A DNA stretch of 64,000 nt. Origin: Allorhodopirellula solitaria (lineage in GTDB: Bacteria; Planctomycetota; Planctomycetia; Pirellulales; Pirellulaceae). The stretch is taken from NCBI RefSeq assembly GCF_007859855.1, contig NZ_SJPK01000001.1, positions 862,091 through 926,090 on the forward strand. Direction: 5' to 3'. The notes under the pieces were generated by a model. That model did no database searches, was not told the DNA's origin, and saw only the letters and a list, made by a program, of their open reading frames with translations. Below, piece by piece: positions 1 through 64,000 of this stretch. Position 1 is the stretch's first letter, and the number at the start of each line of letters is the position of its first letter. Both the position numbers and the translations under genes were made by a program.

Positions 1-455
1 CCACATCGAGCGCAGCTGAGGAGCCGTTCACGATAAGCTTTCCCACGGAGCCGATCGACCTCCACGCATATCATCATCGCCGCGCGGGTTAGCCTCTCTT
101 CCTGTCAGCCACCCGCGAAACCGGGGGCCGCCTGTCGGCTGGTTTGACAGGTTTCCATGGTTGGGGACCAGCAATGGAAGCGATCATCCCGCCTCCATTG
201 CGGATTGCCCGGCATGACATACCGCATAGCAACGCGTGATCAATAAGTGGCGAATTGAGCGAAAGCTTTTCTGTCGTGGATGAGGCGACGAGTCCTCTCA
301 ATCCAAGCATCCCGGAAGAGATATTAGAGAATAGCCGTAGCGCCACCCACCGCTGTTCGTTGGTCGTGGAACGTCGCCCCCGAAGTGGGTTACAGCCCCC
401 GCCATGAACGATCTTCTACCCCATTCGGGGTTGGCCATTGCGTTTCGCAACGTAT
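1..455. other. gene-poor left end
   Basis: I see no supportable gene here. A leftward 85-codon frame at 89-346 has no recognisable domain and no convincing ribosome site. A rightward frame open from the window edge stops near base 89 and could be the tail of an upstream gene, but nothing supports that. Confidence 0.4.
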
Positions 456-487
456 TCGGTGGTGTTCGCTTGCGCTCAAACCACCGG
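456..487. repeat. CGGTGGT hairpin repeat, copy 1
   Basis: A short palindromic unit whose arms CGGTGGT and ACCACCG enclose a loop of about 17 bases containing TTCGCTTG. A near-identical unit is at 26009-26040. Two intergenic copies with conserved arms and loop point to a dispersed REP-type repeat. Confidence 0.6.
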
Positions 488-564
488 CAATTTTCTATTC
501 ATCCCTGACGGGATACTTCTGGGTATGGAACAGCTCGTTGCTTCGTCCAATACGTCACTTCTTG

Positions 565-882
565 GGCACATCCGGCGGAAGCGTGCGCCCGAGGTTTTCA
601 AGGCATGGCTCCCGTATCGAAGGATTTATTTGTGGGATGTGATTATCAATTTTAGACTGGCACTGCCGGGAGAAACGTAGCCGATCTCTGCAGAGGTGCG
701 GGCCTGGCAAGGGATATCTCGGTCGCCAGCGTTTCCCTGCAAAAGCGGTACGCCAATGGTGTTGTCGGTCCCTGGCGCGCGTTTGTTCGTCAGGGACGCA
801 TTTTTGAACGATCATTGGATACGAGAGCCATGCCTCAAAAAAACTTCCGCTGTGCTCTGCGCACGCTTCCGTCGGATGAACC
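565..882. mobile_element. MITE-like element, full-length copy 1 (318 bp)
   Basis: The ends are inverted repeats of about 24 bp: left GGCACATCCGGCGG, right end the complement of GGTTCATCCGACGG, both running on into AAGCGTGCGC. A second inverted block further in (GGCATGGCTC-x-CGTATC) makes arms of about 60 nt. A copy of the same length, differing by roughly a dozen bases by eye, is at 61741-62058. Flanks ACTTCTTG and ACTTATTA match at 6 of 8 positions, like a decayed 8-bp target duplication. It has no coding capacity for a transposase, so it is a non-autonomous element. The GG-start ends and 8-bp duplication resemble the ISL3 family (inference). Confidence 0.75.
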
Positions 883-902
883 ACTTATTACGCCCCCGCT
901 GC

Positions 903-2954
903 TTAACGCATCAAACGTTCAGCTTGGGTGGCGAGCACGTGGGGTGTATCGAGGCCTTGCAAGAATCCGGTCTCGCCCTGCACGCGGACTCGGCTTCCCA
1001 AGTGGTTTCGGATTTCGACACCTGGAGCCGGCGTGACGTAAGCCACGGTGCGGCCGCCCTGGTCCGTGATAGCAAAGGGCGGTCGATCCGGGTCGGCTGA
1101 GTAAACCTCGACGAGGACACCGGATTGCTCAGCGGTTGCAGGCGTGTTGTCAGCCGGCATGGCTGAGGGAGGCCCGATACTGCTGGCTGGCGACGCACCG
1201 ACGGTGTGCGATGTGGGCAGGATCGACGCCGGGCCGACCACGGTCGGATTGCTGCCTGCCCGGGACACGAACGAGTTATTCGGCGGGCTGGCGAGCGATG
1301 CGACCGCTGGCTGAGCAGCCGGTGGACTGGGAATCCTCGGCGCCGCTGCGAAGGTGGGGGCGTGGGGCAGCGACGTCGTCGCTACGAGCGTGTCCCCATC
1401 GCGGCGGCGGGCGAGCGATTCATACTCTCGAGCACGCTGGGCGAGGTCGCTCATCGAGAACCGCTGGGCAGCGTCCGCGACGATGCGAATTTCTGGGGCC
1501 GATGCTCCCCTCGCCATCAAGTTTGACATAATCGTGGGTAGCGATTCAGGCGTGGCGGCGGCAACGGACTGCTGAACGCCTTCGAGCTGCGCCGCGGTGA
1601 TCGTCCGCAGCTTGGCTGGCTGCAGGGGTTGCCCGGCAAAGCCGCGAGCTGCCAAGGGCGAGACGTCAGCACTGGCGACCATCCGGGGTGCGGACAGGAT
1701 GGCAACCTGAGATTCACTCGAGCGGAATTCTGGGTGCGCCGTTGCCGCTACCGTCTTGGCATTCGGGCCCGGCTCGGCCGACAGGACGCGCGATCCCTGG
1801 CCCGCATCGACCGGTTGAGCGGGTGCGGCATGGGGAGCCGCAGCGACCGGCGGCGAAGGGACTGCGGCGGGCCCTGAGGCGACCGTGGGGGTGGCCGGCG
1901 TCGCCAGCCCGCTGCCGATGGGAACCAGCTCATTGGGTCGGCGGCTCGATCGACCAGTCAACGGCTCGAGTTCACTGAGTTCAGCTTGCTGGCCACTGAC
2001 CAAGGCGGTCAGCCCATCGGTTACCCGCTCGGAAAAACTCTTGAGTTGGTGATGCTCGGGGTGCCCGTTTGGCTGCCCATTGGGAGCGTTGGGGTCGCCT
2101 GCCAAGGCTGTGCCTGCTTCGTCTTGGCGGAGCCGATCGAACCGGCTGCGTTGGCGTTCTTCGATATGCTTCTCGATTTCGTCGAGCCGGCGGATGCTAG
2201 CGATCTCATCGGCTCGTTGCTCAGCGGGGTCATTGCGGGCCACGTGGGACGGGCCGCCGGGCAAAAACTCGATCGTCTGCTCTGTTTGCTCCGCGGAGGG
2301 CTGCATGTTGGCGATCAATGCTTCGGCGGTCGTCACGACTTGATCACGGTGAATCCAGCGAAATTCGCCCGAGGGCGGCACGATACGGTACCACGCCTGA
2401 GGACCATCGGGGCCATCGCGTTCACTCCGCCCGAGGATGGTCACGGTCTCTCCTTCACCGAGTTGGACCTGCCAACGCGAACGGCGGGCGCGACCGAGAT
2501 TGGTGCCAATCCAAGCCTTGGTTTTGTCTTCGATAATCTCAGCGTCGATCGCATCGGCATTTCGTGAGGACGATTTCGACTTCGTTGCATCAAGCAGGCG
2601 TGTTGCGTCAGCTGGAATCCAACAAAAGCTGTCGGCGGTCGGGCGCACGCCGAGCCAACCGTCAGCGTATTCGACGTACACCTCGAGTTCCTGACCGTGC
2701 CGCAGCGGATCGGTGCGGTAGTAGTCACCACCGGGGCCGCAGCGGAGGTGAGCCGCAGCATCTGCCACAAAGACGAGGTAGGGATCCGAAACAGCAGAGG
2801 TTTCGGTGCCTTCAGCGGCTCGCGCAGCAGTCGGCATTATCGAGCCATAGAACACGAGCAGGGCAGCCGCAGCCGTCATCACACAGCGACACATTCCGCT
2901 GGAAAATAGAGGGGAGCGACGACTTGGGGAACTGAACAGCGGGGACCGACGCAT
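903..2954 (-). CDS. exported SH3-type domain protein
   Basis: A secreted or periplasmic protein of about 683 residues, function unknown. After a basic N-terminus there is a hydrophobic signal segment ending in ARAAEG. A bacterial SH3-like module follows (near residues 52-125; AHLRCGPGGDYYRTDPL and GWLGVR are typical), then a second SH3-like stretch around residues 150-210 with WYRIVPPSGEFRWI. The remainder is low-complexity Pro/Ala-rich, ending in a short module with VEVYSADPDRPPF. An ATG at 3071 is also possible and would add 39 residues with another hydrophobic stretch; I prefer 2954 because it places the signal peptide near the start. The stop lies 20 bp from a MITE-like element. Confidence 0.7.
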   Translation of the reverse strand: MRRSPLFSSPSRRSPLFSSGMCRCVMTAAAALLVFYGSIMPTAARAAEGTETSAVSDPYLVFVADAAAHLRCGPGGDYYRTDPLRHGQELEVYVEYADGWLGVRPTADSFCWIPADATRLLDATKSKSSSRNADAIDAEIIEDKTKAWIGTNLGRARRSRWQVQLGEGETVTILGRSERDGPDGPQAWYRIVPPSGEFRWIHRDQVVTTAEALIANMQPSAEQTEQTIEFLPGGPSHVARNDPAEQRADEIASIRRLDEIEKHIEERQRSRFDRLRQDEAGTALAGDPNAPNGQPNGHPEHHQLKSFSERVTDGLTALVSGQQAELSELEPLTGRSSRRPNELVPIGSGLATPATPTVASGPAAVPSPPVAAAPHAAPAQPVDAGQGSRVLSAEPGPNAKTVAATAHPEFRSSESQVAILSAPRMVASADVSPLAARGFAGQPLQPAKLRTITAAQLEGVQQSVAAATPESLPTIMSNLMARGASAPEIRIVADAAQRFSMSDLAQRAREYESLARRRDGDTLVATTSLPHAPTFAAAPRIPSPPAAQPAVASLASPPNNSFVSRAGSNPTVVGPASILPTSHTVGASPASSIGPPSAMPADNTPATAEQSGVLVEVYSADPDRPPFAITDQGGRTVAYVTPAPGVEIRNHLGSRVRVQGETGFLQGLDTPHVLATQAERLMR

Positions 2955-3117
2955 CGTGCGGCTTCCGTTGTAATGAGAAAGAAATGGTGCCAACGTGACG
3001 ACAGCAGCCATCGCATAGACGGCTGCTCGTATTGAGCGATAACGATTCCTCACCGCTAAATGCAAGGCCATTTCGTTGATTTGCCGAGGCTCCGAGGCTC
3101 GGCGAGCGGGACTCCGG

Positions 3118-4137
3118 CTACTGCTCGTCGTGCTTTTGCTGGCTCACAAACCTTACGCTCGGCGAGCGACTGCCGACCCGGTCACAGCGAAAGTACTCAC
3201 TGACATAGCGGACCACCTGACGCTGTTCAGGGATTTTGAAGCGGTCGCCTTTCTGCAGGATCGGTCGGTCCTCTTGCATCTCCCCAAACTGTTCCGTACC
3301 GGCAACTTGGCAGGGATACCAGTGACCGGACTCCGGGCCGCCGTCGAGAACCTCGAGGTAGAACTCGGGGTAACAATGCCCGGGAATCCAGACCATTCGC
3401 GCAGGGATATCTGCGTTTCGGCACAGAGCAACGAACAGACTCGTCATGTCTTCGCAGTCTCCTTTGCCATCCTCGAGTGCATCGGAGGCATTTCGAATCG
3501 GCCCCTCGGTATAGGCCACCTCTTCACGCACGCGGTCGTAGATCCGGCGAACGGTTTGCCAGCCCGATGTGTCGTCGGCCGCCTCGGTATCGAGCTCGCG
3601 GGAGAGTTGCCGGATCTTGCCATGGGTCGCATCGATCATGGGGCTGTTGCCCAGATAGCCCCGCAGTTCTCGCGAAACTCGCTGGGGGATCACAAGCGAA
3701 TCCGTCTCGGTAGGTGCCAGGATGTTTCGTTTTTCGATTTTCAAATTCAGCAGCACGTTGAGCGACTGGTTCGCCCGCATCCGGTTGATCCCGATGACCG
3801 CTTGACGAGCACCACCTTGCAGGTCCCGCATCTGCAGGTGCGTGATTGGCCCTGAAACGTCACGGCTGGCGATGGTCACGACTTGCTCGGGCCAGTCCAT
3901 GGGGACGGCGAACGTTCCCAGCCCTCTGGTGAACGTCACGGGTGTCTCCAGCTTCATCCCAAACTGCCAATCGAAAGCTTCCGCGTCGCTGTACGTCGGT
4001 GCCGTATCCGGCTCCTCCGCCTGATCCGCCATCGCGGATCGACGCTGACTCGCGGTGGCGAGCAAACAGCTCGACGCAGCCAGCCACCGGCTCGAGCTGG
4101 CCAGCCACTGGCGACGGGATAATGCTGCATGACTCAT
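3118..4137 (-). CDS. exported transglutaminase-like cysteine protease-fold protein
   Basis: About 339 residues. The start MSHAALSRRQWLASS gives a twin-arginine-like (SRRQWLAS) leader and signal segment; an upstream in-frame extension would put this leader inside the protein. The core matches transglutaminase-like domains: KGDCEDMTSLFVALCR supplies the catalytic Cys and GIPARMVW-type strand (here DIPARMVWIPGHCYPEFYLE), with the His in PGH. The N-terminal half, with GLGTFAVPMDWPEQ, is all-beta and unrecognised. These domains usually act as thiol proteases or peptide-modifying enzymes outside the cytoplasm. It lies downstream in direction from the repeat array and next to the SH3 protein, possibly one transcription unit. 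Confidence 0.75.
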   Translation of the reverse strand: MSHAALSRRQWLASSSRWLAASSCLLATASQRRSAMADQAEEPDTAPTYSDAEAFDWQFGMKLETPVTFTRGLGTFAVPMDWPEQVVTIASRDVSGPITHLQMRDLQGGARQAVIGINRMRANQSLNVLLNLKIEKRNILAPTETDSLVIPQRVSRELRGYLGNSPMIDATHGKIRQLSRELDTEAADDTSGWQTVRRIYDRVREEVAYTEGPIRNASDALEDGKGDCEDMTSLFVALCRNADIPARMVWIPGHCYPEFYLEVLDGGPESGHWYPCQVAGTEQFGEMQEDRPILQKGDRFKIPEQRQVVRYVSEYFRCDRVGSRSPSVRFVSQQKHDEQ

Positions 4138-4296
4138 GAAGAATTCTCCGGTGGTTCGTATCGGACACCAGCTCAAGGCACGCTGGCTACTGAAATCAAT
4201 ACCCCGAGGGTAGTCGCGATGGCGGAGCCGCACCAGGAATCGCCCCGTTTCCAGCAAGCAAAGGTAGGGATCGCACAATCTATACCGATTGCCAAA

Positions 4297-5172
4297 GTAG
4301 CCAGACGGCTCCGCCCGTCTGAGCTCAACACAACCACCTCAACACACCGCTGCTCCTCGCGACGGACGGAGCCGTCGGTCGACTATCAATCACTTCCATT
4401 CTGAAAAAGCAGCCAGACGGCTCCGCCCGTCTGAGCTCAACACAACCACCCCAACCCACCGCTGTTCCTCGCGACGGGCGGAGCCGTCGGTCGACTATCA
4501 ACCATTCCCGTTCTGAAAAAGCAGCCAGACGGCTCCGTCCGTCTGAGCTAAACACAATCACCTCAACACACCCCTACTCCTCGCGACGGGCGGAGCCGTC
4601 GGTCGACTATCAACCATTCCCATTCTGAAAAAGTAGCCAGACGGCTCCGTCCGTCTGAGCTAAACACAATCACCCCAGCCCACCGCTGCTCCTCGCGACG
4701 GGCGGAGCCGTCGGTCGACTATCAACCATTCCCGTTCTGAAAAAGTAGCCAGACGGCTCCGTCCGTCTGAGCTAAACACAACACCCCAACGCACCCCTAC
4801 TCCTCGCGACGGGCGGAGCCGTCGGTCGACTATTAACCATTCCCGTTCTGAAAAAGTAGCCAGACGGCTCCGTCCGTCTGAGCTAAACACAATCACCCCA
4901 GCCCACCGCTACTCCTCGCGACGGGCGGAGCCGTCGGTCGACTATCAATCACTTCCGTTCTAAAAAAGTAGCCAGACGGCTCCGTTCGTCTGAGCTCAAC
5001 ACAGTCACCTCACCACACCGCTGCTCCTCGCGACGGGCGGAGCCGTCGGTCGACTATCAATCAGTCCCGTTCTGAAAAAGTAGCCAGACGGCTCCGCCCG
5101 TCTGAGCTAAACACAACCACCCCAACACACCGCTACTCCTCGCGACGGGCGGAGCCGTCGGTCGACTTTCAA
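4297..5172. repeat. array of eight 112-bp tandem repeats with paired hairpins
   Basis: The motif CAGACGGCTCC begins at 4302, 4414, 4526, 4638, 4750, 4861, 4973 and 5085, a period of 112 (once 111). Each unit has a perfect stem CAGACGG/CCGTCTG and, about 60 bases on, GACGGGCGGAGCCGTC, which is itself a hairpin and the exact reverse complement of the first core. So each unit can fold either as two small hairpins or one long one. Differences between units (CCGCCC versus CCGTCC) fall in the loop and leave stems intact. The array fills the divergent intergenic space between the transglutaminase-like gene and the ABC transporter. Confidence 0.9.
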
Positions 5173-5256
5173 CTATCGACCCATTTTCGTTCAGGCTGCG
5201 TAGGGTGTGTTTGCTCATCTCGCTACTGATTCCGCTCGACCACCAACACGCCCATT

Positions 5257-6012
5257 ATGCTGCAAATTCACGCCCTGACGAAGCGATTTGTGGGCGAGAG
5301 CGAGACGGTTTGCGCCGTCGATGGACTGTCTTTCGAAGTCGGACCGGGAGAAGTATTCGGATTACTGGGCCCCAACGGGGCCGGTAAAACGACGACGCTG
5401 CGGATGGTATTGGGGCTGATCGCTCCTGACAGTGGCGATGCCGAGGTTGCGGGGATCCCCACCTCGGTCGACCCATTTGCCGCCAAAGCCAAGCTGGGGT
5501 TTGTCTCGGCCAGCGATGGGGTTTACCCCTGGCTCACGGTGCGTGAGATGCTGCTGTACTTCGCCGACCTGTATGGCGTTGGTCCAGACGAGGCGACGGC
5601 GCGACTGCACGTGCTAGCCGAGGTGATGGATATCGAGGGATTGCTCGACCGGCGTGCCGGGACGCTGTCGACGGGTCAGCGTCAGCGGGTCACGCTCGTC
5701 CGCGGACTGATTCACGATCCGCCCGTGATGCTGCTCGATGAACCCACCCGAGGCCTGGATGTGGTGGGGGTTCAGACCATTTTCCGATACATTTCGCACC
5801 TGCGGCACGTCGGCAAAGCGGTCGTCGTCTGCACCCACCGACTCGATGAAGCCGAGCGACTCTGTGATCGGTTCGGGCTGCTACACCGCGGCAAAATGCA
5901 GTACGAGGGCACCCTCACTCAGCTCCGCGGTGTCTCTGGCCGCGAGCATCTCGTCGAGATGTTCGACGATCTCATGAATCCGTCCACTCCCCCGAACGAA
6001 ATCCCTACGTGA
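5257..6012 (+). CDS. ABC transporter ATP-binding protein, NatA type
   Basis: A 251-residue cytoplasmic ATPase subunit of an ABC-2 exporter. Walker A is GPNGAGKTT (residues 38-46), the signature is LSTGQRQRV (about 137-145), Walker B is [12 protein letters not shown] (about 158) and the switch His lies in [13 protein letters not shown]. Family members pair with ABC-2 permeases to export sodium, drugs or lipids. Its TGA stop overlaps the GTG start of the permease at 6009 by four bases (GTGA), so the pair is translationally coupled. Substrate cannot be read from sequence. Confidence 0.92.
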
Positions 6013-8123
6013 ACCTGTCCTGGTCTCGATTGGCTCGGCTCAGCCGCAAAGAGCTTCGTGAAACGCTGCGTGATCGCCGAACCATCTTGACGCTGGTGAT
6101 GATGCCGCTGCTGGTCTATCCCCTGCTCAGCATGGCGATGAATCGCTTTTTGATCTCATCCGCTGGCCCCGGCACCAACGGCTTTGTCATCGGTGTCGAC
6201 ACCGAACAAGAGAGCAATTGGCTGCAATCACTCCTGCATGATCCACGCAGTCATCCACCCGAATCCATCCTCGCCGCCAGCGGCGGTGAGCTCGCCGAGT
6301 TCCAAGTCGTGATCGCGCCGGAGGGAAATGCGGATCAGGCGTTGCTCGACAATGAACTCGATGCGGCCGCTCATTTGGCGATTAGTGAAGGCGATCCATC
6401 GTCGATACGGATAACCGCTTTTGCGGGCGATCAAGCGAGCGAGTCGGCGCGGCGTATTCTCATCGAACGTCTGCATTGGTTGAAGCTGCAGGATGCCGAG
6501 GGGATTCTCAAACGAATCGTGCCTGAATTCACTTCCTACGACGTCACCACCACGGAAATCGGTGAACCGCAAAGTGGCAATGTGCTGGCGTCGATCATCC
6601 CGTTGGTGTTGGTGCTGATGACCATCACCGGCGCGGTCTATCCCGCCATCGACCTGACCGCGGGGGAGCGTGAACGCGGCACAATGGAAGCGTTGATCGC
6701 CTCGCCGGTCCCGCGTTGGTGGCTGCTCTTGGCGAAGTACATCGCTGTGGTCTCGGTGGCGTTGCTCACCGCGGTAGCGAACCTCGGTGCGATGTTCGCA
6801 ACCCTGTCTTTGACGGGATTGATGTCCACGCTTGTCGGCGAAGGCGGCGGCATGGGCCTGAAGGAGATGGGGTACATCTTCCTATTGCTGGTGCTCTTTA
6901 GCGCCTTTTTTGCTGCCGTGCTGCTGTCGCTGACGAGTTTCGCCCGCTCGTTCAAGGAGGCACAGGCATACTTGATTCCGATCATGCTGTTGGCTCTGGC
7001 ACCCGCGATCTTGTCACTGATGCCGGGGGTCGGGTTGACTGGACCGCTCGCGGTGGCACCGCTACTGAATATTGTCTTGTTGGCTCGTGAGATTCTAGAG
7101 GGTGACGTGCACCCGCTCGGCGCCTGCGTCGCCGTGGTATCCACGCTGCTCTATGCCGCAGGTGCGTTGGCCATCGCTGCCAAACTGTTCGGCAGTGACG
7201 CGGTGACGCGCACGAGCGACCAATCGATCGGCTCTCTCTTTCGACGGCCCACGATCGCGACCCCACGCCCGAGCATCGGGGAAGCTGGGATGGTGATCGC
7301 CCTGCTGCTGCCCGCTTCATTCGTCGTTTCGAATGCGTTGATGCAGTGGATCCGGCGACAGGGCGGTGAGATCAACGTGCCGTGGCAGTTAACGCTCAAC
7401 GCGATCTCATTGATTGCGACTTTCGGATTGATTCCACTGCTCGCGACCGTGTTGGGCCGTCATGAGTTTGCCTCCACCTACCGTTTGCGACGGGCAAACG
7501 TGGGTTTCTATCTCGGAGCCGCTGTCATGTCGCTGGGGGCGTGGGCGTTTGCCTACGAAGCTCTCGTGTTGGCAGATGAATGGAAGTTGGCGTTACTGAA
7601 CGAAGACCAAATCGAGCGAACACGTGGGTTGCTGGAGAAATGGAAGACCATTTCGCCGGTGCTCTTAGTCACGACAATGGCGTTTGTGCCTGCTGTGATT
7701 GAGGAGCTATGCTTTCGCGGCTATTTGTTCTCCGCATTCCGCACCGTACTGCGGCCCTGGCACACCATCCTGGCGACGGCGGTGCTGTTCGGGTTATTCC
7801 ACGTGTTCGTCGGCAGCACCCTGCTGATCGAACGATTCATCCCAACGACATTGCTTGGGATCGCCTTGGGATGGATCGCTTACCGCAGCGGCAGCGTGCT
7901 GCCGGGCATGCTGATGCACTTCCTGCACAATGGCATGCTCGAACTGGTGGCTCGCTATCACGACCAACTCGCATTTCTCGGTAGCGAGACAGAGGGCAAC
8001 CGCCATCTGCCACCGCTTTGGATCGCGATCGCAGGCGGATGTCTGTTGATTGGAATCGCGATCATCCACTTCTGCCCGCGGACCGAGCGTCCCGAAGCCA
8101 TGGCCGATCTTTCGCAGGCGTAA
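6009..8123 (+). CDS. ABC-2 permease fused to CPBP intramembrane protease
   Basis: 704 residues, GTG start coupled to the ATPase gene. The first ~400 residues are a NatB-type ABC-2 permease: one N-terminal membrane helix, a large extracytoplasmic domain (about 40-190), then five or six helices with the ABC-2 signature region [15 protein letters not shown]. After a linker, residues ~440-700 form a second polytopic domain with all CPBP/Abi (CAAX-protease-like) motifs: EELCFR (E565, E566, R570), FGLFH (about 596-600) and HFLHN (about 637-641). This fusion is known in Planctomycetes. The protease half could process a substrate or leader exported by the transporter (inference). Confidence 0.9.
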
Positions 8124-8165
8124 AACGCAAGCCGCCCTCGGCAAACTTGCGTTCGCGGAGGGCGG
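8124..8165. terminator. overlapping alternative hairpins between convergent genes
   Basis: Two perfect 8-bp stems interleave: AACGCAAG (8124-8131) with CTTGCGTT (8146-8153), and CCGCCCTC (8132-8139) with GAGGGCGG (8158-8165). They cannot both form fully because no linker separates the 5' arms. The position just after the rightward stop and before the leftward stop suggests a bidirectional terminator, though there is no clear T-run. Confidence 0.4.
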
Positions 8166-8212
8166 GGCGTTGTCAGGATATTTCGATCCCTCATCGAAGG
8201 ACTGCCGAGTTG

Positions 8213-9340
8213 CTATCGAGCCGGGTTGGCGTCGGCGACGGCTCGGTCCATGACTTCAATCGCGGCGTCGGTATAGCGTTCGTACTCATCGAAGAAGTGG
8301 TTCATCGAGGCCTCGTCGGCGAAGAAGAACATCCGTTGATGGATCGGATCCCGCATACCGAAGCGGCGTTGGCCGGGGACGATCCGACGTTCTTCGAAGA
8401 ACCGCACCACGTCGATTTCGTTGAGCACGGGAGTGTATCGCATCGGGTCGGCGAGGAAGACATCCATCTTCTCAGCGGAGCTGAACAAGTACAGGTTACC
8501 CAGGTGCACGACGCCAAATTTGGGATTGCCTTCGATCCACTGGTCGTCGTCGATGACCGTGACGGCACAGAAGCCTTCCATCGCGAGTTTCGGCGATCCG
8601 TCGGCTGCATCGGTTTCCGCAGCCAATGAGGCTTGTTGGCCACTGTCGGTGGGCATTTCGTTATTCAGTCGGGCCGACGCGAGACTGGCCTTTCCTCCGC
8701 CGGGCATCGCCTCAGCGGGGATGCCCATGCCAGGATCAGCGGCCGCGTTGTTATCGGTCGCTGGGGTTGCCGCAACGGCATTCTCAACAGGAAGATTGCC
8801 GGATTGATCAACAGGCATGCTCGGAGGCTCCGCTTGGACAGCTGGATCGGCCGCCAACTGCGTTTTCGGCTGGGGAGCGGCTTGCGCGGGCATCGCGGCA
8901 GGCACTTTGCTGCTCGCATGGGCCAGCATCGAGACGTATTTCTTGGGGTCCTGAGGACTCACCGAATGCATGAGTGTCTCGCCAGCCGAGGTGACCACGA
9001 CGTCCATCGGGAACTTGGTCACCTTGAACATTTTCACCAGTTCAGGGGACTCTTTGGCGTGAACCTTCACCGGAACGAACCCTTGCGCCACCGCGGATTC
9101 GACGTCCGCTGATTGAAAGGCACCCGCTTCGAGCTTGTCGCAGTAAACACAGTTATCGGTGTAAAAGTGCAACAGCAGCGGCTTGCCCTGGGCTTTTGCT
9201 TCGGCGTGAGCCGTCGTCAGCTGATCTCGCCAGGGAATTTCTGCCCGGAGCGGTTGAAGGCACAGCGAACTGCTAGCGAGAAGAACGCTCGCGCGGACGA
9301 TGTGGTGAAACTTGGTTCGTTGTAGCCAGGCCAGTCGCAT
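8213..9340 (-). CDS. exported thioredoxin-fold protein with extra C-terminal domain
   Basis: 375 residues with an N-terminal signal segment (VRASVLLASSSLCLQPLRA). The thioredoxin-like domain (about 36-150) has the redox motif CVYC (C64, C67) after LLLHFYTDN and the cis-Pro in KFPMDVV, like thioredoxin_7/DsbD-type domains. A Pro/Ala-rich linker (about 160-245) leads to a C-terminal domain (about 255-375) starting GFCAVTVIDD and containing KFGVVHLGNLYLFSS and DPMRYTPVLN, reminiscent of YHS-type domains. An AAGGA ribosome site lies about 11 bases before the ATG. Likely reduces or isomerises disulfides or handles metal outside the cytoplasm (inference). Confidence 0.8.
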   Translation of the reverse strand: MRLAWLQRTKFHHIVRASVLLASSSLCLQPLRAEIPWRDQLTTAHAEAKAQGKPLLLHFYTDNCVYCDKLEAGAFQSADVESAVAQGFVPVKVHAKESPELVKMFKVTKFPMDVVVTSAGETLMHSVSPQDPKKYVSMLAHASSKVPAAMPAQAAPQPKTQLAADPAVQAEPPSMPVDQSGNLPVENAVAATPATDNNAAADPGMGIPAEAMPGGGKASLASARLNNEMPTDSGQQASLAAETDAADGSPKLAMEGFCAVTVIDDDQWIEGNPKFGVVHLGNLYLFSSAEKMDVFLADPMRYTPVLNEIDVVRFFEERRIVPGQRRFGMRDPIHQRMFFFADEASMNHFFDEYERYTDAAIEVMDRAVADANPAR

Positions 9341-9575
9341 TGGACAAAGTCCTTCTTGTCTGTTTGCAGGATTGCTCGGCCCCAGGCAAAAGCGGGGGCT
9401 GTTTCATTAAGATCGGTTGTTCCGATAGGTAGGATTGAGTCGAACCTACGGAATATTCCGATTTCACCGCCAGGGCAGGCTTGGGGGATTGGAGAAGATG
9501 TCGGTTATTTCAGTGCATCTACCTGACAATCGCTAGCTCGGGGATCCGGAATTGGAGAGTCGTGATCGAGCCCGC

Positions 9576-10499
9576 TCAATAGCTGCCCATCATCGCGCCG
9601 TCGGCTCGATTGCCGAGGTTCTGATAGAGCTGCGGTTCGATGGAGTGGGAGATGAATCGAATCGAACCGTCGGCAAAGCAGAAATGGGCACCGCCGTTGT
9701 GCAGGCTGTCGAAACCACCGACGAAGTCCTTCTTCATCTCGCCATCCTCGTTCAAGGCTTCCGGGGGCAACTGCTCGGGTTGGCCGTACTGGCGAGGAGG
9801 AATACTGCTCGGTTCAGCGTCGGGGGACATCGACCGGCCCGCCAACCAACCTGTATTGCGAAGTGACGCCCGCGTCCCGGAGGCCCACCCGAGGCTATCG
9901 AGACTCGGCAACATCTCACCGACCAGAATCGTGTGCGAGCTGCCATCGGTGATCTCGCCGTAACCCACATGGCTGTTGAGGAAGAGCAGTCCGGTATTGT
10001 CCTCATCAATCGGCGCCTCGGTGTGGTGATGACACCCCGCATAGTTGGTCAGGCCCGAGGTGTTGTCGTTATTTACATAATAAGGCGACGAGGGGCAGAG
10101 AAACGAATTGATATGGACAGCCCGGGCGGGCGCGTTGGCAGGATCATAAGTCCCCAAGGAGATGTCGAACTGCTCCGCGACGCCTTGTTGCTCGATGTAG
10201 GGACACAGCTGAACCAGGTAACCGACATGCTGGCCAACGGGTTCATTCCGGATGGGTCCGTCGGGATTGATCGAACCAGAGGGCATGTGCTCCATCGAGA
10301 ATTCAAAATTATGGGCAGACAGACCGATCTGCGCCATGTTATTGGAACAGGAACACCTCCGCGCCGCTTCCCGTGCCGCTTGCACGGCGGGTAACAGCAA
10401 CCCCACCAAGACACCGATGATTGCGATCACAACGAGCAACTCGACGAGCGTGAATGCCGCCCGAGCACCCGGCAGATTTCGCTTGGTAGCAATAGACAT
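9576..10499 (-). CDS. DUF1559 prepilin-type protein
   Basis: 307 residues. A short basic leader ends at A15 before FTLVELLVVIAIIGVLVG, the type IV prepilin/pseudopilin cleavage and transmembrane helix, followed by LLPAVQAAREAARR typical of DUF1559. The C-terminal signature is HNGGAHFCFADGSIRF. The family is greatly expanded in Planctomycetes and is thought to resemble GspG-type major pseudopilins. A strong AGGAG site lies 6-10 bases before the ATG. It is downstream of, and on the same strand as, the pseudopilus operon but separated by a hairpin repeat, so it may be the structural subunit for that apparatus. Confidence 0.9.
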   Translation of the reverse strand: MSIATKRNLPGARAAFTLVELLVVIAIIGVLVGLLLPAVQAAREAARRCSCSNNMAQIGLSAHNFEFSMEHMPSGSINPDGPIRNEPVGQHVGYLVQLCPYIEQQGVAEQFDISLGTYDPANAPARAVHINSFLCPSSPYYVNNDNTSGLTNYAGCHHHTEAPIDEDNTGLLFLNSHVGYGEITDGSSHTILVGEMLPSLDSLGWASGTRASLRNTGWLAGRSMSPDAEPSSIPPRQYGQPEQLPPEALNEDGEMKKDFVGGFDSLHNGGAHFCFADGSIRFISHSIEPQLYQNLGNRADGAMMGSY

Positions 10500-10520
10500 G
10501 AAATTTCTCCTGAACGCCTA

Positions 10521-10606
10521 AACCAAAAGAGGTCTGACCCTTTGGTGGCAAGTCGGTTTCAGTGGTGTGGTCGCCTCACCGAATTGGGTCAGACCCCTTT
10601 TCGGTT
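10521..10606. repeat. GGGTCTGACCC inverted-repeat element, copy 1
   Basis: Left arm AACCAAAAGAGGTCTGACCC (10521-10540) pairs with GGGTCAGACCCCTTTT-CGGTT (to 10606) around a 45-base spacer. The same arms occur at 24056-24148 with a different spacer. This is a dispersed foldback unit between the pseudopilin operon and the DUF1559 gene and could act as a transcript processing site or terminator. Confidence 0.7.
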
Positions 10607-10644
10607 CGGCATGGAGTGAGGCGAATATGGGTTCGCGAGACAGT

Positions 10645-11127
10645 TCAGTCGCTGGCGTCGGCGTCGGTATCGGTGGCAGTCGAAGCTGCCCCTGGCTCTT
10701 CAGCGTTTCCCGCGACTGGTTGCGTCGCGATGACTCGCGATCGCTTGGTTTGAAACGGATGGACATCCTGATTCTGGATCGTGGCAACGACCATGAAACG
10801 TTTCGAACTGACTGCGGCCGCGTCATCCTCAGCCGCCTCAATCTCGACGCGGGCAGTGGCGTACGACTCCAAGGCTGCGCCGAGTTCCAGCAACTCACCG
10901 GTGTAGTCAGGATTCTCGGTAACACTGCGATGGACATGGCGAACGCCAGCGTCGAGTAGCAGGCGAGTTTGTTCGAGCTGCCAATCGTGATTCAACTGTC
11001 GCCGTGCACGCAGACTCCGCTGCATGGCCAGGCCAGTGATCGCCGAGGCAATGCCAAGGCAAACCAGCACAGCAAGCAGGACGGCGCCGCTGCGACGCAT
11101 GCGTTCGTTGCGGGAATATCCAATCAT
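10645..11127 (-). CDS. GspK-like minor pseudopilin
   Basis: About 160 residues. The N-terminus MIGYSRNERMRRSG followed by AVLLAVLVCLGIASAITG resembles GspK/PilX-type minor pseudopilins, with basic residues and Gly before a hydrophobic helix and no Glu at position 5. The rest contains a helical stretch (LRARRQLNHDWQLEQTRLLLDAG) and a Ser/Thr/Asp-rich tail. The ATG at 11127 overlaps the TGA of the upstream gene as ATGA; this decides the start over a longer in-frame version. Last gene of the coupled operon. Confidence 0.75.
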   Translation of the reverse strand: MIGYSRNERMRRSGAVLLAVLVCLGIASAITGLAMQRSLRARRQLNHDWQLEQTRLLLDAGVRHVHRSVTENPDYTGELLELGAALESYATARVEIEAAEDDAAAVSSKRFMVVATIQNQDVHPFQTKRSRVIATQPVAGNAEEPGAASTATDTDADASD

Positions 11128-11723
11128 GAGGAACCTCCCTCGTCCGGCGTCGCAACGAGATCGCTCGGTGCGGCCAACCACCGCCCTACCTCAGCACGAA
11201 TCGCCAGGTCTTGCGGTGAAGACGAACCTTCGTCTGCCCCCTGATGATCGGCGATACCCGATTCATTGGCTCGATGCCGATAGACAACGAGTGAAACCCA
11301 TCGGCGAGACTGGTCGAGTTGCCATTCGACAGCCGCCTGGTCGCGCAGTGCATAGGTCTCTTCACTTCGCACGCTCTCATCGCTCGAGCTGGACTGACTG
11401 CGGCGCACCACATGGTCCTCGATCTGGTAACGCACGCGGATGCCGTCGATCGCAAAGTCGACCTGGGCGCCGTCACCGGCAATGGACTGTGCAGCATGAG
11501 CGTCATCGCGAAACTGGCGACTCAGACGCATCAGGCTCTGATGATGACGTTCGTGCCCCCGCAACACCGACGCCAATTGGATGGATTGGTGAATCCAGCC
11601 GACCGCAATGACAAGCAATGTGGAGGAAACGGACAGGATGACAACGGTCTCGATGAGCGACGATCCACGGGACACCGGAATGCGTCTCTGAAATTTGGCT
11701 CGTGATGGCTGGGCATCTATCAT
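11124..11723 (-). CDS. pseudopilin-like protein (GspJ/PulJ type)
   Basis: 199 residues. A leader ends in SRG before SSLIETVVILSVSSTLLVIAVGW, a pseudopilin N-terminus with Glu at position 5 of the mature protein. The soluble part (VDFAIDGIRVRYQIEDHVVRR, AVEWQLDQSRRWVSLVVYRH) matches the beta-rich pattern of GspJ-like minor pseudopilins. ATG 11723 overlaps the preceding gene's stop by four bases. Confidence 0.78.
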   Translation of the reverse strand: MIDAQPSRAKFQRRIPVSRGSSLIETVVILSVSSTLLVIAVGWIHQSIQLASVLRGHERHHQSLMRLSRQFRDDAHAAQSIAGDGAQVDFAIDGIRVRYQIEDHVVRRSQSSSSDESVRSEETYALRDQAAVEWQLDQSRRWVSLVVYRHRANESGIADHQGADEGSSSPQDLAIRAEVGRWLAAPSDLVATPDEGGSS

Positions 11724-12169
11724 GGCGACACCTCGTCGAAATGGATCCAGCCCACCAAACGTGCTGGCCGGATGGGATGAGCTGCCTTCCAGCTCAGCGT
11801 CAGAACAATGCGTTCACCAAACTCGTCCTCGATCCGCTCGCCGGTGAGTTCGGCTCGATCCAGGCTGGCAGCGACCGCTGAGGAGGGCATCAGTTCTTTC
11901 AACGCCTCGTCGATCTCGTCGGCGGGCAACTTCGTGATCGATTCGAGTGTATTGGTTAGCTCACTCATCGCGATTCGTTGATGAGCGACATCACTCCACA
12001 ACCGGCCGACACGGACTGCCATCGTGGTGACGGTGCTCATGGCAACGAGCAGGATGGAGGCCGCGACGACGCACTCGATCATCGTGATGCCCTGGCGGCG
12101 ATCGCGGCGGTGCCTGGTCGCGGACGACAAGGATGGATCAGACTGAGTCAATCGATATGCCTCCTTCAT
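11720..12169 (-). CDS. pseudopilin-like protein (GspI/PilV type)
   Basis: 149 residues from the ATG that overlaps the upstream TGA (ATGA). Basic leader RRDRRQG is followed by ITMIECVVAASILLVAMSTVT, a prepilin cleavage site with Glu5. The soluble domain is short and ends VGWIHFDEVSP. Larger in-frame extensions upstream lie inside the neighbouring gene and are not used. Likely a minor pseudopilin of the same apparatus. Confidence 0.78.
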   Translation of the reverse strand: MKEAYRLTQSDPSLSSATRHRRDRRQGITMIECVVAASILLVAMSTVTTMAVRVGRLWSDVAHQRIAMSELTNTLESITKLPADEIDEALKELMPSSAVAASLDRAELTGERIEDEFGERIVLTLSWKAAHPIRPARLVGWIHFDEVSP

Positions 12170-13203
12170 GCCAACGCTCCGACAAGACTGTAGATACATG
12201 AGAACATGCCCACGGCAGCCAGCATCACGATTGCTGCGAGTATCAAGAGCAGGACCATGGAGACCGAGCGGACAAGGAACGCCGACCGGAGATTCGCCCA
12301 GACGCTGCGTTGTTTTGCTGAACGACGCAGCAACCAAGCCTGGGTGAATCGATCCTCGGTGAGTTGCAGCGCTTCCCCATTGGCGGGACTGACGAAATGG
12401 CAATTGGCCAATGCCTGCCATTCGTTTTCGCCGCGGTCGATCGAGCGGGAAGCATCGATCAGGCGGCGGCGAATTCGGCTGACAGGATGAACCCGCGCCA
12501 GCGTAGCGATGCCCGCACTGAGCGGACGGCCCGATTGCAGGGTCACCGACAGCAGATCGAGCAGCTGGGCAGCGGCTTGCGGCATCCGGCGACGAAGGCC
12601 GAGTGGCCACTTCACGCGATTGAAGAACAGGGGACGAACGAACAATGCCATCAGGTACAACACGAACCCAGGAATGATCAACCACGGGAAGTACTGACCA
12701 ATCGCCATGAACCATGTCATCGCGGCCGGGATTGGAACTTCAAACTCCTCGAACATCTTCACAAACGTTGGCGAAATGAAGAGCATGAAAAAACTGATCA
12801 CTAGCGCGGCGATCAGAAATCCGCCAGCGGCCTGGATGAACTGCGTTTCGATTGAACTTGCGCGTGCCTCCAGCATCGGATCGGCAACGGCATCGCTGGC
12901 AATCAGAGATTGCAGAGTTTCAGGATACGTGCCGGTTTCTGTGCCCAGTCGCAGCAGCAATAGCGCCGCCGGATCGATGGCCTCGGGGGTTTGCTCGAGA
13001 GCATCGACAACGGGCGTTCCATCGGCCAGCAAGCGGGCAACCTGGCGTAGCACGCGGGATCGCCTGTGTGAAAACTCGACAGCGAGTCGATCTACCATCG
13101 CGGCCGGGTCGAGCCGCCGACGCTGCGACATCAACAGCACGCGGACGAGCGCACGCTCGTGTGGAGCCGTCACCTGAAACGAATGGGAAATGATCCGGTT
13201 CAT
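12166..13203 (-). CDS. GspF-like inner-membrane platform protein (second F-type)
   Basis: About 345 residues. N-terminal cytoplasmic helices LLADGTPVVDALEQTPEAID and LLRLGTETGTYPETLQSL, then a helix pair and TFVKMFEEFEVPIPAAMTWFM, the characteristic GspF region before the second membrane segment. The second half repeats the pattern (LLDLLSVTLQSGRPLSAGI) and ends in a C-terminal helix. Known role of the family: membrane platform on which pseudopilins assemble. ATG 13203 overlaps the stop of the preceding GspF-like gene by four bases. Confidence 0.85.
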   Translation of the reverse strand: MNRIISHSFQVTAPHERALVRVLLMSQRRRLDPAAMVDRLAVEFSHRRSRVLRQVARLLADGTPVVDALEQTPEAIDPAALLLLRLGTETGTYPETLQSLIASDAVADPMLEARASSIETQFIQAAGGFLIAALVISFFMLFISPTFVKMFEEFEVPIPAAMTWFMAIGQYFPWLIIPGFVLYLMALFVRPLFFNRVKWPLGLRRRMPQAAAQLLDLLSVTLQSGRPLSAGIATLARVHPVSRIRRRLIDASRSIDRGENEWQALANCHFVSPANGEALQLTEDRFTQAWLLRRSAKQRSVWANLRSAFLVRSVSMVLLLILAAIVMLAAVGMFSCIYSLVGALA

Positions 13204-14390
13204 GACAGCCCCGTGATAAGTTGAACCAAGGGGGCGAACAAAGCCGTGACAATGAGCCCGACCGAAATGAGAACGCCCATATACAAAACTTGCGATAGAC
13301 AACCGAAAGATCGCGTTGACCCCGGTTGCGTACGATCCCAATAAATCTCGGCAATATCACGGAGAATGCCGGCTTGATCCAAGCTCATCGCAGCGCCGCG
13401 TGAGACGCCTGCCGTCGGTGCCGGGGAGGGACTTTCCAGCGCAAGGGTGTCGGCGAGCAATTGGCAGCGAACGCCCCGGAAATGCGTCAGGCCCACGAAC
13501 GGGTTCCTGCCCCTGCGAAGCTCCTGCGCCCAGAACTGACTGTTGCGTTGCAGCCAATCACGCATACACGAATCTCCCGCGATCTCAATGGCGTCGGCCT
13601 TGTCCAACCCCGCCCGCATCAACAACGAGACATGCCAAGCCCAATCGCCACACACACCTCGCGTCGAACGGAAACGGCTGCCGCCCACGCTAGCACTAGT
13701 CGATTCGGTGGGCGGACGGGATCGGAGATAGAGGAACAAACAAACGCATAGCAAGATCCCGACGAGCCACACATAGGTCCATGGCGACCGCGCCGCATCG
13801 GAGATCATGAAGAGAAACTGCGTGGAAGCGGGCAGGGTCAGTCCGAATTCGTCGAACATGCTTTTGAACGTCGGCACCAACAGAGCACTCGTCAAAAACA
13901 GAATCATGCCACAGGCCAACAGCACCAGCAGCGGATAGAAGAGCAACGTAAACAGACGCTGCCGAGCAGCCTGCACAGGCAAATGGGTGAGCAACACACC
14001 ATTGACCGCATGTTCGATGCTGACATGCAGATCATCTTCGCACTGGTCGACACCGTCCGCCTCATCATTGCCTGTTTCAGACATTCCTTCCTGGCGAGCG
14101 GTTTCTTGTTCTGGATTCGAGCGTGTGTCGTGCCCCACGACTGGTGAATCTTCGTCACCTGAGCGCCCCGCCAACGTCAGAAAGATCTCCAACGCCATCG
14201 GGTTTTGCAGGATATCGGAATCCTGTTTCGCGAACGCAATCGCATCGGCCAGTCGCAGTAATTTTTTCCGTGCACGACCTGAGAAACGATCGGCGGTCGA
14301 GGTCAACGCCAAGACGATCTTGTCTCGCACGGGCAGCCAATCGCTAATCCAGGTGACTGCGGCGACGGAGTTTTCTGGTTTGGCAGTCAT
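13200..14390 (-). CDS. GspF-like inner-membrane platform protein (first F-type)
   Basis: About 396 residues starting MTAKPENSVAAV at the ATG overlapping the upstream TGA. An acidic insert (residues ~95-125) splits the N-terminal domain. The membrane part includes LVPTFKSMFDEFGLTLPASTQF, again the GspF core pattern, and WHVSLLMRAGLDKADAIEIA matches the F-domain second repeat. It is divergent from, but clearly parallel to, the next gene. Two separate GspF proteins in one operon are unusual for classical type II systems, which have one. Confidence 0.82.
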   Translation of the reverse strand: MTAKPENSVAAVTWISDWLPVRDKIVLALTSTADRFSGRARKKLLRLADAIAFAKQDSDILQNPMALEIFLTLAGRSGDEDSPVVGHDTRSNPEQETARQEGMSETGNDEADGVDQCEDDLHVSIEHAVNGVLLTHLPVQAARQRLFTLLFYPLLVLLACGMILFLTSALLVPTFKSMFDEFGLTLPASTQFLFMISDAARSPWTYVWLVGILLCVCLFLYLRSRPPTESTSASVGGSRFRSTRGVCGDWAWHVSLLMRAGLDKADAIEIAGDSCMRDWLQRNSQFWAQELRRGRNPFVGLTHFRGVRCQLLADTLALESPSPAPTAGVSRGAAMSLDQAGILRDIAEIYWDRTQPGSTRSFGCLSQVLYMGVLISVGLIVTALFAPLVQLITGLS

Positions 14391-15466
14391 GGCCACATCC
14401 CCGTCTCGGTGGAAATGGTTGCTAGGTCGTGGATCAGCATCACCAGCGGGCCGAACAGCACCAGGCCGTATAGCAGGACACCACCGCCGCCGAGCACCGC
14501 GATCAGCAGCATCGGTAGACTGATTCGCAGTCGCATCAAACGGTGGGCGGCAAGGGATGCTGCACTGTTGGCAACGAGCGACCACCCCACGCGGCGGACC
14601 CGGGTCACACTCTGTTTTTCGTTCTTGCTACGGGGAGCCTCCCGCTCATGGTCGTCTTCGATGCGATCGTCACGTCGCCGCCAGATCGCTTGCTCGATCC
14701 GGGCTCGAGTGACTACCTCGCGAGCATCGCGATACCGGCGCCCACCCAACAGGTTCGCAATCGCAGCGGAACCGCGAGCGGACAGACCGAGCAGGATCAA
14801 TGCCAGCACTAGTAGCGGCAAGGTGACCAGGAGCCAGCCCAGCCTCGGTATCGCCAACCACGATGGGGTTTGCTCGACGGACGGCAGCAGCGTCAAGTCG
14901 GCTCGAATCGCGGCCAGGCGGGGCAGTGAGAATTCGGAGAAGATCGCAATCCCAGCGGTGGCGACCACCGTCATCGCAGCCAAGTAGAACCAGACCGGGC
15001 GGACCGTCCCCGCCAGATCCTGCGTGACGGCGCGCCGCACCGTGAGGGCATCGAGCACGAGATCCATTCGCTCGGATTCGGCATAGCCGACATAGGCGGA
15101 CCAGTATCCGGTGGGCAGCCCCGGCACGACGCCTCCGATCGAAGAAACACCGGCCGAGGCAACACCGGCCGACGCACTGTCTTTCGACGCACTGTCTGCC
15201 GTTTGTTGGCCGCTGGGATCAAAGCGTTCTGGGGCGAGCGGGTGCGATTGCACCCATTCGCTCAGCAACGGTTCCAATCGGTCCAGTTTGGCGAGGGTCG
15301 CGGTGCCACCAAGAGTACGGTCCTCCGGCGCAGGTACCGACTCAGCACTGGCCGGGACTTCACCCAGGTCAAGCCGAGCACCGGCAACCACAGCGGCGCG
15401 AAGAGATTGGTGAAATAGATGCGGCCGATCGGACTCGCCGCCAGCTGCCTTGAACGCATCGCTCAT
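14387..15466 (-). CDS. polytopic membrane protein, divergent GspF-like
   Basis: 359 residues. The N-terminal third is soluble with a linker (SKDSASAGVASAGVSS); then membrane segments around residues 165-185, 210-235 and 320-345. FSEFSLPRLAAIRADLTLLP followed by a helix echoes the F-protein core (a short soluble segment with L-P before a membrane helix), so I read it as a third, degenerate platform protein. That assignment is inference; it could be a family-specific membrane partner. Coupled by ATGA on both sides. Confidence 0.6.
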   Translation of the reverse strand: MSDAFKAAGGESDRPHLFHQSLRAAVVAGARLDLGEVPASAESVPAPEDRTLGGTATLAKLDRLEPLLSEWVQSHPLAPERFDPSGQQTADSASKDSASAGVASAGVSSIGGVVPGLPTGYWSAYVGYAESERMDLVLDALTVRRAVTQDLAGTVRPVWFYLAAMTVVATAGIAIFSEFSLPRLAAIRADLTLLPSVEQTPSWLAIPRLGWLLVTLPLLVLALILLGLSARGSAAIANLLGGRRYRDAREVVTRARIEQAIWRRRDDRIEDDHEREAPRSKNEKQSVTRVRRVGWSLVANSAASLAAHRLMRLRISLPMLLIAVLGGGGVLLYGLVLFGPLVMLIHDLATISTETGMWP

Positions 15467-15858
15467 CGCTGGGTTCCTTCAAGCTGCGAGTTCGGTTGCC
15501 GCGTTGACGAGTCGCCCGGGCGACGTCGCCAATCGTAAATCACTTCCGTCAACGCCCATTCCCAGCCGATCCCCTCGATATTGGCCCGCCGCGACGCTTG
15601 CTCATGCAGATCGCTGGCCGATCGGCCGTGCGGCGCGACCTGCACTCCGATCTGCCCAACCACCAGCAGCAGCCAGGCGACGGTGGTCGTGAACACGACG
15701 CCGCCGACGAGACGCTGCCACAACCGGCGTCGTTGCCGACGCTCGTCGACTTGCTCGAGGATCCGCGCTCGGAGTTGATCGCCGGGACGGACATAGTCAC
15801 CGGCATCGCGGATAAGATTTTCGATATCCCCGTGGTGTTGGTTGAGCGGATCAAGCAT
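15463..15858 (-). CDS. small single-pass membrane protein, candidate anti-sigma factor
   Basis: 131 residues from ATG 15858, which overlaps the end of the sigma factor gene by 8 bp. An N-terminal charged region (QLRARILEQVDERRQRRR) precedes one membrane helix (residues ~50-70, VGGVVFTTTVAWLLLVVGQIG) and a short outer tail. No zinc anti-sigma motif is visible. Immediate coupling to an ECF sigma gene and the topology fit an anti-sigma factor, but no family is recognised. Confidence 0.55.
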   Translation of the reverse strand: MLDPLNQHHGDIENLIRDAGDYVRPGDQLRARILEQVDERRQRRRLWQRLVGGVVFTTTVAWLLLVVGQIGVQVAPHGRSASDLHEQASRRANIEGIGWEWALTEVIYDWRRRPGDSSTRQPNSQLEGTQR

Positions 15859-16504
15859 GGCTCCGCCCCCGTTCCTGCCCGTTGAAATGGGCCGCTTCGC
15901 CAAGCTCGCCGCTCAATCGATCACTGAGTTTGGCCACGGCGTACCGATAGCGGCTCGCCGCCGTGGAGGGAGTGATTTCGAGCACCGCCGCGATCTCGGC
16001 GAAGGTCATCTCCTCCCAGATCTTCAGCACGACGACTTCACTCTGCTGAGTCGGCAGCGACCGCATCGCACGCCAGATAGCTCGGTAGCTTTCCTCCCGC
16101 TCGAGCTCGTCAACGCGGCACCGGGTCAGCAGGTCGCAGAGATCGCCAAACAGGTTCCAGCGTGGTCGACGTCGGAGGATGACGAGTGATTCATTACGAA
16201 CCATCCGCAATAGAAACGCCCAGGGATCTTCGCATTGATGCAGCCGCCCGGGCTGGGCAGCCACCTTGACGATCGCGGCCTGCACGGCATCTTCGGCGTC
16301 ATGCTGGTTTCGCGTGATGGTGGTTGCATAGCGAACCAAGCGGAGTGAGGTCAGATCGATGAGGCCACTGATCGCGTCCTCGCCCAATTCCGCTAGCTGG
16401 CGAGCGCTCACACGGACACGCTGCGTGAACGAAGCAAAAGCCGAGCACTGGCTAGCAGTTGGGGAGCCTGAAACAGGCGACGGCGGTGGATTGAAGTGGC
16501 TCAT
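15851..16504 (-). CDS. ECF-type RNA polymerase sigma factor
   Basis: About 217 residues. Region 2 covers residues ~55-110 (ITRNQHDAEDAVQAAIVKVA, PWAFLLRMVRNE) and region 4 ~145-200 (MRSLPTQQSEVVVLKIWEE, TFAEIAAVLEITPSTAASR), the sigma-70 helix-turn-helix. A GTG one codon earlier (16507) is an alternative start; GAGGGG just upstream is the ribosome site. As first gene of a coupled pseudopilus operon, it probably controls that operon or a related surface regulon. It starts about 215 bp from, and diverges from, the cobalamin riboswitch. Confidence 0.88.
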   Translation of the reverse strand: MSHFNPPPSPVSGSPTASQCSAFASFTQRVRVSARQLAELGEDAISGLIDLTSLRLVRYATTITRNQHDAEDAVQAAIVKVAAQPGRLHQCEDPWAFLLRMVRNESLVILRRRPRWNLFGDLCDLLTRCRVDELEREESYRAIWRAMRSLPTQQSEVVVLKIWEEMTFAEIAAVLEITPSTAASRYRYAVAKLSDRLSGELGEAAHFNGQERGRSHA

Positions 16505-16717
16505 CACCCCTCAAGATGCGCTCAAGGGCAGCATTTGTCTATTTCTTCACGATTATTTTAGAGAAAGTTCAACCGAATACTCGGCAGGCCGAGCGTCTGG
16601 GGAAAACAAAGTGGCCCTGTTGGTTTGCAGAGGCCACGATCGCCCCGGTTGTCCGCTGGGTCCGCTATCGATGTCGCACGTTGACAATCTCGCAGGGGAA
16701 GTCGATACTCCCGACAA

Positions 16718-16942
16718 CGATACTGGGTGCCGCGTCGGCCGAGTTGGTCCGGCGCGAAAACAGGGAACTTCGGTGGAATTCCGAGACGGCCCGGCCGCTG
16801 TATCCGACGCTTCGAGCCCACCATTCTCACTTGCTGTGGTGGCTCGAACCCCACTCCTCCCTCTTTGCCATTGCCGAAATTGTTCGGCGAGAAGGCCGGG
16901 GGTGCGGATTGCGTCGGGAGTCAGAAGACCTACCTGGTATCG
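16718..16942 (+). ncRNA. cobalamin (B12) riboswitch
   Basis: The closing stem P1 pairs CGATACTGGGT (16718-16728) with ACCTGGTATCG (16932-16942), 11 bp including two G-U wobbles. The catalytic-like core shows AGGGAA (16762-16767), then CGGTGGAATTCCG (16771-16783), then ACGGCCCGGCCGCTGTA (16785-16801 region), matching the AGGGAA-GGTG-AA-CC-CCCG-CTGT order of the family. A hairpin at 16813-16846 follows, then GCCATTG (family GCCACTG, 16867), GAGAAGGC (16889), GGAT and GAGTCAGAAGACCTACC (16918-16934), the conserved 3' end. It ends 12 bases before the AGGAGG of the DUF1559 gene. CTCCTC inside the aptamer (16854-16859) could pair with that site (inference). Confidence 0.93.
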
Positions 16943-16969
16943 GGCGTTAAGCGAGGAGGTGGGTGTGCT

Positions 16970-17968
16970 ATGACGGCCACTGACAACCACGCAGGGACCT
17001 TCTTGGGCGAGGTCGGCGTCACGAACCCGTTTCGTTTCCGCGTCGATCGACTCCTCTGCTCCCGCTGCGCTGCGGTAGGATGGGCCGGATCGCTCGCACG
17101 TCCCCTGTTGGCTATGCCCACTCCATCGAACCAATCGGCTGCAGGCACCCTCGCGGTCCATCGGGCTGCCTCGAGCGAGCCCCCTGTCGCAACGCGGCGG
17201 CGAGCTTTCACCTTGGTGGAACTGCTCGTGGTGATTGCCATCATCGGGGTACTCGTCGGCCTGCTGTTGCCGGCGGTCCAAGCGGCACGTGAAGCGATGA
17301 GACGAGCCTCCTGTCAGAATAATCTGCACCAAGTCGCTTTGGCTCTGCATAACTATCACTCGGCGATGAGCCGCTTCCCTCCCGGGGCGATCGAAGTCCG
17401 TCCCCAGGTGGCCGGTGGAAAGCAGTTCGCATGGTCCGCCTTTGTGTTGCCTTATCTCGAGCAGAGCTCGCTCGCCGAGCAGATCGATTACAGCCTCCCG
17501 TTTGATGATCCGGTCAATGCAGCAGCGGCTCAGACCGGGGTCAAGGCGTACCTCTGTCCGAGCACGCCACGGCCCGAGCCTCGACGAGGTGGTTTGGGGG
17601 CGACGGATTATGGCGGCGTGTATGGCGAGCGAATCGTCACCACCAACAATCCGCCTCGGGGCATGATGATCCACGACCGCGCCCTCGGTTTTCGTGACAT
17701 TCTCGACGGCAGCTCGCACACCATCATGGTCACCGAAGACGCAGACTTCCCCGATGGGCAGTGGATCAATGGTCGTAATCTGTTCGATCAAGCCTTTGCT
17801 CCCAACGCGGCCCCCGCGTTTGAAAACGACATGCGGAGCTTCCATCCCGGGGGCGTGATGACGCTCTTCGCCGACGGCTCGACCCGTTTCATCGTCGATC
17901 AGATCGACATGGAAATCCTTGCTGCGTTGTGCACCCGCAACGGGCACGAAGTAACGCAAGACTATTAG
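16970..17968 (+). CDS. DUF1559 prepilin-type protein under B12 riboswitch
   Basis: 332 residues from ATG 16970, chosen because AGGAGG (16954-16959) sits 10 bases upstream and directly after the riboswitch. The prepilin motif RRRAFTLVELLVVIAII begins near residue 76, so the leader would be about 79 residues, unusually long; an ATG at 17114 would give a more normal 31-residue leader. LLPAVQAAREAMRR and the C-terminal SFHPGGVMTLFADGSTRF confirm DUF1559. First gene of a rightward unit ahead of a giant surface protein and next to a divergent pseudopilus operon. A pseudopilin-type protein controlled by B12 is unexpected. Confidence 0.88.
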   Translation: MTATDNHAGTFLGEVGVTNPFRFRVDRLLCSRCAAVGWAGSLARPLLAMPTPSNQSAAGTLAVHRAASSEPPVATRRRAFTLVELLVVIAIIGVLVGLLLPAVQAAREAMRRASCQNNLHQVALALHNYHSAMSRFPPGAIEVRPQVAGGKQFAWSAFVLPYLEQSSLAEQIDYSLPFDDPVNAAAAQTGVKAYLCPSTPRPEPRRGGLGATDYGGVYGERIVTTNNPPRGMMIHDRALGFRDILDGSSHTIMVTEDADFPDGQWINGRNLFDQAFAPNAAPAFENDMRSFHPGGVMTLFADGSTRFIVDQIDMEILAALCTRNGHEVTQDY

Positions 17969-18049
17969 CCCCCAGGCGGTGCCTCCCACCGTTGCCAGCA
18001 TATTTCCCAGCACTCTCTTCTCGAATCACGACTCGATTTGCTCACACCT

Positions 18050-21000
18050 ATGAACTACAAACAATCTCGTCAGATTGCCCGTCGACGCATTGGCCGTCGA
18101 CTCCTCGTTGAATCGCTCGAAGGCCGCCGTCTATTGGCTGCGGGACCGTACGCACCTGCCGCTGGGCAACCTGATTCGACAGCGATCAGCAACGACGATC
18201 CCGCCTTCGTCGGCTGGGCAACGGCCGTTGCCGACTACACACCGGACAGTGACGTCGACGACGTGTGGACGGATGCTTCTGAAGCGACTGGCCCCGCCGA
18301 GGGAAACTATGATTCGATCGTGTCGCTCGGCCGTGGCGGTTCGCTAACTCTGACCTTCGACACTCCCATTCGCGATGGACTCGGAGCCGACTTCGCGGTC
18401 TTTGAAAATTCAATCAACGACACGTTTCTCGAATTGGGTTTTGTCGAAGTCTCCTCTGATGGCGTGAACTACTTTCGCTTCGATTCCGATTCCCAGACCC
18501 CATCGGCTGTTTCGAGTTTTGGGGCGGTCGATCCGACCAATATTCACAATCTCGCGGGCAAGTATCGCCGCGGTTATGGCACCCCCTTCGACCTGGCCGA
18601 ACTGCGAGGCGAGGCCGGCCTGGATGTGACGTCGATCCAGTACGTGCGATTGGTCGACATCGTTGGTGATGGGCTAACCAATGACGCATCGGGCGATCCA
18701 ATCTACGATCCGACACCCACGTTCCAGTCCGCTGGTCTCGATGTCGATGGAGTAGGAGTGATTCACGCCGCTGAGACGGCAGACGCGATCGTCGACTTGG
18801 AAACCCTCGGCAGTGGGCTGGGCGGTTCCTCGTTCGACAATGGCGCCAATGCAGGCGGTGAATTCAGTGAAGAGGAGATCCTGCTCAACAACAACTACTC
18901 GTCGCAGTATCAAAGTTGGGCGGGATGGTCGATTTCGCAGACCACCGACACGACGACAGCGGGCTACACCAACCAGTACTCCAACATCACCGGCGGCGGC
19001 GTTGACGATTCGGACACCTACGCCGTTGGATTCTTCGATCCGTCGCCCAACGGCGCCCTGCCGGCGCCCGCACTCACATTGGATCCGGTTAGCGGCTCGC
19101 GTTTTGATTCGCTGTACGTGACCAATACCACCTACGCGGTCCTCTCGATGCGAGAGGGCGACGGCTTTGCCAAAAAGTTCGGTGGCGTCAGTGGTGACGA
19201 CCCTGATTTCCTGCGTTTGACGATTACTGGTCTCGATGCAACCGGCAGCGCGGTCGGCGATGTCTCGGTGATGCTGGCCGACTACCGTCCAACGGACAAT
19301 TCGGAAGACTTCATCTTGGATGCGTGGACTCGTGTCGATGTCTCATCTTTGGCCGATGCCCGGTCGCTACAGTTCACGATGGAATCGTCCGACAACAGCC
19401 CCTTTGGCATGAACACGCCTGCCTACTTCGCCGTTGACAACGTGGCTTTGCAACGCCCGCTGGTTCCGTTGGATCTATCGAGCCCCACGACCGTTGAGGA
19501 CAGTAGCGTGGTCGGACGTGTGTCGCGGCCCACGCTCGATACGTCGGCACCCGTGACGGTAGCGATCGAAAGCACCGGTAGCGACGAGGTGACCTTGCCG
19601 GCATCCGTCACGATCCCGGCCGGTGAGGACTATGCGGAGTTCCAGATCGCGCCCGCCAACGACGCGATTCCGACACCGGACCGAGAGGTGCAGATCACCG
19701 CGTCAGCAGATCTGATGTTGCCATCGACCCGCTCGCTCGTGATCCAAGACGATGAGGTGCTGTCGATCACGTTCACACCCTCGACGATCAACGCCACCGA
19801 AGGCGATGGACCGAGCGGCGCGACGTTGACGCTCACCCGCAACGACGCCGATATCAGCACGCCCCTGGCGGTGACGCTCTCACATGACGCGACCGAGCTG
19901 CTCACCATTCCTACCACCGTGACTTTTGCAGCCACGCAGCGAGAGGTCACGATTCCGATCAACGTGCTCGACGATGAGATCGCCGGCGACGGGCAGACGA
20001 TTGCTGTGCGGGCCGAGGCGGAAGGGCGTGCCCCCGCGGAATTGACGATTGAACTCGCCGATGACGACCTCCCGGCGTTGCGGATGGCCCCCACCACGGT
20101 GAGCGTGAGCGAAGAGGAACCGGCGACGACCCGCACGGTTCAGATTTATCGCAATACTGCGGATCTCTCCAACGCCGTTACGGTGGCTCTCGCTCTACCC
20201 GATGGCGCCCCGCTGACGATCCCAGCTGAGGTGACGATCCCTGAAAACATGGACTCGGTGAGCTTCGATATCGGGGTAGTCGACGACTCCTTGGTCAATG
20301 AACTGCCGGTCTACCGCATTGCCGCCAGCCGTGCGGGGTTCCTCTCGGCGTCGTTGGATGTCCAGGTCACCGACAACGATGGGCCGCCACCCGGCTTGAC
20401 GGTCTCCGCCCCCGAGACGGGACTTTCTGAATCGGATGCTGTTTTCGTTAGTGATTTCGAATCGCTCGGTTCGGGATTGCTGACCGGTGAGTTTGATAAC
20501 AGCGCGGGTGCGAGCGGCGCGTTCGGAGATGGCGTACTCGAGTTCGAGAACACGTTTGACAATTCGTTTGGATTCGATGTTTGGTCGGGCTTTGCGATCA
20601 GCCGTGGTACCGATTCGCAGACCCCAGGATTCGGTAACCAATACTCTTCCCTCGCCGGTGGTGGGGCCGACGGTTCGAGCACCTACGCGATCGCATACGC
20701 CGGCTCGCCCGCTGTCGTCAGCCGCGAGAACACAACCGCGAATTTTTCAACGATCGATGTGACCAATACCACGTATACCGGCTTATCGATGCGAGACGGT
20801 GACGACTTCGCGAAGAAGTTTGGTGGTGAGTCGGGAGACGATCCTGATTTCCTTCTGTTGACCATTGATGGGCTCGACGAAAACGGAGAGTCCATTGGCG
20901 AGGTGCAAGTTTACTTGGCCGACTATCGCTTCGAGAACAATGATCTGGACTACATCCTTGAGGACTGGACCACGATCGATGTGGGCGGCATCGGCCACGC

Positions 21001-23806
21001 CGAAACGTTGTCGATGCAGCTCACATCTTCGGACAATGGCGATTTCGGCATGAACACACCTGCTTATCTCGCAGTCGACAATGTCTTGATGGAGCCTGAA
21101 ACCTCGTCGCTGCCGACGATCACGGTCGCTCGGACGGGCGGCGATACGTCCTCGCCGGTCGAGGTCAGTCTCACTGACGACCGCAACGAGATGCGGTTGC
21201 CGCCTCAAGTGACGATCCCCGCCGGGGCGACCGAAGTCAGCGTGCCCGTGCAATGGCTCGATGATGCGATTGCCCAAGGCGATCGAATTTGGCAAGTCGA
21301 CGCGTCCGCAGACGGGTTCACCTCAGCGAGCGAGTCCATCGTGCTGCGTGATGACGACGAACCGGCGCTGTCGATCACACCCTCCGCGGAACAACTCAAT
21401 GAATCCGCTGGACAGCAGACGATCGGTTTCGAAGACGTCGGCGGATCCCTCGACGATGAGTCCTTCAACAACGGTGCCGACGGACGGGGCGGATTCGCGT
21501 CGGGCTCGCTCGAGTTTTCGACCGCTTACGACCCCACCTTCGGTAGCTGGAGTGGCTGGTCAGCATCGAACGTCACCGATGTCGCGACGGCGGGATTCGG
21601 CAACCAGTTTTCAGCGTTTGCGGGCATCGGCGATGAAGTACCGGGCGGTGGAGCCAATGAGTCCGCCACGTATGCTGTCGCGGGCGGCTACGGTTCGTCC
21701 CCACTGACGATTGCGCTTCCCGATGGCTTCGAGGGTGCATCCTTTGGTTCGATCGACATCACCAATACGACCTACACGGCGCTATCGATGTTGCAGGGTG
21801 ACGCGTTTGCGAAACAGTTTGGAGGCGAGAGCGGTGACGATCCCGACTACTTCCTGTTGACGATTGACGGCGTCAATGATGTCGGCGAGACAGTTGACTC
21901 GATCGACTTCTACTTGGCCGACTATCGTTTTGATGACAACTCGCTCGACTATGTCGTCGCCGACTGGACCACGGTCGATCTCACTTCCCTGACGGGAGCG
22001 ACCAGCCTGCAATTTTCGATGTCGTCGTCGGACGTCGGCGACTTCGGCATGAACACTCCTGCTTTTTTCGCCATTGATGAACTCGTGATCGATCGCGACG
22101 CCGATGCGTCGCCGTCTCTTGTGGTTGCCCGCAATTCAGCCGACCTCAGTGAAGCGGTTACCGTGACGCTCGATGCGGATCCAACCACGTCGCTGTCCGC
22201 ACCACCGAGCGTAGTGATCCCTGCGGGCGCCGATCGAGTGCGTGTGCCACTCTCACTCGTCGATGATGCCGTTTATCACGGTGATGAAACAGCGACATTC
22301 ACAGCGTCGGCAGAAGATTTTGCAAGTTCCGCGACATCCATCGATGTGCTCGAAGACGAACTGCCGAGAATCGTACTCGGTGGCGCCGAAGCAAATATCC
22401 CACTCGCCGAAGGTGGGGATTCCCAGTCCTTTACCGTCAAACTGCCTTCGGCCCCAACAGGACCGGTTACCATTTCCATCACCGGTGGAGACGGGGCGTT
22501 GGATGTCGCGCCCGCGGAATTGACATTCGGCCCCGAGAATTGGGACCAACCTCAAACCGTCACAGTCGCCGGACGTCTTGACCTGCTGGCCGAGGCCGAT
22601 CAAGTCATCCGCTTAGGCGTGAGCGACGGGTCGACCGACTACGCTCGGGCAGATGCGTGGATTCAGCTCGCCGATTACCAACCGGAACACCTCACCCTCG
22701 AAGTCGATGGTGATGCTGTGCAATTGATTGACGATGATCGCGGGTATGTCTTTGGCCAGTACACCGACGACGATCCCATCGCCTTCGCCCTGAGTGACCT
22801 GGCCCAACGACTCACACTCGAACCCCTCGGCCGCAGCGACGCCACGGTCAGCCTGGGTGGCGGAGACGATACCCTGCAGTTGCACTCGGCGGCATTTGAC
22901 GAGATCAATGGTGGCGTTGGTTACGACGGTGCGGTGATCGCTCCAACCGACCTCGAGGATGGCGCATCGATCGACGTAGCCGACTGGCTAACGCAGCGAC
23001 TGATCGGTTTTGAGGATATCGTCTTAGGATCTGCGGCAGTCGGTTCGGACACCTCTGCGATTCCCTTCACACTCGACGCTGACCAAATGCAAGCAGTATT
23101 CGATGGTGACTCACCACGCGTGAGTACCGCAGCAGACCAAAACTGGGATCTCATCGGCGAGTGGCAGATTGGCGAACCGACGATCGAAGGAGGCGTTTTC
23201 ACCGGACGGATGGTCAGTGGCGACGCCGAGGTGTGGGTCGCGACCGATCACCCCTACCAGAACTTTGTCGACTACGCCGATGTCAATGCAGACGGCATCG
23301 TCACCTCAGTCGATGCACTCACGATCATCAATCGCATCAATGCGGATCCTGAGTTCATTCTGCCGCCGCCCACCTCGCCCGACGATTTCGACGGATTCTA
23401 CTACGATGTCTCCGGCGACAATTTCGTCACGTCGCTCGATGCGTTGCAGGTGATCAATTGGCTCAACAGCCAAGATACGGCTGGCGTTTCGGACGATGAT
23501 CCGCCGCAGGCAAGTCCTCAGACGAGCCGAGCCAGTGGCGAGGACGTCAACATGGCGGAATTGGCACGCCGCGATGGCGACGACAGCGATACAGACGTAG
23601 AATCCGAACCCGAGATGGTCATCACGGTGGAGGAGACCGCTTTGCCCGCAGCGACCACTTGGACGAGCCCCGCGTCGATTGCCCCTCAACGAGCAACAAA
23701 TCGCGATTCAAAAACGATCGATCCTGCGGCCGTCGACGCCGTCATCGGTGACTTGGAACTACTATCGGCTTCGACCGATCTGGCAGTGTCGGAGCGACTC
23801 GCATGA
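18050..23806 (+). CDS. giant surface protein: DUF4465 x3, Calx-beta repeats, dockerin
   Basis: 1918 residues. The N-terminus has the planctomycete sorting motif LEGRRLLA (residues 23-30). Residues ~35-235 hold a domain with FAVFENSINDTFLELGFVEV and NLAGKYRRGYGTPFDLAEL, seen in other secreted proteins. Three DUF4465-type domains follow (about 244-465, 799-1014, 1121-1347), each with SxxDNG, a W-x-G-W/F-x-I/A-S core, TNTTY, SMxxGDxFAKxFGG and FGMNTPAY. Between them are Calx-beta-like repeats (PASVTIPAG pattern). A dockerin-like pair of Ca-binding loops is at ~1741-1808 (DVNADGIVTSVDALTIIN; DVSGDNFVTSLDALQVIN). DUF4465 proteins in Bacteroidetes are linked to B12 loci, which fits the riboswitch; direct B12 binding is inference. 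Confidence 0.88.
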   Translation: MNYKQSRQIARRRIGRRLLVESLEGRRLLAAGPYAPAAGQPDSTAISNDDPAFVGWATAVADYTPDSDVDDVWTDASEATGPAEGNYDSIVSLGRGGSLTLTFDTPIRDGLGADFAVFENSINDTFLELGFVEVSSDGVNYFRFDSDSQTPSAVSSFGAVDPTNIHNLAGKYRRGYGTPFDLAELRGEAGLDVTSIQYVRLVDIVGDGLTNDASGDPIYDPTPTFQSAGLDVDGVGVIHAAETADAIVDLETLGSGLGGSSFDNGANAGGEFSEEEILLNNNYSSQYQSWAGWSISQTTDTTTAGYTNQYSNITGGGVDDSDTYAVGFFDPSPNGALPAPALTLDPVSGSRFDSLYVTNTTYAVLSMREGDGFAKKFGGVSGDDPDFLRLTITGLDATGSAVGDVSVMLADYRPTDNSEDFILDAWTRVDVSSLADARSLQFTMESSDNSPFGMNTPAYFAVDNVALQRPLVPLDLSSPTTVEDSSVVGRVSRPTLDTSAPVTVAIESTGSDEVTLPASVTIPAGEDYAEFQIAPANDAIPTPDREVQITASADLMLPSTRSLVIQDDEVLSITFTPSTINATEGDGPSGATLTLTRNDADISTPLAVTLSHDATELLTIPTTVTFAATQREVTIPINVLDDEIAGDGQTIAVRAEAEGRAPAELTIELADDDLPALRMAPTTVSVSEEEPATTRTVQIYRNTADLSNAVTVALALPDGAPLTIPAEVTIPENMDSVSFDIGVVDDSLVNELPVYRIAASRAGFLSASLDVQVTDNDGPPPGLTVSAPETGLSESDAVFVSDFESLGSGLLTGEFDNSAGASGAFGDGVLEFENTFDNSFGFDVWSGFAISRGTDSQTPGFGNQYSSLAGGGADGSSTYAIAYAGSPAVVSRENTTANFSTIDVTNTTYTGLSMRDGDDFAKKFGGESGDDPDFLLLTIDGLDENGESIGEVQVYLADYRFENNDLDYILEDWTTIDVGGIGHAETLSMQLTSSDNGDFGMNTPAYLAVDNVLMEPETSSLPTITVARTGGDTSSPVEVSLTDDRNEMRLPPQVTIPAGATEVSVPVQWLDDAIAQGDRIWQVDASADGFTSASESIVLRDDDEPALSITPSAEQLNESAGQQTIGFEDVGGSLDDESFNNGADGRGGFASGSLEFSTAYDPTFGSWSGWSASNVTDVATAGFGNQFSAFAGIGDEVPGGGANESATYAVAGGYGSSPLTIALPDGFEGASFGSIDITNTTYTALSMLQGDAFAKQFGGESGDDPDYFLLTIDGVNDVGETVDSIDFYLADYRFDDNSLDYVVADWTTVDLTSLTGATSLQFSMSSSDVGDFGMNTPAFFAIDELVIDRDADASPSLVVARNSADLSEAVTVTLDADPTTSLSAPPSVVIPAGADRVRVPLSLVDDAVYHGDETATFTASAEDFASSATSIDVLEDELPRIVLGGAEANIPLAEGGDSQSFTVKLPSAPTGPVTISITGGDGALDVAPAELTFGPENWDQPQTVTVAGRLDLLAEADQVIRLGVSDGSTDYARADAWIQLADYQPEHLTLEVDGDAVQLIDDDRGYVFGQYTDDDPIAFALSDLAQRLTLEPLGRSDATVSLGGGDDTLQLHSAAFDEINGGVGYDGAVIAPTDLEDGASIDVADWLTQRLIGFEDIVLGSAAVGSDTSAIPFTLDADQMQAVFDGDSPRVSTAADQNWDLIGEWQIGEPTIEGGVFTGRMVSGDAEVWVATDHPYQNFVDYADVNADGIVTSVDALTIINRINADPEFILPPPTSPDDFDGFYYDVSGDNFVTSLDALQVINWLNSQDTAGVSDDDPPQASPQTSRASGEDVNMAELARRDGDDSDTDVESEPEMVITVEETALPAATTWTSPASIAPQRATNRDSKTIDPAAVDAVIGDLELLSASTDLAVSERLA

Positions 23807-24018
23807 CACAGGCCTCCGTCGTCCGTTCGCCCTGCACAGGAATCTGCCTGCTCAACGAGCGTGAGATTTGCACCGGATGCCATCGTAGCCGTAGCGAAAT
23901 CGGCCGTTGGTCGATTGCATCTTCGGAAGAAAAACGTTCCATTTTAGGGGCCGTCCGCTCACGACGCTTTGCGGCGATCACGACGCAGCCAACCAATGAA
24001 AATGTAAAACCTGACTAA
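23803..24018 (+). CDS. DUF1289 four-cysteine protein
   Basis: 71 residues. SPCTGICLLNEREICTGC gives C11, C15, C23 and C26, followed by RSRSEIGRW and SSEEKRSIL: the full DUF1289 pattern, probably an iron-sulfur or metal site. Function of the family is unknown. Its ATG overlaps the stop of the giant surface protein gene (ATGA), so a small cytoplasmic metal protein is translationally coupled to a 1918-residue exported protein. Confidence 0.85.
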   Translation: MTQASVVRSPCTGICLLNEREICTGCHRSRSEIGRWSIASSEEKRSILGAVRSRRFAAITTQPTNENVKPD

Positions 24019-24055
24019 GAATTTCTCCCCTCAATCAGTCCAACTCATTGAGAGC

Positions 24056-24148
24056 CTATCCGGATAGGGGTCTGACCCTCTCCAGCGAGGCTGTTAACAA
24101 CCATCTCCAATGATTCGCCTCCAAAGGGTCAGCCCCCTTTTCGGATAG
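24056..24148. repeat. GGGTCTGACCC inverted-repeat element, copy 2
   Basis: Left arm CTATCCGGATAGGGGTCTGA... and right arm AGGGTCAGCCCCCTTTTCGGATAG form a foldback with a ~45-base spacer. Same arm core as 10521-10606. It lies between the DUF1289 and DUF6580 genes and may end or split the B12 unit. Confidence 0.65.
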
Positions 24149-24167
24149 TTTTTTGAAAAGCAACCTC

Positions 24168-24746
24168 ATGAAATCCCTTACCAATCCACTTCGCCGTTCA
24201 GTCTCGTCTGTTTCCCTTTCATCGCTAGCGCTCTTGTTTGCTGCTGTTGCGATTGCCGTGGCTGCCCGACTGCTGCCCCACCCGCCCAACTTCACACCAC
24301 TGGCTGCGTTGGGATTGTTCGCAGGCGCTATGAGTCTTCGGCCACTCGTCGCGGCAACCGTGGTCGTGGCCGCGATGTTGATCAGCGATGCGTTTCTCGG
24401 CTTCCACCCGCTGATGCCAGTTGTCTACGCCTGCCTGCTGGTCAATCTCGTAATCGGATCGCGTTGGGTTCGCCAAGGCGACGATTTTCGCTGGGGGGCC
24501 GCGGCCTGTGGCCGAATTGCCACCGGCAGCCTGATCGGCAGCGTGCTGTTTTTCCTCGTCACCAACTTTGCAGTGTTCCTGAGTTCCTACCCAGCGACCG
24601 GTGGCGGGTTGCTGGCGTGCTACACCGCCGCAGTGCCGTTCTTCCAGTACACCCTGACCGGCGACTTGGCATACAGCGCCGTCTTGTTCGGAGCCTACGC
24701 GCTGTGCACAGCGAAATCCACTTCGCCAGTCTACTCGGCCGCCTAA
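24168..24746 (+). CDS. DUF6580 family membrane protein (ECF S-component-like)
   Basis: 192 residues from ATG 24168 (a TTG five codons earlier is possible). Five or six membrane helices. Family landmarks: RLLPHPPNFTPLAALGLFAG, ISDAFLGFH, SVLFFLVTNFAVF, SSYPATGGGLLACYTAAVPFF and GDLAYSAVLFGAYA. Topology is like substrate-binding S components of energy-coupling-factor transporters. Placement after a B12-riboswitch gene set supports a role in cobalamin or cobalt uptake (inference); no ECF ATPase is in the window. Confidence 0.82.
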   Translation: MKSLTNPLRRSVSSVSLSSLALLFAAVAIAVAARLLPHPPNFTPLAALGLFAGAMSLRPLVAATVVVAAMLISDAFLGFHPLMPVVYACLLVNLVIGSRWVRQGDDFRWGAAACGRIATGSLIGSVLFFLVTNFAVFLSSYPATGGGLLACYTAAVPFFQYTLTGDLAYSAVLFGAYALCTAKSTSPVYSAA

Positions 24747-25007
24747 CAGCGTTCCGAGTCAGCCCCGCCGGTTCACCCCTTGGGTTTGCGAACCGTTTTG
24801 GTTGATTTTAGTTGTGATGATTTCTGGAAAGAACTTGAAAAATGCGCGACCTCCGCAGAGGCGAGAGGTGGCTGCGTTGGCAACAGGGTCGATGGTCGAA
24901 TTCGCCCCGATGGCTTAGGATCTAGCGGGACAACCAAACTCCTACTGATCGTTCGTCCGCTGCTCCGATAGTTCCCGCTCCCGCCATTGAACCCCCCAGC
25001 CCCTTCG

Positions 25008-25964
25008 ATGAGCCTCTCGCCCGAATCGCTGTTAGTCGTTTACTGCGTACTCATCATCATGGCCTCCATGATGGGAGGGCGGTTGTCGAAGCTGGTTCAC
25101 ATGACGCACCTGCGGACCCAACTGCTAATGAGTGGCGTCGCCGGTTTGATGTTGGGGATCGCCCTGCTGCATCTGCTGCCGCATGCCACCGAGGTGCTGG
25201 GGTCGCCATCCAAAGCGGGCGCCGCAGCACTGGCTGGCTTAGTCGCGATGTTTCTATTGATCCGGCTGTTCCATACTCACGACCACGGGTCCAAAGAAGC
25301 CTCAGTCGACAGCGGCGAGGGACCGGCGTGTGATCATGACCATTCCCACTCGCAAGACCACGGGCACTCGCACGATCACGGGCATTCGCACGAACATGCT
25401 CACCCCCATAAAGGGTTGAGCTGGACAGGCATGTTCTTCGGGCTGGCGCTGCACACGATGATCGACGGGGTGGCGTTGGCGAGTAGCGTGATCGCCGACG
25501 CTCACCACGGGGCGTGGCTAGGCTTAGCGGGCTTAGGAACCTTCCTGGCAGTGGTTTTGCACAAGCCGCTCGATGCTTTCGCGATCACGTCCGTGATGAG
25601 CAAGCAGGGTTGGTCCGAGCGTGCTCAGAGTATCGCCAATGCTTGCTTTTCCTTGGCCTGCCCCATCGGAGCCTTTCTGATGTATGTCGGTGCGACGCAC
25701 TGGACCGACAGCACCGCCGTCCTCGGCTGGGGATTGGCCGTCTCGGCTGGATTCTTTATCTGCATTGCTTTGGCCGATCTCTTGCCGGAGGTCGCCTTTC
25801 ACGATCACGACCGGGGCAAGCTGACAATCGCATTGTTGCTTGGCGTGGGGATCGCCGTGGCGTTGGAGAATCTACCGGGGCATTTGCATGATTCGGAGGA
25901 TGGCCACGACCACACCTTCCCCACGATGGTTGATGACGCCGCGCCAGCAGACGAGGATCGCTAG
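25008..25964 (+). CDS. ZIP family metal transporter
   Basis: About 318 residues. Helices at the N-terminus (LLVVYCVLIIMASMMGG) include HLLPHATEVL; a cytoplasmic-type His-rich loop (residues ~95-140, many HDH/HSH repeats) precedes the ZIP signature HTMIDGVALASSV and HKPLDAFAI. These carry divalent metals (Zn, Fe, sometimes Co) into the cytoplasm. It is the last rightward gene after the B12-linked group, separated from DUF6580 by ~260 bp with no visible riboswitch, so it may have its own promoter. Confidence 0.9.
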   Translation: MSLSPESLLVVYCVLIIMASMMGGRLSKLVHMTHLRTQLLMSGVAGLMLGIALLHLLPHATEVLGSPSKAGAAALAGLVAMFLLIRLFHTHDHGSKEASVDSGEGPACDHDHSHSQDHGHSHDHGHSHEHAHPHKGLSWTGMFFGLALHTMIDGVALASSVIADAHHGAWLGLAGLGTFLAVVLHKPLDAFAITSVMSKQGWSERAQSIANACFSLACPIGAFLMYVGATHWTDSTAVLGWGLAVSAGFFICIALADLLPEVAFHDHDRGKLTIALLLGVGIAVALENLPGHLHDSEDGHDHTFPTMVDDAAPADEDR

Positions 25965-26008
25965 GACACACCGCCGGTGCGCTGCGTCTATTCTCGGACA
26001 TGTCTTTT

Positions 26009-26040
26009 CCGGTGGTGTTCGCTTGCCTTCAAACCACCGG
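26009..26040. repeat. CGGTGGT hairpin repeat, copy 2
   Basis: CCGGTGGT (26009-26016) pairs with ACCACCGG (26033-26040) around a 16-base loop nearly identical to that at 456-487. It sits between the ZIP gene and the convergent FtsQ-like gene and may terminate both. Confidence 0.6.
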
Positions 26041-26168
26041 CTATTTTCTTCCACGCCTTCGGCGCAGCAAAACGCGTGGGGGATCGACATCTCGTCGTCC
26101 CGTCCGCCACGGCAAAGCTTTTGCAGAACCTTGCCACTTATGGATCACGCGATGCTCAACGACCCAGC

Positions 26169-27134
26169 CTAGCGTCCACGCGCCCCGTCATCGGCGGCGC
26201 TCACGCGAGGTGACTCGATCACCCTTTGGCTTTGCACGATCGGTGTTGGCGTGTACTGCACCTGCCGGAGGTCACTGCCCGAAGGGGCTCCGTCGATCAG
26301 GCTCTGAAGTTTCATTTTCGCGGTGGGTTCGCCCTGGGCCTCTTCCGAGGGTGGGCTACCCCAGAACCAACGCCGGTCTTCGCTGCCCGCGATTTCCAGT
26401 TGGACAACGGGGTTTTGCCGTAGATCGCCGTGCACCCCGATGCTGGTAAGGCCAAGTTTCTCTCGGTAGGGGTGCAACAGGTATGCGAGCAAGGCAGCGG
26501 CTTGGACACGAGAATCGCCGAATTCGGCGCCCACACCGCCGGTGGGATAGGCCCCTGGAACAATGATGTGCAGATAGCCTTCGGTTTCAGAGCGAGAGAA
26601 ATCGCTCGGCGGCAACAGAACGCCTTCCCCGTCGATGGCAAAGAATCCAGCGCCGTCGTGTTCGGGGTGCCGGCTGATCACGTGTACCATCGCGACAGGC
26701 TGGCGATACTCCAATCGCACATGGAGTCGGCCACCGGCAATTTTTCGCACGCCGACAACCCGACGAACCCAAGCATTCGAAGCGAATGCCGAGGCGACCT
26801 TCGCACAGGCCTGCTCATCCATGAGGGACAATTTATCCATCGCAGCGTCGCGATAGACCGTGGTGATGATATCCGAGCGAACGTACGTCGGTGGCGAGGT
26901 AACGTTGATCGCACTGGCTTGGACACCGTAGTACTTATGGGCGACGTACTGGCTGCCCCACTGTTGCCAGGCGGCATATCCAACGGCCAGCAGGATGGCG
27001 GGCCAGAGGATCGACAGAATGGCTGGCGCAGACACCAACGATGCGATCCAGCGAACCTTCGACTGCGCAGCATCCGCGTCGGAATTTCGGCGTCGTTTGC
27101 TCGAGGCGCGTTGGGGTGGTGTCGATTCGCTCAC
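26169..27134 (-). CDS. FtsQ/DivIB-like POTRA membrane protein
   Basis: 321 residues, GTG start. A basic cytoplasmic tail (SSKRRRNSDAD) is followed by one membrane helix (about 38-56) and an outer region with a POTRA-like pattern: VRSDIITTVYRD...ACAKVASAF, WVRRVVGVRKIAGGRLHVRLEYRQPVAMV, then FAIDGEGVLLPPSDF, which matches the FtsQ beta domain. It lies 57 bp downstream of murB on the same strand, the order found in dcw clusters (murB-ftsQ). Planctomycetes lack FtsZ, so an FtsQ homologue would have an unusual role. Confidence 0.72.
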   Translation of the reverse strand: MSESTPPQRASSKRRRNSDADAAQSKVRWIASLVSAPAILSILWPAILLAVGYAAWQQWGSQYVAHKYYGVQASAINVTSPPTYVRSDIITTVYRDAAMDKLSLMDEQACAKVASAFASNAWVRRVVGVRKIAGGRLHVRLEYRQPVAMVHVISRHPEHDGAGFFAIDGEGVLLPPSDFSRSETEGYLHIIVPGAYPTGGVGAEFGDSRVQAAALLAYLLHPYREKLGLTSIGVHGDLRQNPVVQLEIAGSEDRRWFWGSPPSEEAQGEPTAKMKLQSLIDGAPSGSDLRQVQYTPTPIVQSQRVIESPRVSAADDGARGR

Positions 27135-27191
27135 GTCGCGGCTCTACATCCTTGTAAGAAAAGCGACTCAGGTGGGGGTCAGGTTCACTGA

Positions 27192-28100
27192 CTACCAAAT
27201 CTGAAGGTTGAGTTGCAAGTCGATCCCGGTTTGCAAGAGAACCTGTTCGCGGACGCGGTCGATCAGCCGCAAGCACTGGTCGCTGGTCGCATTTTCGTGG
27301 GTGACGAGATACTGTGGCGCGGAGAGATCGAGTGAAACGTCACCCTCTCGCAAACCCGAGAGTCCCGTGTTGATGATCAAGTCTCGGGTCGAAATCGAAT
27401 CGGGATCGATAAATGGCATCACAATCCGCGCCGTATCGGCTGGCCGTCGCTGGCCTCGGTGGATCCAGAGTTTTTGCATTCGTTTCGTCAGCCCATCGAC
27501 CTCTTTCGGCTCCAGCTCGAACTCGATATTGAGCACGACGAACCCGTCGAGCGTCGAGTTCCGGTGCGAAAACCCAGCTTCTTCTGCCGAGATCGTTTTG
27601 GCTTGGCCGGATTCATCGAGGACGTCGATCGATCGCACGACCGAGCCGATATCGCGGCCCTCCGCCGAAGCGTTGCCGACCACAGCACCGCCGACGCTGC
27701 CGGGGATACCGACCAAGTGTTCGAGCCCGCCGAGACCCTCGCCGACCGTTTTGATCGCTGCGTGCGTGAGCTTGGCCCCAGCCCCGGCCCGGAGACAATT
27801 CCCGTCGATTTCCAAACCACTCGTGGCGGGGCCAGCGAGTGAAATCACGAGGCCGTCAAAGCCGGCTTCGCGAACGAGCACATTGCTGCCATGACCCAGA
27901 ATCCGGATCGCGACCTCGTGCTGGCGGGCGGCCTGCATCAACTTGGCAATCTGCCCGACCTCGACCGGTTCAGCCAGAAAGCGAGCTGGGCCGCCGATTC
28001 CCAACCACAAGCGTTCATTGAGAGGTTGGTTCTCCCCGACGAGATGCTGCAATTCCGTGGGAAAGACGTCGGCGAGTGCGAGAGTGGATGGAGCAGACAC
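27192..28100 (-). CDS. murB: UDP-N-acetylenolpyruvoylglucosamine reductase (MurB)
   Basis: 302 residues, GTG start. MurB reduces UDP-GlcNAc-enolpyruvate to UDP-MurNAc in cytoplasmic peptidoglycan synthesis, using NADPH and FAD. FAD-binding landmarks are LGIGGPARFL, LGHGSNVLV and GIPGSVGGAVVGNAS; the catalytic Ser region is FSHRNSTL, with PADTARIVMPFIDPD near the substrate end and a short type II-like C-terminus. It supports peptidoglycan synthesis in this planctomycete. Confidence 0.93.
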   Translation of the reverse strand: MSAPSTLALADVFPTELQHLVGENQPLNERLWLGIGGPARFLAEPVEVGQIAKLMQAARQHEVAIRILGHGSNVLVREAGFDGLVISLAGPATSGLEIDGNCLRAGAGAKLTHAAIKTVGEGLGGLEHLVGIPGSVGGAVVGNASAEGRDIGSVVRSIDVLDESGQAKTISAEEAGFSHRNSTLDGFVVLNIEFELEPKEVDGLTKRMQKLWIHRGQRRPADTARIVMPFIDPDSISTRDLIINTGLSGLREGDVSLDLSAPQYLVTHENATSDQCLRLIDRVREQVLLQTGIDLQLNLQIW

Positions 28101-28227
28101 GTGACAACGAACTCATGAAAGGAAAGGGTACGAAAGACCAAGCCGAAGGCTTATTCCGAAACCTGCCGCTGGGCCCAATCAGTTTGGCAGGCAGCGGCAA
28201 AATTGGCAATCGCGCCTCGGCCTTCGC

Positions 28228-29856
28228 CTATTTTTTGTTCTTGTTTTGCAAGTGCTCATACATATTGAATCGCTCGGGGAAAGCGACCCCGGTCTCGGTG
28301 GCCCAGCCCTCCCATTTCCCGATCATTTCACTTCGCAGGTCCGGCTTCTCCGCCGACAAATCGTGCAGCTCGGTCCGGTCGTTGGCGAGATTGTACAATT
28401 CCCACGGTTTCTTATATTCCCGGACGAGCTTCCAATCCTGCCAACGCACCGCCGCGTTCCCTTCGTGTTCCCAAAAAAGCGGTTCGGTGTGGATCGGCGC
28501 GTCTCGACCGGCGAGCAGCGGCAGCATCGATTTGCCCTTGGCCTCCGGCAACCCCTCAGGATACTCCGCACCGGCCAAGTCGATAACGGTGGCCATGATA
28601 TCCTGCAGATAGGCAGTTTGGCGGACCATCGATCCACGCTGGGAAGCTGGAATTCCGTTGGGCCAATCGACGATCATTGGGGTGCAAGCACCGCCCTCGT
28701 GGACGAAATGCTTGTATTTACGATAGGGCGTATTGCATGCTTCCGCCCACTGCAGGCCGAGGCGGACCCCGTTTGTCGTCTCCAGCGGTGGATTACGCAC
28801 TGTGTTTTCCCCGCCCGAGCCGAACTTACCACCTTCTTGGCAAGCCCCGTTGTCGGACATGAACATGATGATTGTGTTCTCGTCCTCTCCGGTGGATTCC
28901 AAAAACTCAACGAGCTTGCCGATGTTTTGGTCGATCGAATCGACGCAGCCTGCGTAGGCTGCCATGACGGCATCGAGCCGATCACGCTGTTTGTCGTTCA
29001 AAGATTCCCACTTGGGACCGTGATGAGGGGCCGGTTCGGTGGACGCGGCGAGCAACCCAGACTCCCGTTGCCGTTTCTGCCGCGCCTGCATGATCTCCCG
29101 CCACCCGGCAGTGTACTTACCACGATACTTTTCGAAATCCTCGACCTTGGCATTGAGTGGCCAGTGAGGCGCGTTGTAGGCCAAGTACAGAAAGAACGGT
29201 TCCTCGTCGACCTGATTGACCTCGGAGATGTATTCGATTGCTTTGTCGGTGAACGCATCCGTCGCGTACCATCCCTGAGGGGTAGCAACCGGTTCGTTGC
29301 CCTCAGTGATCGCACGATCTCCACCTGGCTTGAAGTAATTGATGGCGCCGCTGATGCAGCCATAGTACTTGTCGAAGCCTCGTTGCAAGGGCCAGCAATC
29401 TCGACTCTCCGCCCCGAGGTGCCACTTGCCTGTCATCAACGTGTGATAGCCAGCTGCCCGAAGCACCTCGGCCAGTGTCGTGCAATTCTCATTGAGATAC
29501 CCCTGGTAGGGACCTTCGACACCCAGTGGTTTCCCGGGAGGAGCTGTCATGTGGCCGATCCCAACCTGGTGCGGTTGCAATCCGGTCATCAAGGCGGCTC
29601 GTGTCGGGCAGCACCTGCCCTGATTGTAAAACTGAGTGAACCGCAAACCGCTTTGGGCGAGTCCGTCGATGTGGGGCGTTTCAATCTCACTGCCGTAGCA
29701 GCCCAGATCGGAATACCCCATGTCATCTACCAACACAACGATGATGTTCGGGCGAGTCTCGGTGAGGCTGTTTTGTGTCGCAGCAGGTTCGTCGGCGGTC
29801 GCCAACGAACCGGCGAGTGAGGCCAGCACGATACCGAGGGAAACAATCGCTTTCAT
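28228..29856 (-). CDS. type I sulfatase (arylsulfatase family)
   Basis: 542 residues with a signal peptide (MKAIVSLGIVLASLAGSLATA). The formylglycine motif is C82-C83-P-T-R in GRCCPTRAALMTG; metal ligands include VDDMGYSD and later MSDNG. GKWHLG is present. The start at 29856 is preferred to in-frame codons upstream because it begins the signal peptide. A periplasmic or secreted hydrolase for sulfate esters, probably on polysaccharides. It stands alone here beside murB. Confidence 0.92.
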   Translation of the reverse strand: MKAIVSLGIVLASLAGSLATADEPAATQNSLTETRPNIIVVLVDDMGYSDLGCYGSEIETPHIDGLAQSGLRFTQFYNQGRCCPTRAALMTGLQPHQVGIGHMTAPPGKPLGVEGPYQGYLNENCTTLAEVLRAAGYHTLMTGKWHLGAESRDCWPLQRGFDKYYGCISGAINYFKPGGDRAITEGNEPVATPQGWYATDAFTDKAIEYISEVNQVDEEPFFLYLAYNAPHWPLNAKVEDFEKYRGKYTAGWREIMQARQKRQRESGLLAASTEPAPHHGPKWESLNDKQRDRLDAVMAAYAGCVDSIDQNIGKLVEFLESTGEDENTIIMFMSDNGACQEGGKFGSGGENTVRNPPLETTNGVRLGLQWAEACNTPYRKYKHFVHEGGACTPMIVDWPNGIPASQRGSMVRQTAYLQDIMATVIDLAGAEYPEGLPEAKGKSMLPLLAGRDAPIHTEPLFWEHEGNAAVRWQDWKLVREYKKPWELYNLANDRTELHDLSAEKPDLRSEMIGKWEGWATETGVAFPERFNMYEHLQNKNKK

Positions 29857-29981
29857 AAAAATCTTTGCGGCGAGGAGGGAGTGAGGCAGGAGGTGCAACG
29901 GCGTACTCGGCGTGATTACCCCGTCGTGTGGGAGCAATTGTAGACCAAACCTGCTCGTCCGGGTTGGCTGTCGCGAGCGAG

Positions 29982-30296
29982 TTATTTCGCAGTCGGTTTG
30001 AAGTGGAGTTTGCGCAGCCGACTCAACATCATCAGCCGGCTCTCGCCTCGCGCGTCGGTCAAGAGGACGAATTCGGGATGAATTTCGAGCGATTCCACCT
30101 CCAACGAACTGCTGCCTGTCGCGGTCCCCGGCGATGTTTCATACATGTAATCCACTGTCATATCGTGGAAATGACCGGGGCGAGACGGGCCAAGCAGAAT
30201 CCAGGCAGCCCCCACCAACGCCGCGCCCGCCACGAAACCGAGGCACAGCGGCAGAAAGGGCGAGGGCTGGAGAGGCGTGGGGGTGTCCGTATTCAT
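29982..30296 (-). CDS. small membrane-anchored protein, unknown
   Basis: 104 residues from ATG 30296. One membrane helix (residues ~14-35, PLCLGFVAGAALVGAAWILLG) and a soluble outer part ending RLRKLHFKPTAK. I do not recognise a family. The reading frame has clean planctomycete-like codon use and starts well inside a longer open stretch whose upstream part runs through the mini-MITE, so only this section is likely real. Confidence 0.5.
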   Translation of the reverse strand: MNTDTPTPLQPSPFLPLCLGFVAGAALVGAAWILLGPSRPGHFHDMTVDYMYETSPGTATGSSSLEVESLEIHPEFVLLTDARGESRLMMLSRLRKLHFKPTAK

Positions 30297-30385
30297 AATC
30301 TGATCGATGGAGTGTCTGGGCGTCGAAATTGGCTGTCCATCGTAGCCGTTTCTCATGCGCTGCTGATGCAACAGCGGAAAAATTG

Positions 30386-30478
30386 GGCTCATCCGACGGA
30401 AGCGTGCGCCCGAGGTTTTCAAGGCATGCCTCAAAAAACCTTCCGCTGTGCTCTGCGCACGCTTCCGTCGGATGAACC
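30386..30478. mobile_element. mini-MITE: 93-bp deletion derivative with 8-bp target duplication
   Basis: It has the same two terminal arms as the 318-bp elements, joined at a central GGCATGCC, so it is almost one hairpin with the interior lost. Both ends are flanked by AAAAATTG (30378-30385 and 30479-30486), a perfect 8-bp direct repeat that marks transposition. It lies between the small membrane protein and the oxidoreductase; the rest of 30297-30690 shows no gene. Confidence 0.82.
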
Positions 30479-30690
30479 AAAAATTGACTGTTGTTCTGCT
30501 CCAAAGGGACGGATCCGGGCCAGCCCCAAGACCGATTTCGCCGTCTCCTCGGGGTCGCACTGGCGGGTCGTCGAGCGGGTGTGCTTGCATTTCTCGCGAT
30601 CGGTGATCATTCTTACCGATCGTGCGTGATCGCCCCCGTAGCGGTCCCCGTTGCCGAAATATCTTACTTTCTATTTTGAGGAATTTCCCG

Positions 30691-32061
30691 ATGCCCGTCC
30701 CTCGCCCGTTGGATCGTCGCCATTTTCTGCAAGCCGCCACGGGATTGGGAGGCGTCGCGATGCTGTCGTCATGGGGAGGCCCGGCTGGCGCGGCCCAATC
30801 ACCCAACGAGCGGCCCGTCTTTGCCACCATCGGACTGCGAAACCAGGGCTGGACGATCACCAATAAGTCGACCAAGTTCGCTGACTTCGCCGCCTTTGCC
30901 GATGTCGATGCCAATGTGTTGGGAGCGACGAACGCCAAACTGGAGAAGAAGACCGGCAAAAAAGCGGATGGGTACGAGGACTACCGCAAGGTTCTCGATC
31001 GCGACGACATCGATGCCGTCATGATCGCGGCGCCGGACCACTGGCACACCAAAATCTCCGTCGAAGCGATGCTGGCGGGCAAAGATGTGTACTGCGAAAA
31101 GCCGCTGACGCTGACCATTGACGAAGGCAAGTTGATCGAAAAGATCGTCAAACAAACGGGGCGTGTGTTCCAGGTGGGAACGATGCAGCGAACCGAGAAC
31201 AACCAGCGGTTCCTTAAAGCAATTGCACTGATCCGAGACGGCAGGATCGGCGTGATTCGCAAGGTGACCTGTGGAATCAACGGCGCCACCGGATCCCCTG
31301 TGATCCCGGCCGTCGATGTTCCCGAGGGCCTCAACTGGGACTCCTGGCTCGGCCCGGCACCGAAGGTGGACTACCGAGCGCTACCCGAGATGCGTAAGGG
31401 CTATGGTGGTGGTGTGCCGCGGTATACCAACTGCCATTACGCGTGGCGAAATTGGTACGAATACTCCGGCGGTCAGATGAACGATTGGGGTGCCCACCAC
31501 GTTGACATTGCGACCTGGGCATTGGGCGCGGCCGATACAGGCCCGAATAAGATCACGCCGGTCAGCTATTCGCTGCCGGTCGACTACGAGAACGGATATT
31601 CGACGGTCGAGAATCAATACAATACGCCGACCAAGTTCGAAATCCACGCCAACATGCCTGGTGACATCCCGATGGTCATCACCAGCGAGGGAGACAACGG
31701 CATTCTGTTCGACGGAACGAAGGGGCGATTCTTCGTCAATCGCGGCAAACTCGCCGGCAAACCCGTCGAGGACCTGGAAAGCAACCCGTTGCCCGAAGGC
31801 GCCGTGGAAGATGTCTACGGCGGCCCTGTCAGTGAAAACCATACGGCCAACTTCATCGCCGCGATGGGAACACGTGATCAGCCAATCTCCGACGTTTGGT
31901 CGCACAACCGAATGCTCGAAACCTGCCACTTGGCGAACATCGCCATCCGCCTTGGACGCGAACTGAAATGGGATCCCACCCAGCGAGAGATCGTCGATGA
32001 CGAACAAGCCAACAGCTTCCTCTCCCGCGAGAGCCGCAAAGGCTACGAGATCAACATGTAG
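30691..32061 (+). CDS. Gfo/Idh/MocA family oxidoreductase, Tat-exported
   Basis: 456 residues from ATG 30691. The leader LDRRHFLQAATGLGG is a twin-arginine signal, so the protein is folded with its NAD(P) cofactor before export, common for planctomycete members. A Rossmann domain (DAVMIAAPDHWHTKISVEAM, EKPLTLTIDEG) is followed by the beta-sheet substrate domain (NDWGAHHVDIATWALG, HNRMLETCHLANIAIRLG). Likely acts on sugars or sugar derivatives; substrate unknown. Confidence 0.9.
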   Translation: MPVPRPLDRRHFLQAATGLGGVAMLSSWGGPAGAAQSPNERPVFATIGLRNQGWTITNKSTKFADFAAFADVDANVLGATNAKLEKKTGKKADGYEDYRKVLDRDDIDAVMIAAPDHWHTKISVEAMLAGKDVYCEKPLTLTIDEGKLIEKIVKQTGRVFQVGTMQRTENNQRFLKAIALIRDGRIGVIRKVTCGINGATGSPVIPAVDVPEGLNWDSWLGPAPKVDYRALPEMRKGYGGGVPRYTNCHYAWRNWYEYSGGQMNDWGAHHVDIATWALGAADTGPNKITPVSYSLPVDYENGYSTVENQYNTPTKFEIHANMPGDIPMVITSEGDNGILFDGTKGRFFVNRGKLAGKPVEDLESNPLPEGAVEDVYGGPVSENHTANFIAAMGTRDQPISDVWSHNRMLETCHLANIAIRLGRELKWDPTQREIVDDEQANSFLSRESRKGYEINM

Positions 32062-32182
32062 GTCCTGACGTCGTCGAGACACTGTGGCGGCCCGTGGAAC
32101 GCTCCGGATTGTCGTTTTCGTCCTGCTCGTGCATCATACGTTCCCATTCACGATTTCGTTAGGAACGAAGGAAAGCAGAAAT

Positions 32183-33559
32183 ATGCAGGACGGACGCCGG
32201 ATCGCGATTCTCGGTGCGACCGGTAGCATCGGTGCGGCCACGCTCGATGTCGTCGCTCAGCTCGCCCGACATTCACCCGCCGCCGATTGGCGGGTGTGCG
32301 CAATGTCGGGGCACAGCCGCATCGACGAACTCGTCGCCGCTGCGCACTCCTGCCAACCGCCGCCTGAAACGATCGTCGTCTCCGACCCGGCAGCAGGCGA
32401 ACGAGCTCGGGACGCGATCAAGAAGCGGGACCTGCAGCAAACATGCCGGCTCGACCTGGGCGAGGACGCGCTCGTCCGCGCTGCGACCGACGAGGCCGTC
32501 GACACGGTGGTGGCAGGGATCGTTGGCCGCGCGGGGCTCGAATCCACTTTGGCGGCCGTTCAGGCCGGCAAACGAGTCGGCTTGGCGAACAAGGAAACTC
32601 TCGTCATCGCCGGTCCCGTTGTCACTGCCGCAGCGGCTCGCAGCGGCGCCGAACTGTTGCCGATCGATAGTGAGCACTCGGCGATCTACCAGTGCCTCGC
32701 CGAAGCCCGATGCCTGCACGCGCGCTCGGCCCCTGCCACTGCTACGGCCGGACAAGGGCCGGGGGAAGGACAAGGGCCGGGGCAAGGGCCAGAGTCGGGG
32801 CAAGGGCCAGAGCAAGGGGACGGGCAAGACGCGGTCGATTCGGGGGCCTCTCGGCAGGACAACGACGACGCCCCGGGGCACCTACCGGGAGTTCGCCGGT
32901 TAATTTTGACGGCCAGTGGCGGCCCCTTTCGCGATTGGTCCACCGAGGCGATGCAGAACGCAACGCCCGCGGCCGCTCTGAATCACCCCACCTGGGACAT
33001 GGGGCAGAAAATCACCATCGACTCCGCCACGATGATGAACAAATCGCTCGAGGTCATCGAAGCGAAATGGCTCTTCGACGTCCCCGCCGATCGGATCGAG
33101 GTGATGATTCACCCGCAGTCGATCATCCATTCACTCGTCGAGTTCGAGGACGGCAGTGTGATCGCCCAGCTCAGTCCGCCGGACATGCGTTTGCCGATCC
33201 AGTACGCGTTGACCTATCCGCACCGCCTCCCTTGCCCCGCCCCGCCGCTCGATCGCGGTCGGAGCTGGGAGATGAGTCTGATGCCTGCTGATCCTGAGCG
33301 ATTCCCGGCTCTGGAGCTCGGTTTTGAGGTGGCTCGGGCGGGCGGGACCGCTGGCGTGGTGCTCAATGGCGCCAACGAGGTCGCGGTTCCTCTATTCCTC
33401 AACGGCAAAATTCGCTTTACTGACATCGCTCGCTTGTGCAAACAAACGCTCGACGACCACCACCACGAGTCCTCGCCAACGCTCCAACGCCTGTTGGAAC
33501 TGGACGAATGGTCGCGTCGGCGGGCGGAGAAAATCGCTGAAACCATTCAGCTTGCGTAA
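32183..33559 (+). CDS. dxr: 1-deoxy-D-xylulose 5-phosphate reductoisomerase with Gln/Gly/Pro-rich insert
   Basis: 458 residues. DXR converts DXP to MEP with NADPH in isoprenoid synthesis. GATGSIG binds NADPH; ANKETLV, PIDSEHSAIYQ, TASGGPFRDW and HPTWDMGQKITIDSATMMNK are the conserved substrate and metal loops. Between the EHSAIYQ and SGGPFR blocks, where the E. coli enzyme has a short variable stretch, this protein carries about 65 residues including repeated GQGP units (nt ~32752-32820). Start 32183 is the ATG just before the NADPH motif; the preceding frame lacks similarity. Followed by an RseP-type protease, a common bacterial order. Confidence 0.93.
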   Translation: MQDGRRIAILGATGSIGAATLDVVAQLARHSPAADWRVCAMSGHSRIDELVAAAHSCQPPPETIVVSDPAAGERARDAIKKRDLQQTCRLDLGEDALVRAATDEAVDTVVAGIVGRAGLESTLAAVQAGKRVGLANKETLVIAGPVVTAAAARSGAELLPIDSEHSAIYQCLAEARCLHARSAPATATAGQGPGEGQGPGQGPESGQGPEQGDGQDAVDSGASRQDNDDAPGHLPGVRRLILTASGGPFRDWSTEAMQNATPAAALNHPTWDMGQKITIDSATMMNKSLEVIEAKWLFDVPADRIEVMIHPQSIIHSLVEFEDGSVIAQLSPPDMRLPIQYALTYPHRLPCPAPPLDRGRSWEMSLMPADPERFPALELGFEVARAGGTAGVVLNGANEVAVPLFLNGKIRFTDIARLCKQTLDDHHHESSPTLQRLLELDEWSRRRAEKIAETIQLA

Positions 33560-33609
33560 CCGTAGTCCGTATTTGCCTTCCTCTCGCTTGCTCCAAATCA
33601 TCTAAATTC

Positions 33610-35727
33610 ATGTCTCTGTTTGACTGCACTTTTGTCGCCTCGCTCTTAGCAGCGACCGACGACCCCGGTTTTTTCGCTTCTCTGTTGAGCGGAACCTGGT
33701 TGTGGGCCAAGGTTCTCATAGGCATCGGTTTGGTGATTTTTGTTCACGAACTGGGACATTTTTTGGCTGCGAAGCTGTTCGGTGTGAAATGCGAGAAGTT
33801 TTACGTTGGCTTCGATGTGCCGCTGCAGATCGGGCCGATCAAATTCCCCCGCACGCTTGGAAAGTTCACCTACGGTGAGACCGAGTACGGGATTGGAATC
33901 ATTCCTTTAGGCGGGTACGTGAAAATGCTCGGCCAAGACGATGATCCACGAAAAGCCGAGGAGGAGGCTGCGCGTATCCGCGAGGGGGGCGATGACGGGG
34001 AACCCGCCAAGCTCGACCCTCGCTCCTATCCCGCGAAAACCGTGTGGCAGCGGATGGTGATCATCAGCGCAGGCGTGGTCATGAACGTGATCACGGGCGT
34101 TCTGTTCGCCGCGGTGGCTTATTTTTATGGGGTCCCGTACACGCCCGCGATGGTCGGCGGCGTGACGCCCGGCGGTGCCGCATGGGCCGCTGGTGTCCAA
34201 CCCGGCGGGACAGTTATCTCGGTCGCCGGTGACGAGGACGACCCGCGGATGCATTTTAGCAAGATGCAGCAAGAGATCATGCTCGGCGGCATGGACCACC
34301 CCGACCAACCCGTCGATATCCATGTGGCTTATGGGGACGATTCGCGCGAGTATGCTCTCACGCCCCAACCGCATCCGCTCGAGCCGAGCCTGCGGATGAT
34401 CGGGATCTACGGTCCCAAAAGCCCCCAGCTGACAACGAAACTCTTTGCGATCCCAGGCACTTCCGCCGCGAGCGTTTTGAGCGACGAAGATGCAGCGGCC
34501 AACGTGGTTGCATGGAATGGGCAAACTCTTGATGCCGAGTCGCCGATGCCGATCGCGCCGCTGCTCAATGAAATTTACAGTTCGCCGTCGACGCCGATCG
34601 ATTTGACACTCGTTCGCGCCGACGGAAAAAAACACAACGTGACGCTGGCGCCCCAAAAAGAAAAAGATTTCGGTGTGCGTTTTGGAATCGGCAAGATCAC
34701 GGCCCTGGTCGCGGGCGGTTCCGCTGAAAAGGCAGGGATGCAGGTGGGTGATCAAATCGTCTCCGTCAACGGTGATGAGGAGATCGACGCGTATGCCTTG
34801 TTGCTGCAGTCATGGCCGACTGGCGAGAGCGTAGAGGTCGTCGTCCGTCGCGGCAGCGGCGAATCCGCCGAAACGCAGACGCTCTCGATCACCCCCGCGG
34901 AGACGATGCAGACCTATCCTCCGATCTCGCAGCTCGGCAAGACCACAGCCAGCACGCCGCTCGGTTTTGCCTACCATGCCACCGCTACGGTTGGCCGGGT
35001 CACGGCGTCCGATAGTGAGCTGCAGGTCGGTGACGTGGTGAAGGAAGTTCAAATCCGCTTTGCTGACGAAAAGGCCAAGACTGCGCTCAGCGAAACCCTC
35101 GGTGAGCAGGCCATCGAAAAGCTGCAAGAGGGATGGGAGATCGGTGCTGCGATGCCGCTGGGCGCGTTGATGGAGACGGTGCAGATCCTCCCCATTGGTA
35201 CCGAGGTGCTCGTCAAAGCCACTCGCCCCCCGGAAGGTTCGGTGATCGAGTCCAGCTTGAAAGTTCGCAATTCGGATCGGGATTGGTATGAGCGAGGCCT
35301 GAACTTTGCCGAAGTCTCACGGATCCAAACAGCCGACTCCTTCGGCAATGCCATTTCGCTCGGCGTTCGCGAAGCCGGCCGTGGGCTCGCTCAAGTCGGC
35401 CGCTTTCTCGGCATGCTGGTAACGGGCAAGGTTCAGCCAAAGTTCTTGGGCGGCCCGATCCGCATCGCGCAGATGGCCAGCCACGAAGCGAAACGCGGCA
35501 TCTCCGCTCAGCTACTCTTCCTGACCATGCTTAGCATGAACCTAGCGATCTTGAACTTCCTGCCCATCCCTGCCCTCGACGGCGGGCACATGATGTTCTT
35601 GATCGCCGAGGCCATCCGCGGCAAGAAACTTGACGAGGCACTCGAGATGCGGCTGACATTCGCAGGCGTGCTGGCTCTGCTCGCGCTGATGATCTTCGTA
35701 TTTGCCAATGATATTCTGCACCTCTAG
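33610..35727 (+). CDS. site-2 protease, RseP/M50 family, extended
   Basis: 705 residues versus about 450 in E. coli RseP. The zinc site is HELGHF (H46, E47, H50) in the first helix, and the third metal ligand lies in PIPALDGGHMM (about 652-662). At least two PDZ domains lie in the outer loop (about 180-300 and 365-440, with GGSAEKAGMQVGDQIVSVNGDEE); a third stretch (~470-570) may be another degenerate PDZ. FLGMLVTGKVQPKFLGGPI is the family membrane-loop motif. It cleaves anti-sigma factors or signal remnants within membranes; a planctomycete ECF partner is plausible. Confidence 0.92.
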   Translation: MSLFDCTFVASLLAATDDPGFFASLLSGTWLWAKVLIGIGLVIFVHELGHFLAAKLFGVKCEKFYVGFDVPLQIGPIKFPRTLGKFTYGETEYGIGIIPLGGYVKMLGQDDDPRKAEEEAARIREGGDDGEPAKLDPRSYPAKTVWQRMVIISAGVVMNVITGVLFAAVAYFYGVPYTPAMVGGVTPGGAAWAAGVQPGGTVISVAGDEDDPRMHFSKMQQEIMLGGMDHPDQPVDIHVAYGDDSREYALTPQPHPLEPSLRMIGIYGPKSPQLTTKLFAIPGTSAASVLSDEDAAANVVAWNGQTLDAESPMPIAPLLNEIYSSPSTPIDLTLVRADGKKHNVTLAPQKEKDFGVRFGIGKITALVAGGSAEKAGMQVGDQIVSVNGDEEIDAYALLLQSWPTGESVEVVVRRGSGESAETQTLSITPAETMQTYPPISQLGKTTASTPLGFAYHATATVGRVTASDSELQVGDVVKEVQIRFADEKAKTALSETLGEQAIEKLQEGWEIGAAMPLGALMETVQILPIGTEVLVKATRPPEGSVIESSLKVRNSDRDWYERGLNFAEVSRIQTADSFGNAISLGVREAGRGLAQVGRFLGMLVTGKVQPKFLGGPIRIAQMASHEAKRGISAQLLFLTMLSMNLAILNFLPIPALDGGHMMFLIAEAIRGKKLDEALEMRLTFAGVLALLALMIFVFANDILHL

Positions 35728-35807
35728 CGGTCCCACCGGGACGCTCGAATTGGCGGGGCCCGGCCTCCGTATTTTAATTCTATTCATTCCAAGATTTCGT
35801 AGCCCGT

Positions 35808-37721
35808 ATGTGTGGAATTACCGGTTCGGTTTGGCTTCGCGATAACCAATGCGTCGATGACGCGTTGATCTCGCGGATGACCGACGTGATTTCGCATCGC
35901 GGCCCAAACGATTCACAGGTGTGGTCCGATCGCGAACATCGCGATGGACAGGGCAACCCGATGGGCGTGGCGCTCGGTTTTCGCCGGCTATCGATCATCG
36001 ATGTCGAGGGTTCTCGGCAACCGATGGGCAATGAAGACGGCCGCGTGCAAATGGTCTTCAACGGGGAGGTCTACAACTACCGCGACCTCCGGCAGCGACT
36101 CCAAGGCACCGGTCACCGGTTTGCCACCGAGGGCGATGGGGAGTCGATTCTACACCTCTACGAAGATCTCGGCACTGACTGTTTCTCACACCTCAATGGG
36201 ATGTTCGCAGTCGCCATTTGGGATGCGCGTAAGAACCGGCTGGTACTCGCCCGCGACCGCATTGGCCAAAAGCCGCTCTACTATTCCTGGAAGAACGAGC
36301 GTTTGGTGTTCGGTAGCGAACTGAAGTCGCTGGCGTTAGTGCCCGGGGTGTGCGAGCAGATCGATCCGGCTGCGATTGATCAGTTCCTTACCTATCAATA
36401 CATCCCGCACCCGGGCACGATTTGGAAGGGCGTGCATAAATTGCCGCCGGGGCATTTTGCAGTTCTGGATAACCAGGGGTTTCGCGTTGAGCGGTATTGG
36501 GACTACGACCCCTCGCAGGAGATCGCCCTCTCGCACGCCGATGCGACGTCTCGTCTGCAGGAGTTGCTCAGTGATTCGGTACGACTGCGAATGCGGAGCG
36601 ACGTGCCGCTGGGGTCGTTCCTCTCCGGCGGAATCGATTCCTCGTTGATCACCGCGCTCGCCGGAGACCATACCGCAACGCCACTGCGAACGTTCAGCAT
36701 CGGGTTTCCGATCGCTGATTTTGACGAGACTGCCTACGCGGCTGAGGTTGCCTCGCATTTGCAGACCGATCACACCCGGTTTGAGGTGACGCCCGACGCG
36801 ATCGACATTCTCGATCGTTTGGTTTGGCACTACGACGAGCCATTTGGTGACTCGTCTGCCGTGCCGACTTGGTACCTCTCGCAGTTAACACGCCAGAGTG
36901 TAACCGTGGCCTTATCGGGCGACGGCGGGGATGAACTGTTTGCTGGCTACGACCGATACCGGGCCTTGTGGCTGAGCCAAAAGATCCAACGCTTGTTTCC
37001 GGTCCACCGCACGCCTGGATTGGGACTGATTCAGCGTCTGCCGGATTCGAACCGACGTCGCAGCTTGATCCGCCGAGGCAAACGTTTCCTGGAGGCGATC
37101 GAGCAGCCCGCCGTCCGGCGTTATCTCAATTGGTTGCAGATATTCCCTGAGTCACTGAGAGCATCGCTGTACACAGACGACTTCGTCGCAGAGCTCCCCG
37201 ATGAGGATCCTATCGCTTTCCTGGAATCGGCTTGGTCCCGCAGCGAGGGTCGAGATCTCGTCACCCGAGCATCGACGGCCGACGTGCTCTCGTATTTGCC
37301 TTGTGATCTGATGACGAAAGTGGACATCGCCTCAATGGCTCACGGGCTCGAGGTGCGACAACCGATGCTAGACCATCGCGTGGTTGAGTTTGCGGCGTCG
37401 TTGCCGGTCCGATATAAATTCCGCGGCCGTCGCGGAAAGCTATTGCTGCGTGACGCCTTCGGTGATCGCATTCCCGCATCGATCTTCACACGTCCGAAGA
37501 TGGGGTTTGGCATTCCGATTGGCAGCTGGTTTCGCAACGAATTTCGGTCGTTGGTCAACGACACGATGCTAGCGCCTGACGCCGCCATTCACCGCTTCTT
37601 CCGCCCGGAAGCTGTCTCTTCGCTCGTCACGGCCCACCAATCGGGCGAACAGAATCATGGCTATCGGCTATGGAATCTGCTGATACTGGAGACATGGCTG
37701 CGGCAGTCAAACGAGGTCTGA
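35808..37721 (+). CDS. asnB: asparagine synthase (glutamine-hydrolysing)
   Basis: 637 residues. MCGITG provides the N-terminal nucleophile Cys2 of the class II glutaminase domain (FNGEVYNYRDLR, GDGESILHLYEDLG), and the synthetase domain has the PP-loop SGGIDSSL and SGDGGDELFAGYDRY. Transfers amide nitrogen to aspartate, or, in planctomycete surface gene clusters, to other carboxylates. Length and motifs are standard for AsnB. Confidence 0.92.
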   Translation: MCGITGSVWLRDNQCVDDALISRMTDVISHRGPNDSQVWSDREHRDGQGNPMGVALGFRRLSIIDVEGSRQPMGNEDGRVQMVFNGEVYNYRDLRQRLQGTGHRFATEGDGESILHLYEDLGTDCFSHLNGMFAVAIWDARKNRLVLARDRIGQKPLYYSWKNERLVFGSELKSLALVPGVCEQIDPAAIDQFLTYQYIPHPGTIWKGVHKLPPGHFAVLDNQGFRVERYWDYDPSQEIALSHADATSRLQELLSDSVRLRMRSDVPLGSFLSGGIDSSLITALAGDHTATPLRTFSIGFPIADFDETAYAAEVASHLQTDHTRFEVTPDAIDILDRLVWHYDEPFGDSSAVPTWYLSQLTRQSVTVALSGDGGDELFAGYDRYRALWLSQKIQRLFPVHRTPGLGLIQRLPDSNRRRSLIRRGKRFLEAIEQPAVRRYLNWLQIFPESLRASLYTDDFVAELPDEDPIAFLESAWSRSEGRDLVTRASTADVLSYLPCDLMTKVDIASMAHGLEVRQPMLDHRVVEFAASLPVRYKFRGRRGKLLLRDAFGDRIPASIFTRPKMGFGIPIGSWFRNEFRSLVNDTMLAPDAAIHRFFRPEAVSSLVTAHQSGEQNHGYRLWNLLILETWLRQSNEV

Positions 37722-37819
37722 CCGATGGATTCATGAGGCAGAACCCATTAGCATAGGGCTCTCGTAGCTTCGTCGCTGCCTTGGTCCACCTCTCGTCGCC
37801 TCCCGAATCGATCCTTCTT

Positions 37820-38764
37820 ATGGCTCCACGCAGCGCATTCGAAACCTGCCAACTGCTCCGCGACAATATCGCGAAGGTAGTCCTTGGCAAAGATGATTTG
37901 ATTGACTTATTGATCGTTGCCACGATGGCTGGAGAGCATGTCCTGCTCGAGGATGTCCCGGGAGTCGGCAAGACGCTCGCCGCGAAGGCGTTAGCGAACA
38001 GCCTGAACGCCAAATTCACGCGGTTGCAGTTCACCCCGGATTTGTTGCCCAGTGACATCACCGGCAGCATGATCTATCGCTCGGCGACCGGTGAATTTGA
38101 TTTCTCGCCTGGTCCCATTTTCGCCAACGTGATCCTGGCTGATGAGATCAACCGCGCACCGCCGCGAACCCAATCGGCGCTGCTCGAAGCGATGAGCGAA
38201 GGTCAAGTCAGCGTCGATGGGGTCACGCACCGACTGCCTGAACCGTTCATTGTCATCGCCACGCAGAACCCATTCGAGTACCAGGGCACGTACATGCTGC
38301 CTGAAAGTCAATTGGATCGCTTCTTGCTCCGAACTTCAGTGGGCTATCCCGCTCGTGAGATGGAACGCATGGTTCTGCAGTCACACCAAAGCGGCGAGCC
38401 TGTCGACAAACTTGAGAGCGTGCTGTCGGCCGATGACATCACGGCAGCCCAGCAAGCCGTCGGCGAGGTTCGGTTTGATGATTCTCTGACGGCTTACCTA
38501 CTCGATATCGTCGAGGCAACGCGGCGTCACGAAGGTTTCCAGGTGGGCGTGAGCACACGAGGCGCCCTCAGCTTCTACCGTGGTTGCCAAGCACTCGCAG
38601 TGCTCCGAGGACGCGATTATGTGGTGCCCGACGATCTCAAGAAGCTCGCCGTGCCCACCCTCGCCCACCGAGTTCTACCGGAAGGGATTTTCCAAGGCGG
38701 CAGCCGCTCGGTAATCGAGCAACAGTTGGCGGATTTGATCGAATCCATTCCTGTGCCGGTATAA
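37820..38764 (+). CDS. MoxR family AAA+ ATPase
   Basis: 314 residues from ATG 37820 (a TTG 13 codons upstream is unlikely). Walker A is GVGKT (residues 48-52), Walker B is LADEINRAPPRTQSALLEAM, followed by ATQNPFEYQGTYMLPESQLDRF. MoxR ATPases act as chaperones for metal insertion or complex assembly. It heads a MoxR-DUF58-TgpA set. Confidence 0.92.
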   Translation: MAPRSAFETCQLLRDNIAKVVLGKDDLIDLLIVATMAGEHVLLEDVPGVGKTLAAKALANSLNAKFTRLQFTPDLLPSDITGSMIYRSATGEFDFSPGPIFANVILADEINRAPPRTQSALLEAMSEGQVSVDGVTHRLPEPFIVIATQNPFEYQGTYMLPESQLDRFLLRTSVGYPAREMERMVLQSHQSGEPVDKLESVLSADDITAAQQAVGEVRFDDSLTAYLLDIVEATRRHEGFQVGVSTRGALSFYRGCQALAVLRGRDYVVPDDLKKLAVPTLAHRVLPEGIFQGGSRSVIEQQLADLIESIPVPV

Positions 38765-38850
38765 GCAGTAGCGCGGCAATGACGCGTGATAAATAAAACT
38801 ATTCCCTCACGTGTCACCAGGCGGCTTGGGCCGTCCGGGGAAAGCAAATT

Positions 38851-40098
38851 ATGGATCGACGCAGCACCCGCCATCGCCTGACGCGTCTGGGAGTCCAGGT
38901 GATGTTGATAGGGGCCTTCGGTCTTCTCGGCGGCTCCCTGAAAGGGCTGAATTTGCTCGTCGTTGTTGCCGCCGTCACGCTCGGCGCCCTGTTCGTGCAG
39001 TGGCGGATCAGCTTGATGATGATCGAAGGACTGCGCGTCGATCGCCGGATGCCGCCCGAAGGGTTTGCGGGCAAGCCGATGCGAATTCGCTATCAACTGC
39101 ACAACTCTCACCGGTTGATGCCGGTCTGGTTGATTCAGTTGGAGGATACTTTGCAGCGCACCGAAGTCGCCAACAGCACGCATCACCGCACCTCGAGACC
39201 AACGGGAGTGCTCCAACGCACAATGACTGGCGTGGGGTTGTTGATGCCGGGCCGATCCACGAGCGCCTACTTCGACATCACCACCGCGCACCGAGGTCGC
39301 TATCGCTGGAATCATTGGTTGATTTCGACAACCGCCCCCTTGGCGTTGTCGACGGCATCGCGTGAGCTTGATGGCTCGTCGGATTTTGTGGACGTCTACC
39401 CGCGTCTGCTACGCTTGTCGCGGTCATGGGACCGAATCTTGCCGAGCAAGGTCGGAAGTCTATCGGCGGCGGTCCATCGCCACGGTCACGCCGACGACGA
39501 GTTCTTTGGGCTGCGCGAGTATCGCCACGGGGACAGCCCGCGTCACATCCACTGGCGCACGACCGCGCGGCTCGTCGAACCGGCCGTGCGGCAGTTCGAG
39601 CAGCAGCAGCGGTTCGATTTATGTCTGCTCGTCGATGCTTGGTCGGATCGGTTTTCCAGTGCTGGCCCGAGCGAGGCCACCGCGCCCCAACCAACGGTTG
39701 ACGAAACGGTCGAAACCGCGATCAGTTTAGCAGCGACTATCGCCATGGATCTCACCGAGGGCGGTGAAAACCGTGTCCTTTTGGTGGTAGCGGGCGAGGA
39801 GCTCGATATTGTCCGGGGCGGTCCTTCCGTGATCGCCCGCAAACGCATGCTACAATGTCTCGCGAACGTCGTAGCGTGTCCCGATGTCGCCATGAGCGAA
39901 GCGCTCACGCGGGCGGCCTCTGCAGCCGAGCGGATGCCGGATCTTGTGGTCATCAGCCCGCGGTCTCAGAGCGATGCGGTCGCCGCCGATGAGGTTACCG
40001 CCGCGACGCTGCGGCACTGGAATACGCGCAGCCAAGTCAACTGGATCGATATCTCCAATCGAGAGCAACACGATTGGTTCACATTGGGGGACGACTGA
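38851..40098 (+). CDS. DUF58 domain protein
   Basis: 415 residues. Two membrane helices near residues 12-48 are followed by a soluble region containing the DUF58 signature EFFGLREYRHGDSPRHIHWR and a von Willebrand-like fold at the end. It commonly partners MoxR; its stop is immediately followed by the ATG of the transglutaminase gene with no gap. Confidence 0.9.
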   Translation: MDRRSTRHRLTRLGVQVMLIGAFGLLGGSLKGLNLLVVVAAVTLGALFVQWRISLMMIEGLRVDRRMPPEGFAGKPMRIRYQLHNSHRLMPVWLIQLEDTLQRTEVANSTHHRTSRPTGVLQRTMTGVGLLMPGRSTSAYFDITTAHRGRYRWNHWLISTTAPLALSTASRELDGSSDFVDVYPRLLRLSRSWDRILPSKVGSLSAAVHRHGHADDEFFGLREYRHGDSPRHIHWRTTARLVEPAVRQFEQQQRFDLCLLVDAWSDRFSSAGPSEATAPQPTVDETVETAISLAATIAMDLTEGGENRVLLVVAGEELDIVRGGPSVIARKRMLQCLANVVACPDVAMSEALTRAASAAERMPDLVVISPRSQSDAVAADEVTAATLRHWNTRSQVNWIDISNREQHDWFTLGDD

Positions 40099-42633
40099 AT
40101 GAGTCCACACAACGATCTCGCCGACGTAGCATCCCCTTCGCAGAAGAGCGATGTCCTATCTGCGGCGCAGGTGGGCGACGGCGCCGCGACACCTTTGCGG
40201 CTGCGAACCCAGTTCGCCTTTGCACTCCTCACCTCCTTCGGTGGGATGCTAATCGGCACGGGAGCCGAAACCGGGGAACTCTCAGTGATCGTCGTGTTCT
40301 TTGCGATCGTTGGGTTTCTCTGCGTGGATTGGTTGAAGCTTTTTTCGCTCCCGCCGTTGATCGCTTACGTTGCGATGGCATTGACCGCGGTGGTCTGCAT
40401 CGTCGATTTTGCGCAAGATTCCTATGTGTTGGCGCCGAAGATGGCTGCTGTGGCCCAGCTCCTCGCGGTCGCTCAAGCCATCTTGATGCTCCAGGAAAAG
40501 TCGCACCGTGTTTTTGAGCAATTGCTGATTTTCGCGTTGCTCAACTGCATCGTTGCGGCGGTGTACAACGATGCGTTTAGCTACGCAATTTGGTTCTTTC
40601 CATTGACTGTCACCGCCGCCGTGGCACTGGCACTCCTGTCGGCAGACGAAGCGGTGACTCGTGCCCGGGAGTTCGGTCGCGACGACTCGGGTTTGCCTTC
40701 GCAGGGAATCCTCCACTACGACAATCGAGCCGCCGCGGGGTCCTTTTACCGTGTCTCCTTCGGCCTTTCCTGGACCAGCCTGATTCTGTTGCTGCCAGCC
40801 GTGACCGCCATCGCGGCCGTCATCTTCTTCGCGCTCCCCCGACGTGTGGAAGCACAGCGTGGTGTTGCTGCCACTGCCATGGTGGGGTACAGCGATACGG
40901 TCCAGTTGGGTGAAATTGGCAGGATGCAGATGAGCCAAGAACGTGCTCTCCGCGTCAAATTGCACGATCCGGTCGAGGAAAAACCGTATGCGATGACTGA
41001 GGGAATCTATCTTCGTGGCCGCGCATTGGAGCAATACGTTAGCGAGACACGCGACCAACGGGGTGGCGGGACGTGGCAAAATCGCTCTTCGATGGTCAGT
41101 GATCAACCCGAGCCACTCCCGGCCCGGTTCATTCCTTCCCGAGAAAGTGATTTCAATTTTTACGGTCGCGTTCACGTGGACGTTCGCTGTGAAGCGATGC
41201 GTTCGTCGGCGTTATTCGCGTTAGCTCCCTTCCACCGCATTATCGGCAGCGAGTCGGTGACTCAGCGTCCTGCCCAATGGACCATTACCCGGGACCTTCG
41301 TAAAACCGGTGGCGACGTCACACGATTTGAACGCATCGATTATCGGTTCGGCACACACGGCTTCCACAATGGCAAGCAGAACCGCTGGGTGCACGATCTC
41401 TCGCTCGAGCCACTCGATCGCGATCTTCGCAGTCCCAACGTGCCACCTACTGGGTACGAACTGACGACCAGGCAACATTCCTATCTCAACTCGCTACGGC
41501 ATTATCCCGTCGACGCCGTCCCCACTGCCGGTGTTCTCGCCGATGAAATAGTCGCCCAGATGTCGCCGAGCAAACGCAGCCCCGTTGAGATTGCCACGCG
41601 GCTCGAACAGCATCTCTCGCAGGATCCGAGGTACTCCTACACCCTGAATTTGAACGCTGAAATGCTGCCCGGTGTCGACCCGCTCGAACAATTCCTCAGC
41701 ATCAACCGACGAGGCCATTGCCAATACTTCGCTTCGGCACTGGCCATGATGCTTCGTAGTCAGGGTATCCCGGCACGGCTGGTCGTGGGCTATCACTGCA
41801 GTGAATTCAATAAGCTCGGTCAATACTTTGTCGTTCGCCAAAGCCACGCCCATGCCTGGGTGGAAGCTCTGATTGACCGCGATGATATTCCACTCTCGGA
41901 GAATCTCTATGGCCAACCCTCCTCTCGCCGATACTGGCTGCGACTCGATCCCACACCAGGCGGTGGCGGTGTCCCCGAATCCGACGCTGTCTCGGTCGGC
42001 AGTCGCAGGAGGATCGCCGAGCTCGCCCAGGATTTCTGGAATGATTTCGTCATCGAAATGGACCCGCAGCGACAGAGTTCCTCGTTCCAAACGACGCCCG
42101 GATTGACGCCGGTGTCGAATTCCTACCGAACCTGGATCGAACGCATCAAACGGCTGGCGCTCCGTCTTAACTCCGACGACATCCAGTTACCTGGTCGGAG
42201 AAGGACGTTGTACGCTCTCGCCGCAGGTGCGGCAGTGATCCTTGGCCTGATGGCGTTGAGTTTCCTGAAACGACAGTTCCCCGAAATGTTTCGCCGCCGC
42301 CGAGAGTCGGAATCGGGGCAAGTTGCGCGGCCGAGTATCGCGTTCTATTCGGAAGCACTCGAGTTACTCGAAGGGGCCGGTTACGCTCGCTCCTCCGGCC
42401 AAACGCCTGCTGAATTAACGGCGAGCCTCCCCGATCAACGCATCCGCACCCCAACCGCTGTGTTGACCCAGTGGTTCTACCGGCTGCGATATGGCAGTGG
42501 CTCTGCCCGCGATCCGGAGGTGCCGGCACCGAATGATCAAGCCATCGAACAAACCTTGGCGCGACTGCGCCATGAACTTCAACAAGCGACCGAATCCGCA
42601 ACACCAGCGACACCGGATCTCTCCAAGGAATAG
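40099..42633 (+). CDS. TgpA-type transglutaminase-like membrane protein
   Basis: 844 residues. Six or so N-terminal helices (DUF3488-like), then a transglutaminase core: catalytic Cys in RGHCQYFASALAMMLRSQG (about 540), His in SHAHAWVEAL (about 583), Asp in YWLRLDPTPGGGG (about 615). One more helix at ~710 and a C-terminal DUF4129-like region follow. Probably acts at the outer side of the cytoplasmic membrane together with MoxR and DUF58; TgpA is essential in Pseudomonas. Directly adjoining the DUF58 gene indicates one operon. Confidence 0.9.
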   Translation: MSPHNDLADVASPSQKSDVLSAAQVGDGAATPLRLRTQFAFALLTSFGGMLIGTGAETGELSVIVVFFAIVGFLCVDWLKLFSLPPLIAYVAMALTAVVCIVDFAQDSYVLAPKMAAVAQLLAVAQAILMLQEKSHRVFEQLLIFALLNCIVAAVYNDAFSYAIWFFPLTVTAAVALALLSADEAVTRAREFGRDDSGLPSQGILHYDNRAAAGSFYRVSFGLSWTSLILLLPAVTAIAAVIFFALPRRVEAQRGVAATAMVGYSDTVQLGEIGRMQMSQERALRVKLHDPVEEKPYAMTEGIYLRGRALEQYVSETRDQRGGGTWQNRSSMVSDQPEPLPARFIPSRESDFNFYGRVHVDVRCEAMRSSALFALAPFHRIIGSESVTQRPAQWTITRDLRKTGGDVTRFERIDYRFGTHGFHNGKQNRWVHDLSLEPLDRDLRSPNVPPTGYELTTRQHSYLNSLRHYPVDAVPTAGVLADEIVAQMSPSKRSPVEIATRLEQHLSQDPRYSYTLNLNAEMLPGVDPLEQFLSINRRGHCQYFASALAMMLRSQGIPARLVVGYHCSEFNKLGQYFVVRQSHAHAWVEALIDRDDIPLSENLYGQPSSRRYWLRLDPTPGGGGVPESDAVSVGSRRRIAELAQDFWNDFVIEMDPQRQSSSFQTTPGLTPVSNSYRTWIERIKRLALRLNSDDIQLPGRRRTLYALAAGAAVILGLMALSFLKRQFPEMFRRRRESESGQVARPSIAFYSEALELLEGAGYARSSGQTPAELTASLPDQRIRTPTAVLTQWFYRLRYGSGSARDPEVPAPNDQAIEQTLARLRHELQQATESATPATPDLSKE

Positions 42634-42639
42634 CGACGC

Positions 42640-43311
42640 ATGGGCATGATAGTGACAATTGACGGCCCGGCGGGGGCAGGAAAAAGCAGCATCGCCCGCG
42701 ATGTCGCTGCGGAATTGGATTATTCCTTCCTCGATACCGGTGCGATGTATCGGGCGATCACTTATGGAGCCATGCAAAAAGGGATCGACCTGAACGACGT
42801 CGGCACCCTCGTCGAGTTCGCCGAAGCGGCCCATTTGACCTGGTGCGACGACCGCATTGACTTGGACGACAATGATATTTCGGTCGAGATACGCACGCCC
42901 CAGGTGACGTCGAATATTCGCTACATCGCCGATCCACCGGAAATTCGCAACTGCTTGATGCGACAACAACGACGAATTGCCCAAGGACGTGATCTCGTCA
43001 CCGAGGGACGCGATCAAGGCACCGAAGTCTTTCCCGACGCGCATTGCAAGGTTTTCTTGACAGCATCGCCCGAGGAGCGGGCCCGTCGCCGCCAGTCCCA
43101 ATTGCAGGCATCGGGACGCCAGGTGTCCTTCGAAGAAGTGCTGATGGCGCAAAACCAACGAGACTTGGAAGATCGCATGCGCCCCGTCGGCCGACTCCGA
43201 GCCGCCCCCGATGCGATCGTCATTCAGACCGATGCGATGGGGCCCGAGCAAGTCAAACAGGCTGTCCTGCTAGCGGTCCAGTCCTGTCTGGAAAAGCAGG
43301 CAAAACCGTAG
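42640..43311 (+). CDS. cmk: cytidylate kinase
   Basis: 223 residues. Phosphorylates CMP/dCMP with ATP. Phosphate loop GPAGAGKSS (about residues 8-16), CMP-binding LDTGAMYRA, and VTEGRDQGTEVFPDA are diagnostic. ATG 42640 is followed by another ATG at 42646; either fits. Six bases after the TgpA gene, so it may be co-transcribed. Confidence 0.93.
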   Translation: MGMIVTIDGPAGAGKSSIARDVAAELDYSFLDTGAMYRAITYGAMQKGIDLNDVGTLVEFAEAAHLTWCDDRIDLDDNDISVEIRTPQVTSNIRYIADPPEIRNCLMRQQRRIAQGRDLVTEGRDQGTEVFPDAHCKVFLTASPEERARRRQSQLQASGRQVSFEEVLMAQNQRDLEDRMRPVGRLRAAPDAIVIQTDAMGPEQVKQAVLLAVQSCLEKQAKP

Positions 43312-43612
43312 TTGAGCAGTTTCACGCCCGCGAACAGCCGCGGGCGCCTCGGCAGTGCCAGCTGGGTTCCGCCGCGAGACAGTCGGTCACGCTTGAGGGG
43401 GAGTGCGAATGGCCCGGTAGACTTTGACGGTTAGCGGGAATTTGCGGATTTTTCTGATTTTGCGGATTTTGGTTTCACTGTTGCCCGACAACTTGACGAT
43501 ATCGCTGGTGAGCCGGTGATTCTCGACCGACAGGTGTCTGCTTTTCTCAGTCAGGCACTGACGCGGCGTCGCGATTCACCCACTGCCTCCCCCCCGACTT
43601 CTCATTTGATGG
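43312..43612. other. intergenic, hairpin only
   Basis: Contains a 7-bp perfect GCCCGCG/CGCGGGC hairpin at 43326-43345 without a T-run (possible cmk terminator) and then AT-richer sequence with repeated GCGGATTTT. No gene seen. Confidence 0.5.
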
Positions 43613-45325
43613 GTGACAAAAGTGTCGCAACGTCTGAACAACACACGCCGAATCTTGCTCGCCGTGGCCGCCGCGACGGCCACCGCTTGTCTGAGCACTC
43701 CCGCATTTGCCCAATCGGGTTCGCCCCCGGTGAACGGAATCGAACAGTCCGCTCGAGCTGCCTGGCAGCCCGTCCGAGACCTGTCCCGTGGTGCTGCTGA
43801 ACCATCCGACGCCAGTGGACAGATCCGCTTGGTGGATCATCAGGCGGCTGCGTCATCCACTCACCAACCAGCCCAGCGTTCACAGAGCCAAACGGCTCAG
43901 CCCCAAGCGGGCCAGCTGCGTCCGGTCTCGCACGCTCACGCTGCCAGCTCCGTACTGTCCGAGCCCATTTTGATGGACGACAGTGTGCCGATGGATGGCC
44001 AAGTGATGCTCGAGCCAATGCAACAGTATCACGGCGGTCCGGTTTCCATGGGCGGCAGCTACGGTTGCGACGACATGGGCTGCGACGGTGCCTGCGGCGC
44101 GTCCATGGGTGGCTGTGACGGGATGGGCTGCACGAGCGGAAGCTGCTCCAACGGTGACCCGATGTGTGGCGAGTACCGCGACTGCGACTCGGTACGGCCC
44201 TGCCTCACATTGTGCTGGCCTCAAGACGGTTGGTTCTCAGCGGAGTACTTGATGTGGTGGCAGGATGGCATGAGCCTCCCGCCGCTGGCATCGACCGGTC
44301 GCCTGTCCAGCCGCGATCCACTGGCCAACGGCAGCATTCTCTATGGCGGCAATGATGTGATCACGGACAACCTCAACGGCGGCCGAATCGACTTCGGCTT
44401 CTGGTTTGACGAATGTCATACCTGGGGTATCGGAGCCGGTGGGTTCGGATTGGATCGCAGCACAAGCAGCTTCGCAGGTGGATCCCAGAACGACCCCTTG
44501 GTTCGCCCCATCATCACCGTACTGCCGAGCTCGGATCCCAATATGGACGAACTCAGCGAAGCCGTGGCCCTGGTCAATTACTCCCAGGTCGACCACACCG
44601 GAACGCTGAACATTGACGTCGACAGCCAACTATCGGGATGGAATATTTACCTCCGACATTTCCGAATCGCTGAACAAGGCTGCACGCATGCCGGCCCCTG
44701 TTCGTGCCCAACACGTTGGTGTTCACGTTCAGAACACCGTTTGGGTTTCCGCAGCGTCGAACTCGACGAAGGAATTGCGATCGATAGCAACGTGATGGTT
44801 GCCGGTGCGGGCCCTGGCGATGGACCACTGACCTTCGCGTTGCAGGAATCCTTCCGGACACGTAACCAATTCAACGGAATCGACTTCGGTTGGCACCACA
44901 GCCGCTCGATCGGCTACTGGAACTTCGACTTGGGAATCCAGCTCGGGGTGGGCAACATCAAGCAGAGCGTCCAAATCGCTGGCTCGACCGTTATCAACGG
45001 CACCAGCCCAGCTCTCAACGGTGGGTTGCTTGCTTTGAACTCCAACATCGGGAACTACGAACGCAATGAATTCGCGGTACTGCCGGAGTTCAATGCAAAA
45101 ATGGGTTACCAACTGACTGACCACCTCCGGGCAACGTTCGGATACACGTTCCTCTATATGTCCAACGTGGTCCGTCCCGGTGACCAGATCGAGCGGATCA
45201 TCGACCAGTCCCAAGTCCCCAATGCGAATGCCCCCACCCCAACGGGTATGTTCCCTCGCTTCGCTTTTGACAATACCGACTATTGGGCTCAAGGTCTCAA
45301 CTTCGGCCTCAACTACCGGTGGTAA
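43613..45325 (+). CDS. BBP7-type planctomycete beta-barrel protein, Cys-rich
   Basis: 570 residues, GTG start (a GTG three codons on is an alternative). Signal peptide ILLAVAAATATACLSTPAFA. A Ser/Gln-rich stretch is followed by a Gly/Met/Cys segment (about 138-195) with GCDDMGCDGACG and DGMGCTSGSC, about ten Cys in ~60 residues. Then the BBP7 motif CWPQDGWFSAEYLMWWQDGM begins the outer-membrane barrel, ending FNFGLNYRW-like (LNFGLNYRW), a typical barrel C-terminus. Outer membrane, pore or anchor function. Confidence 0.85.
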   Translation: MTKVSQRLNNTRRILLAVAAATATACLSTPAFAQSGSPPVNGIEQSARAAWQPVRDLSRGAAEPSDASGQIRLVDHQAAASSTHQPAQRSQSQTAQPQAGQLRPVSHAHAASSVLSEPILMDDSVPMDGQVMLEPMQQYHGGPVSMGGSYGCDDMGCDGACGASMGGCDGMGCTSGSCSNGDPMCGEYRDCDSVRPCLTLCWPQDGWFSAEYLMWWQDGMSLPPLASTGRLSSRDPLANGSILYGGNDVITDNLNGGRIDFGFWFDECHTWGIGAGGFGLDRSTSSFAGGSQNDPLVRPIITVLPSSDPNMDELSEAVALVNYSQVDHTGTLNIDVDSQLSGWNIYLRHFRIAEQGCTHAGPCSCPTRWCSRSEHRLGFRSVELDEGIAIDSNVMVAGAGPGDGPLTFALQESFRTRNQFNGIDFGWHHSRSIGYWNFDLGIQLGVGNIKQSVQIAGSTVINGTSPALNGGLLALNSNIGNYERNEFAVLPEFNAKMGYQLTDHLRATFGYTFLYMSNVVRPGDQIERIIDQSQVPNANAPTPTGMFPRFAFDNTDYWAQGLNFGLNYRW

Positions 45326-45568
45326 CCACTCGTCACTGTCCTGGCGGGAAGACGTGCGGATTAGGCTGACCCGGTCGGTAACGAATCTGACGGCTGTTGC
45401 GACAATCGCAGAACTGCCGATTAGTTTTTAGGCACCCATCTGCAACCAAATCGCTGTGAGAAGCATCCAAGGAGCGGGCGGAATCGCCGGTTCTGACTTT
45501 CCAACCCCCACTTGGCACCTGCCGCCGGTACCACGCCCACAGCGTGATGCCCCCGAATCACACACTGA

Positions 45569-48500
45569 ATGCTCGAAGGTAGTGAACCGATGATTTTTCA
45601 ACGCATGATCGACCGTTTGACTGGTCAACCCACCCGCGTCTCCCGTCAACGCAAGCGAATCTCGGATCGCCGCGGCAACAACGCCCGCCGATTGAGCCTG
45701 GAAACGCTGCAAAAACGAGAGCTTTTCGCGAGTGATCTCGGAGCGATCAGCGGCACCGCGTTCATTGACGCCAACGACAATCAGACCTATGACGTCGGCG
45801 AAGCCGTGCTGAAGAACGTGGAGGTCAACCTGTACCTCGATGACGTCACGCAGAACGGCGAGTTCGATCCAGGCGAAACCCTGGTGGGGACCGCCACGAC
45901 TGGGGACGACGGCACGTACCGGTTCACGCAGCTCGACGGCGACGATACCGATACTCCACCATCACCGATCGCTCAAACTGATGATGGATTCTACGTGCTC
46001 ACGTTCGGCCCCGGTGCGGGAGGTGTTGAGGATGCGGACGGCAATCCAATCTCGGATGTCCTGCTGCCCGTCGACCAGGGAGTCCAGATCACCGATGACA
46101 CTGGAGAAACGGCCCAAAACATCGACAACTTCCAGTTTGCTCAACCCGGCCAACCCATCGGCGAAGATACCGCTGGTGAAGTGACATTCAGTCAATCGGG
46201 GGCACTGAATTCCAATGGTGGTGTGCTCGGCGATGAACGCGACGTGCAAATCAACGTGGTCACGAGTACCGGCGATAGCAGTATCTTTCGAGTCGATACG
46301 ACGCCATCGAATCCTTTCTTCACCATTCAGAATGGGAATGTCACGTCGACCGTACTCGTGCAGTACGATGGAGTTGACAGCGACGACACCAGCGACGACC
46401 AGTTGGACCTCGATGTGCAAGGCTTCGGTGTCGATGGCGTCGACATGACCGGCGGTGATAGCGAATCCGGATTGGCAATCGCCGTCAAAGCGGACCAGGA
46501 TACGACCGATGGTTTCATCGTGAAGGTCTATGATGTCGACGGAAACTCGGCAACCTACACCCAAGACCTGACTGCCAATGACCTGCAGTATCTATTCATC
46601 CCGTTCGCCGACTTCACGGCTACCGGAGCAATGGATTTCACCAAGGTGGGTGCGATCGAGGCGATCGTTGATAGTGTCAACGCCAACGATGGGGTGGGAG
46701 CTCCAAACCTGGATGTGGAAGTCTCCGTTCTTGAGTCTCAGCGATCCAACGAATATACCGTCGACGCGGCAGCGACTATCTCCACAGCGTCCATGGTTGT
46801 CGGAGGTCAAATCTTTGTCGACAACGGTAACGGAGTCACCAAACCGGATCAGGACAATGGTCTTCAAGATACTGATGAGGGACTCTTCGAAGCTTCCGCC
46901 GGCGATTTGATCCAAGTCGATCTGTACGACACCGATCCCACCGCAGGGTCAGTGACTCCTGTTGGCACGACGACGGTTGATTCCACCGGTTCGTACGACT
47001 TCAGCACCATCATTGGCGGCGATGACCTCGAACCGGGGACCTACTACGTTGTTATCCCGAGCACGCAGTTTGACTCCTCCGGTCCACTCGATGGATACAT
47101 CGGCAGCAGTATTGACACGCCCGGCAACGGTGGCGCCGATGTGACGGATGACAACGTCGACGGGGACAACGACGGTGTGTTCGTCGAGGGGCTCGGATTC
47201 GTCAGCGGGGCGATCACACTCGTCGCCGGTGCAGAACCCGATGGTAACGGCAACGTTAACAACACAGTTGATTTTGGCGTGGTGCCAACGACGGACCTGC
47301 GGGTCGATAAAACCATCGACAGCAGCAGCGACCTGGTGCTCGGCGGAACGGCAGGGTTTACCGTCACGGTGGAGAACCTCGGAGCCACTGATGCGACCGG
47401 CATCGAAGTCAGCGACGTCATCCCAACCGGCCTGACCTTCGTCAGCGTCCTCGATAGCAATGGGGTGGAGATCGCCACGACATCATCCACCAACGGTGAC
47501 GGGCTGACCGTGCAGACCTTCGCAGTGCCCGGCAGCCTCGCCTCCGGTGAGAGCGCCACCTACACGATCAACACCACCATCGATTCCGGTGCCTCGGTCG
47601 ATCCGACCAACGAAGTCATGGTGAGTGGCTTTGAAATCGAGGTCGACGCAGATCCCAATGACGCCGATCGCAATGCTGGTGACCCGCTCGACGGACCCTT
47701 GGCAAACAACATCGCCGTCGAGAGAGTGGACTTACCTCTCGTGGAGTTGTCGATCACCAAGACCGACGGTATCGATTCACCCGATACCGCAATTGCAGGT
47801 GAGGAATTGACTTATACCGTGAGCGTGAAGAACACGGGCAACGATGCCGCTGAGGCGGTCGTCGGCCTGGATGATCTTCCCGCTGGTGTTACCTACGTTG
47901 AGGGATCAGGAACCTTCACAACCGGCAGCGGTACCGTCGAGATCGTCGATGATGGCGGTGCCGATGACGGCAAGCTCCGGATTACCTTTGGCGACTTGGC
48001 GATCGACGAAGAAGAGATCGTGACCTTCTCGGTGCTCATCGATGCCGATTTTGAGGCACCCGATTCGCTGCTGAGCAATACCATCATCATCGGTGGTGAT
48101 AACATCTCGGATTCCTCGGCGAGCGATGACACAACCGTGTCCCGCGATGTCGACGTCACCGTGGACAAGTCCGTTGCGTTGACCCGCACACCCGATATCC
48201 GAGACGATAGCGATTCCGCGGACGATATTATCGACGACACGGCACCCTTTGATGTGTTTGCCGGCGGATACGTGACCTACCAAGTCATCGCTACCAACGA
48301 CGGCCCCTCCGCTGCTCGCGGCGTGACGGTCACCGATACGCTCGATTCCGGATTGACACTTGTCGCAGATAGCTTCGATGCACTGAGCAGCGGTGCCACG
48401 ATCGACGTCGACGGTCAAGACTTGACCTTCTCCGTGCCGGACCTCGCCCCCGGTGAGTCACGCACCTTCACCTTCGAGGTGTTCGTTGGCAGCGATCAAT

Positions 48501-50182
48501 TCGACCCGATTGCCAACGAAGCGACGATCGCGTCGACCGACCCTGAGACGGGCGCTGCGGCTGACAACAATACAGCGACAGTGACAATCGATCCCGATCC
48601 ACGCGTTGACCTGATCCTGGAAAAGACTGCTGACGTCGCGACCGCCGTCCCTGGCCAAGACCAAGTGGTCTACACGTTCACGGTCAGCCACGATGACGAT
48701 AGCCTATCCGACGCCATGAATGTCGATGTCAACGATGTGCTCCCAGAGGGGTTGACCGGTGTCGTCATTGACGCCCCGGATGCTACCGGAACACCTACGT
48801 TTAACACGACAACGCGAGAACTCCTGATCGAGTATGCGTCCATCCCCGTCGGCGAGACCCGCAGCTTCACCGTGACGGCCAATGTCAACGCGGATGCCAC
48901 GGCCGATCTGGTCAACACGGCTGACGTCGAAACCGCTGGCGTGACAGACCTCGACCCGACCAACAACACCGATTCGGTCACCATCACACTCACGCCCGAG
49001 TTCGATCTGACGATCTCCAAGTCGGTCGATGGTACCGGGGATGTTGCCCCTGATGAGGATGTGACGTTCACGATTGTCGTCTCGCACGACACGAGTGATG
49101 ACGGCACCGAGGCGGACAACGGGCTCAGCCCATCGATCGCTCAGGGCATCGTCGTCACCGACACGCTGCCGGACGGACTCACCTTCCAATCGGCGACTTC
49201 CGGTGGAACCGCGGTCACGCCGACCAGCACCACCAACGGTGTTATCGTATTGCCTGATTTTGATCTCGTCCCGGGATCGACACGAACGATCACCATCGTT
49301 GCGACTGCCGATAGCGACGCGGCGGGCGATCTGACCAACGATGTATCCGTCGCCGCGACGGGTGACACTCAAGCGGACAATAATGACGCTGCTGCGGTGG
49401 TCACGGTAACCCCGGAAGCCGCCGAAGCGGATGTCTACGTCACCAAGACGGTCAACGCTGAGCACGCTCAAGCAGGTAGCGAGCTAACCTATACGATCGA
49501 CGTGTTCAACGATGGTCCATCGCCTGCTGACGCGGTGTCTGTGATCGACACGCTGCCCGATGGGCTCACCTTCGTCAGCGGTACCGGGCCCAATGGTGCC
49601 CTGACCGCCGATGGCCAAACCGTGACGGTGACGCCGCTCGACGACGCACCATTGGCCTCGGGAGGCACGTTCCAGTTCACGATCGTGGCACGCATCAACG
49701 AAGGTGTCACCGCTGACCTCGTCAATACCGTGACGGTCACCACCAGCACCGCTCAGCCCGATAATGACAAATCGGATACTGCGACGGTCACCACCTCGAT
49801 CGACGAAGCCACTAACCAGATCTCTGGGATGGTGTTCCGGGACTTCAATAACAACGGGATCATGAACGGGAAGGACGGTGGCCTGGCAGGAATCGAAATC
49901 CTGTTGACCGGCGGTGATCTCGCCGCGGAGGGGATCAGGACGACCACGGACGAGAACGGCCTGTTCCAATTCGACAATCTCGTCGAAGGAGACTACGTCG
50001 TCCAGCGACTCGGAATGCCTCAGTACTTCCTCGATGGACTCGAGCAAGCCGGTACCGACGCGACTCCCGAAGACTTGGGCGACTCGATCGATGTGACGCT
50101 CGATGGAACATCGCTCAACAGTGCTCCGGACAACAACTTTGCTCTCGTACCTTACCTGAGCTATCGACTGTGCATCATCTAA
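45569..50182 (+). CDS. large surface protein: SdrD-B-like and DUF11 repeats
   Basis: 1537 residues; the ATG at 45590 is an alternative. N-terminal sorting motif LETLQKRELFA, as in other planctomycete surface proteins. Residues ~58-187 are an SdrD B-like domain (GTAFIDANDNQTYDVGE), ~410-570 a second, then six DUF11/CARDB-like repeats (each beginning V/L-x-K-T/S, e.g. DLRVDKTIDSSS, ELSITKTDGID, DLTISKSVDGT, DVYVTKTVN) of ~130-150 residues, and a last SdrD-B-like unit at ~1416-1528 (GMVFRDFNNNGIMNGKDGG). Highly acidic. Likely cell-wall or outer surface stalk. Confidence 0.88.
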   Translation: MLEGSEPMIFQRMIDRLTGQPTRVSRQRKRISDRRGNNARRLSLETLQKRELFASDLGAISGTAFIDANDNQTYDVGEAVLKNVEVNLYLDDVTQNGEFDPGETLVGTATTGDDGTYRFTQLDGDDTDTPPSPIAQTDDGFYVLTFGPGAGGVEDADGNPISDVLLPVDQGVQITDDTGETAQNIDNFQFAQPGQPIGEDTAGEVTFSQSGALNSNGGVLGDERDVQINVVTSTGDSSIFRVDTTPSNPFFTIQNGNVTSTVLVQYDGVDSDDTSDDQLDLDVQGFGVDGVDMTGGDSESGLAIAVKADQDTTDGFIVKVYDVDGNSATYTQDLTANDLQYLFIPFADFTATGAMDFTKVGAIEAIVDSVNANDGVGAPNLDVEVSVLESQRSNEYTVDAAATISTASMVVGGQIFVDNGNGVTKPDQDNGLQDTDEGLFEASAGDLIQVDLYDTDPTAGSVTPVGTTTVDSTGSYDFSTIIGGDDLEPGTYYVVIPSTQFDSSGPLDGYIGSSIDTPGNGGADVTDDNVDGDNDGVFVEGLGFVSGAITLVAGAEPDGNGNVNNTVDFGVVPTTDLRVDKTIDSSSDLVLGGTAGFTVTVENLGATDATGIEVSDVIPTGLTFVSVLDSNGVEIATTSSTNGDGLTVQTFAVPGSLASGESATYTINTTIDSGASVDPTNEVMVSGFEIEVDADPNDADRNAGDPLDGPLANNIAVERVDLPLVELSITKTDGIDSPDTAIAGEELTYTVSVKNTGNDAAEAVVGLDDLPAGVTYVEGSGTFTTGSGTVEIVDDGGADDGKLRITFGDLAIDEEEIVTFSVLIDADFEAPDSLLSNTIIIGGDNISDSSASDDTTVSRDVDVTVDKSVALTRTPDIRDDSDSADDIIDDTAPFDVFAGGYVTYQVIATNDGPSAARGVTVTDTLDSGLTLVADSFDALSSGATIDVDGQDLTFSVPDLAPGESRTFTFEVFVGSDQFDPIANEATIASTDPETGAAADNNTATVTIDPDPRVDLILEKTADVATAVPGQDQVVYTFTVSHDDDSLSDAMNVDVNDVLPEGLTGVVIDAPDATGTPTFNTTTRELLIEYASIPVGETRSFTVTANVNADATADLVNTADVETAGVTDLDPTNNTDSVTITLTPEFDLTISKSVDGTGDVAPDEDVTFTIVVSHDTSDDGTEADNGLSPSIAQGIVVTDTLPDGLTFQSATSGGTAVTPTSTTNGVIVLPDFDLVPGSTRTITIVATADSDAAGDLTNDVSVAATGDTQADNNDAAAVVTVTPEAAEADVYVTKTVNAEHAQAGSELTYTIDVFNDGPSPADAVSVIDTLPDGLTFVSGTGPNGALTADGQTVTVTPLDDAPLASGGTFQFTIVARINEGVTADLVNTVTVTTSTAQPDNDKSDTATVTTSIDEATNQISGMVFRDFNNNGIMNGKDGGLAGIEILLTGGDLAAEGIRTTTDENGLFQFDNLVEGDYVVQRLGMPQYFLDGLEQAGTDATPEDLGDSIDVTLDGTSLNSAPDNNFALVPYLSYRLCII

Positions 50183-50329
50183 TGCACTGATATTTCACGA
50201 ACACTTCGTTTGTCACGATCGACGGGAGCCGGTGTTTTTAACGGTCGTTGACAAACAGGGTCGGGGGGCCCGAAGTGTTCGCGGAGACTGCAGCGTGTGC
50301 GGGATTCAAATCGCCACACTGCCAATGAA

Positions 50330-50365
50330 GCTCGGTCTTTCGGGGGGAAGACCGGGCGTTTTTTG
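50330..50365 (+). terminator. intrinsic terminator after the DUF11 gene
   Basis: Stem CGGTCTT (50333-50339) pairs with AAGACCG (50348-50354) around an 8-base GC-rich loop, followed by GGCG and a TTTTTT run. It points rightward, about 150 bases beyond the DUF11 stop and before the convergent sulfatase. Confidence 0.78.
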
Positions 50366-50413
50366 TTTCGCCGCTCGACACCCGCTCTCTCAATCGGTTT
50401 CGAGTTCCAATTG

Positions 50414-51841
50414 TTAATAGTCGCTGCCCTGGTCACTTTCCTGGCAGGATGACTGCCACTGGCGGAACTCGTCCCAGAGACGGGCGACAATCTCGGGGTG
50501 GGAGGAAGACAGGTCGTTCTGTTCCGATGGATCGTTCAGCAGATCGTACAGTTCCAGTGTCTTGCCGCCGTTGCCACTGAAGAGTTTGTATCGATTCGTG
50601 GTCCAAGCGACTTGGTTTCGTGATTGAAAACCGATCGGTTCGGTTCGCTCGGACTGCGTCCCCTGCAGCACCGGTAGCAGCGAGATACCGTCGAGCGGCC
50701 GCGCGCCCGCGTATTGAACACTGAGAGTGTCGAGGATCGTGGGGAGGTAGTCGCTCGTCACCGCTGGGAACGACGTCACACGCCCAGGCTTCACCTGGGA
50801 AGGCCATTGCAGGATGCCGGGCACTCGAACGCCTCCCTCGTAGAGCGAGCGTTTACGGCCCCGAAAGTCGCCTGCCGATCCCGGGCTCTTGGCATTGCCT
50901 TCGGGACCATTGTCGGAACAGAACCAGAGCATGGTATTGTCCGTGACTCCAGCATCGGCCAACGTCTTGCGCAACCGTCCGATTTGATCGTCCATCGCTG
51001 TCACGCAGCCATAGTAGTTCCGTTCGTGCAGATCGTACTGGGAATACATCTTCGCGTACTTCGGCCCCGCGACGACGGGCAGGTGCGGTGTGTGGAACCA
51101 AATCACCGCGAAGAACGGTTTCTTCTCGCCCGCAGCTTGCTTGACAAAGGGAACCGCACGATCCATCAACACGCGCGAATCGTCGCCGTCGAGATTGTCA
51201 GTGACCTTTTCACCTCGCTCGTTCCAATAGTAGGTTCCGTACGGAGCGTCCTCCTCGTCCGCACCAAGTGAATCCCACCCTATCTTCGTAGGTCCCGTCT
51301 TCGGCTTGCGCATCGGATCCCAGGTCGGTACCTTGGATTCCGTAGAAAAACAGGTGTCAAATCCGTTCTCCCATGGCGGCGAGTAAACTTCGGTGCTCTT
51401 GGGGCCACCCCGGTTGGCATCCTTTTCGGTCGTGGTCAAGGTTCCTAGATGCCACTTGCCGAAATGCCCCGTCTTGTACCCCTGTTTCTGGAGTAGTTCG
51501 GCAAGTGTCAACTCTTCCGTTTTCAGCTGCCCAGTGTTCGCGAAGTAGATTCCATACCGGAAGGGATGACGACCGGTCAGACAGGAGCCTCGCGTAGGAC
51601 TGCAGACGGGTGCCGCCGCATAAAAGCGATCGAACGTGATCCCTGACGCTGCCATCTCGTCGAGGTGTGGTGTATGAATAGGTGATTCGGGACGGAAGCT
51701 CTTGAGATCGCCCCAACCGAGATCGTCCGCCATCATCAGAATGATGTTGGGAGGCTGGACTGGCTCCTCACCCCGAGAAGTTCCCATCATCACCATGGCG
51801 AGAATGAGAGAGAAAATCGTTCGATAACGCACCGTTGTCAC
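50414..51841 (-). CDS. type I sulfatase
   Basis: 475 residues from GTG 51841, which begins a signal peptide (TIFSLILAMVMMGTSRG); longer in-frame starts are TTG. Formylglycine motif C80-S-P-T-R in VCSPTRGSCLTGRHP, metal-site MMADDLGWGD and FCSDNGPEGN. First of three sulfatases in a row on this strand. Substrates are probably sulfated algal polysaccharides (inference). Confidence 0.9.
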   Translation of the reverse strand: MTTVRYRTIFSLILAMVMMGTSRGEEPVQPPNIILMMADDLGWGDLKSFRPESPIHTPHLDEMAASGITFDRFYAAAPVCSPTRGSCLTGRHPFRYGIYFANTGQLKTEELTLAELLQKQGYKTGHFGKWHLGTLTTTEKDANRGGPKSTEVYSPPWENGFDTCFSTESKVPTWDPMRKPKTGPTKIGWDSLGADEEDAPYGTYYWNERGEKVTDNLDGDDSRVLMDRAVPFVKQAAGEKKPFFAVIWFHTPHLPVVAGPKYAKMYSQYDLHERNYYGCVTAMDDQIGRLRKTLADAGVTDNTMLWFCSDNGPEGNAKSPGSAGDFRGRKRSLYEGGVRVPGILQWPSQVKPGRVTSFPAVTSDYLPTILDTLSVQYAGARPLDGISLLPVLQGTQSERTEPIGFQSRNQVAWTTNRYKLFSGNGGKTLELYDLLNDPSEQNDLSSSHPEIVARLWDEFRQWQSSCQESDQGSDY

Positions 51842-51964
51842 CTCAGCTAACAGGAATAGAAAATAGAAGAACCGGTTCGGTGGAGACCTGTGCCATCCAT
51901 TGCCCGCTATAAACCGAGTCAACTGTTAGCCTGCAAAGGATCCCTGCCAGTTCGAGAAGGCTGC

Positions 51965-53536
51965 TTAGTTCTCTTGCGCGTACTCCGACGGAGACATCCA
52001 GATGAGATCCTTCCAGTATTCCGTGTCGTTGGATTGCTTCTCGCCCGGCGTCGTCCGGCCCTGGGTGACGATGCGGTTGATACTCTCAATCAACGCCTGG
52101 ACCTTGTCCGGGTACTCGGCTGCGACGTTTCGCGTTTCAGCTCGATCCCGCCCGAGATGATAGAGTTCATGCGCGTCAGTGTTACCGCCCAGAACGAGTT
52201 TCCAATCACCGTCGGTGACCGCATAGCGATGCTGACCGCCACCGTTGCCATGTGTGATCAGCGGCAATCGCTGGGACACGGAATCGGGGTCCGTCAGTAC
52301 CGCTGCGAAACTCTGGCTGTCTTCGCCCGCATCCTCAGGAAGATCCACGCCGACCAATTCACCGATCGTTGCTAACAGATCGACTTGCCCGACGATTCGG
52401 TCGGACTGGCGGCCAGGCTGCACAATGCCGGCAGGCCAGCGCACCAGGAACGGTACCCGGTGGCCGCCTTCGTAGACGGAGCGTTTGCCCCCGCGCAGTC
52501 CGCCCCTGCTATCGTGGCCGTGCGATTGAATCCGCTGCTTCCACGAGTTTTCCGGGCCATTATCGCTGGTGAACACGATCAATGTGTTTTCGTCGATCCC
52601 TGCCCGCTGAAGAAATCGCAAGATCCGGCCGACATGGTGATCGGTTTCAATCACAAACTCTCCATACGCACCCGCGTCACCCTGACCGTGAAACTCAGGC
52701 AGTGGACAGACGGGGTAGTGCGGCGCGGTGTACGGCAGATAGACGAGGAATGGCTTTCCGTCTTTGGCGTCGTCCACCTTTCCACCCATCCACTCGATCG
52801 CTTCGTCGGTGAATCGCGTGAGGCATTGGTTATCGATGAAGTCCGGAGCCACCTCGAGAACCCCGTTCTTGGAGAGGTCGCGCGCACCACGATCGTCGTA
52901 GGGCGGCATGATGCGATAGTCACTATGGCGAGCGTTCTTCTTTTTGCTTGTCAACTGCGTTGGTGGTACCGCCGCATAACGCCCTTCGAACCACGCCAAC
53001 ACCCCGTAGTTCATCGAAGCGGGGATGCCGTAGTAGTAGTCGAAACCTTTATCGAGAGGCATGTTGACTGTGGGCTGGGACCAATCCCGGTTCTGCTTGG
53101 TGCCTGGGAAGTCCATCCCGAGATGCCATTTGCCCACCATCGCGGTGTGATATCCCTGTTCCTTGAGCAGCGAAGCGATGGTGAGCCGACCGTCGTCGAT
53201 CAAACACTCAGCTTCCGCCCCAAAAACACCCTGTTTGAGGTGGGTTCGCCAGGGGTAGCGGCCCGTCAACAGTCCATAGCGTGACGGCGTGCAAACCGAA
53301 TCGGCACTATGGCCGCGGGTGAACATGACCCCCTCGCGAGCCAGACGATCGAGGTTCGGTGTCTGAAATTTCGCGTCAGGATTCATCGCGCTGACGTCAC
53401 CATAGCCCTGGTCATCGGTATAGATGATGATGACGTTCGGCAGTGGCTCGGCAGCCCCTGTCAGACTCACCGACAGGATCGCGATGAGGAGAAAAGCCGA
53501 TTGAAACAACCTTGAAATTTTCACGTTCTCACTCAT
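51965..53536 (-). CDS. type I sulfatase
   Basis: 523 residues from ATG 53536 (a GTG three codons earlier is possible). Signal peptide LFQSAFLLIAILSVSLTGAA. C82-T-P-S-R in VCTPSRYGLLTGRYPW; IYTDDQGYGD and TSDNGPENSWKQR are the metal and sulfate contacts. Lies ~120 bp upstream of the next sulfatase in the same direction. Confidence 0.92.
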   Translation of the reverse strand: MSENVKISRLFQSAFLLIAILSVSLTGAAEPLPNVIIIYTDDQGYGDVSAMNPDAKFQTPNLDRLAREGVMFTRGHSADSVCTPSRYGLLTGRYPWRTHLKQGVFGAEAECLIDDGRLTIASLLKEQGYHTAMVGKWHLGMDFPGTKQNRDWSQPTVNMPLDKGFDYYYGIPASMNYGVLAWFEGRYAAVPPTQLTSKKKNARHSDYRIMPPYDDRGARDLSKNGVLEVAPDFIDNQCLTRFTDEAIEWMGGKVDDAKDGKPFLVYLPYTAPHYPVCPLPEFHGQGDAGAYGEFVIETDHHVGRILRFLQRAGIDENTLIVFTSDNGPENSWKQRIQSHGHDSRGGLRGGKRSVYEGGHRVPFLVRWPAGIVQPGRQSDRIVGQVDLLATIGELVGVDLPEDAGEDSQSFAAVLTDPDSVSQRLPLITHGNGGGQHRYAVTDGDWKLVLGGNTDAHELYHLGRDRAETRNVAAEYPDKVQALIESINRIVTQGRTTPGEKQSNDTEYWKDLIWMSPSEYAQEN

Positions 53537-53716
53537 TGGATTCACTTGTTATCCAACGAAGTACAGATTCGCCGGAGGAGCCAGCATTATGGCAGGGTTC
53601 AGCACAACATGCCAACAAAAACGGCTCGCCCGGCCTCTCGAAGCGTTGCAATTGCCGGTGTCTATGAGGTTGTCCGTGGCCTGGCTCTTCGCGCGCGGCA
53701 AGCGATGGTTCGGTGG

Positions 53717-55138
53717 TTACTTCTGCCCACGAGACGCCGCATCGATGTATTTCTGCCGAGTCGCTTCCTCACTTCGCACGTTTCGACCATGAGCGTCGGG
53801 CCACTTCGGAGCCACGTTTCCTTCGTCCCACTGCGCGAGCCTTTGCTCTAAACGCTCGACGGTATCGGGGTGCTCGGCGGAAATGTCATTCCTTTCCCAG
53901 GGGTCTGTCGCCAGATCGAACAGAAAGGTGTGGTCCTTGTACGCACTCTTCACCAGCTTCATGTCTCCCTCGCGAACCGCGTACCCGTACTGCTCGTCGC
54001 CCATCGCATAACGCCAAAACAGTGTTCTCGGATCTTGGGTTCGCTCGTTGCTAGTGAGCATTGGAATCAAGTCGACTCCATCGAGTCGCTCGGTCGATTC
54101 CGAAGAGGCGCCAGCGGCCGATACCGCAGTGGGAAAGATGTCGAGCGCCGAGACGGGCGAGTCGATCGTAACGCCTGACGGGATTCGTGCTGGCCATTTC
54201 ATCACAAAGGGCACGCGGATGCCTCCCTCGAACAACATCCCCTTGTGCCCACGATAGGGAAAGTTCACTGCATGTTCCCGGCGGCCACCGTTGTCACTGT
54301 AGAAGATAACGAGAGTATTCTCATCCGCTCCGACCTCGGCGAGTTTCTGCATCACTCGCCCGATGCCCTCATCCATCGCCGCGACCATTGCGCCATAGAC
54401 AGCGCGGCCACCGTATTCGATGTGCTCGGTTCTCGCCAAGTGTTGTCTCGTCGCGTGATCCGGCGCATGCGGAGCGTTGTACGCCAGGTAAAGAAAGAAG
54501 GGGTTTTCATGCTGCCGTTGAACGAACGAGACAGCTTCGGCGGAGAAGTCGTCGGTGAGATGGGTCAATGATTCCTTGTCGATGGGGTCGTCGCCTCGAT
54601 GAACGCCAAAATGAATCGGTTTCCTACCCAGGTCACCCCAATAGCTCATCGATCCAGCACTGAATCCAAACCATTCGTCAAATCCTCGCCGGTTGGGCCA
54701 AAAAGGCTTCGCATCGCCGAGGTGCCATTTGCCGATGGCTCCCGTCGTGTACCCAGCATCCTGCAGGGCGTTCGCTAGTGTTCGTTCGGAAAGCGGCAGT
54801 CCAGTGCCCTCGCCGTCCTCGAACTCTGCGGTGAGTGGCGGATTGCATTCATGACCGAAGCGTTGCTGGTATCGCCCTGTTAGCAACCCCGCTCGACTGG
54901 GACTGCAATAGGGATGCGACGCGTAACCGGATGAAAAGACGGCGCCCGATTCAGCGATCCTGTCCAGGTTCGGTGTCGGAATCTCTTTGCAGCCATTGAA
55001 TCCGACATCGCTGTATCCGAGGTCGTCGGCGACAATAAGAATGATATTGGGGCGTTCGGCAGCGGGCAAAACTGTGTCAGCGCACGCCATGCCGATGGCC
55101 ACAGCAAACGCCAACACGGAAAATTGTTTCGATCTCAT
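53717..55138 (-). CDS. type I sulfatase
   Basis: 473 residues from ATG 55138, where a signal peptide begins (FSVLAFAVAIGMACADTVLPA). C78-S-P-S-R in YCSPSRAGLLTGRYQQRFG; VADDLGYSD and YSDNGGRR are present. Similar sulfatases are often heparan-, carrageenan- or galactan-acting, but the substrate cannot be read here. Confidence 0.92.
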   Translation of the reverse strand: MRSKQFSVLAFAVAIGMACADTVLPAAERPNIILIVADDLGYSDVGFNGCKEIPTPNLDRIAESGAVFSSGYASHPYCSPSRAGLLTGRYQQRFGHECNPPLTAEFEDGEGTGLPLSERTLANALQDAGYTTGAIGKWHLGDAKPFWPNRRGFDEWFGFSAGSMSYWGDLGRKPIHFGVHRGDDPIDKESLTHLTDDFSAEAVSFVQRQHENPFFLYLAYNAPHAPDHATRQHLARTEHIEYGGRAVYGAMVAAMDEGIGRVMQKLAEVGADENTLVIFYSDNGGRREHAVNFPYRGHKGMLFEGGIRVPFVMKWPARIPSGVTIDSPVSALDIFPTAVSAAGASSESTERLDGVDLIPMLTSNERTQDPRTLFWRYAMGDEQYGYAVREGDMKLVKSAYKDHTFLFDLATDPWERNDISAEHPDTVERLEQRLAQWDEGNVAPKWPDAHGRNVRSEEATRQKYIDAASRGQK

Positions 55139-55462
55139 TTTGAACTCCAATCCTACTCTCTGATGGTTCACAACAACGACAAAAAAACTAGCCAGCACCG
55201 GACATCGGCCGCAGCATCCCGAGCAACCCAGAATGAAGCGGACGCATGCGAGTTTCGTCTTCTCAACGAATTGCCAGTCTAGTCGTTTTGCCTTGGCTGG
55301 GTTTCCTCCCGGCCGACGATCCATCGATAGGCAGTTCACGTGCACTGATTTCACCGGTGTGAACGAGGATGATGCTAAGACTTTCAGCAGCTCACCACCT
55401 GGTTGCAAACGGTGCAAACGCGGCAACGGCCGGCATGCTCATCGCGATCGCGACGCGTGGAT
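55139..55462. other. intergenic, nothing recognised
   Basis: About 320 bp between the sulfatase start and the GH43-like stop. No convincing ORF, RNA or long repeat seen; it probably holds the sulfatase promoter. Confidence 0.4.
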
Positions 55463-56608
55463 TCAGGGGGAGTCGGTCGGTGGTGCGAGGGGAATGTGAA
55501 CGTTGAAGGAATGTGCCTTCTGCTGGGTTGGCTCGGCCGCGCAGAACAAGACTTTCGGCAGTCCATTTTCCAGCCAGAGTTGCGGGCGCTCGAGACGATG
55601 GAATGACTGCTCGCTGCCATCGGCCCAGGTAACAATTCGCTGCAGTACCCAGGGGTGCTCGGCGACTTTCCAATCCAGTCCGTCGGTGGACGTGAACAGA
55701 GCCAGGGAATCCTCACCGGTGCCGTTGAAGTGACCGTTGTGATCATTCACGATCGCCCAGCATCGATCACCTTCTGCCCAGACATAGGGATCCTCAGCGG
55801 GGAACTTGACGCCGGGGGCAGTGAACAGGGGCTTATTCTGTTTTTCGAAGGGGCCAAGCGGTGATCGTGAGGTCGCCGCCAAATGCACGACAGGTCCCCC
55901 GAAAGGCATCCGCCCCTGGGTGCCGACAGCTTTGTAAATCAGGACATACGTGCCGTCGGATCGACGCAGGATCGACGGGTTGCTGGTCATCAATTCATCG
56001 TGCGCACCAGGCGTCGGTGTGACATCGATCAACGGTTTATTGAATCGTTTCCAAGGGCCAGCAGGATGGTCGGCGACGGCGACTCCGATGCGTTGGTGGT
56101 TGCGGTGAATCGAGTTGAGCTTCACCGTCGCATGTCCATCCCCATAATTCCCCATGTAATACAGGTAGTACTTGCCATCAAATTCGTGGACGGTCGGATT
56201 GTGTGTACACATTCCATCCCAAAATTCCGCGCCGCGAACTGGCAATGCCACATCGACGTGCTCGTAGGGGCCCAACGGGTCATTGGCGACGGCGTGAGCG
56301 ATCTCCGAATGCGTCACCCAAGCGTTGTGGCCGAGTTTGCGGGGCCAACGGCTATAGAGCAAGTGACATTTGCCCTCGCTGTCGCGGACCATGCTGCCGC
56401 CCCAGATGTAGTAGTTTTCGTCAATGAATTTAGCCGAACCGGGAACCGGCGAGACCATCGATCGAAAGTTCAGGCTGGATGGCGGTCCTTGAGATTTCTC
56501 CTCTGACTTGCTCTGCGCAGGATCGTCTCCCATCGCCGCCGCTGCCCCGAGACATCCCATGCTGACGGCAAGGACAATCGCGATTGCGGGCAATCTTTCA
56601 GATATCAT
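55463..56608 (-). CDS. GH43-like five-bladed propeller glycosidase
   Basis: 381 residues with a signal peptide ([17 protein letters not shown]). Repeated short motifs ([59 protein letters not shown]) resemble the blades and acidic catalytic residues of GH43/GH32/GH117-type enzymes. Probably trims exo-sugars in the periplasm. I cannot assign a family more precisely. Confidence 0.7.
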
Positions 56609-56697
56609 TTTGACTTGTAGTCCTTTTCACTCGGTGGTCAAAACCGGTGTTGCCGAATGGCCGAGTGGGGAGTGTTTGCAACGTTCACGTGATTCTT

Positions 56698-57945
56698 CTA
56701 TCCAATGAATAACGGCTTCATGTGACGCTCTACCAGGTTTCGAGTCACTTGCTCGCCGACGATTTTTTCATTCGCTTTCAACAGGTCGAGGTATCGCTCG
56801 CCCGATTTCGCAGCGACTTTGAAAGCGACGTGGAGAAGCTGACGAACATTCGCGTTGAAGTGTGGATCGCTGGGAATGTGCCGCAGTGTCGCCGCCAGCT
56901 TCGCTCCGTCCCAATCGCCGACTTCCTGAACCGATGGCAGCGCCGATGGATCGATGTCGATCACGCTGGCGTACGGAGCACATAGCTCGTCGATGTGTTG
57001 GAGTGAGTAAGCGTAGATCTCTTTGGCAAGTTCGAGACCGTCACCGCCCGCTTCGGATAAACCGATCAACTCTTCCAGCCAGGTTGTCCCGGCAGTCTTC
57101 AAATGAATGCCGATGCCCTTATCTTGAATCGCCTTGCGGATGACTGGATAGATACTGAATTTGTCGCTGCCACTGTGGACGCTGAGCTTCAAATTCTCCG
57201 GCAAACCGTATCGCTTGACCGCTTCGGCGATGACTGCCACGTCCTCGTTAAATTCACGATCGAACTGGTCGATGTCGCCCACATAATCCACGCCCTTGTT
57301 GAAACGTCCGGTGAACTTCGGCGCAATCGTCTGCAAGCGAATCTTTTCGTCCGCCAGCGCCGCGAGGATCACCATCAGCTCGGGTGGTGTTTGCGGAGAA
57401 TCGGTTTCATCCATGGAAACCTCGGCGACAAAATTGTCTTCTCCCTTCACACTGGCAATGTAGCGATAGATCTCTCCGGCCGCCTTGCACGCACCGAGAT
57501 ATTGCCGGGCGACACGAGTCACGAACTCACGGTCGACCGAATAGGCCGTTTGCGTACTCGGTAGCTCAAGCTCACCGAGCAATTCGGTGTGGGAATCGAC
57601 GAAAGAGTTGATTTCATCGTCGGTGATTGCGTTCCCGATGAAGTCAGCAACATCGATCGTAAAGAAGTCGCTGCAATCTAGAAATGGATCGACGGTTGCC
57701 AGCTGAATGTGATCCGCATCGACGTACCAGCTCTTCCCCCACCCGAGTTCCTCGACGGCAACATGGGCCGCCGCTTTGACGCTTGCGGGTTGGGAGCCGA
57801 CAAACTGGTGCTCCCGATTGGACTTGTTCCAAACTGGGACGACGTCCACGCCCAGATCCTCCGCTTTCTGGAATGCGCGTAATTGCGCCGCGGCTTGGTG
57901 GGCGAAACGGTCGCCCACACCGAAGGTCAGTTGCTCAAGTTGCAT
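56698..57945 (-). CDS. uxaE: tagaturonate epimerase UxaE
   Basis: 415 residues, no signal peptide: cytoplasmic. UxaE interconverts D-tagaturonate and D-fructuronate in galacturonate catabolism. Family landmarks: KFTGRFNKGVDYVGD, LKLSVHSGSDKFSIYP, GIGIHLKTAGTTWLEE, DPHFNANVRQLLHVAFKVAA. The ATG has GGCGAG upstream. In a sulfatase cluster it suggests that uronic acids from a sulfated polysaccharide enter this pathway. Confidence 0.82.
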   Translation of the reverse strand: MQLEQLTFGVGDRFAHQAAAQLRAFQKAEDLGVDVVPVWNKSNREHQFVGSQPASVKAAAHVAVEELGWGKSWYVDADHIQLATVDPFLDCSDFFTIDVADFIGNAITDDEINSFVDSHTELLGELELPSTQTAYSVDREFVTRVARQYLGACKAAGEIYRYIASVKGEDNFVAEVSMDETDSPQTPPELMVILAALADEKIRLQTIAPKFTGRFNKGVDYVGDIDQFDREFNEDVAVIAEAVKRYGLPENLKLSVHSGSDKFSIYPVIRKAIQDKGIGIHLKTAGTTWLEELIGLSEAGGDGLELAKEIYAYSLQHIDELCAPYASVIDIDPSALPSVQEVGDWDGAKLAATLRHIPSDPHFNANVRQLLHVAFKVAAKSGERYLDLLKANEKIVGEQVTRNLVERHMKPLFIG

Positions 57946-57960
57946 TTTGCTCGCCTTTTT

Positions 57961-57979
57961 TGTTAGTTGTTTTCTAACA
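57961..57979. promoter_or_regulatory. possible operator before uxaE
   Basis: The inverted repeat TGTTAG-N7-CTAACA lies 16-34 bases upstream of the uxaE start, at the spot where a repressor would block it. No regulator gene is adjacent. The remaining divergent space to 58419 holds a 7-bp CCCTCCC/GGGAGGG hairpin at 58222-58246 and no gene. Confidence 0.35.
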
Positions 57980-58419
57980 TTGTGTGTGTCGAGCGGCTTT
58001 GCTCCATAGCCAAATCTGAACCTGGCATGTCTTTTCTTAACTTGTGCAGATGACCGTCAATCCCACCTTCGTTTCCCGTCAATCACACGACAACCGACGC
58101 CTTTGCCTCAACCTGCAGCCTGCTAATTGAGGGCTCATCTATGCGTGTCGTGAAAGTTGTTTCGGTTGGTTAGCCGTTGTCGCTGAGAATCCTTCTCGGC
58201 ATCCACGATCTGCTCGGCCACCCCTCCCAACGAACCCTAGGGAGGGAGCAGGTTGCCGTTCCCTTCTCTGGTCAGACGCTGGTTTGCGAGACACCGCGCG
58301 AGTACAATCGCGGACACGTTGGCGTGACCGACGTCTCCCTATCGTGGCCAGTCCCGGTCGTTGGCACACGAGGATGCTTGTCGCAGTCGAGACGACCGCT
58401 TGCCCAATGGAAAAACGAT

Positions 58420-59433
58420 ATGAATATTCGCTCAGGGACCGCACCGATTGCTGGTCTGACGCTCGTCTGCTGCTTTAGCTTGATGTGCTTTGCAACGGTC
58501 AATGGGCAATCACCCCAGCCGAAACTGAACGCACTGATTGTTGATGGCCAAAACAACCATCAGGTTTGGCCGAAGTCGACGATCATGATTCGCCAGTACC
58601 TGGAAGACACTGGCCTCTTCCACGTCGATGTCGTCCGAACGCAATTCACTTGGAACGGGCAGCGGGAGAAGCAATTCCTGCCGCTGGCGGGTGCCGGCCC
58701 GACGCAGAACCTGCCAAAACCGAAACGCGATCCAGAGTTCTCGCCGCCCTTTGATCAATACGATGTCATTATTTCTAATTTCGGCAATAACGCTGCCGAT
58801 TGGCCCGAAGCGACCCAGCGGGCGTTGGAGACCTACATGCGAGACGGTGGCGGTTTTGTTTCGGTACACGCAGCGGACAACTCGTTTGGGCAGTGGGCCG
58901 AGTACAACAAAATGATCGGTCTCGGCGGCTGGGGAGGCCGCAACCAGGACTCCGGCGAATACGTCTACTACACCAACGAAGGTGATCTCAAGCGGGATGA
59001 TTCGCCGGGCGGGGTTGGATCACACGGCCCGCAAAACAACATTCTCATCACCGTTCGCGATTCGGACCATCCCATCACCGCCGGACTGCCTCAGCAGTGG
59101 CTGACGGCCAAAGATGAATGCTATGCGAAACTTCGCGGGCCGGCTGAGAACATGACCATCCTGGCAACCGGCAAAGACCAATCGGGAAGAGCTCCGACGG
59201 ATCGTCATGAACCAACCCTCATGGCGATCGATTACGGCAAGGGACGTGTCTTTCACACCACGCTCGGTCATGACTCGTATTCGTGCGAAGGCGTCGGGTT
59301 CATCGTCACGCTGACTCGCGGCTGCCAATGGGCGGCAACCGGCACCGTCAGTCTCCCCGTGCCCGAGGACTTCCCGACCGCGGAATCACCCTCGAGCCGC
59401 CCCTTCGAGCTGAAAGAGAAGCAGCCGAAGTAG
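58420..59433 (+). CDS. ThuA-domain protein, exported
   Basis: 337 residues from ATG 58420; preceding in-frame codons are not needed and would hide the signal peptide (LTLVCCFSLMCFATVNGQ). ThuA-like fold: LIVDGQNNHQVWP, YDVIISNFGN, GGGFVSVHAADN, HPITAGLPQQW, GRVFHTTLGHD. The family is a glutamine-amidotransferase-like fold often linked to sugar use (trehalose in Sinorhizobium). Diverges from uxaE. Confidence 0.88.
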   Translation: MNIRSGTAPIAGLTLVCCFSLMCFATVNGQSPQPKLNALIVDGQNNHQVWPKSTIMIRQYLEDTGLFHVDVVRTQFTWNGQREKQFLPLAGAGPTQNLPKPKRDPEFSPPFDQYDVIISNFGNNAADWPEATQRALETYMRDGGGFVSVHAADNSFGQWAEYNKMIGLGGWGGRNQDSGEYVYYTNEGDLKRDDSPGGVGSHGPQNNILITVRDSDHPITAGLPQQWLTAKDECYAKLRGPAENMTILATGKDQSGRAPTDRHEPTLMAIDYGKGRVFHTTLGHDSYSCEGVGFIVTLTRGCQWAATGTVSLPVPEDFPTAESPSSRPFELKEKQPK

Positions 59434-59566
59434 GTGCTCCCAACAAACTTAACAGCCGATTGAACAACCGACGAGTTTCAACGTGGCGTGAACTTCCAGC
59501 TTTCGATTTTTGCCGAACGCTAGCTAGAAGCTTACGCCACTTGTTCTTCTTCGGGAACGTTTCTGA

Positions 59567-61684
59567 TCACTGTTTGCTCAGGAACTGGGCGGAAACCGGA
59601 CCGACCGCGAATGCTCGCGGGTCGTCAACAATGGCACCGTTGTTGAGAACCGCATCGGAGCTGTCCGAGCTCGGGGAAGCTTGTATCCGCTCGAATGTGT
59701 GCGAGCCAAATTGCTTCTCCAGGTCGAACAAATAGGTGTCCAGACTCGGGTTCACCAGCACCACACCGTGCTCGAACTCACGGACGTAAACGGCGGGTGT
59801 ATTGCGAATGACCAAGTTCTTCAAAAACAATTCACCTCCACCTTCGACTTCAAAGCGGATCGTGACGTTCTTTTTCCCGTCCCTGCCGCCAGCGTTTCTG
59901 ACATAGAATTCACTCTTGAAATAGTCCCGTGGTCCGACCAGCGAGAATATATCGAGCGCTGCCTTGCCGACGCGAGGGTCTCGGCGGTGCCCATCGAGGT
60001 CGAACGAAATTGCCCGCGGCACTTCGGTCCCCTCAAAGCCCGCGAGCGCTGAACTGGACTTGGCATCGAACGCGAGAAACAGATCGCCGGGGGGAAGATC
60101 GAGTGTTAACTCAAAACGCAGCGACGATACACCAGCCGTCTCATCGGGTTGCGTCGAGAGATCTGTTCTCGGCCCAATCTTGATTCCGCCGCGATCGTGG
60201 TTGGACACCACCGCCCCAGCGCCAGCGGTCCACGCATGGACGTCGGCCTCGGTCACCCGATCGGGCATCTGATAGACAACGTCGTTACTCGATTCGGCTA
60301 GGTTCCTCATCGGACCAATTGGTTTGCCCAGCCAATAGTGCTCCTCTTCGACACCTTTGACGTCTTCATCGATGCCGATCGTGCAGCCGATCCCCAGGCA
60401 AGCTGCCATGGCATGTGCGAATCGCCGCAGTCGCTTGCCATGCTTGGCATCGTCTGGATTCACCAACTTAGCGGCGATATAGCTGAACTGGATCTTCGCC
60501 GTATTGAATGTGTTCCAATAGCGGTGCGTATTGACAGTTCGCGAAATCCCACGCCATCCGTCATTGTGTTGAACGAGGCCTTCGGATTCGATACCACTGA
60601 GAATACCGATCGCACGCTGGTTCTCTTCGTGATGGCCGTCGGCGGTGATTACGAAATCATCACCGAAACGCTCGCGAATCGATTTCGCAAACTCGTAAGC
60701 TCCACGAGCCCATCTCGGTTCGCCATCGACAATGCCGCCATCGGCGACTCCGTCCACATTCGTGTCAGCCTTCTGATTCAAGTCCCAGTAGACAACGTCG
60801 AAGGCAATCCCATCGATTGCTTCCAACGAACCTCCCTGGCTAAACCAATTCTGGAACAGGTCCAGGTAAACATCCGCGGCCGTCTTGCCCTCGGGACTCT
60901 GCGGACAGTCCAGAGAAAAGTTGATCATCATGCGATCGCGATACTGCTGGATCTGGGCGATGTAGCACCCATTCTTCTCATATCCACGGGGCTGGGTGCC
61001 GTGGGCTCCGCGTTTGAGCGTGATCGTATTTTTACGCTCGTCGATCGCGGTGAGGTACGCGAACTCATGATGCTCCCAGTCGATGACGCCATGGCGATCT
61101 CGCTCGACCAGGATCACGATCGAATCTTCGTCGCTGGGCTCGCGCGAACCGAACGGTTTTTGAAGAAAGAATCGCTTTGTCGACGGAAGTTCGATTACCG
61201 TTTGCCGGGGAACGATGTTGGATTGGCATTGGACGCCGGCGTATTGCAAGTAATGCCCCGCGAAGAACTGATCCTCGTGAAAGTCGAATAACTTGGCGCG
61301 CCCATTGAAATGCAGCAAAAAGAGTTCGTCGGGATGTTCGCTAGCGTAGCGTTTCAAGTAATCGCTCAACCGGGCCTCGTCCATCCGCTGCGGGTGGTCG
61401 AGTTCTTCTCGAACAAACTTGCGGATGATACCGACGTTCCCAACAATATCGTCGTGCCACTGTTCGTAGTCGCCGCCCGCTGCCTTTCGGTTCTCGCCGC
61501 GAAAGATGAAACCGGCTTTGGGGAATGTTTCTCCCAGCACGGGTTTCGCGAGCGGATTACGAACCGAGACGTCCTGCGTCACACCCGCCGTTGCAAAGCC
61601 AAGCACCGAAAACGGGATTAGAAACAGCTGAGCAAACAATTTCCCCGGGAGGGTCATGAGACGGTTGTTCATGTCGTTGATCAT
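59567..61684 (-). CDS. large exported glycosidase-like protein, unrecognised
   Basis: 705 residues; ATGs at 61672 and 61657 are also possible. Signal segment LFAQLFLIPFSVLGFATAGV. The centre looks like a beta/alpha barrel: DGIAFDVVYWDLNQK (Asp-rich, with DTNVDGVADGG, a Ca-loop-like stretch), ITADGHHEENQRAIG and GIESEGLVQHN supply acids placed like a glycosidase. The C-terminal 200 residues are a beta-rich domain with FFLKN-like (LFLKNLVIRN) strands. Possibly the GHL15-type putative hydrolases, but I cannot confirm this. Convergent with ThuA. Confidence 0.55.
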   Translation of the reverse strand: MINDMNNRLMTLPGKLFAQLFLIPFSVLGFATAGVTQDVSVRNPLAKPVLGETFPKAGFIFRGENRKAAGGDYEQWHDDIVGNVGIIRKFVREELDHPQRMDEARLSDYLKRYASEHPDELFLLHFNGRAKLFDFHEDQFFAGHYLQYAGVQCQSNIVPRQTVIELPSTKRFFLQKPFGSREPSDEDSIVILVERDRHGVIDWEHHEFAYLTAIDERKNTITLKRGAHGTQPRGYEKNGCYIAQIQQYRDRMMINFSLDCPQSPEGKTAADVYLDLFQNWFSQGGSLEAIDGIAFDVVYWDLNQKADTNVDGVADGGIVDGEPRWARGAYEFAKSIRERFGDDFVITADGHHEENQRAIGILSGIESEGLVQHNDGWRGISRTVNTHRYWNTFNTAKIQFSYIAAKLVNPDDAKHGKRLRRFAHAMAACLGIGCTIGIDEDVKGVEEEHYWLGKPIGPMRNLAESSNDVVYQMPDRVTEADVHAWTAGAGAVVSNHDRGGIKIGPRTDLSTQPDETAGVSSLRFELTLDLPPGDLFLAFDAKSSSALAGFEGTEVPRAISFDLDGHRRDPRVGKAALDIFSLVGPRDYFKSEFYVRNAGGRDGKKNVTIRFEVEGGGELFLKNLVIRNTPAVYVREFEHGVVLVNPSLDTYLFDLEKQFGSHTFERIQASPSSDSSDAVLNNGAIVDDPRAFAVGPVSAQFLSKQ

Positions 61685-61740
61685 CTATTGAACTCGCGGT
61701 TGTGTCGAGCTAGCGAAAAAAGCTCGTAAGAGAAAAAGGT

Positions 61741-62058
61741 GGCTCATCCGACGGAAGCGTGCGCCCGAGGTTTTCAAGGCATGGCTCCCGTATCCAAGGA
61801 TTGATTTGAGGGATGTGATTATCAATGTTAGACTGGCACTGCCGGGAGAAACGGAGCCGAGCTCTGCAGAGGTGCTGGCTTGGCAAGGGATATCTCGGTC
61901 GCCAGCGTTTCCCTGCAAAAGCGGTACGCCAATGGTGTTGTCGGTCCCTGGCGAGCGTTTGTTCGTCAGGGACGCATTTTTGAACGATCATTGGATACGA
62001 GAGCCATGCCTCAAAAAACCTCCCGCTGTGCTCTGCGCACGCTTCCGTCGGATGAACC
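61741..62058. mobile_element. MITE-like element, full-length copy 2 (318 bp)
   Basis: Left end GGCTCATCCGACGGAAGC, right end its complement (with GGTTCATC). Same length and interior as 565-882. Flanks AAAAAGGT and GGTTATAT do not match, so any target duplication is lost. It ends 61 bp before the next sulfatase's ATG and could affect its expression. The rest of 61685-62119 shows no gene. Confidence 0.75.
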
Positions 62059-62119
62059 GGTTATATTGGCTGTGTCGGGTTGTTGCCTTATTCGAAGTGA
62101 TCGCTAACTTGAGTACCAA

Positions 62120-64000
62120 AATGTTGATTTGTCGCGTAATCTGCCTCGTGATGTTGCTCGGCAACGTCGCTCCCGCCACTGAACTGACCCCCAGGCAGCA
62201 TGTTAGCCAACCGAACATTGTCTTTGTCCTGACCGACGATCACCGCTGGGACAGCTGCGGCGCCATGGGCAACCCGCAGATCCAAACGCCAAACCTCGAT
62301 CGGATCGCCGATCGCGGCACTCGGTTTTGCAATGCCTTTGTCACACTGGCGATCTGCTCGCCCAGTCGAGCGGCCTGTTTAACCGGGCGATACGGCAGCG
62401 CCAATGGCGTAACCGCTTATGGTAACGTTCCGCTCAACGACGGAGAAACAACGTTCGCGCAGGCACTCCGGACGGTAGGCTACGCGACCGGAGTCACCGG
62501 CAAATGGCATTTAAAAACGAGCCCGGCGGACTGCGGATTCGATTTTGCGTCTACGTGCTGGGGCAACGGCACGTGGTACGACCGCAAGTTCACCATCGAC
62601 GGCCAGCAGAAAGAGATGCCGGGATTCGTTGACGATGTCGCTGCAGACGAATCGATTCGCTTCATCGATCAATCCCTCCAGGCTGGGAAACCGTTTGTCC
62701 TGTGGATGTGTACCCAGGTTCCCCACATGGACAGCAAGCACACTTGGCCTGCGAAGCAGGAGTATCTTGCGAATTACAAGACCGAGGAGATGCCGTTGCC
62801 GGAAACCTGGGATGACGATCTCGCGGGAAAACCGGAGTACCTCAAGACATCTCGCAATCGCTCACAGGCGGTCAAGTACGGCTACAAGGATCCCGACGCG
62901 ATTCGTGAACATGCCCGCGACTACTACGCCAGCGTTGAGCAAATGGATGCCGCGGTGGGTCGCGTTCTCGACAGGTTGGATCGCCAAGGGTTGCGCGAGA
63001 ACACGTGGGTCATTTTCATGGGAGACAACGGTTGGTTCTTAGGCGAGCACGGACTCACGAGCAAGGTGTTGCCCTACGAAGAATCGATGCGAGTTCCGAT
63101 GGCGATCGCCGGCCCCAAGACATCGGCCTTGGTCTCAGACGAACTTGTGCTGAACATCGATCTGACGGCGACGATCTACGAACTGGCCGGATTGTCTGCT
63201 CCCGCCTCGCTGCACGGACGCAGTCTGATCTCGATCGTCACCGGCCGGCATGTGGACGACTGGCGGACTAGCTTTCTCTACGAAGCTCCAACCCCACAAC
63301 TGGGCAGCCAACCGCTGTGGGCTGTCCGCGATGCACGCTGGAAGTATGTCGAGACAAACACGGACGCAGAATCAGGCAAGGTGTTCCCTGAGCTGTACGA
63401 CCTCCAGTCGGACGCGGTTGAGAAACGCAACCTTGCCGATCACCCAAATCATCGAAAGCAGCTCAGCCATCTGCAGGAGACGTTGGTTCGACACCGAAAT
63501 GCGATCACCGCAGGCAGTTCAGATGGGGACGTCGCCAAGTCTCCCCAGCAAGCTTCCGCGGCTGATAGCGAAGAGCCGACTCCAGCCGATCCACCCCAAC
63601 CCGTGCGCACTGACATTCACATCAGTGGGGTCTACCCACACCTGACGACCTACGGCGTCTATAGCCAGAACGGTGCGCACAACAAGACCGGGCACAACGA
63701 ATGTGGTATCGGAGCGGTTGTCCCGTGGGCTGGCAAATTGTGGATGGTGAACTACGCCCCACACATGCCGCGTGGCAGCGAACACAAGCTGTTTTCCATT
63801 GCTCCTGACTTGTCACAACCGATGACGGTTCACCCCGAAAGTGTGGGGGGAACGCCGGCCGGACGGATGATTCATGCTGAATCCAATCAACTCCTGATCG
63901 CTCACCACTTGATCGACGACAAGGGCAACGTGCGAACGATCTCTCCCAACGACATGCCCATCCGCGTGACCGCGATCGCCAGGCACCTGACCGATCCGGC
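62120..64000 (+). CDS. type I sulfatase with C-terminal extra domain (partial)
   Basis: Runs off the window: 627 residues seen. Signal peptide [19 protein letters not shown]. Sulfatase domain ~33-480 with C79-S-P-S-R in [26 protein letters not shown] and [11 protein letters not shown]. An acidic/Pro linker (about 465-495) leads to a separate domain from ~498 ([43 protein letters not shown]), still open at the window edge. That second module looks beta-propeller-like and may be a glycosidase or binding domain (inference). Confidence 0.88.

Follow-up and report, generated by a model that had tools for sequence, protein, structure and literature searches.

Vitamin B12 is a 1.35-kDa vitamin, and among described systems BtuB-BtuFCD performs the task that we propose for the locus reported here and is likewise under cobalamin riboswitch control. 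DUF4465 domains (IPR027828) are known from BtuJ1 and BtuJ2 of Bacteroides thetaiotaomicron and relatives, which are exported, encoded behind riboswitches, and carry an NTPxY motif in the HI loop, while BtuH is represented by BtuH2 (7BIZ) and the H domain of BtuG1 (8BLW). PMC13398666 describes in vitro B12 binding by eight DUF4465 proteins. BtuM of Thiobacillus denitrificans is a solitary S-component, whereas CbrT of ECF-CbrT requires its ECF module, without which it did not support growth (PMC5997447). The B12-binding domain families themselves are already known; in the literature searched, no match was found for DUF4465/BtuH-type domains combined with a pseudopilin and DUF6580, and no paper used the term DUF6580.

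Here, we analyzed a 64,000-nt stretch of the planctomycete Allorhodopirellula solitaria (GCF_007859855.1, contig NZ_SJPK01000001.1, positions 862,091 to 926,090, forward strand), referred to as the window. On its plus strand, a cobalamin riboswitch is followed by genes for a DUF1559 pseudopilin, a 1,918-amino-acid exported protein, a DUF1289 protein, and a DUF6580 membrane protein (Table 1). This riboswitch-led unit, the core observation of the initial annotation, was confirmed; the interpretation built on it is partly supported.

Table 1. Features of the unit and its neighbors (window coordinates)
Feature	Position	Strand	Remarks
Sigma-70-like promoter candidate	16681-16709	+	TTGACA, 17 nt, GATACT; ends at riboswitch start
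Cobalamin riboswitch aptamer	16708-16951	+	RF00174, 72.7 bits, E 5.3e-16; gathering threshold 31.5
DUF1559 pseudopilin	17114-17968	+	PF07596 5.1e-63, N_methyl motif, pre_pil_HX9DG
Giant exported protein, 1918 aa	18050-23806	+	PF14717 in three stretches, 1.2e-159, 527.8 bits
BtuH-like domain, N-terminal	18140-18790	+	No Pfam family; profile and predicted fold
DUF4465 domain 1	18842-19450	+	HI-loop motif NTPAY
DUF4465 domain 2	20501-21091	+	HI-loop motif NTPAY
DUF4465 domain 3	21473-22090	+	NTPAF; Phe replaces conserved B12-contacting Tyr
Dockerin type I	23273-23467	+	Residues 1742-1806 of giant protein, 9.8e-13
DUF1289, small Cys-rich protein	23803-24018	+	PF06945 4.1e-16; start overlaps giant gene's stop
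DUF6580 membrane protein	24168-24746	+	PF20221 1.2e-44; S-component-like predicted fold
ZIP transporter (outside unit)	25008-25964	+	PF02535; ~260 bp past DUF6580
Divergent pseudopilus operon with sigma factor (outside unit)	10645-16504	-	
Sigma factor	15851-16504	-	
T2SSF-like protein	12166-13209	-	
Second, weaker T2SSF-like protein	13200-14585	-	Below cut-off
Second DUF1559 gene	9576-10499	-	Generic DUF1559; 67 phmmer sequence matches, as expected of any DUF1559

Components of the unit

The riboswitch scored above the gathering threshold of its covariance model, and at gathering thresholds Rfam gave no other match in the window. The genome has a second cobalamin riboswitch, which leads nrdAB. 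Since the promoter pattern occurs once where 2.9 matches are expected by chance, it is the position of the candidate alone that is suggestive. The first gene of the unit combines an N-methylation motif with PF07596, as is typical of type IV pilin-like proteins. We place its start at 17114, but it could instead lie at an in-frame ATG at 16970 behind GAGGAGG; the stretch ahead of 17114 is just partly conserved in two relatives. In a tree built by a quick method from 98 riboswitch-linked DUF1559 sequences, the 30 best scoring of the genome's own 77 matches, and the second DUF1559 protein of the window, this pseudopilin clustered with those linked to DUF4465.

The giant protein exceeds the PF14717 cut-off and is homologous to solved, B12-bound DUF4465 proteins: domain 1 matches six PDB sequences, including the B12-bound 9hmu (E 3.6e-23), 9fct, and 9i2l. 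The B12-binding NTPxY motif is kept in domains 1 and 2. The N-terminal domain matches BtuH in sequence profile and predicted fold, with profile hits to 8blw_B (BtuG1 with its H domain; E 8.7e-6) and 7biz_A (BtuH2; E 0.0022) that span about 90 of 244 positions in the first part of the domain, and with 8blw_B as the top Foldseek match of the model (E 3.8e-5; 7biz was absent among the 50 matches listed). These similarities suggest that the protein's own domains bind cobalamin. A surface location is likewise probable; its planctomycete export motif scored 25.1 bits, slightly under the 25.5 cut-off. The arrangement differs from that of BtuJ1 and BtuJ2 in that three DUF4465 domains and a BtuH-like domain share one dockerin protein with a pseudopilin gene upstream, whereas the B. 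thetaiotaomicron BtuJ proteins are lipoproteins encoded in btuB-containing loci. In contrast to BtuH2 and BtuG1, the BtuH-like domain is fused to DUF4465, and the unit contains no Pfam-recognized BtuG propeller and no BtuB partner.

DUF6580, which the initial annotation had likened to an S-component, appears to resemble one in profile and predicted fold. CbrT, a B12 transporter subunit, was its only match at an E value of 0.01 or below in a PDB profile search (E 0.0011), and its 12 best Foldseek matches were 11 named S-components and one chain of an ECF-PanT complex (best E 0.083, not significant), with TM-scores of up to 0.64/0.68 and BtuM giving the highest query TM-score. It may therefore transport B12. 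Against this, CbrT fails without its ECF module and EcfT (PF02361) was not found in this genome, so that DUF6580 would need to act alone. In this respect, it is closer to BtuM, whose S-component fold its predicted structure resembles, in a genome lacking detected EcfT and a strong BtuC-type permease, although the PDB profile search returned no sequence match to BtuM.

Occurrence of the unit and its neighbors

The initial annotation had staked its reading on a conserved gene order and on riboswitches at orthologous loci, and both were found. Among 149 genomes drawn from the Pirellulaceae, 61 of 64 DUF4465 loci sit behind a cobalamin riboswitch. DUF1559 is present in 50 of the 58 riboswitch-led DUF4465 units examined, ahead of DUF4465 in 47 and after it in 3, and is absent from the other 8. 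The exact five-part order recurs in five of six same-genus genomes drawn, including a single-contig genome (G115) that carries the full window order. It also appears in four named records; two of these assemblies are already among the drawn genomes. The 76 named-record DUF4465 loci, which come from the 80 best among 566 confirmed stretches, comprise 42 with DUF1559 and no same-strand btuB, 18 with btuB and no DUF1559, 1 with both, and 15 with neither.

Across the family, DUF1559 was the first classified gene, starting within 390 bp, after 86 of 159 riboswitches examined. Sixteen of these riboswitches came from a targeted scan at DUF4465 loci and were all followed first by DUF1559; without them, the count is 70 of 143, that is, the 150 listed riboswitches minus 7 left out (G084 C747, G103 C1:2772801, G108 C210, G041 C919, G144 C111, G106 C370, and G013 C6), with further riboswitches beyond the listed 150 outside the count. 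With 77 DUF1559 matches in the 6.8-Mb genome, the chance that a DUF1559 gene on the same strand starts no more than 400 bp after a randomly chosen point is about 0.2%, and DUF1559 thus follows riboswitches more often than by chance. The labels btuB, nrdA, and nrdB were checked against Pfam with one member each; metE, cobQ, cobO, cobU, DUF71, and CDF, used as search seeds, are presumed identities of relatives' genes recognized from sequence.

The ZIP gene, which had been counted as the last member of the unit, and the back-to-back pseudopilus operon with its sigma factor and second DUF1559 gene, which had been drawn into the same system, are all present, but we reject both as parts of the unit: among the loci examined, they adjoin it in this genome only. 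With phmmer, ZIP matched only itself, with no homologue in any of the 60 further DUF4465 loci retrieved. The divergent operon, which also encodes pilin-like proteins, showed no linkage in relatives; its proteins at 10645-15903 matched only themselves among the loci searched, five of them same-genus loci that had 2.6 to 2.9 kb upstream of the riboswitch. The sigma factor matched one other locus (L078), in another genus. Homologues of the stronger T2SSF-like protein occur at 34 to 56% identity in 10 of 12 other genomes of the genus and sit away from the unit in the three in which its position is known (G115, G141, and G091); G045 and G130 have matches at 21 to 27% identity only.

B12 supply in the Pirellulaceae

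Riboswitch-led btuB was found in 33 of the 149 genomes, riboswitch-led DUF1559/DUF4465/BtuH-like genes in 89, and both in 7 (Fisher's test, odds ratio 0.11, P 4.9e-7). By genus, the odds ratio is 0.31 (P 0.047) in a test that ignores phylogeny, covers the riboswitches examined, and counts as "both" those genera whose separate genomes carry one each. Riboswitch-led btuB is thus largely complementary to these units by genome and weakly so by genus. A test on riboswitch-bearing genomes only (odds ratio 0.003) was dropped, as the conditioning biases it.

The A. solitaria genome differs from those relying on BtuB-BtuFCD in that neither a riboswitch-led btuB nor a strong FecCD permease was found; its best PF01032 match (40 bits, over the Pfam cut-off, compared with 190 to 311 for strong ones) is taken for a different ABC permease rather than a BtuC-type one. 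In the family, 124 of 149 genomes have no strong FecCD permease, EcfT was found in 10, and CbiC, which gave no match in the A. solitaria genome, was found in 2 and not in the other 147. The B12-binding domain PF02310 occurs in 148 of 149 genomes (over the cut-off in 146), and A. solitaria encodes NrdJ and a MetH-sized protein. Since CbiC, EcfT, a strong BtuC-type permease, and riboswitch-led btuB all went undetected and yet these proteins are encoded, imported B12 should be needed.

A possible B12 uptake route and its alternatives

We consider it likely that this planctomycete is a B12 auxotroph and that the unit is its B12-repressed operon for scavenging the vitamin, with a capture protein, a DUF6580 importer, and DUF1559 in the place of BtuB. 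This proposal draws on sequence and comparison, namely, the riboswitch, the domains, the conservation of the unit, and the undetected genes listed above. At low B12 levels, the riboswitch would permit expression of the operon, which B12 would presumably repress. On the cell surface, the giant protein would use its BtuH-like domain and two or three BtuJ-like domains to catch cobalamin. Within the unit, the pseudopilin would stand in for BtuB, a role that we infer for it, and would probably make or join a fiber that lets the captured vitamin pass through the outer membrane or bypass it, while DUF6580, like BtuM, would carry it over the inner membrane with no ECF module. As the unit senses B12 and relatives with such gene sets often lack the usual outer membrane receptor, it may represent another bacterial route for B12 uptake, and it bears on how B12 enters outer-membrane bacteria without BtuB. 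For each of the two membranes it yields a candidate open to testing; it also gives a way to approach the physiology of the expanded DUF1559 family and suggests what DUF6580 may do. A more tentative extension, possible but doubtful, is a TonB-independent import system in planctomycetes and some relatives, in which a B12-regulated DUF1559 fiber ferries cobalamin across the outer membrane once BtuJ/BtuH domains have caught it, with DUF6580 serving at the inner membrane as a new kind of solitary S-component; if true, DUF1559 would embody a new principle of outer membrane nutrient uptake, and several of its lineages would have come under the control of B12.

An unlikely alternative is that the giant protein only captures and stores B12 at the surface, with B12 crossing the outer membrane by an unlinked TonB receptor or a porin and DUF1559 playing an accessory part in anchoring or assembly. 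In proteobacteria, myxobacteria, and verrucomicrobia, btuB does adjoin DUF4465 and BtuH-like genes at many loci, and PMC12751083 describes B12 delivery by vesicles for BtuJ of B. thetaiotaomicron. A. solitaria also retains one TonB receptor, which could carry B12; however, it is nearest to heme receptors (225 bits with a heme/hemoglobin model versus 107 with the B12 model, under all cut-offs shown, 316.9 and 599.7, respectively), and 46 of the 89 genomes with riboswitch-led DUF1559/DUF4465/BtuH-like genes, G115 among them, have no Plug match, 26 of the 46 being at least 95% complete. The initial annotation had left the cargo as cobalamin or cobalt. B12-regulated surface acquisition of B12 is the part that held, with nothing favoring cobalt over cobalamin: that the unit and ZIP supply cobalt for B12 synthesis fits the same-strand position of ZIP just downstream but is highly improbable given that CbiC was matched in 2 of the 149 family genomes, A. 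solitaria not among them, and ZIP in none of the 60 other DUF4465 loci.

Our preferred reading, in which DUF6580 imports cobalamin, must also be weighed against the quite unlikely case that the substrate of DUF6580 is a precursor of B12 or some other compound, which would leave cobalamin to the surface part alone. Of the 149 family genomes, 128 have DUF6580, and yet just 13 copies were matched within the riboswitch-led stretches examined, most copies lying away from the listed riboswitches; at such loci, none of the 14 scanned had a riboswitch (L255-L259 lay outside the scan). Against this stand the CbrT profile match and an anti-correlation with strong FecCD permeases, as DUF6580 is absent from 12 of the 25 genomes whose FecCD match exceeds 190 bits and from 9 of the 124 others (the 21 include G146, counted by elimination). 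Moreover, at three loci (L111, L113, and L128), a riboswitch, DUF1289, and DUF6580 alone form the unit.

The riboswitch-led unit and its conservation

We consider it very likely that the riboswitch-led unit of the window (table below) serves B12 scavenging. Its cobalamin riboswitch (RF00174), the sole Rfam match at the gathering threshold in the window, lies downstream of a sigma-70-like promoter candidate. The initial annotation had also assigned to this system the ZIP gene, located ~260 bp past the DUF6580 gene, and the divergent pseudopilus operon; neither showed linkage in the relatives examined, and we no longer count them as members.

Components of the riboswitch-led unit and their positions in the window
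Feature	Position	Strand	Remark
Cobalamin riboswitch	16708-16951	+	Rfam, gathering threshold
DUF1559	17114-17968	+	First gene behind the riboswitch
Giant protein, 1918 aa	18050-23806	+	Second gene behind the riboswitch
DUF1289	23803-24018	+	Overlaps the stop of the giant gene
DUF6580	24168-24746	+	Next after DUF1289

In the host genome, the second riboswitch precedes nrdAB. This genome encodes the B12-dependent reductase NrdJ (611.8 bits; cut-off, 399.95) and a B12-binding domain within a 1278-aa frame of MetH size. Such a domain was found in 148 of 149 genomes drawn from the family Pirellulaceae (146 over the cut-off). CbiC, which is part of both de novo routes, had no match in the genome itself and is present in 2 of the 149.

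In this census, RF00174 was detected in 123 genomes, DUF6580 in 128, and DUF4465 in 59 (64 loci). The expectation that orthologous loci across the family would have an upstream riboswitch was borne out at 61 of the 64 DUF4465 loci: 45 lie on the same strand and at most 3 kb downstream of a riboswitch among those listed, and cmscan located one 1.2 to 2.2 kb upstream in 16 of the remaining 19. Two of the three loci without a riboswitch (L079 and L101) are cut by contig ends, and the third (L094) is not. Gene order is likewise conserved: of the 6 genomes drawn from the same genus, 5 reproduce that of the window exactly. So do Rhodopirellula rubra, R. sallentina, R. europaea, and Aporhodopirellula aestuarii, two of these four being assemblies already among the genomes drawn. 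The first classified gene was tallied for 159 riboswitches in 116 genomes, comprising the 16 found by cmscan at DUF4465 loci and 143 of the 150 listed. It was DUF1559 (78), btuB (33), nrdA (11), DUF4465 (11), a DUF1289-DUF1559 fusion (8), BtuH-like (8), metE (4), DUF1289 (3), or other (3). DUF1559 is present in 50 of the 58 riboswitch-led DUF4465 units and precedes DUF4465 in 47. At 10 loci, L116 and L126 among them, the order is riboswitch-DUF1559-cobQ-cobO-cobU, and here a pseudopilin heads a B12-salvage operon. Several of these loci have a strong FecCD permease a few kilobases downstream.

Among 566 confirmed stretches in records carrying organism names, the 80 best provided 76 DUF4465 loci, a set that tracks taxonomy and overlaps the census (e.g., L268 with G141 and L270 with G091). 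The same-strand genes in the fetched stretch included DUF1559 without btuB at 42 loci, btuB without DUF1559 at 18, both at 1 (L334), and neither at 15. All 20 loci scanned had a riboswitch, including those from Phycisphaerales, Sedimentisphaerales, Zavarzinella, and Verrucomicrobia; two of the Verrucomicrobia loci are btuB loci. In Zavarzinella formosa (L285, 1491-12061), three adjacent cobalamin riboswitches by nrdA-like, metE-like, and DUF1559-giant genes form a B12 regulon island.

The literature searched, outside which lie most subscription papers and bioRxiv preprints, held nothing on cobalamin riboswitches in planctomycetes, on DUF6580, or on DUF1559 and cobalamin, and the portions available of the listed DUF4465 and cobalamin papers gave no account of the present arrangement.

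Candidate B12-binding domains of the giant protein

The giant protein contains three DUF4465 domains, the first of which matched six PDB sequences, with 9hmu scoring best (E 3.6e-23). A DUF4465 protein is also encoded by the planctomycete Mucisphaera calidilacus. According to the part of the source available, it is one of eight divergent DUF4465 proteins that bind B12, and an HI-loop tyrosine is conserved in 97% of homologues (PMC13398666). The corresponding motif is NTPAY in domains 1 and 2 and NTPAF in domain 3. The N-terminal domain matched no Pfam family. A profile built from 26 domains of this kind, taken from both the window and related loci, matched 8blw_B (E 8.7e-6) and 7biz_A (E 0.0022), with ~90 of 244 positions aligned. 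The former is BtuG1, which carries a BtuH domain as its C-terminal extension (PMC10404256); the latter is BtuH2, in which the C-terminal domain binds B12 (PMC8941943). An AlphaFold model of the domain (pLDDT 82.6) also had 8blw_B as its top Foldseek match (E 3.8e-5), followed by carbohydrate-binding and discoidin-type folds. BtuH-like proteins occur as stand-alone genes as well (11 in census units), and 38 of 40 single-domain DUF4465 proteins have a PEP-CTERM-like motif within their last 60 residues.

DUF6580 and its probable role in transport across the inner membrane

DUF6580 is probably the inner-membrane B12 transporter, although with considerably less certainty than attaches to the function of the unit. 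A profile of 13 sequences had a single PDB match below 0.01, 6fnp_A (E 0.0011), which is CbrT, the S-component of a cobalamin transporter that, in the part of the paper available, failed alone in E. coli (PMC5997447). The 12 best Foldseek matches of a DUF6580 model (pLDDT 80.9) were S-components and one ECF-PanT chain, all with nonsignificant E-values; BtuM, likewise nonsignificant, had the highest query TM (0.64; target TM, 0.68), and the portion seen of its description states that it functions without an ECF module (PMC6072759). EcfT had no match in the genome itself and is present in 10 of the 149. FecCD exceeded 190 bits in 25 genomes; matches of ~40 bits, including that of the genome itself, also exceed Pfam's cut-off, and we take them to be other ABC permeases. 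DUF6580 is absent from 12 of these 25 genomes versus 9 of the 124 others (p 4e-6, not phylogeny-corrected). Within the genus, G130 has a strong FecCD, lacks DUF6580, and has a unit that stops at DUF1289; G045 has both.

At L118, a riboswitch is followed, in one unit, by DUF1559, a presumably DUF71-like gene, DUF6580, and what we take to be a CDF-like transporter. An imperfect inverted repeat between DUF1289 and DUF6580 (24060-24145), seen by eye and missing from the computed repeat listing of the window, might represent a small mobile element or a REP-like one.

BtuB and the DUF1559 proteins

Riboswitch-led btuB was found in 33 of the 149 genomes, riboswitch-led DUF1559/DUF4465/BtuH-like genes in 89, and both in 7 (odds ratio 0.11, p 4.9e-7). 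This complementarity is weaker by genus (both, 8; btuB alone, 10; DUF1559/DUF4465/BtuH-like alone, 36; neither, 14; odds ratio 0.31, p 0.047). Plug had no match in 46 of the 89 genomes, 26 of which are at least 95% complete. In the genome itself, the single Plug-domain receptor (L240, 8441-10882) has a heme/hemoglobin receptor as its best model, yet falls below that cut-off; by eye, a possible TonB-like gene adjoins it.

That DUF1559 forms a fibre replacing BtuB is conceivable, but we rate it as less likely than not. In Planctopirus and Gemmata species, dextran binds to fibres that emanate from crateriform structures and is actively taken up into the periplasm (PMC5394234); we infer that these fibres are DUF1559. 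In all 12 DUF1289-DUF1559 fusions looked at (L052, L058, L073, L078, L082, L089, L090, L093, L095, L104, L179, and L190), DUF1289 is N-terminal to the pilin motif, and the Cys-rich domain would thus occupy the prepilin leader, in the cytoplasm.

In a quick, midpoint-rooted DUF1559 tree, whose unlinked rows all come from one genome, riboswitch-linked proteins are spread over several clades, which would fit repeated recruitment. One large group accompanies DUF4465/BtuH-like units, and there is a second, smaller DUF4465 group. A clade with cobQ and one with btuB share a larger group with 31 unlinked rows and the DUF4465-linked L070, and a deep clade is mostly stand-alone. Riboswitch-led DUF1559 genes without DUF4465 in the deep clade include L110, L114, L115, and L135-L138, and the DUF1559 genes of L114 and L115 are each followed by a small gene, seen by eye, for a lipoprotein-like product containing Cys. 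Elsewhere in the window (6009-8123), a CAAX protease-like domain is fused to an ABC-2 permease.
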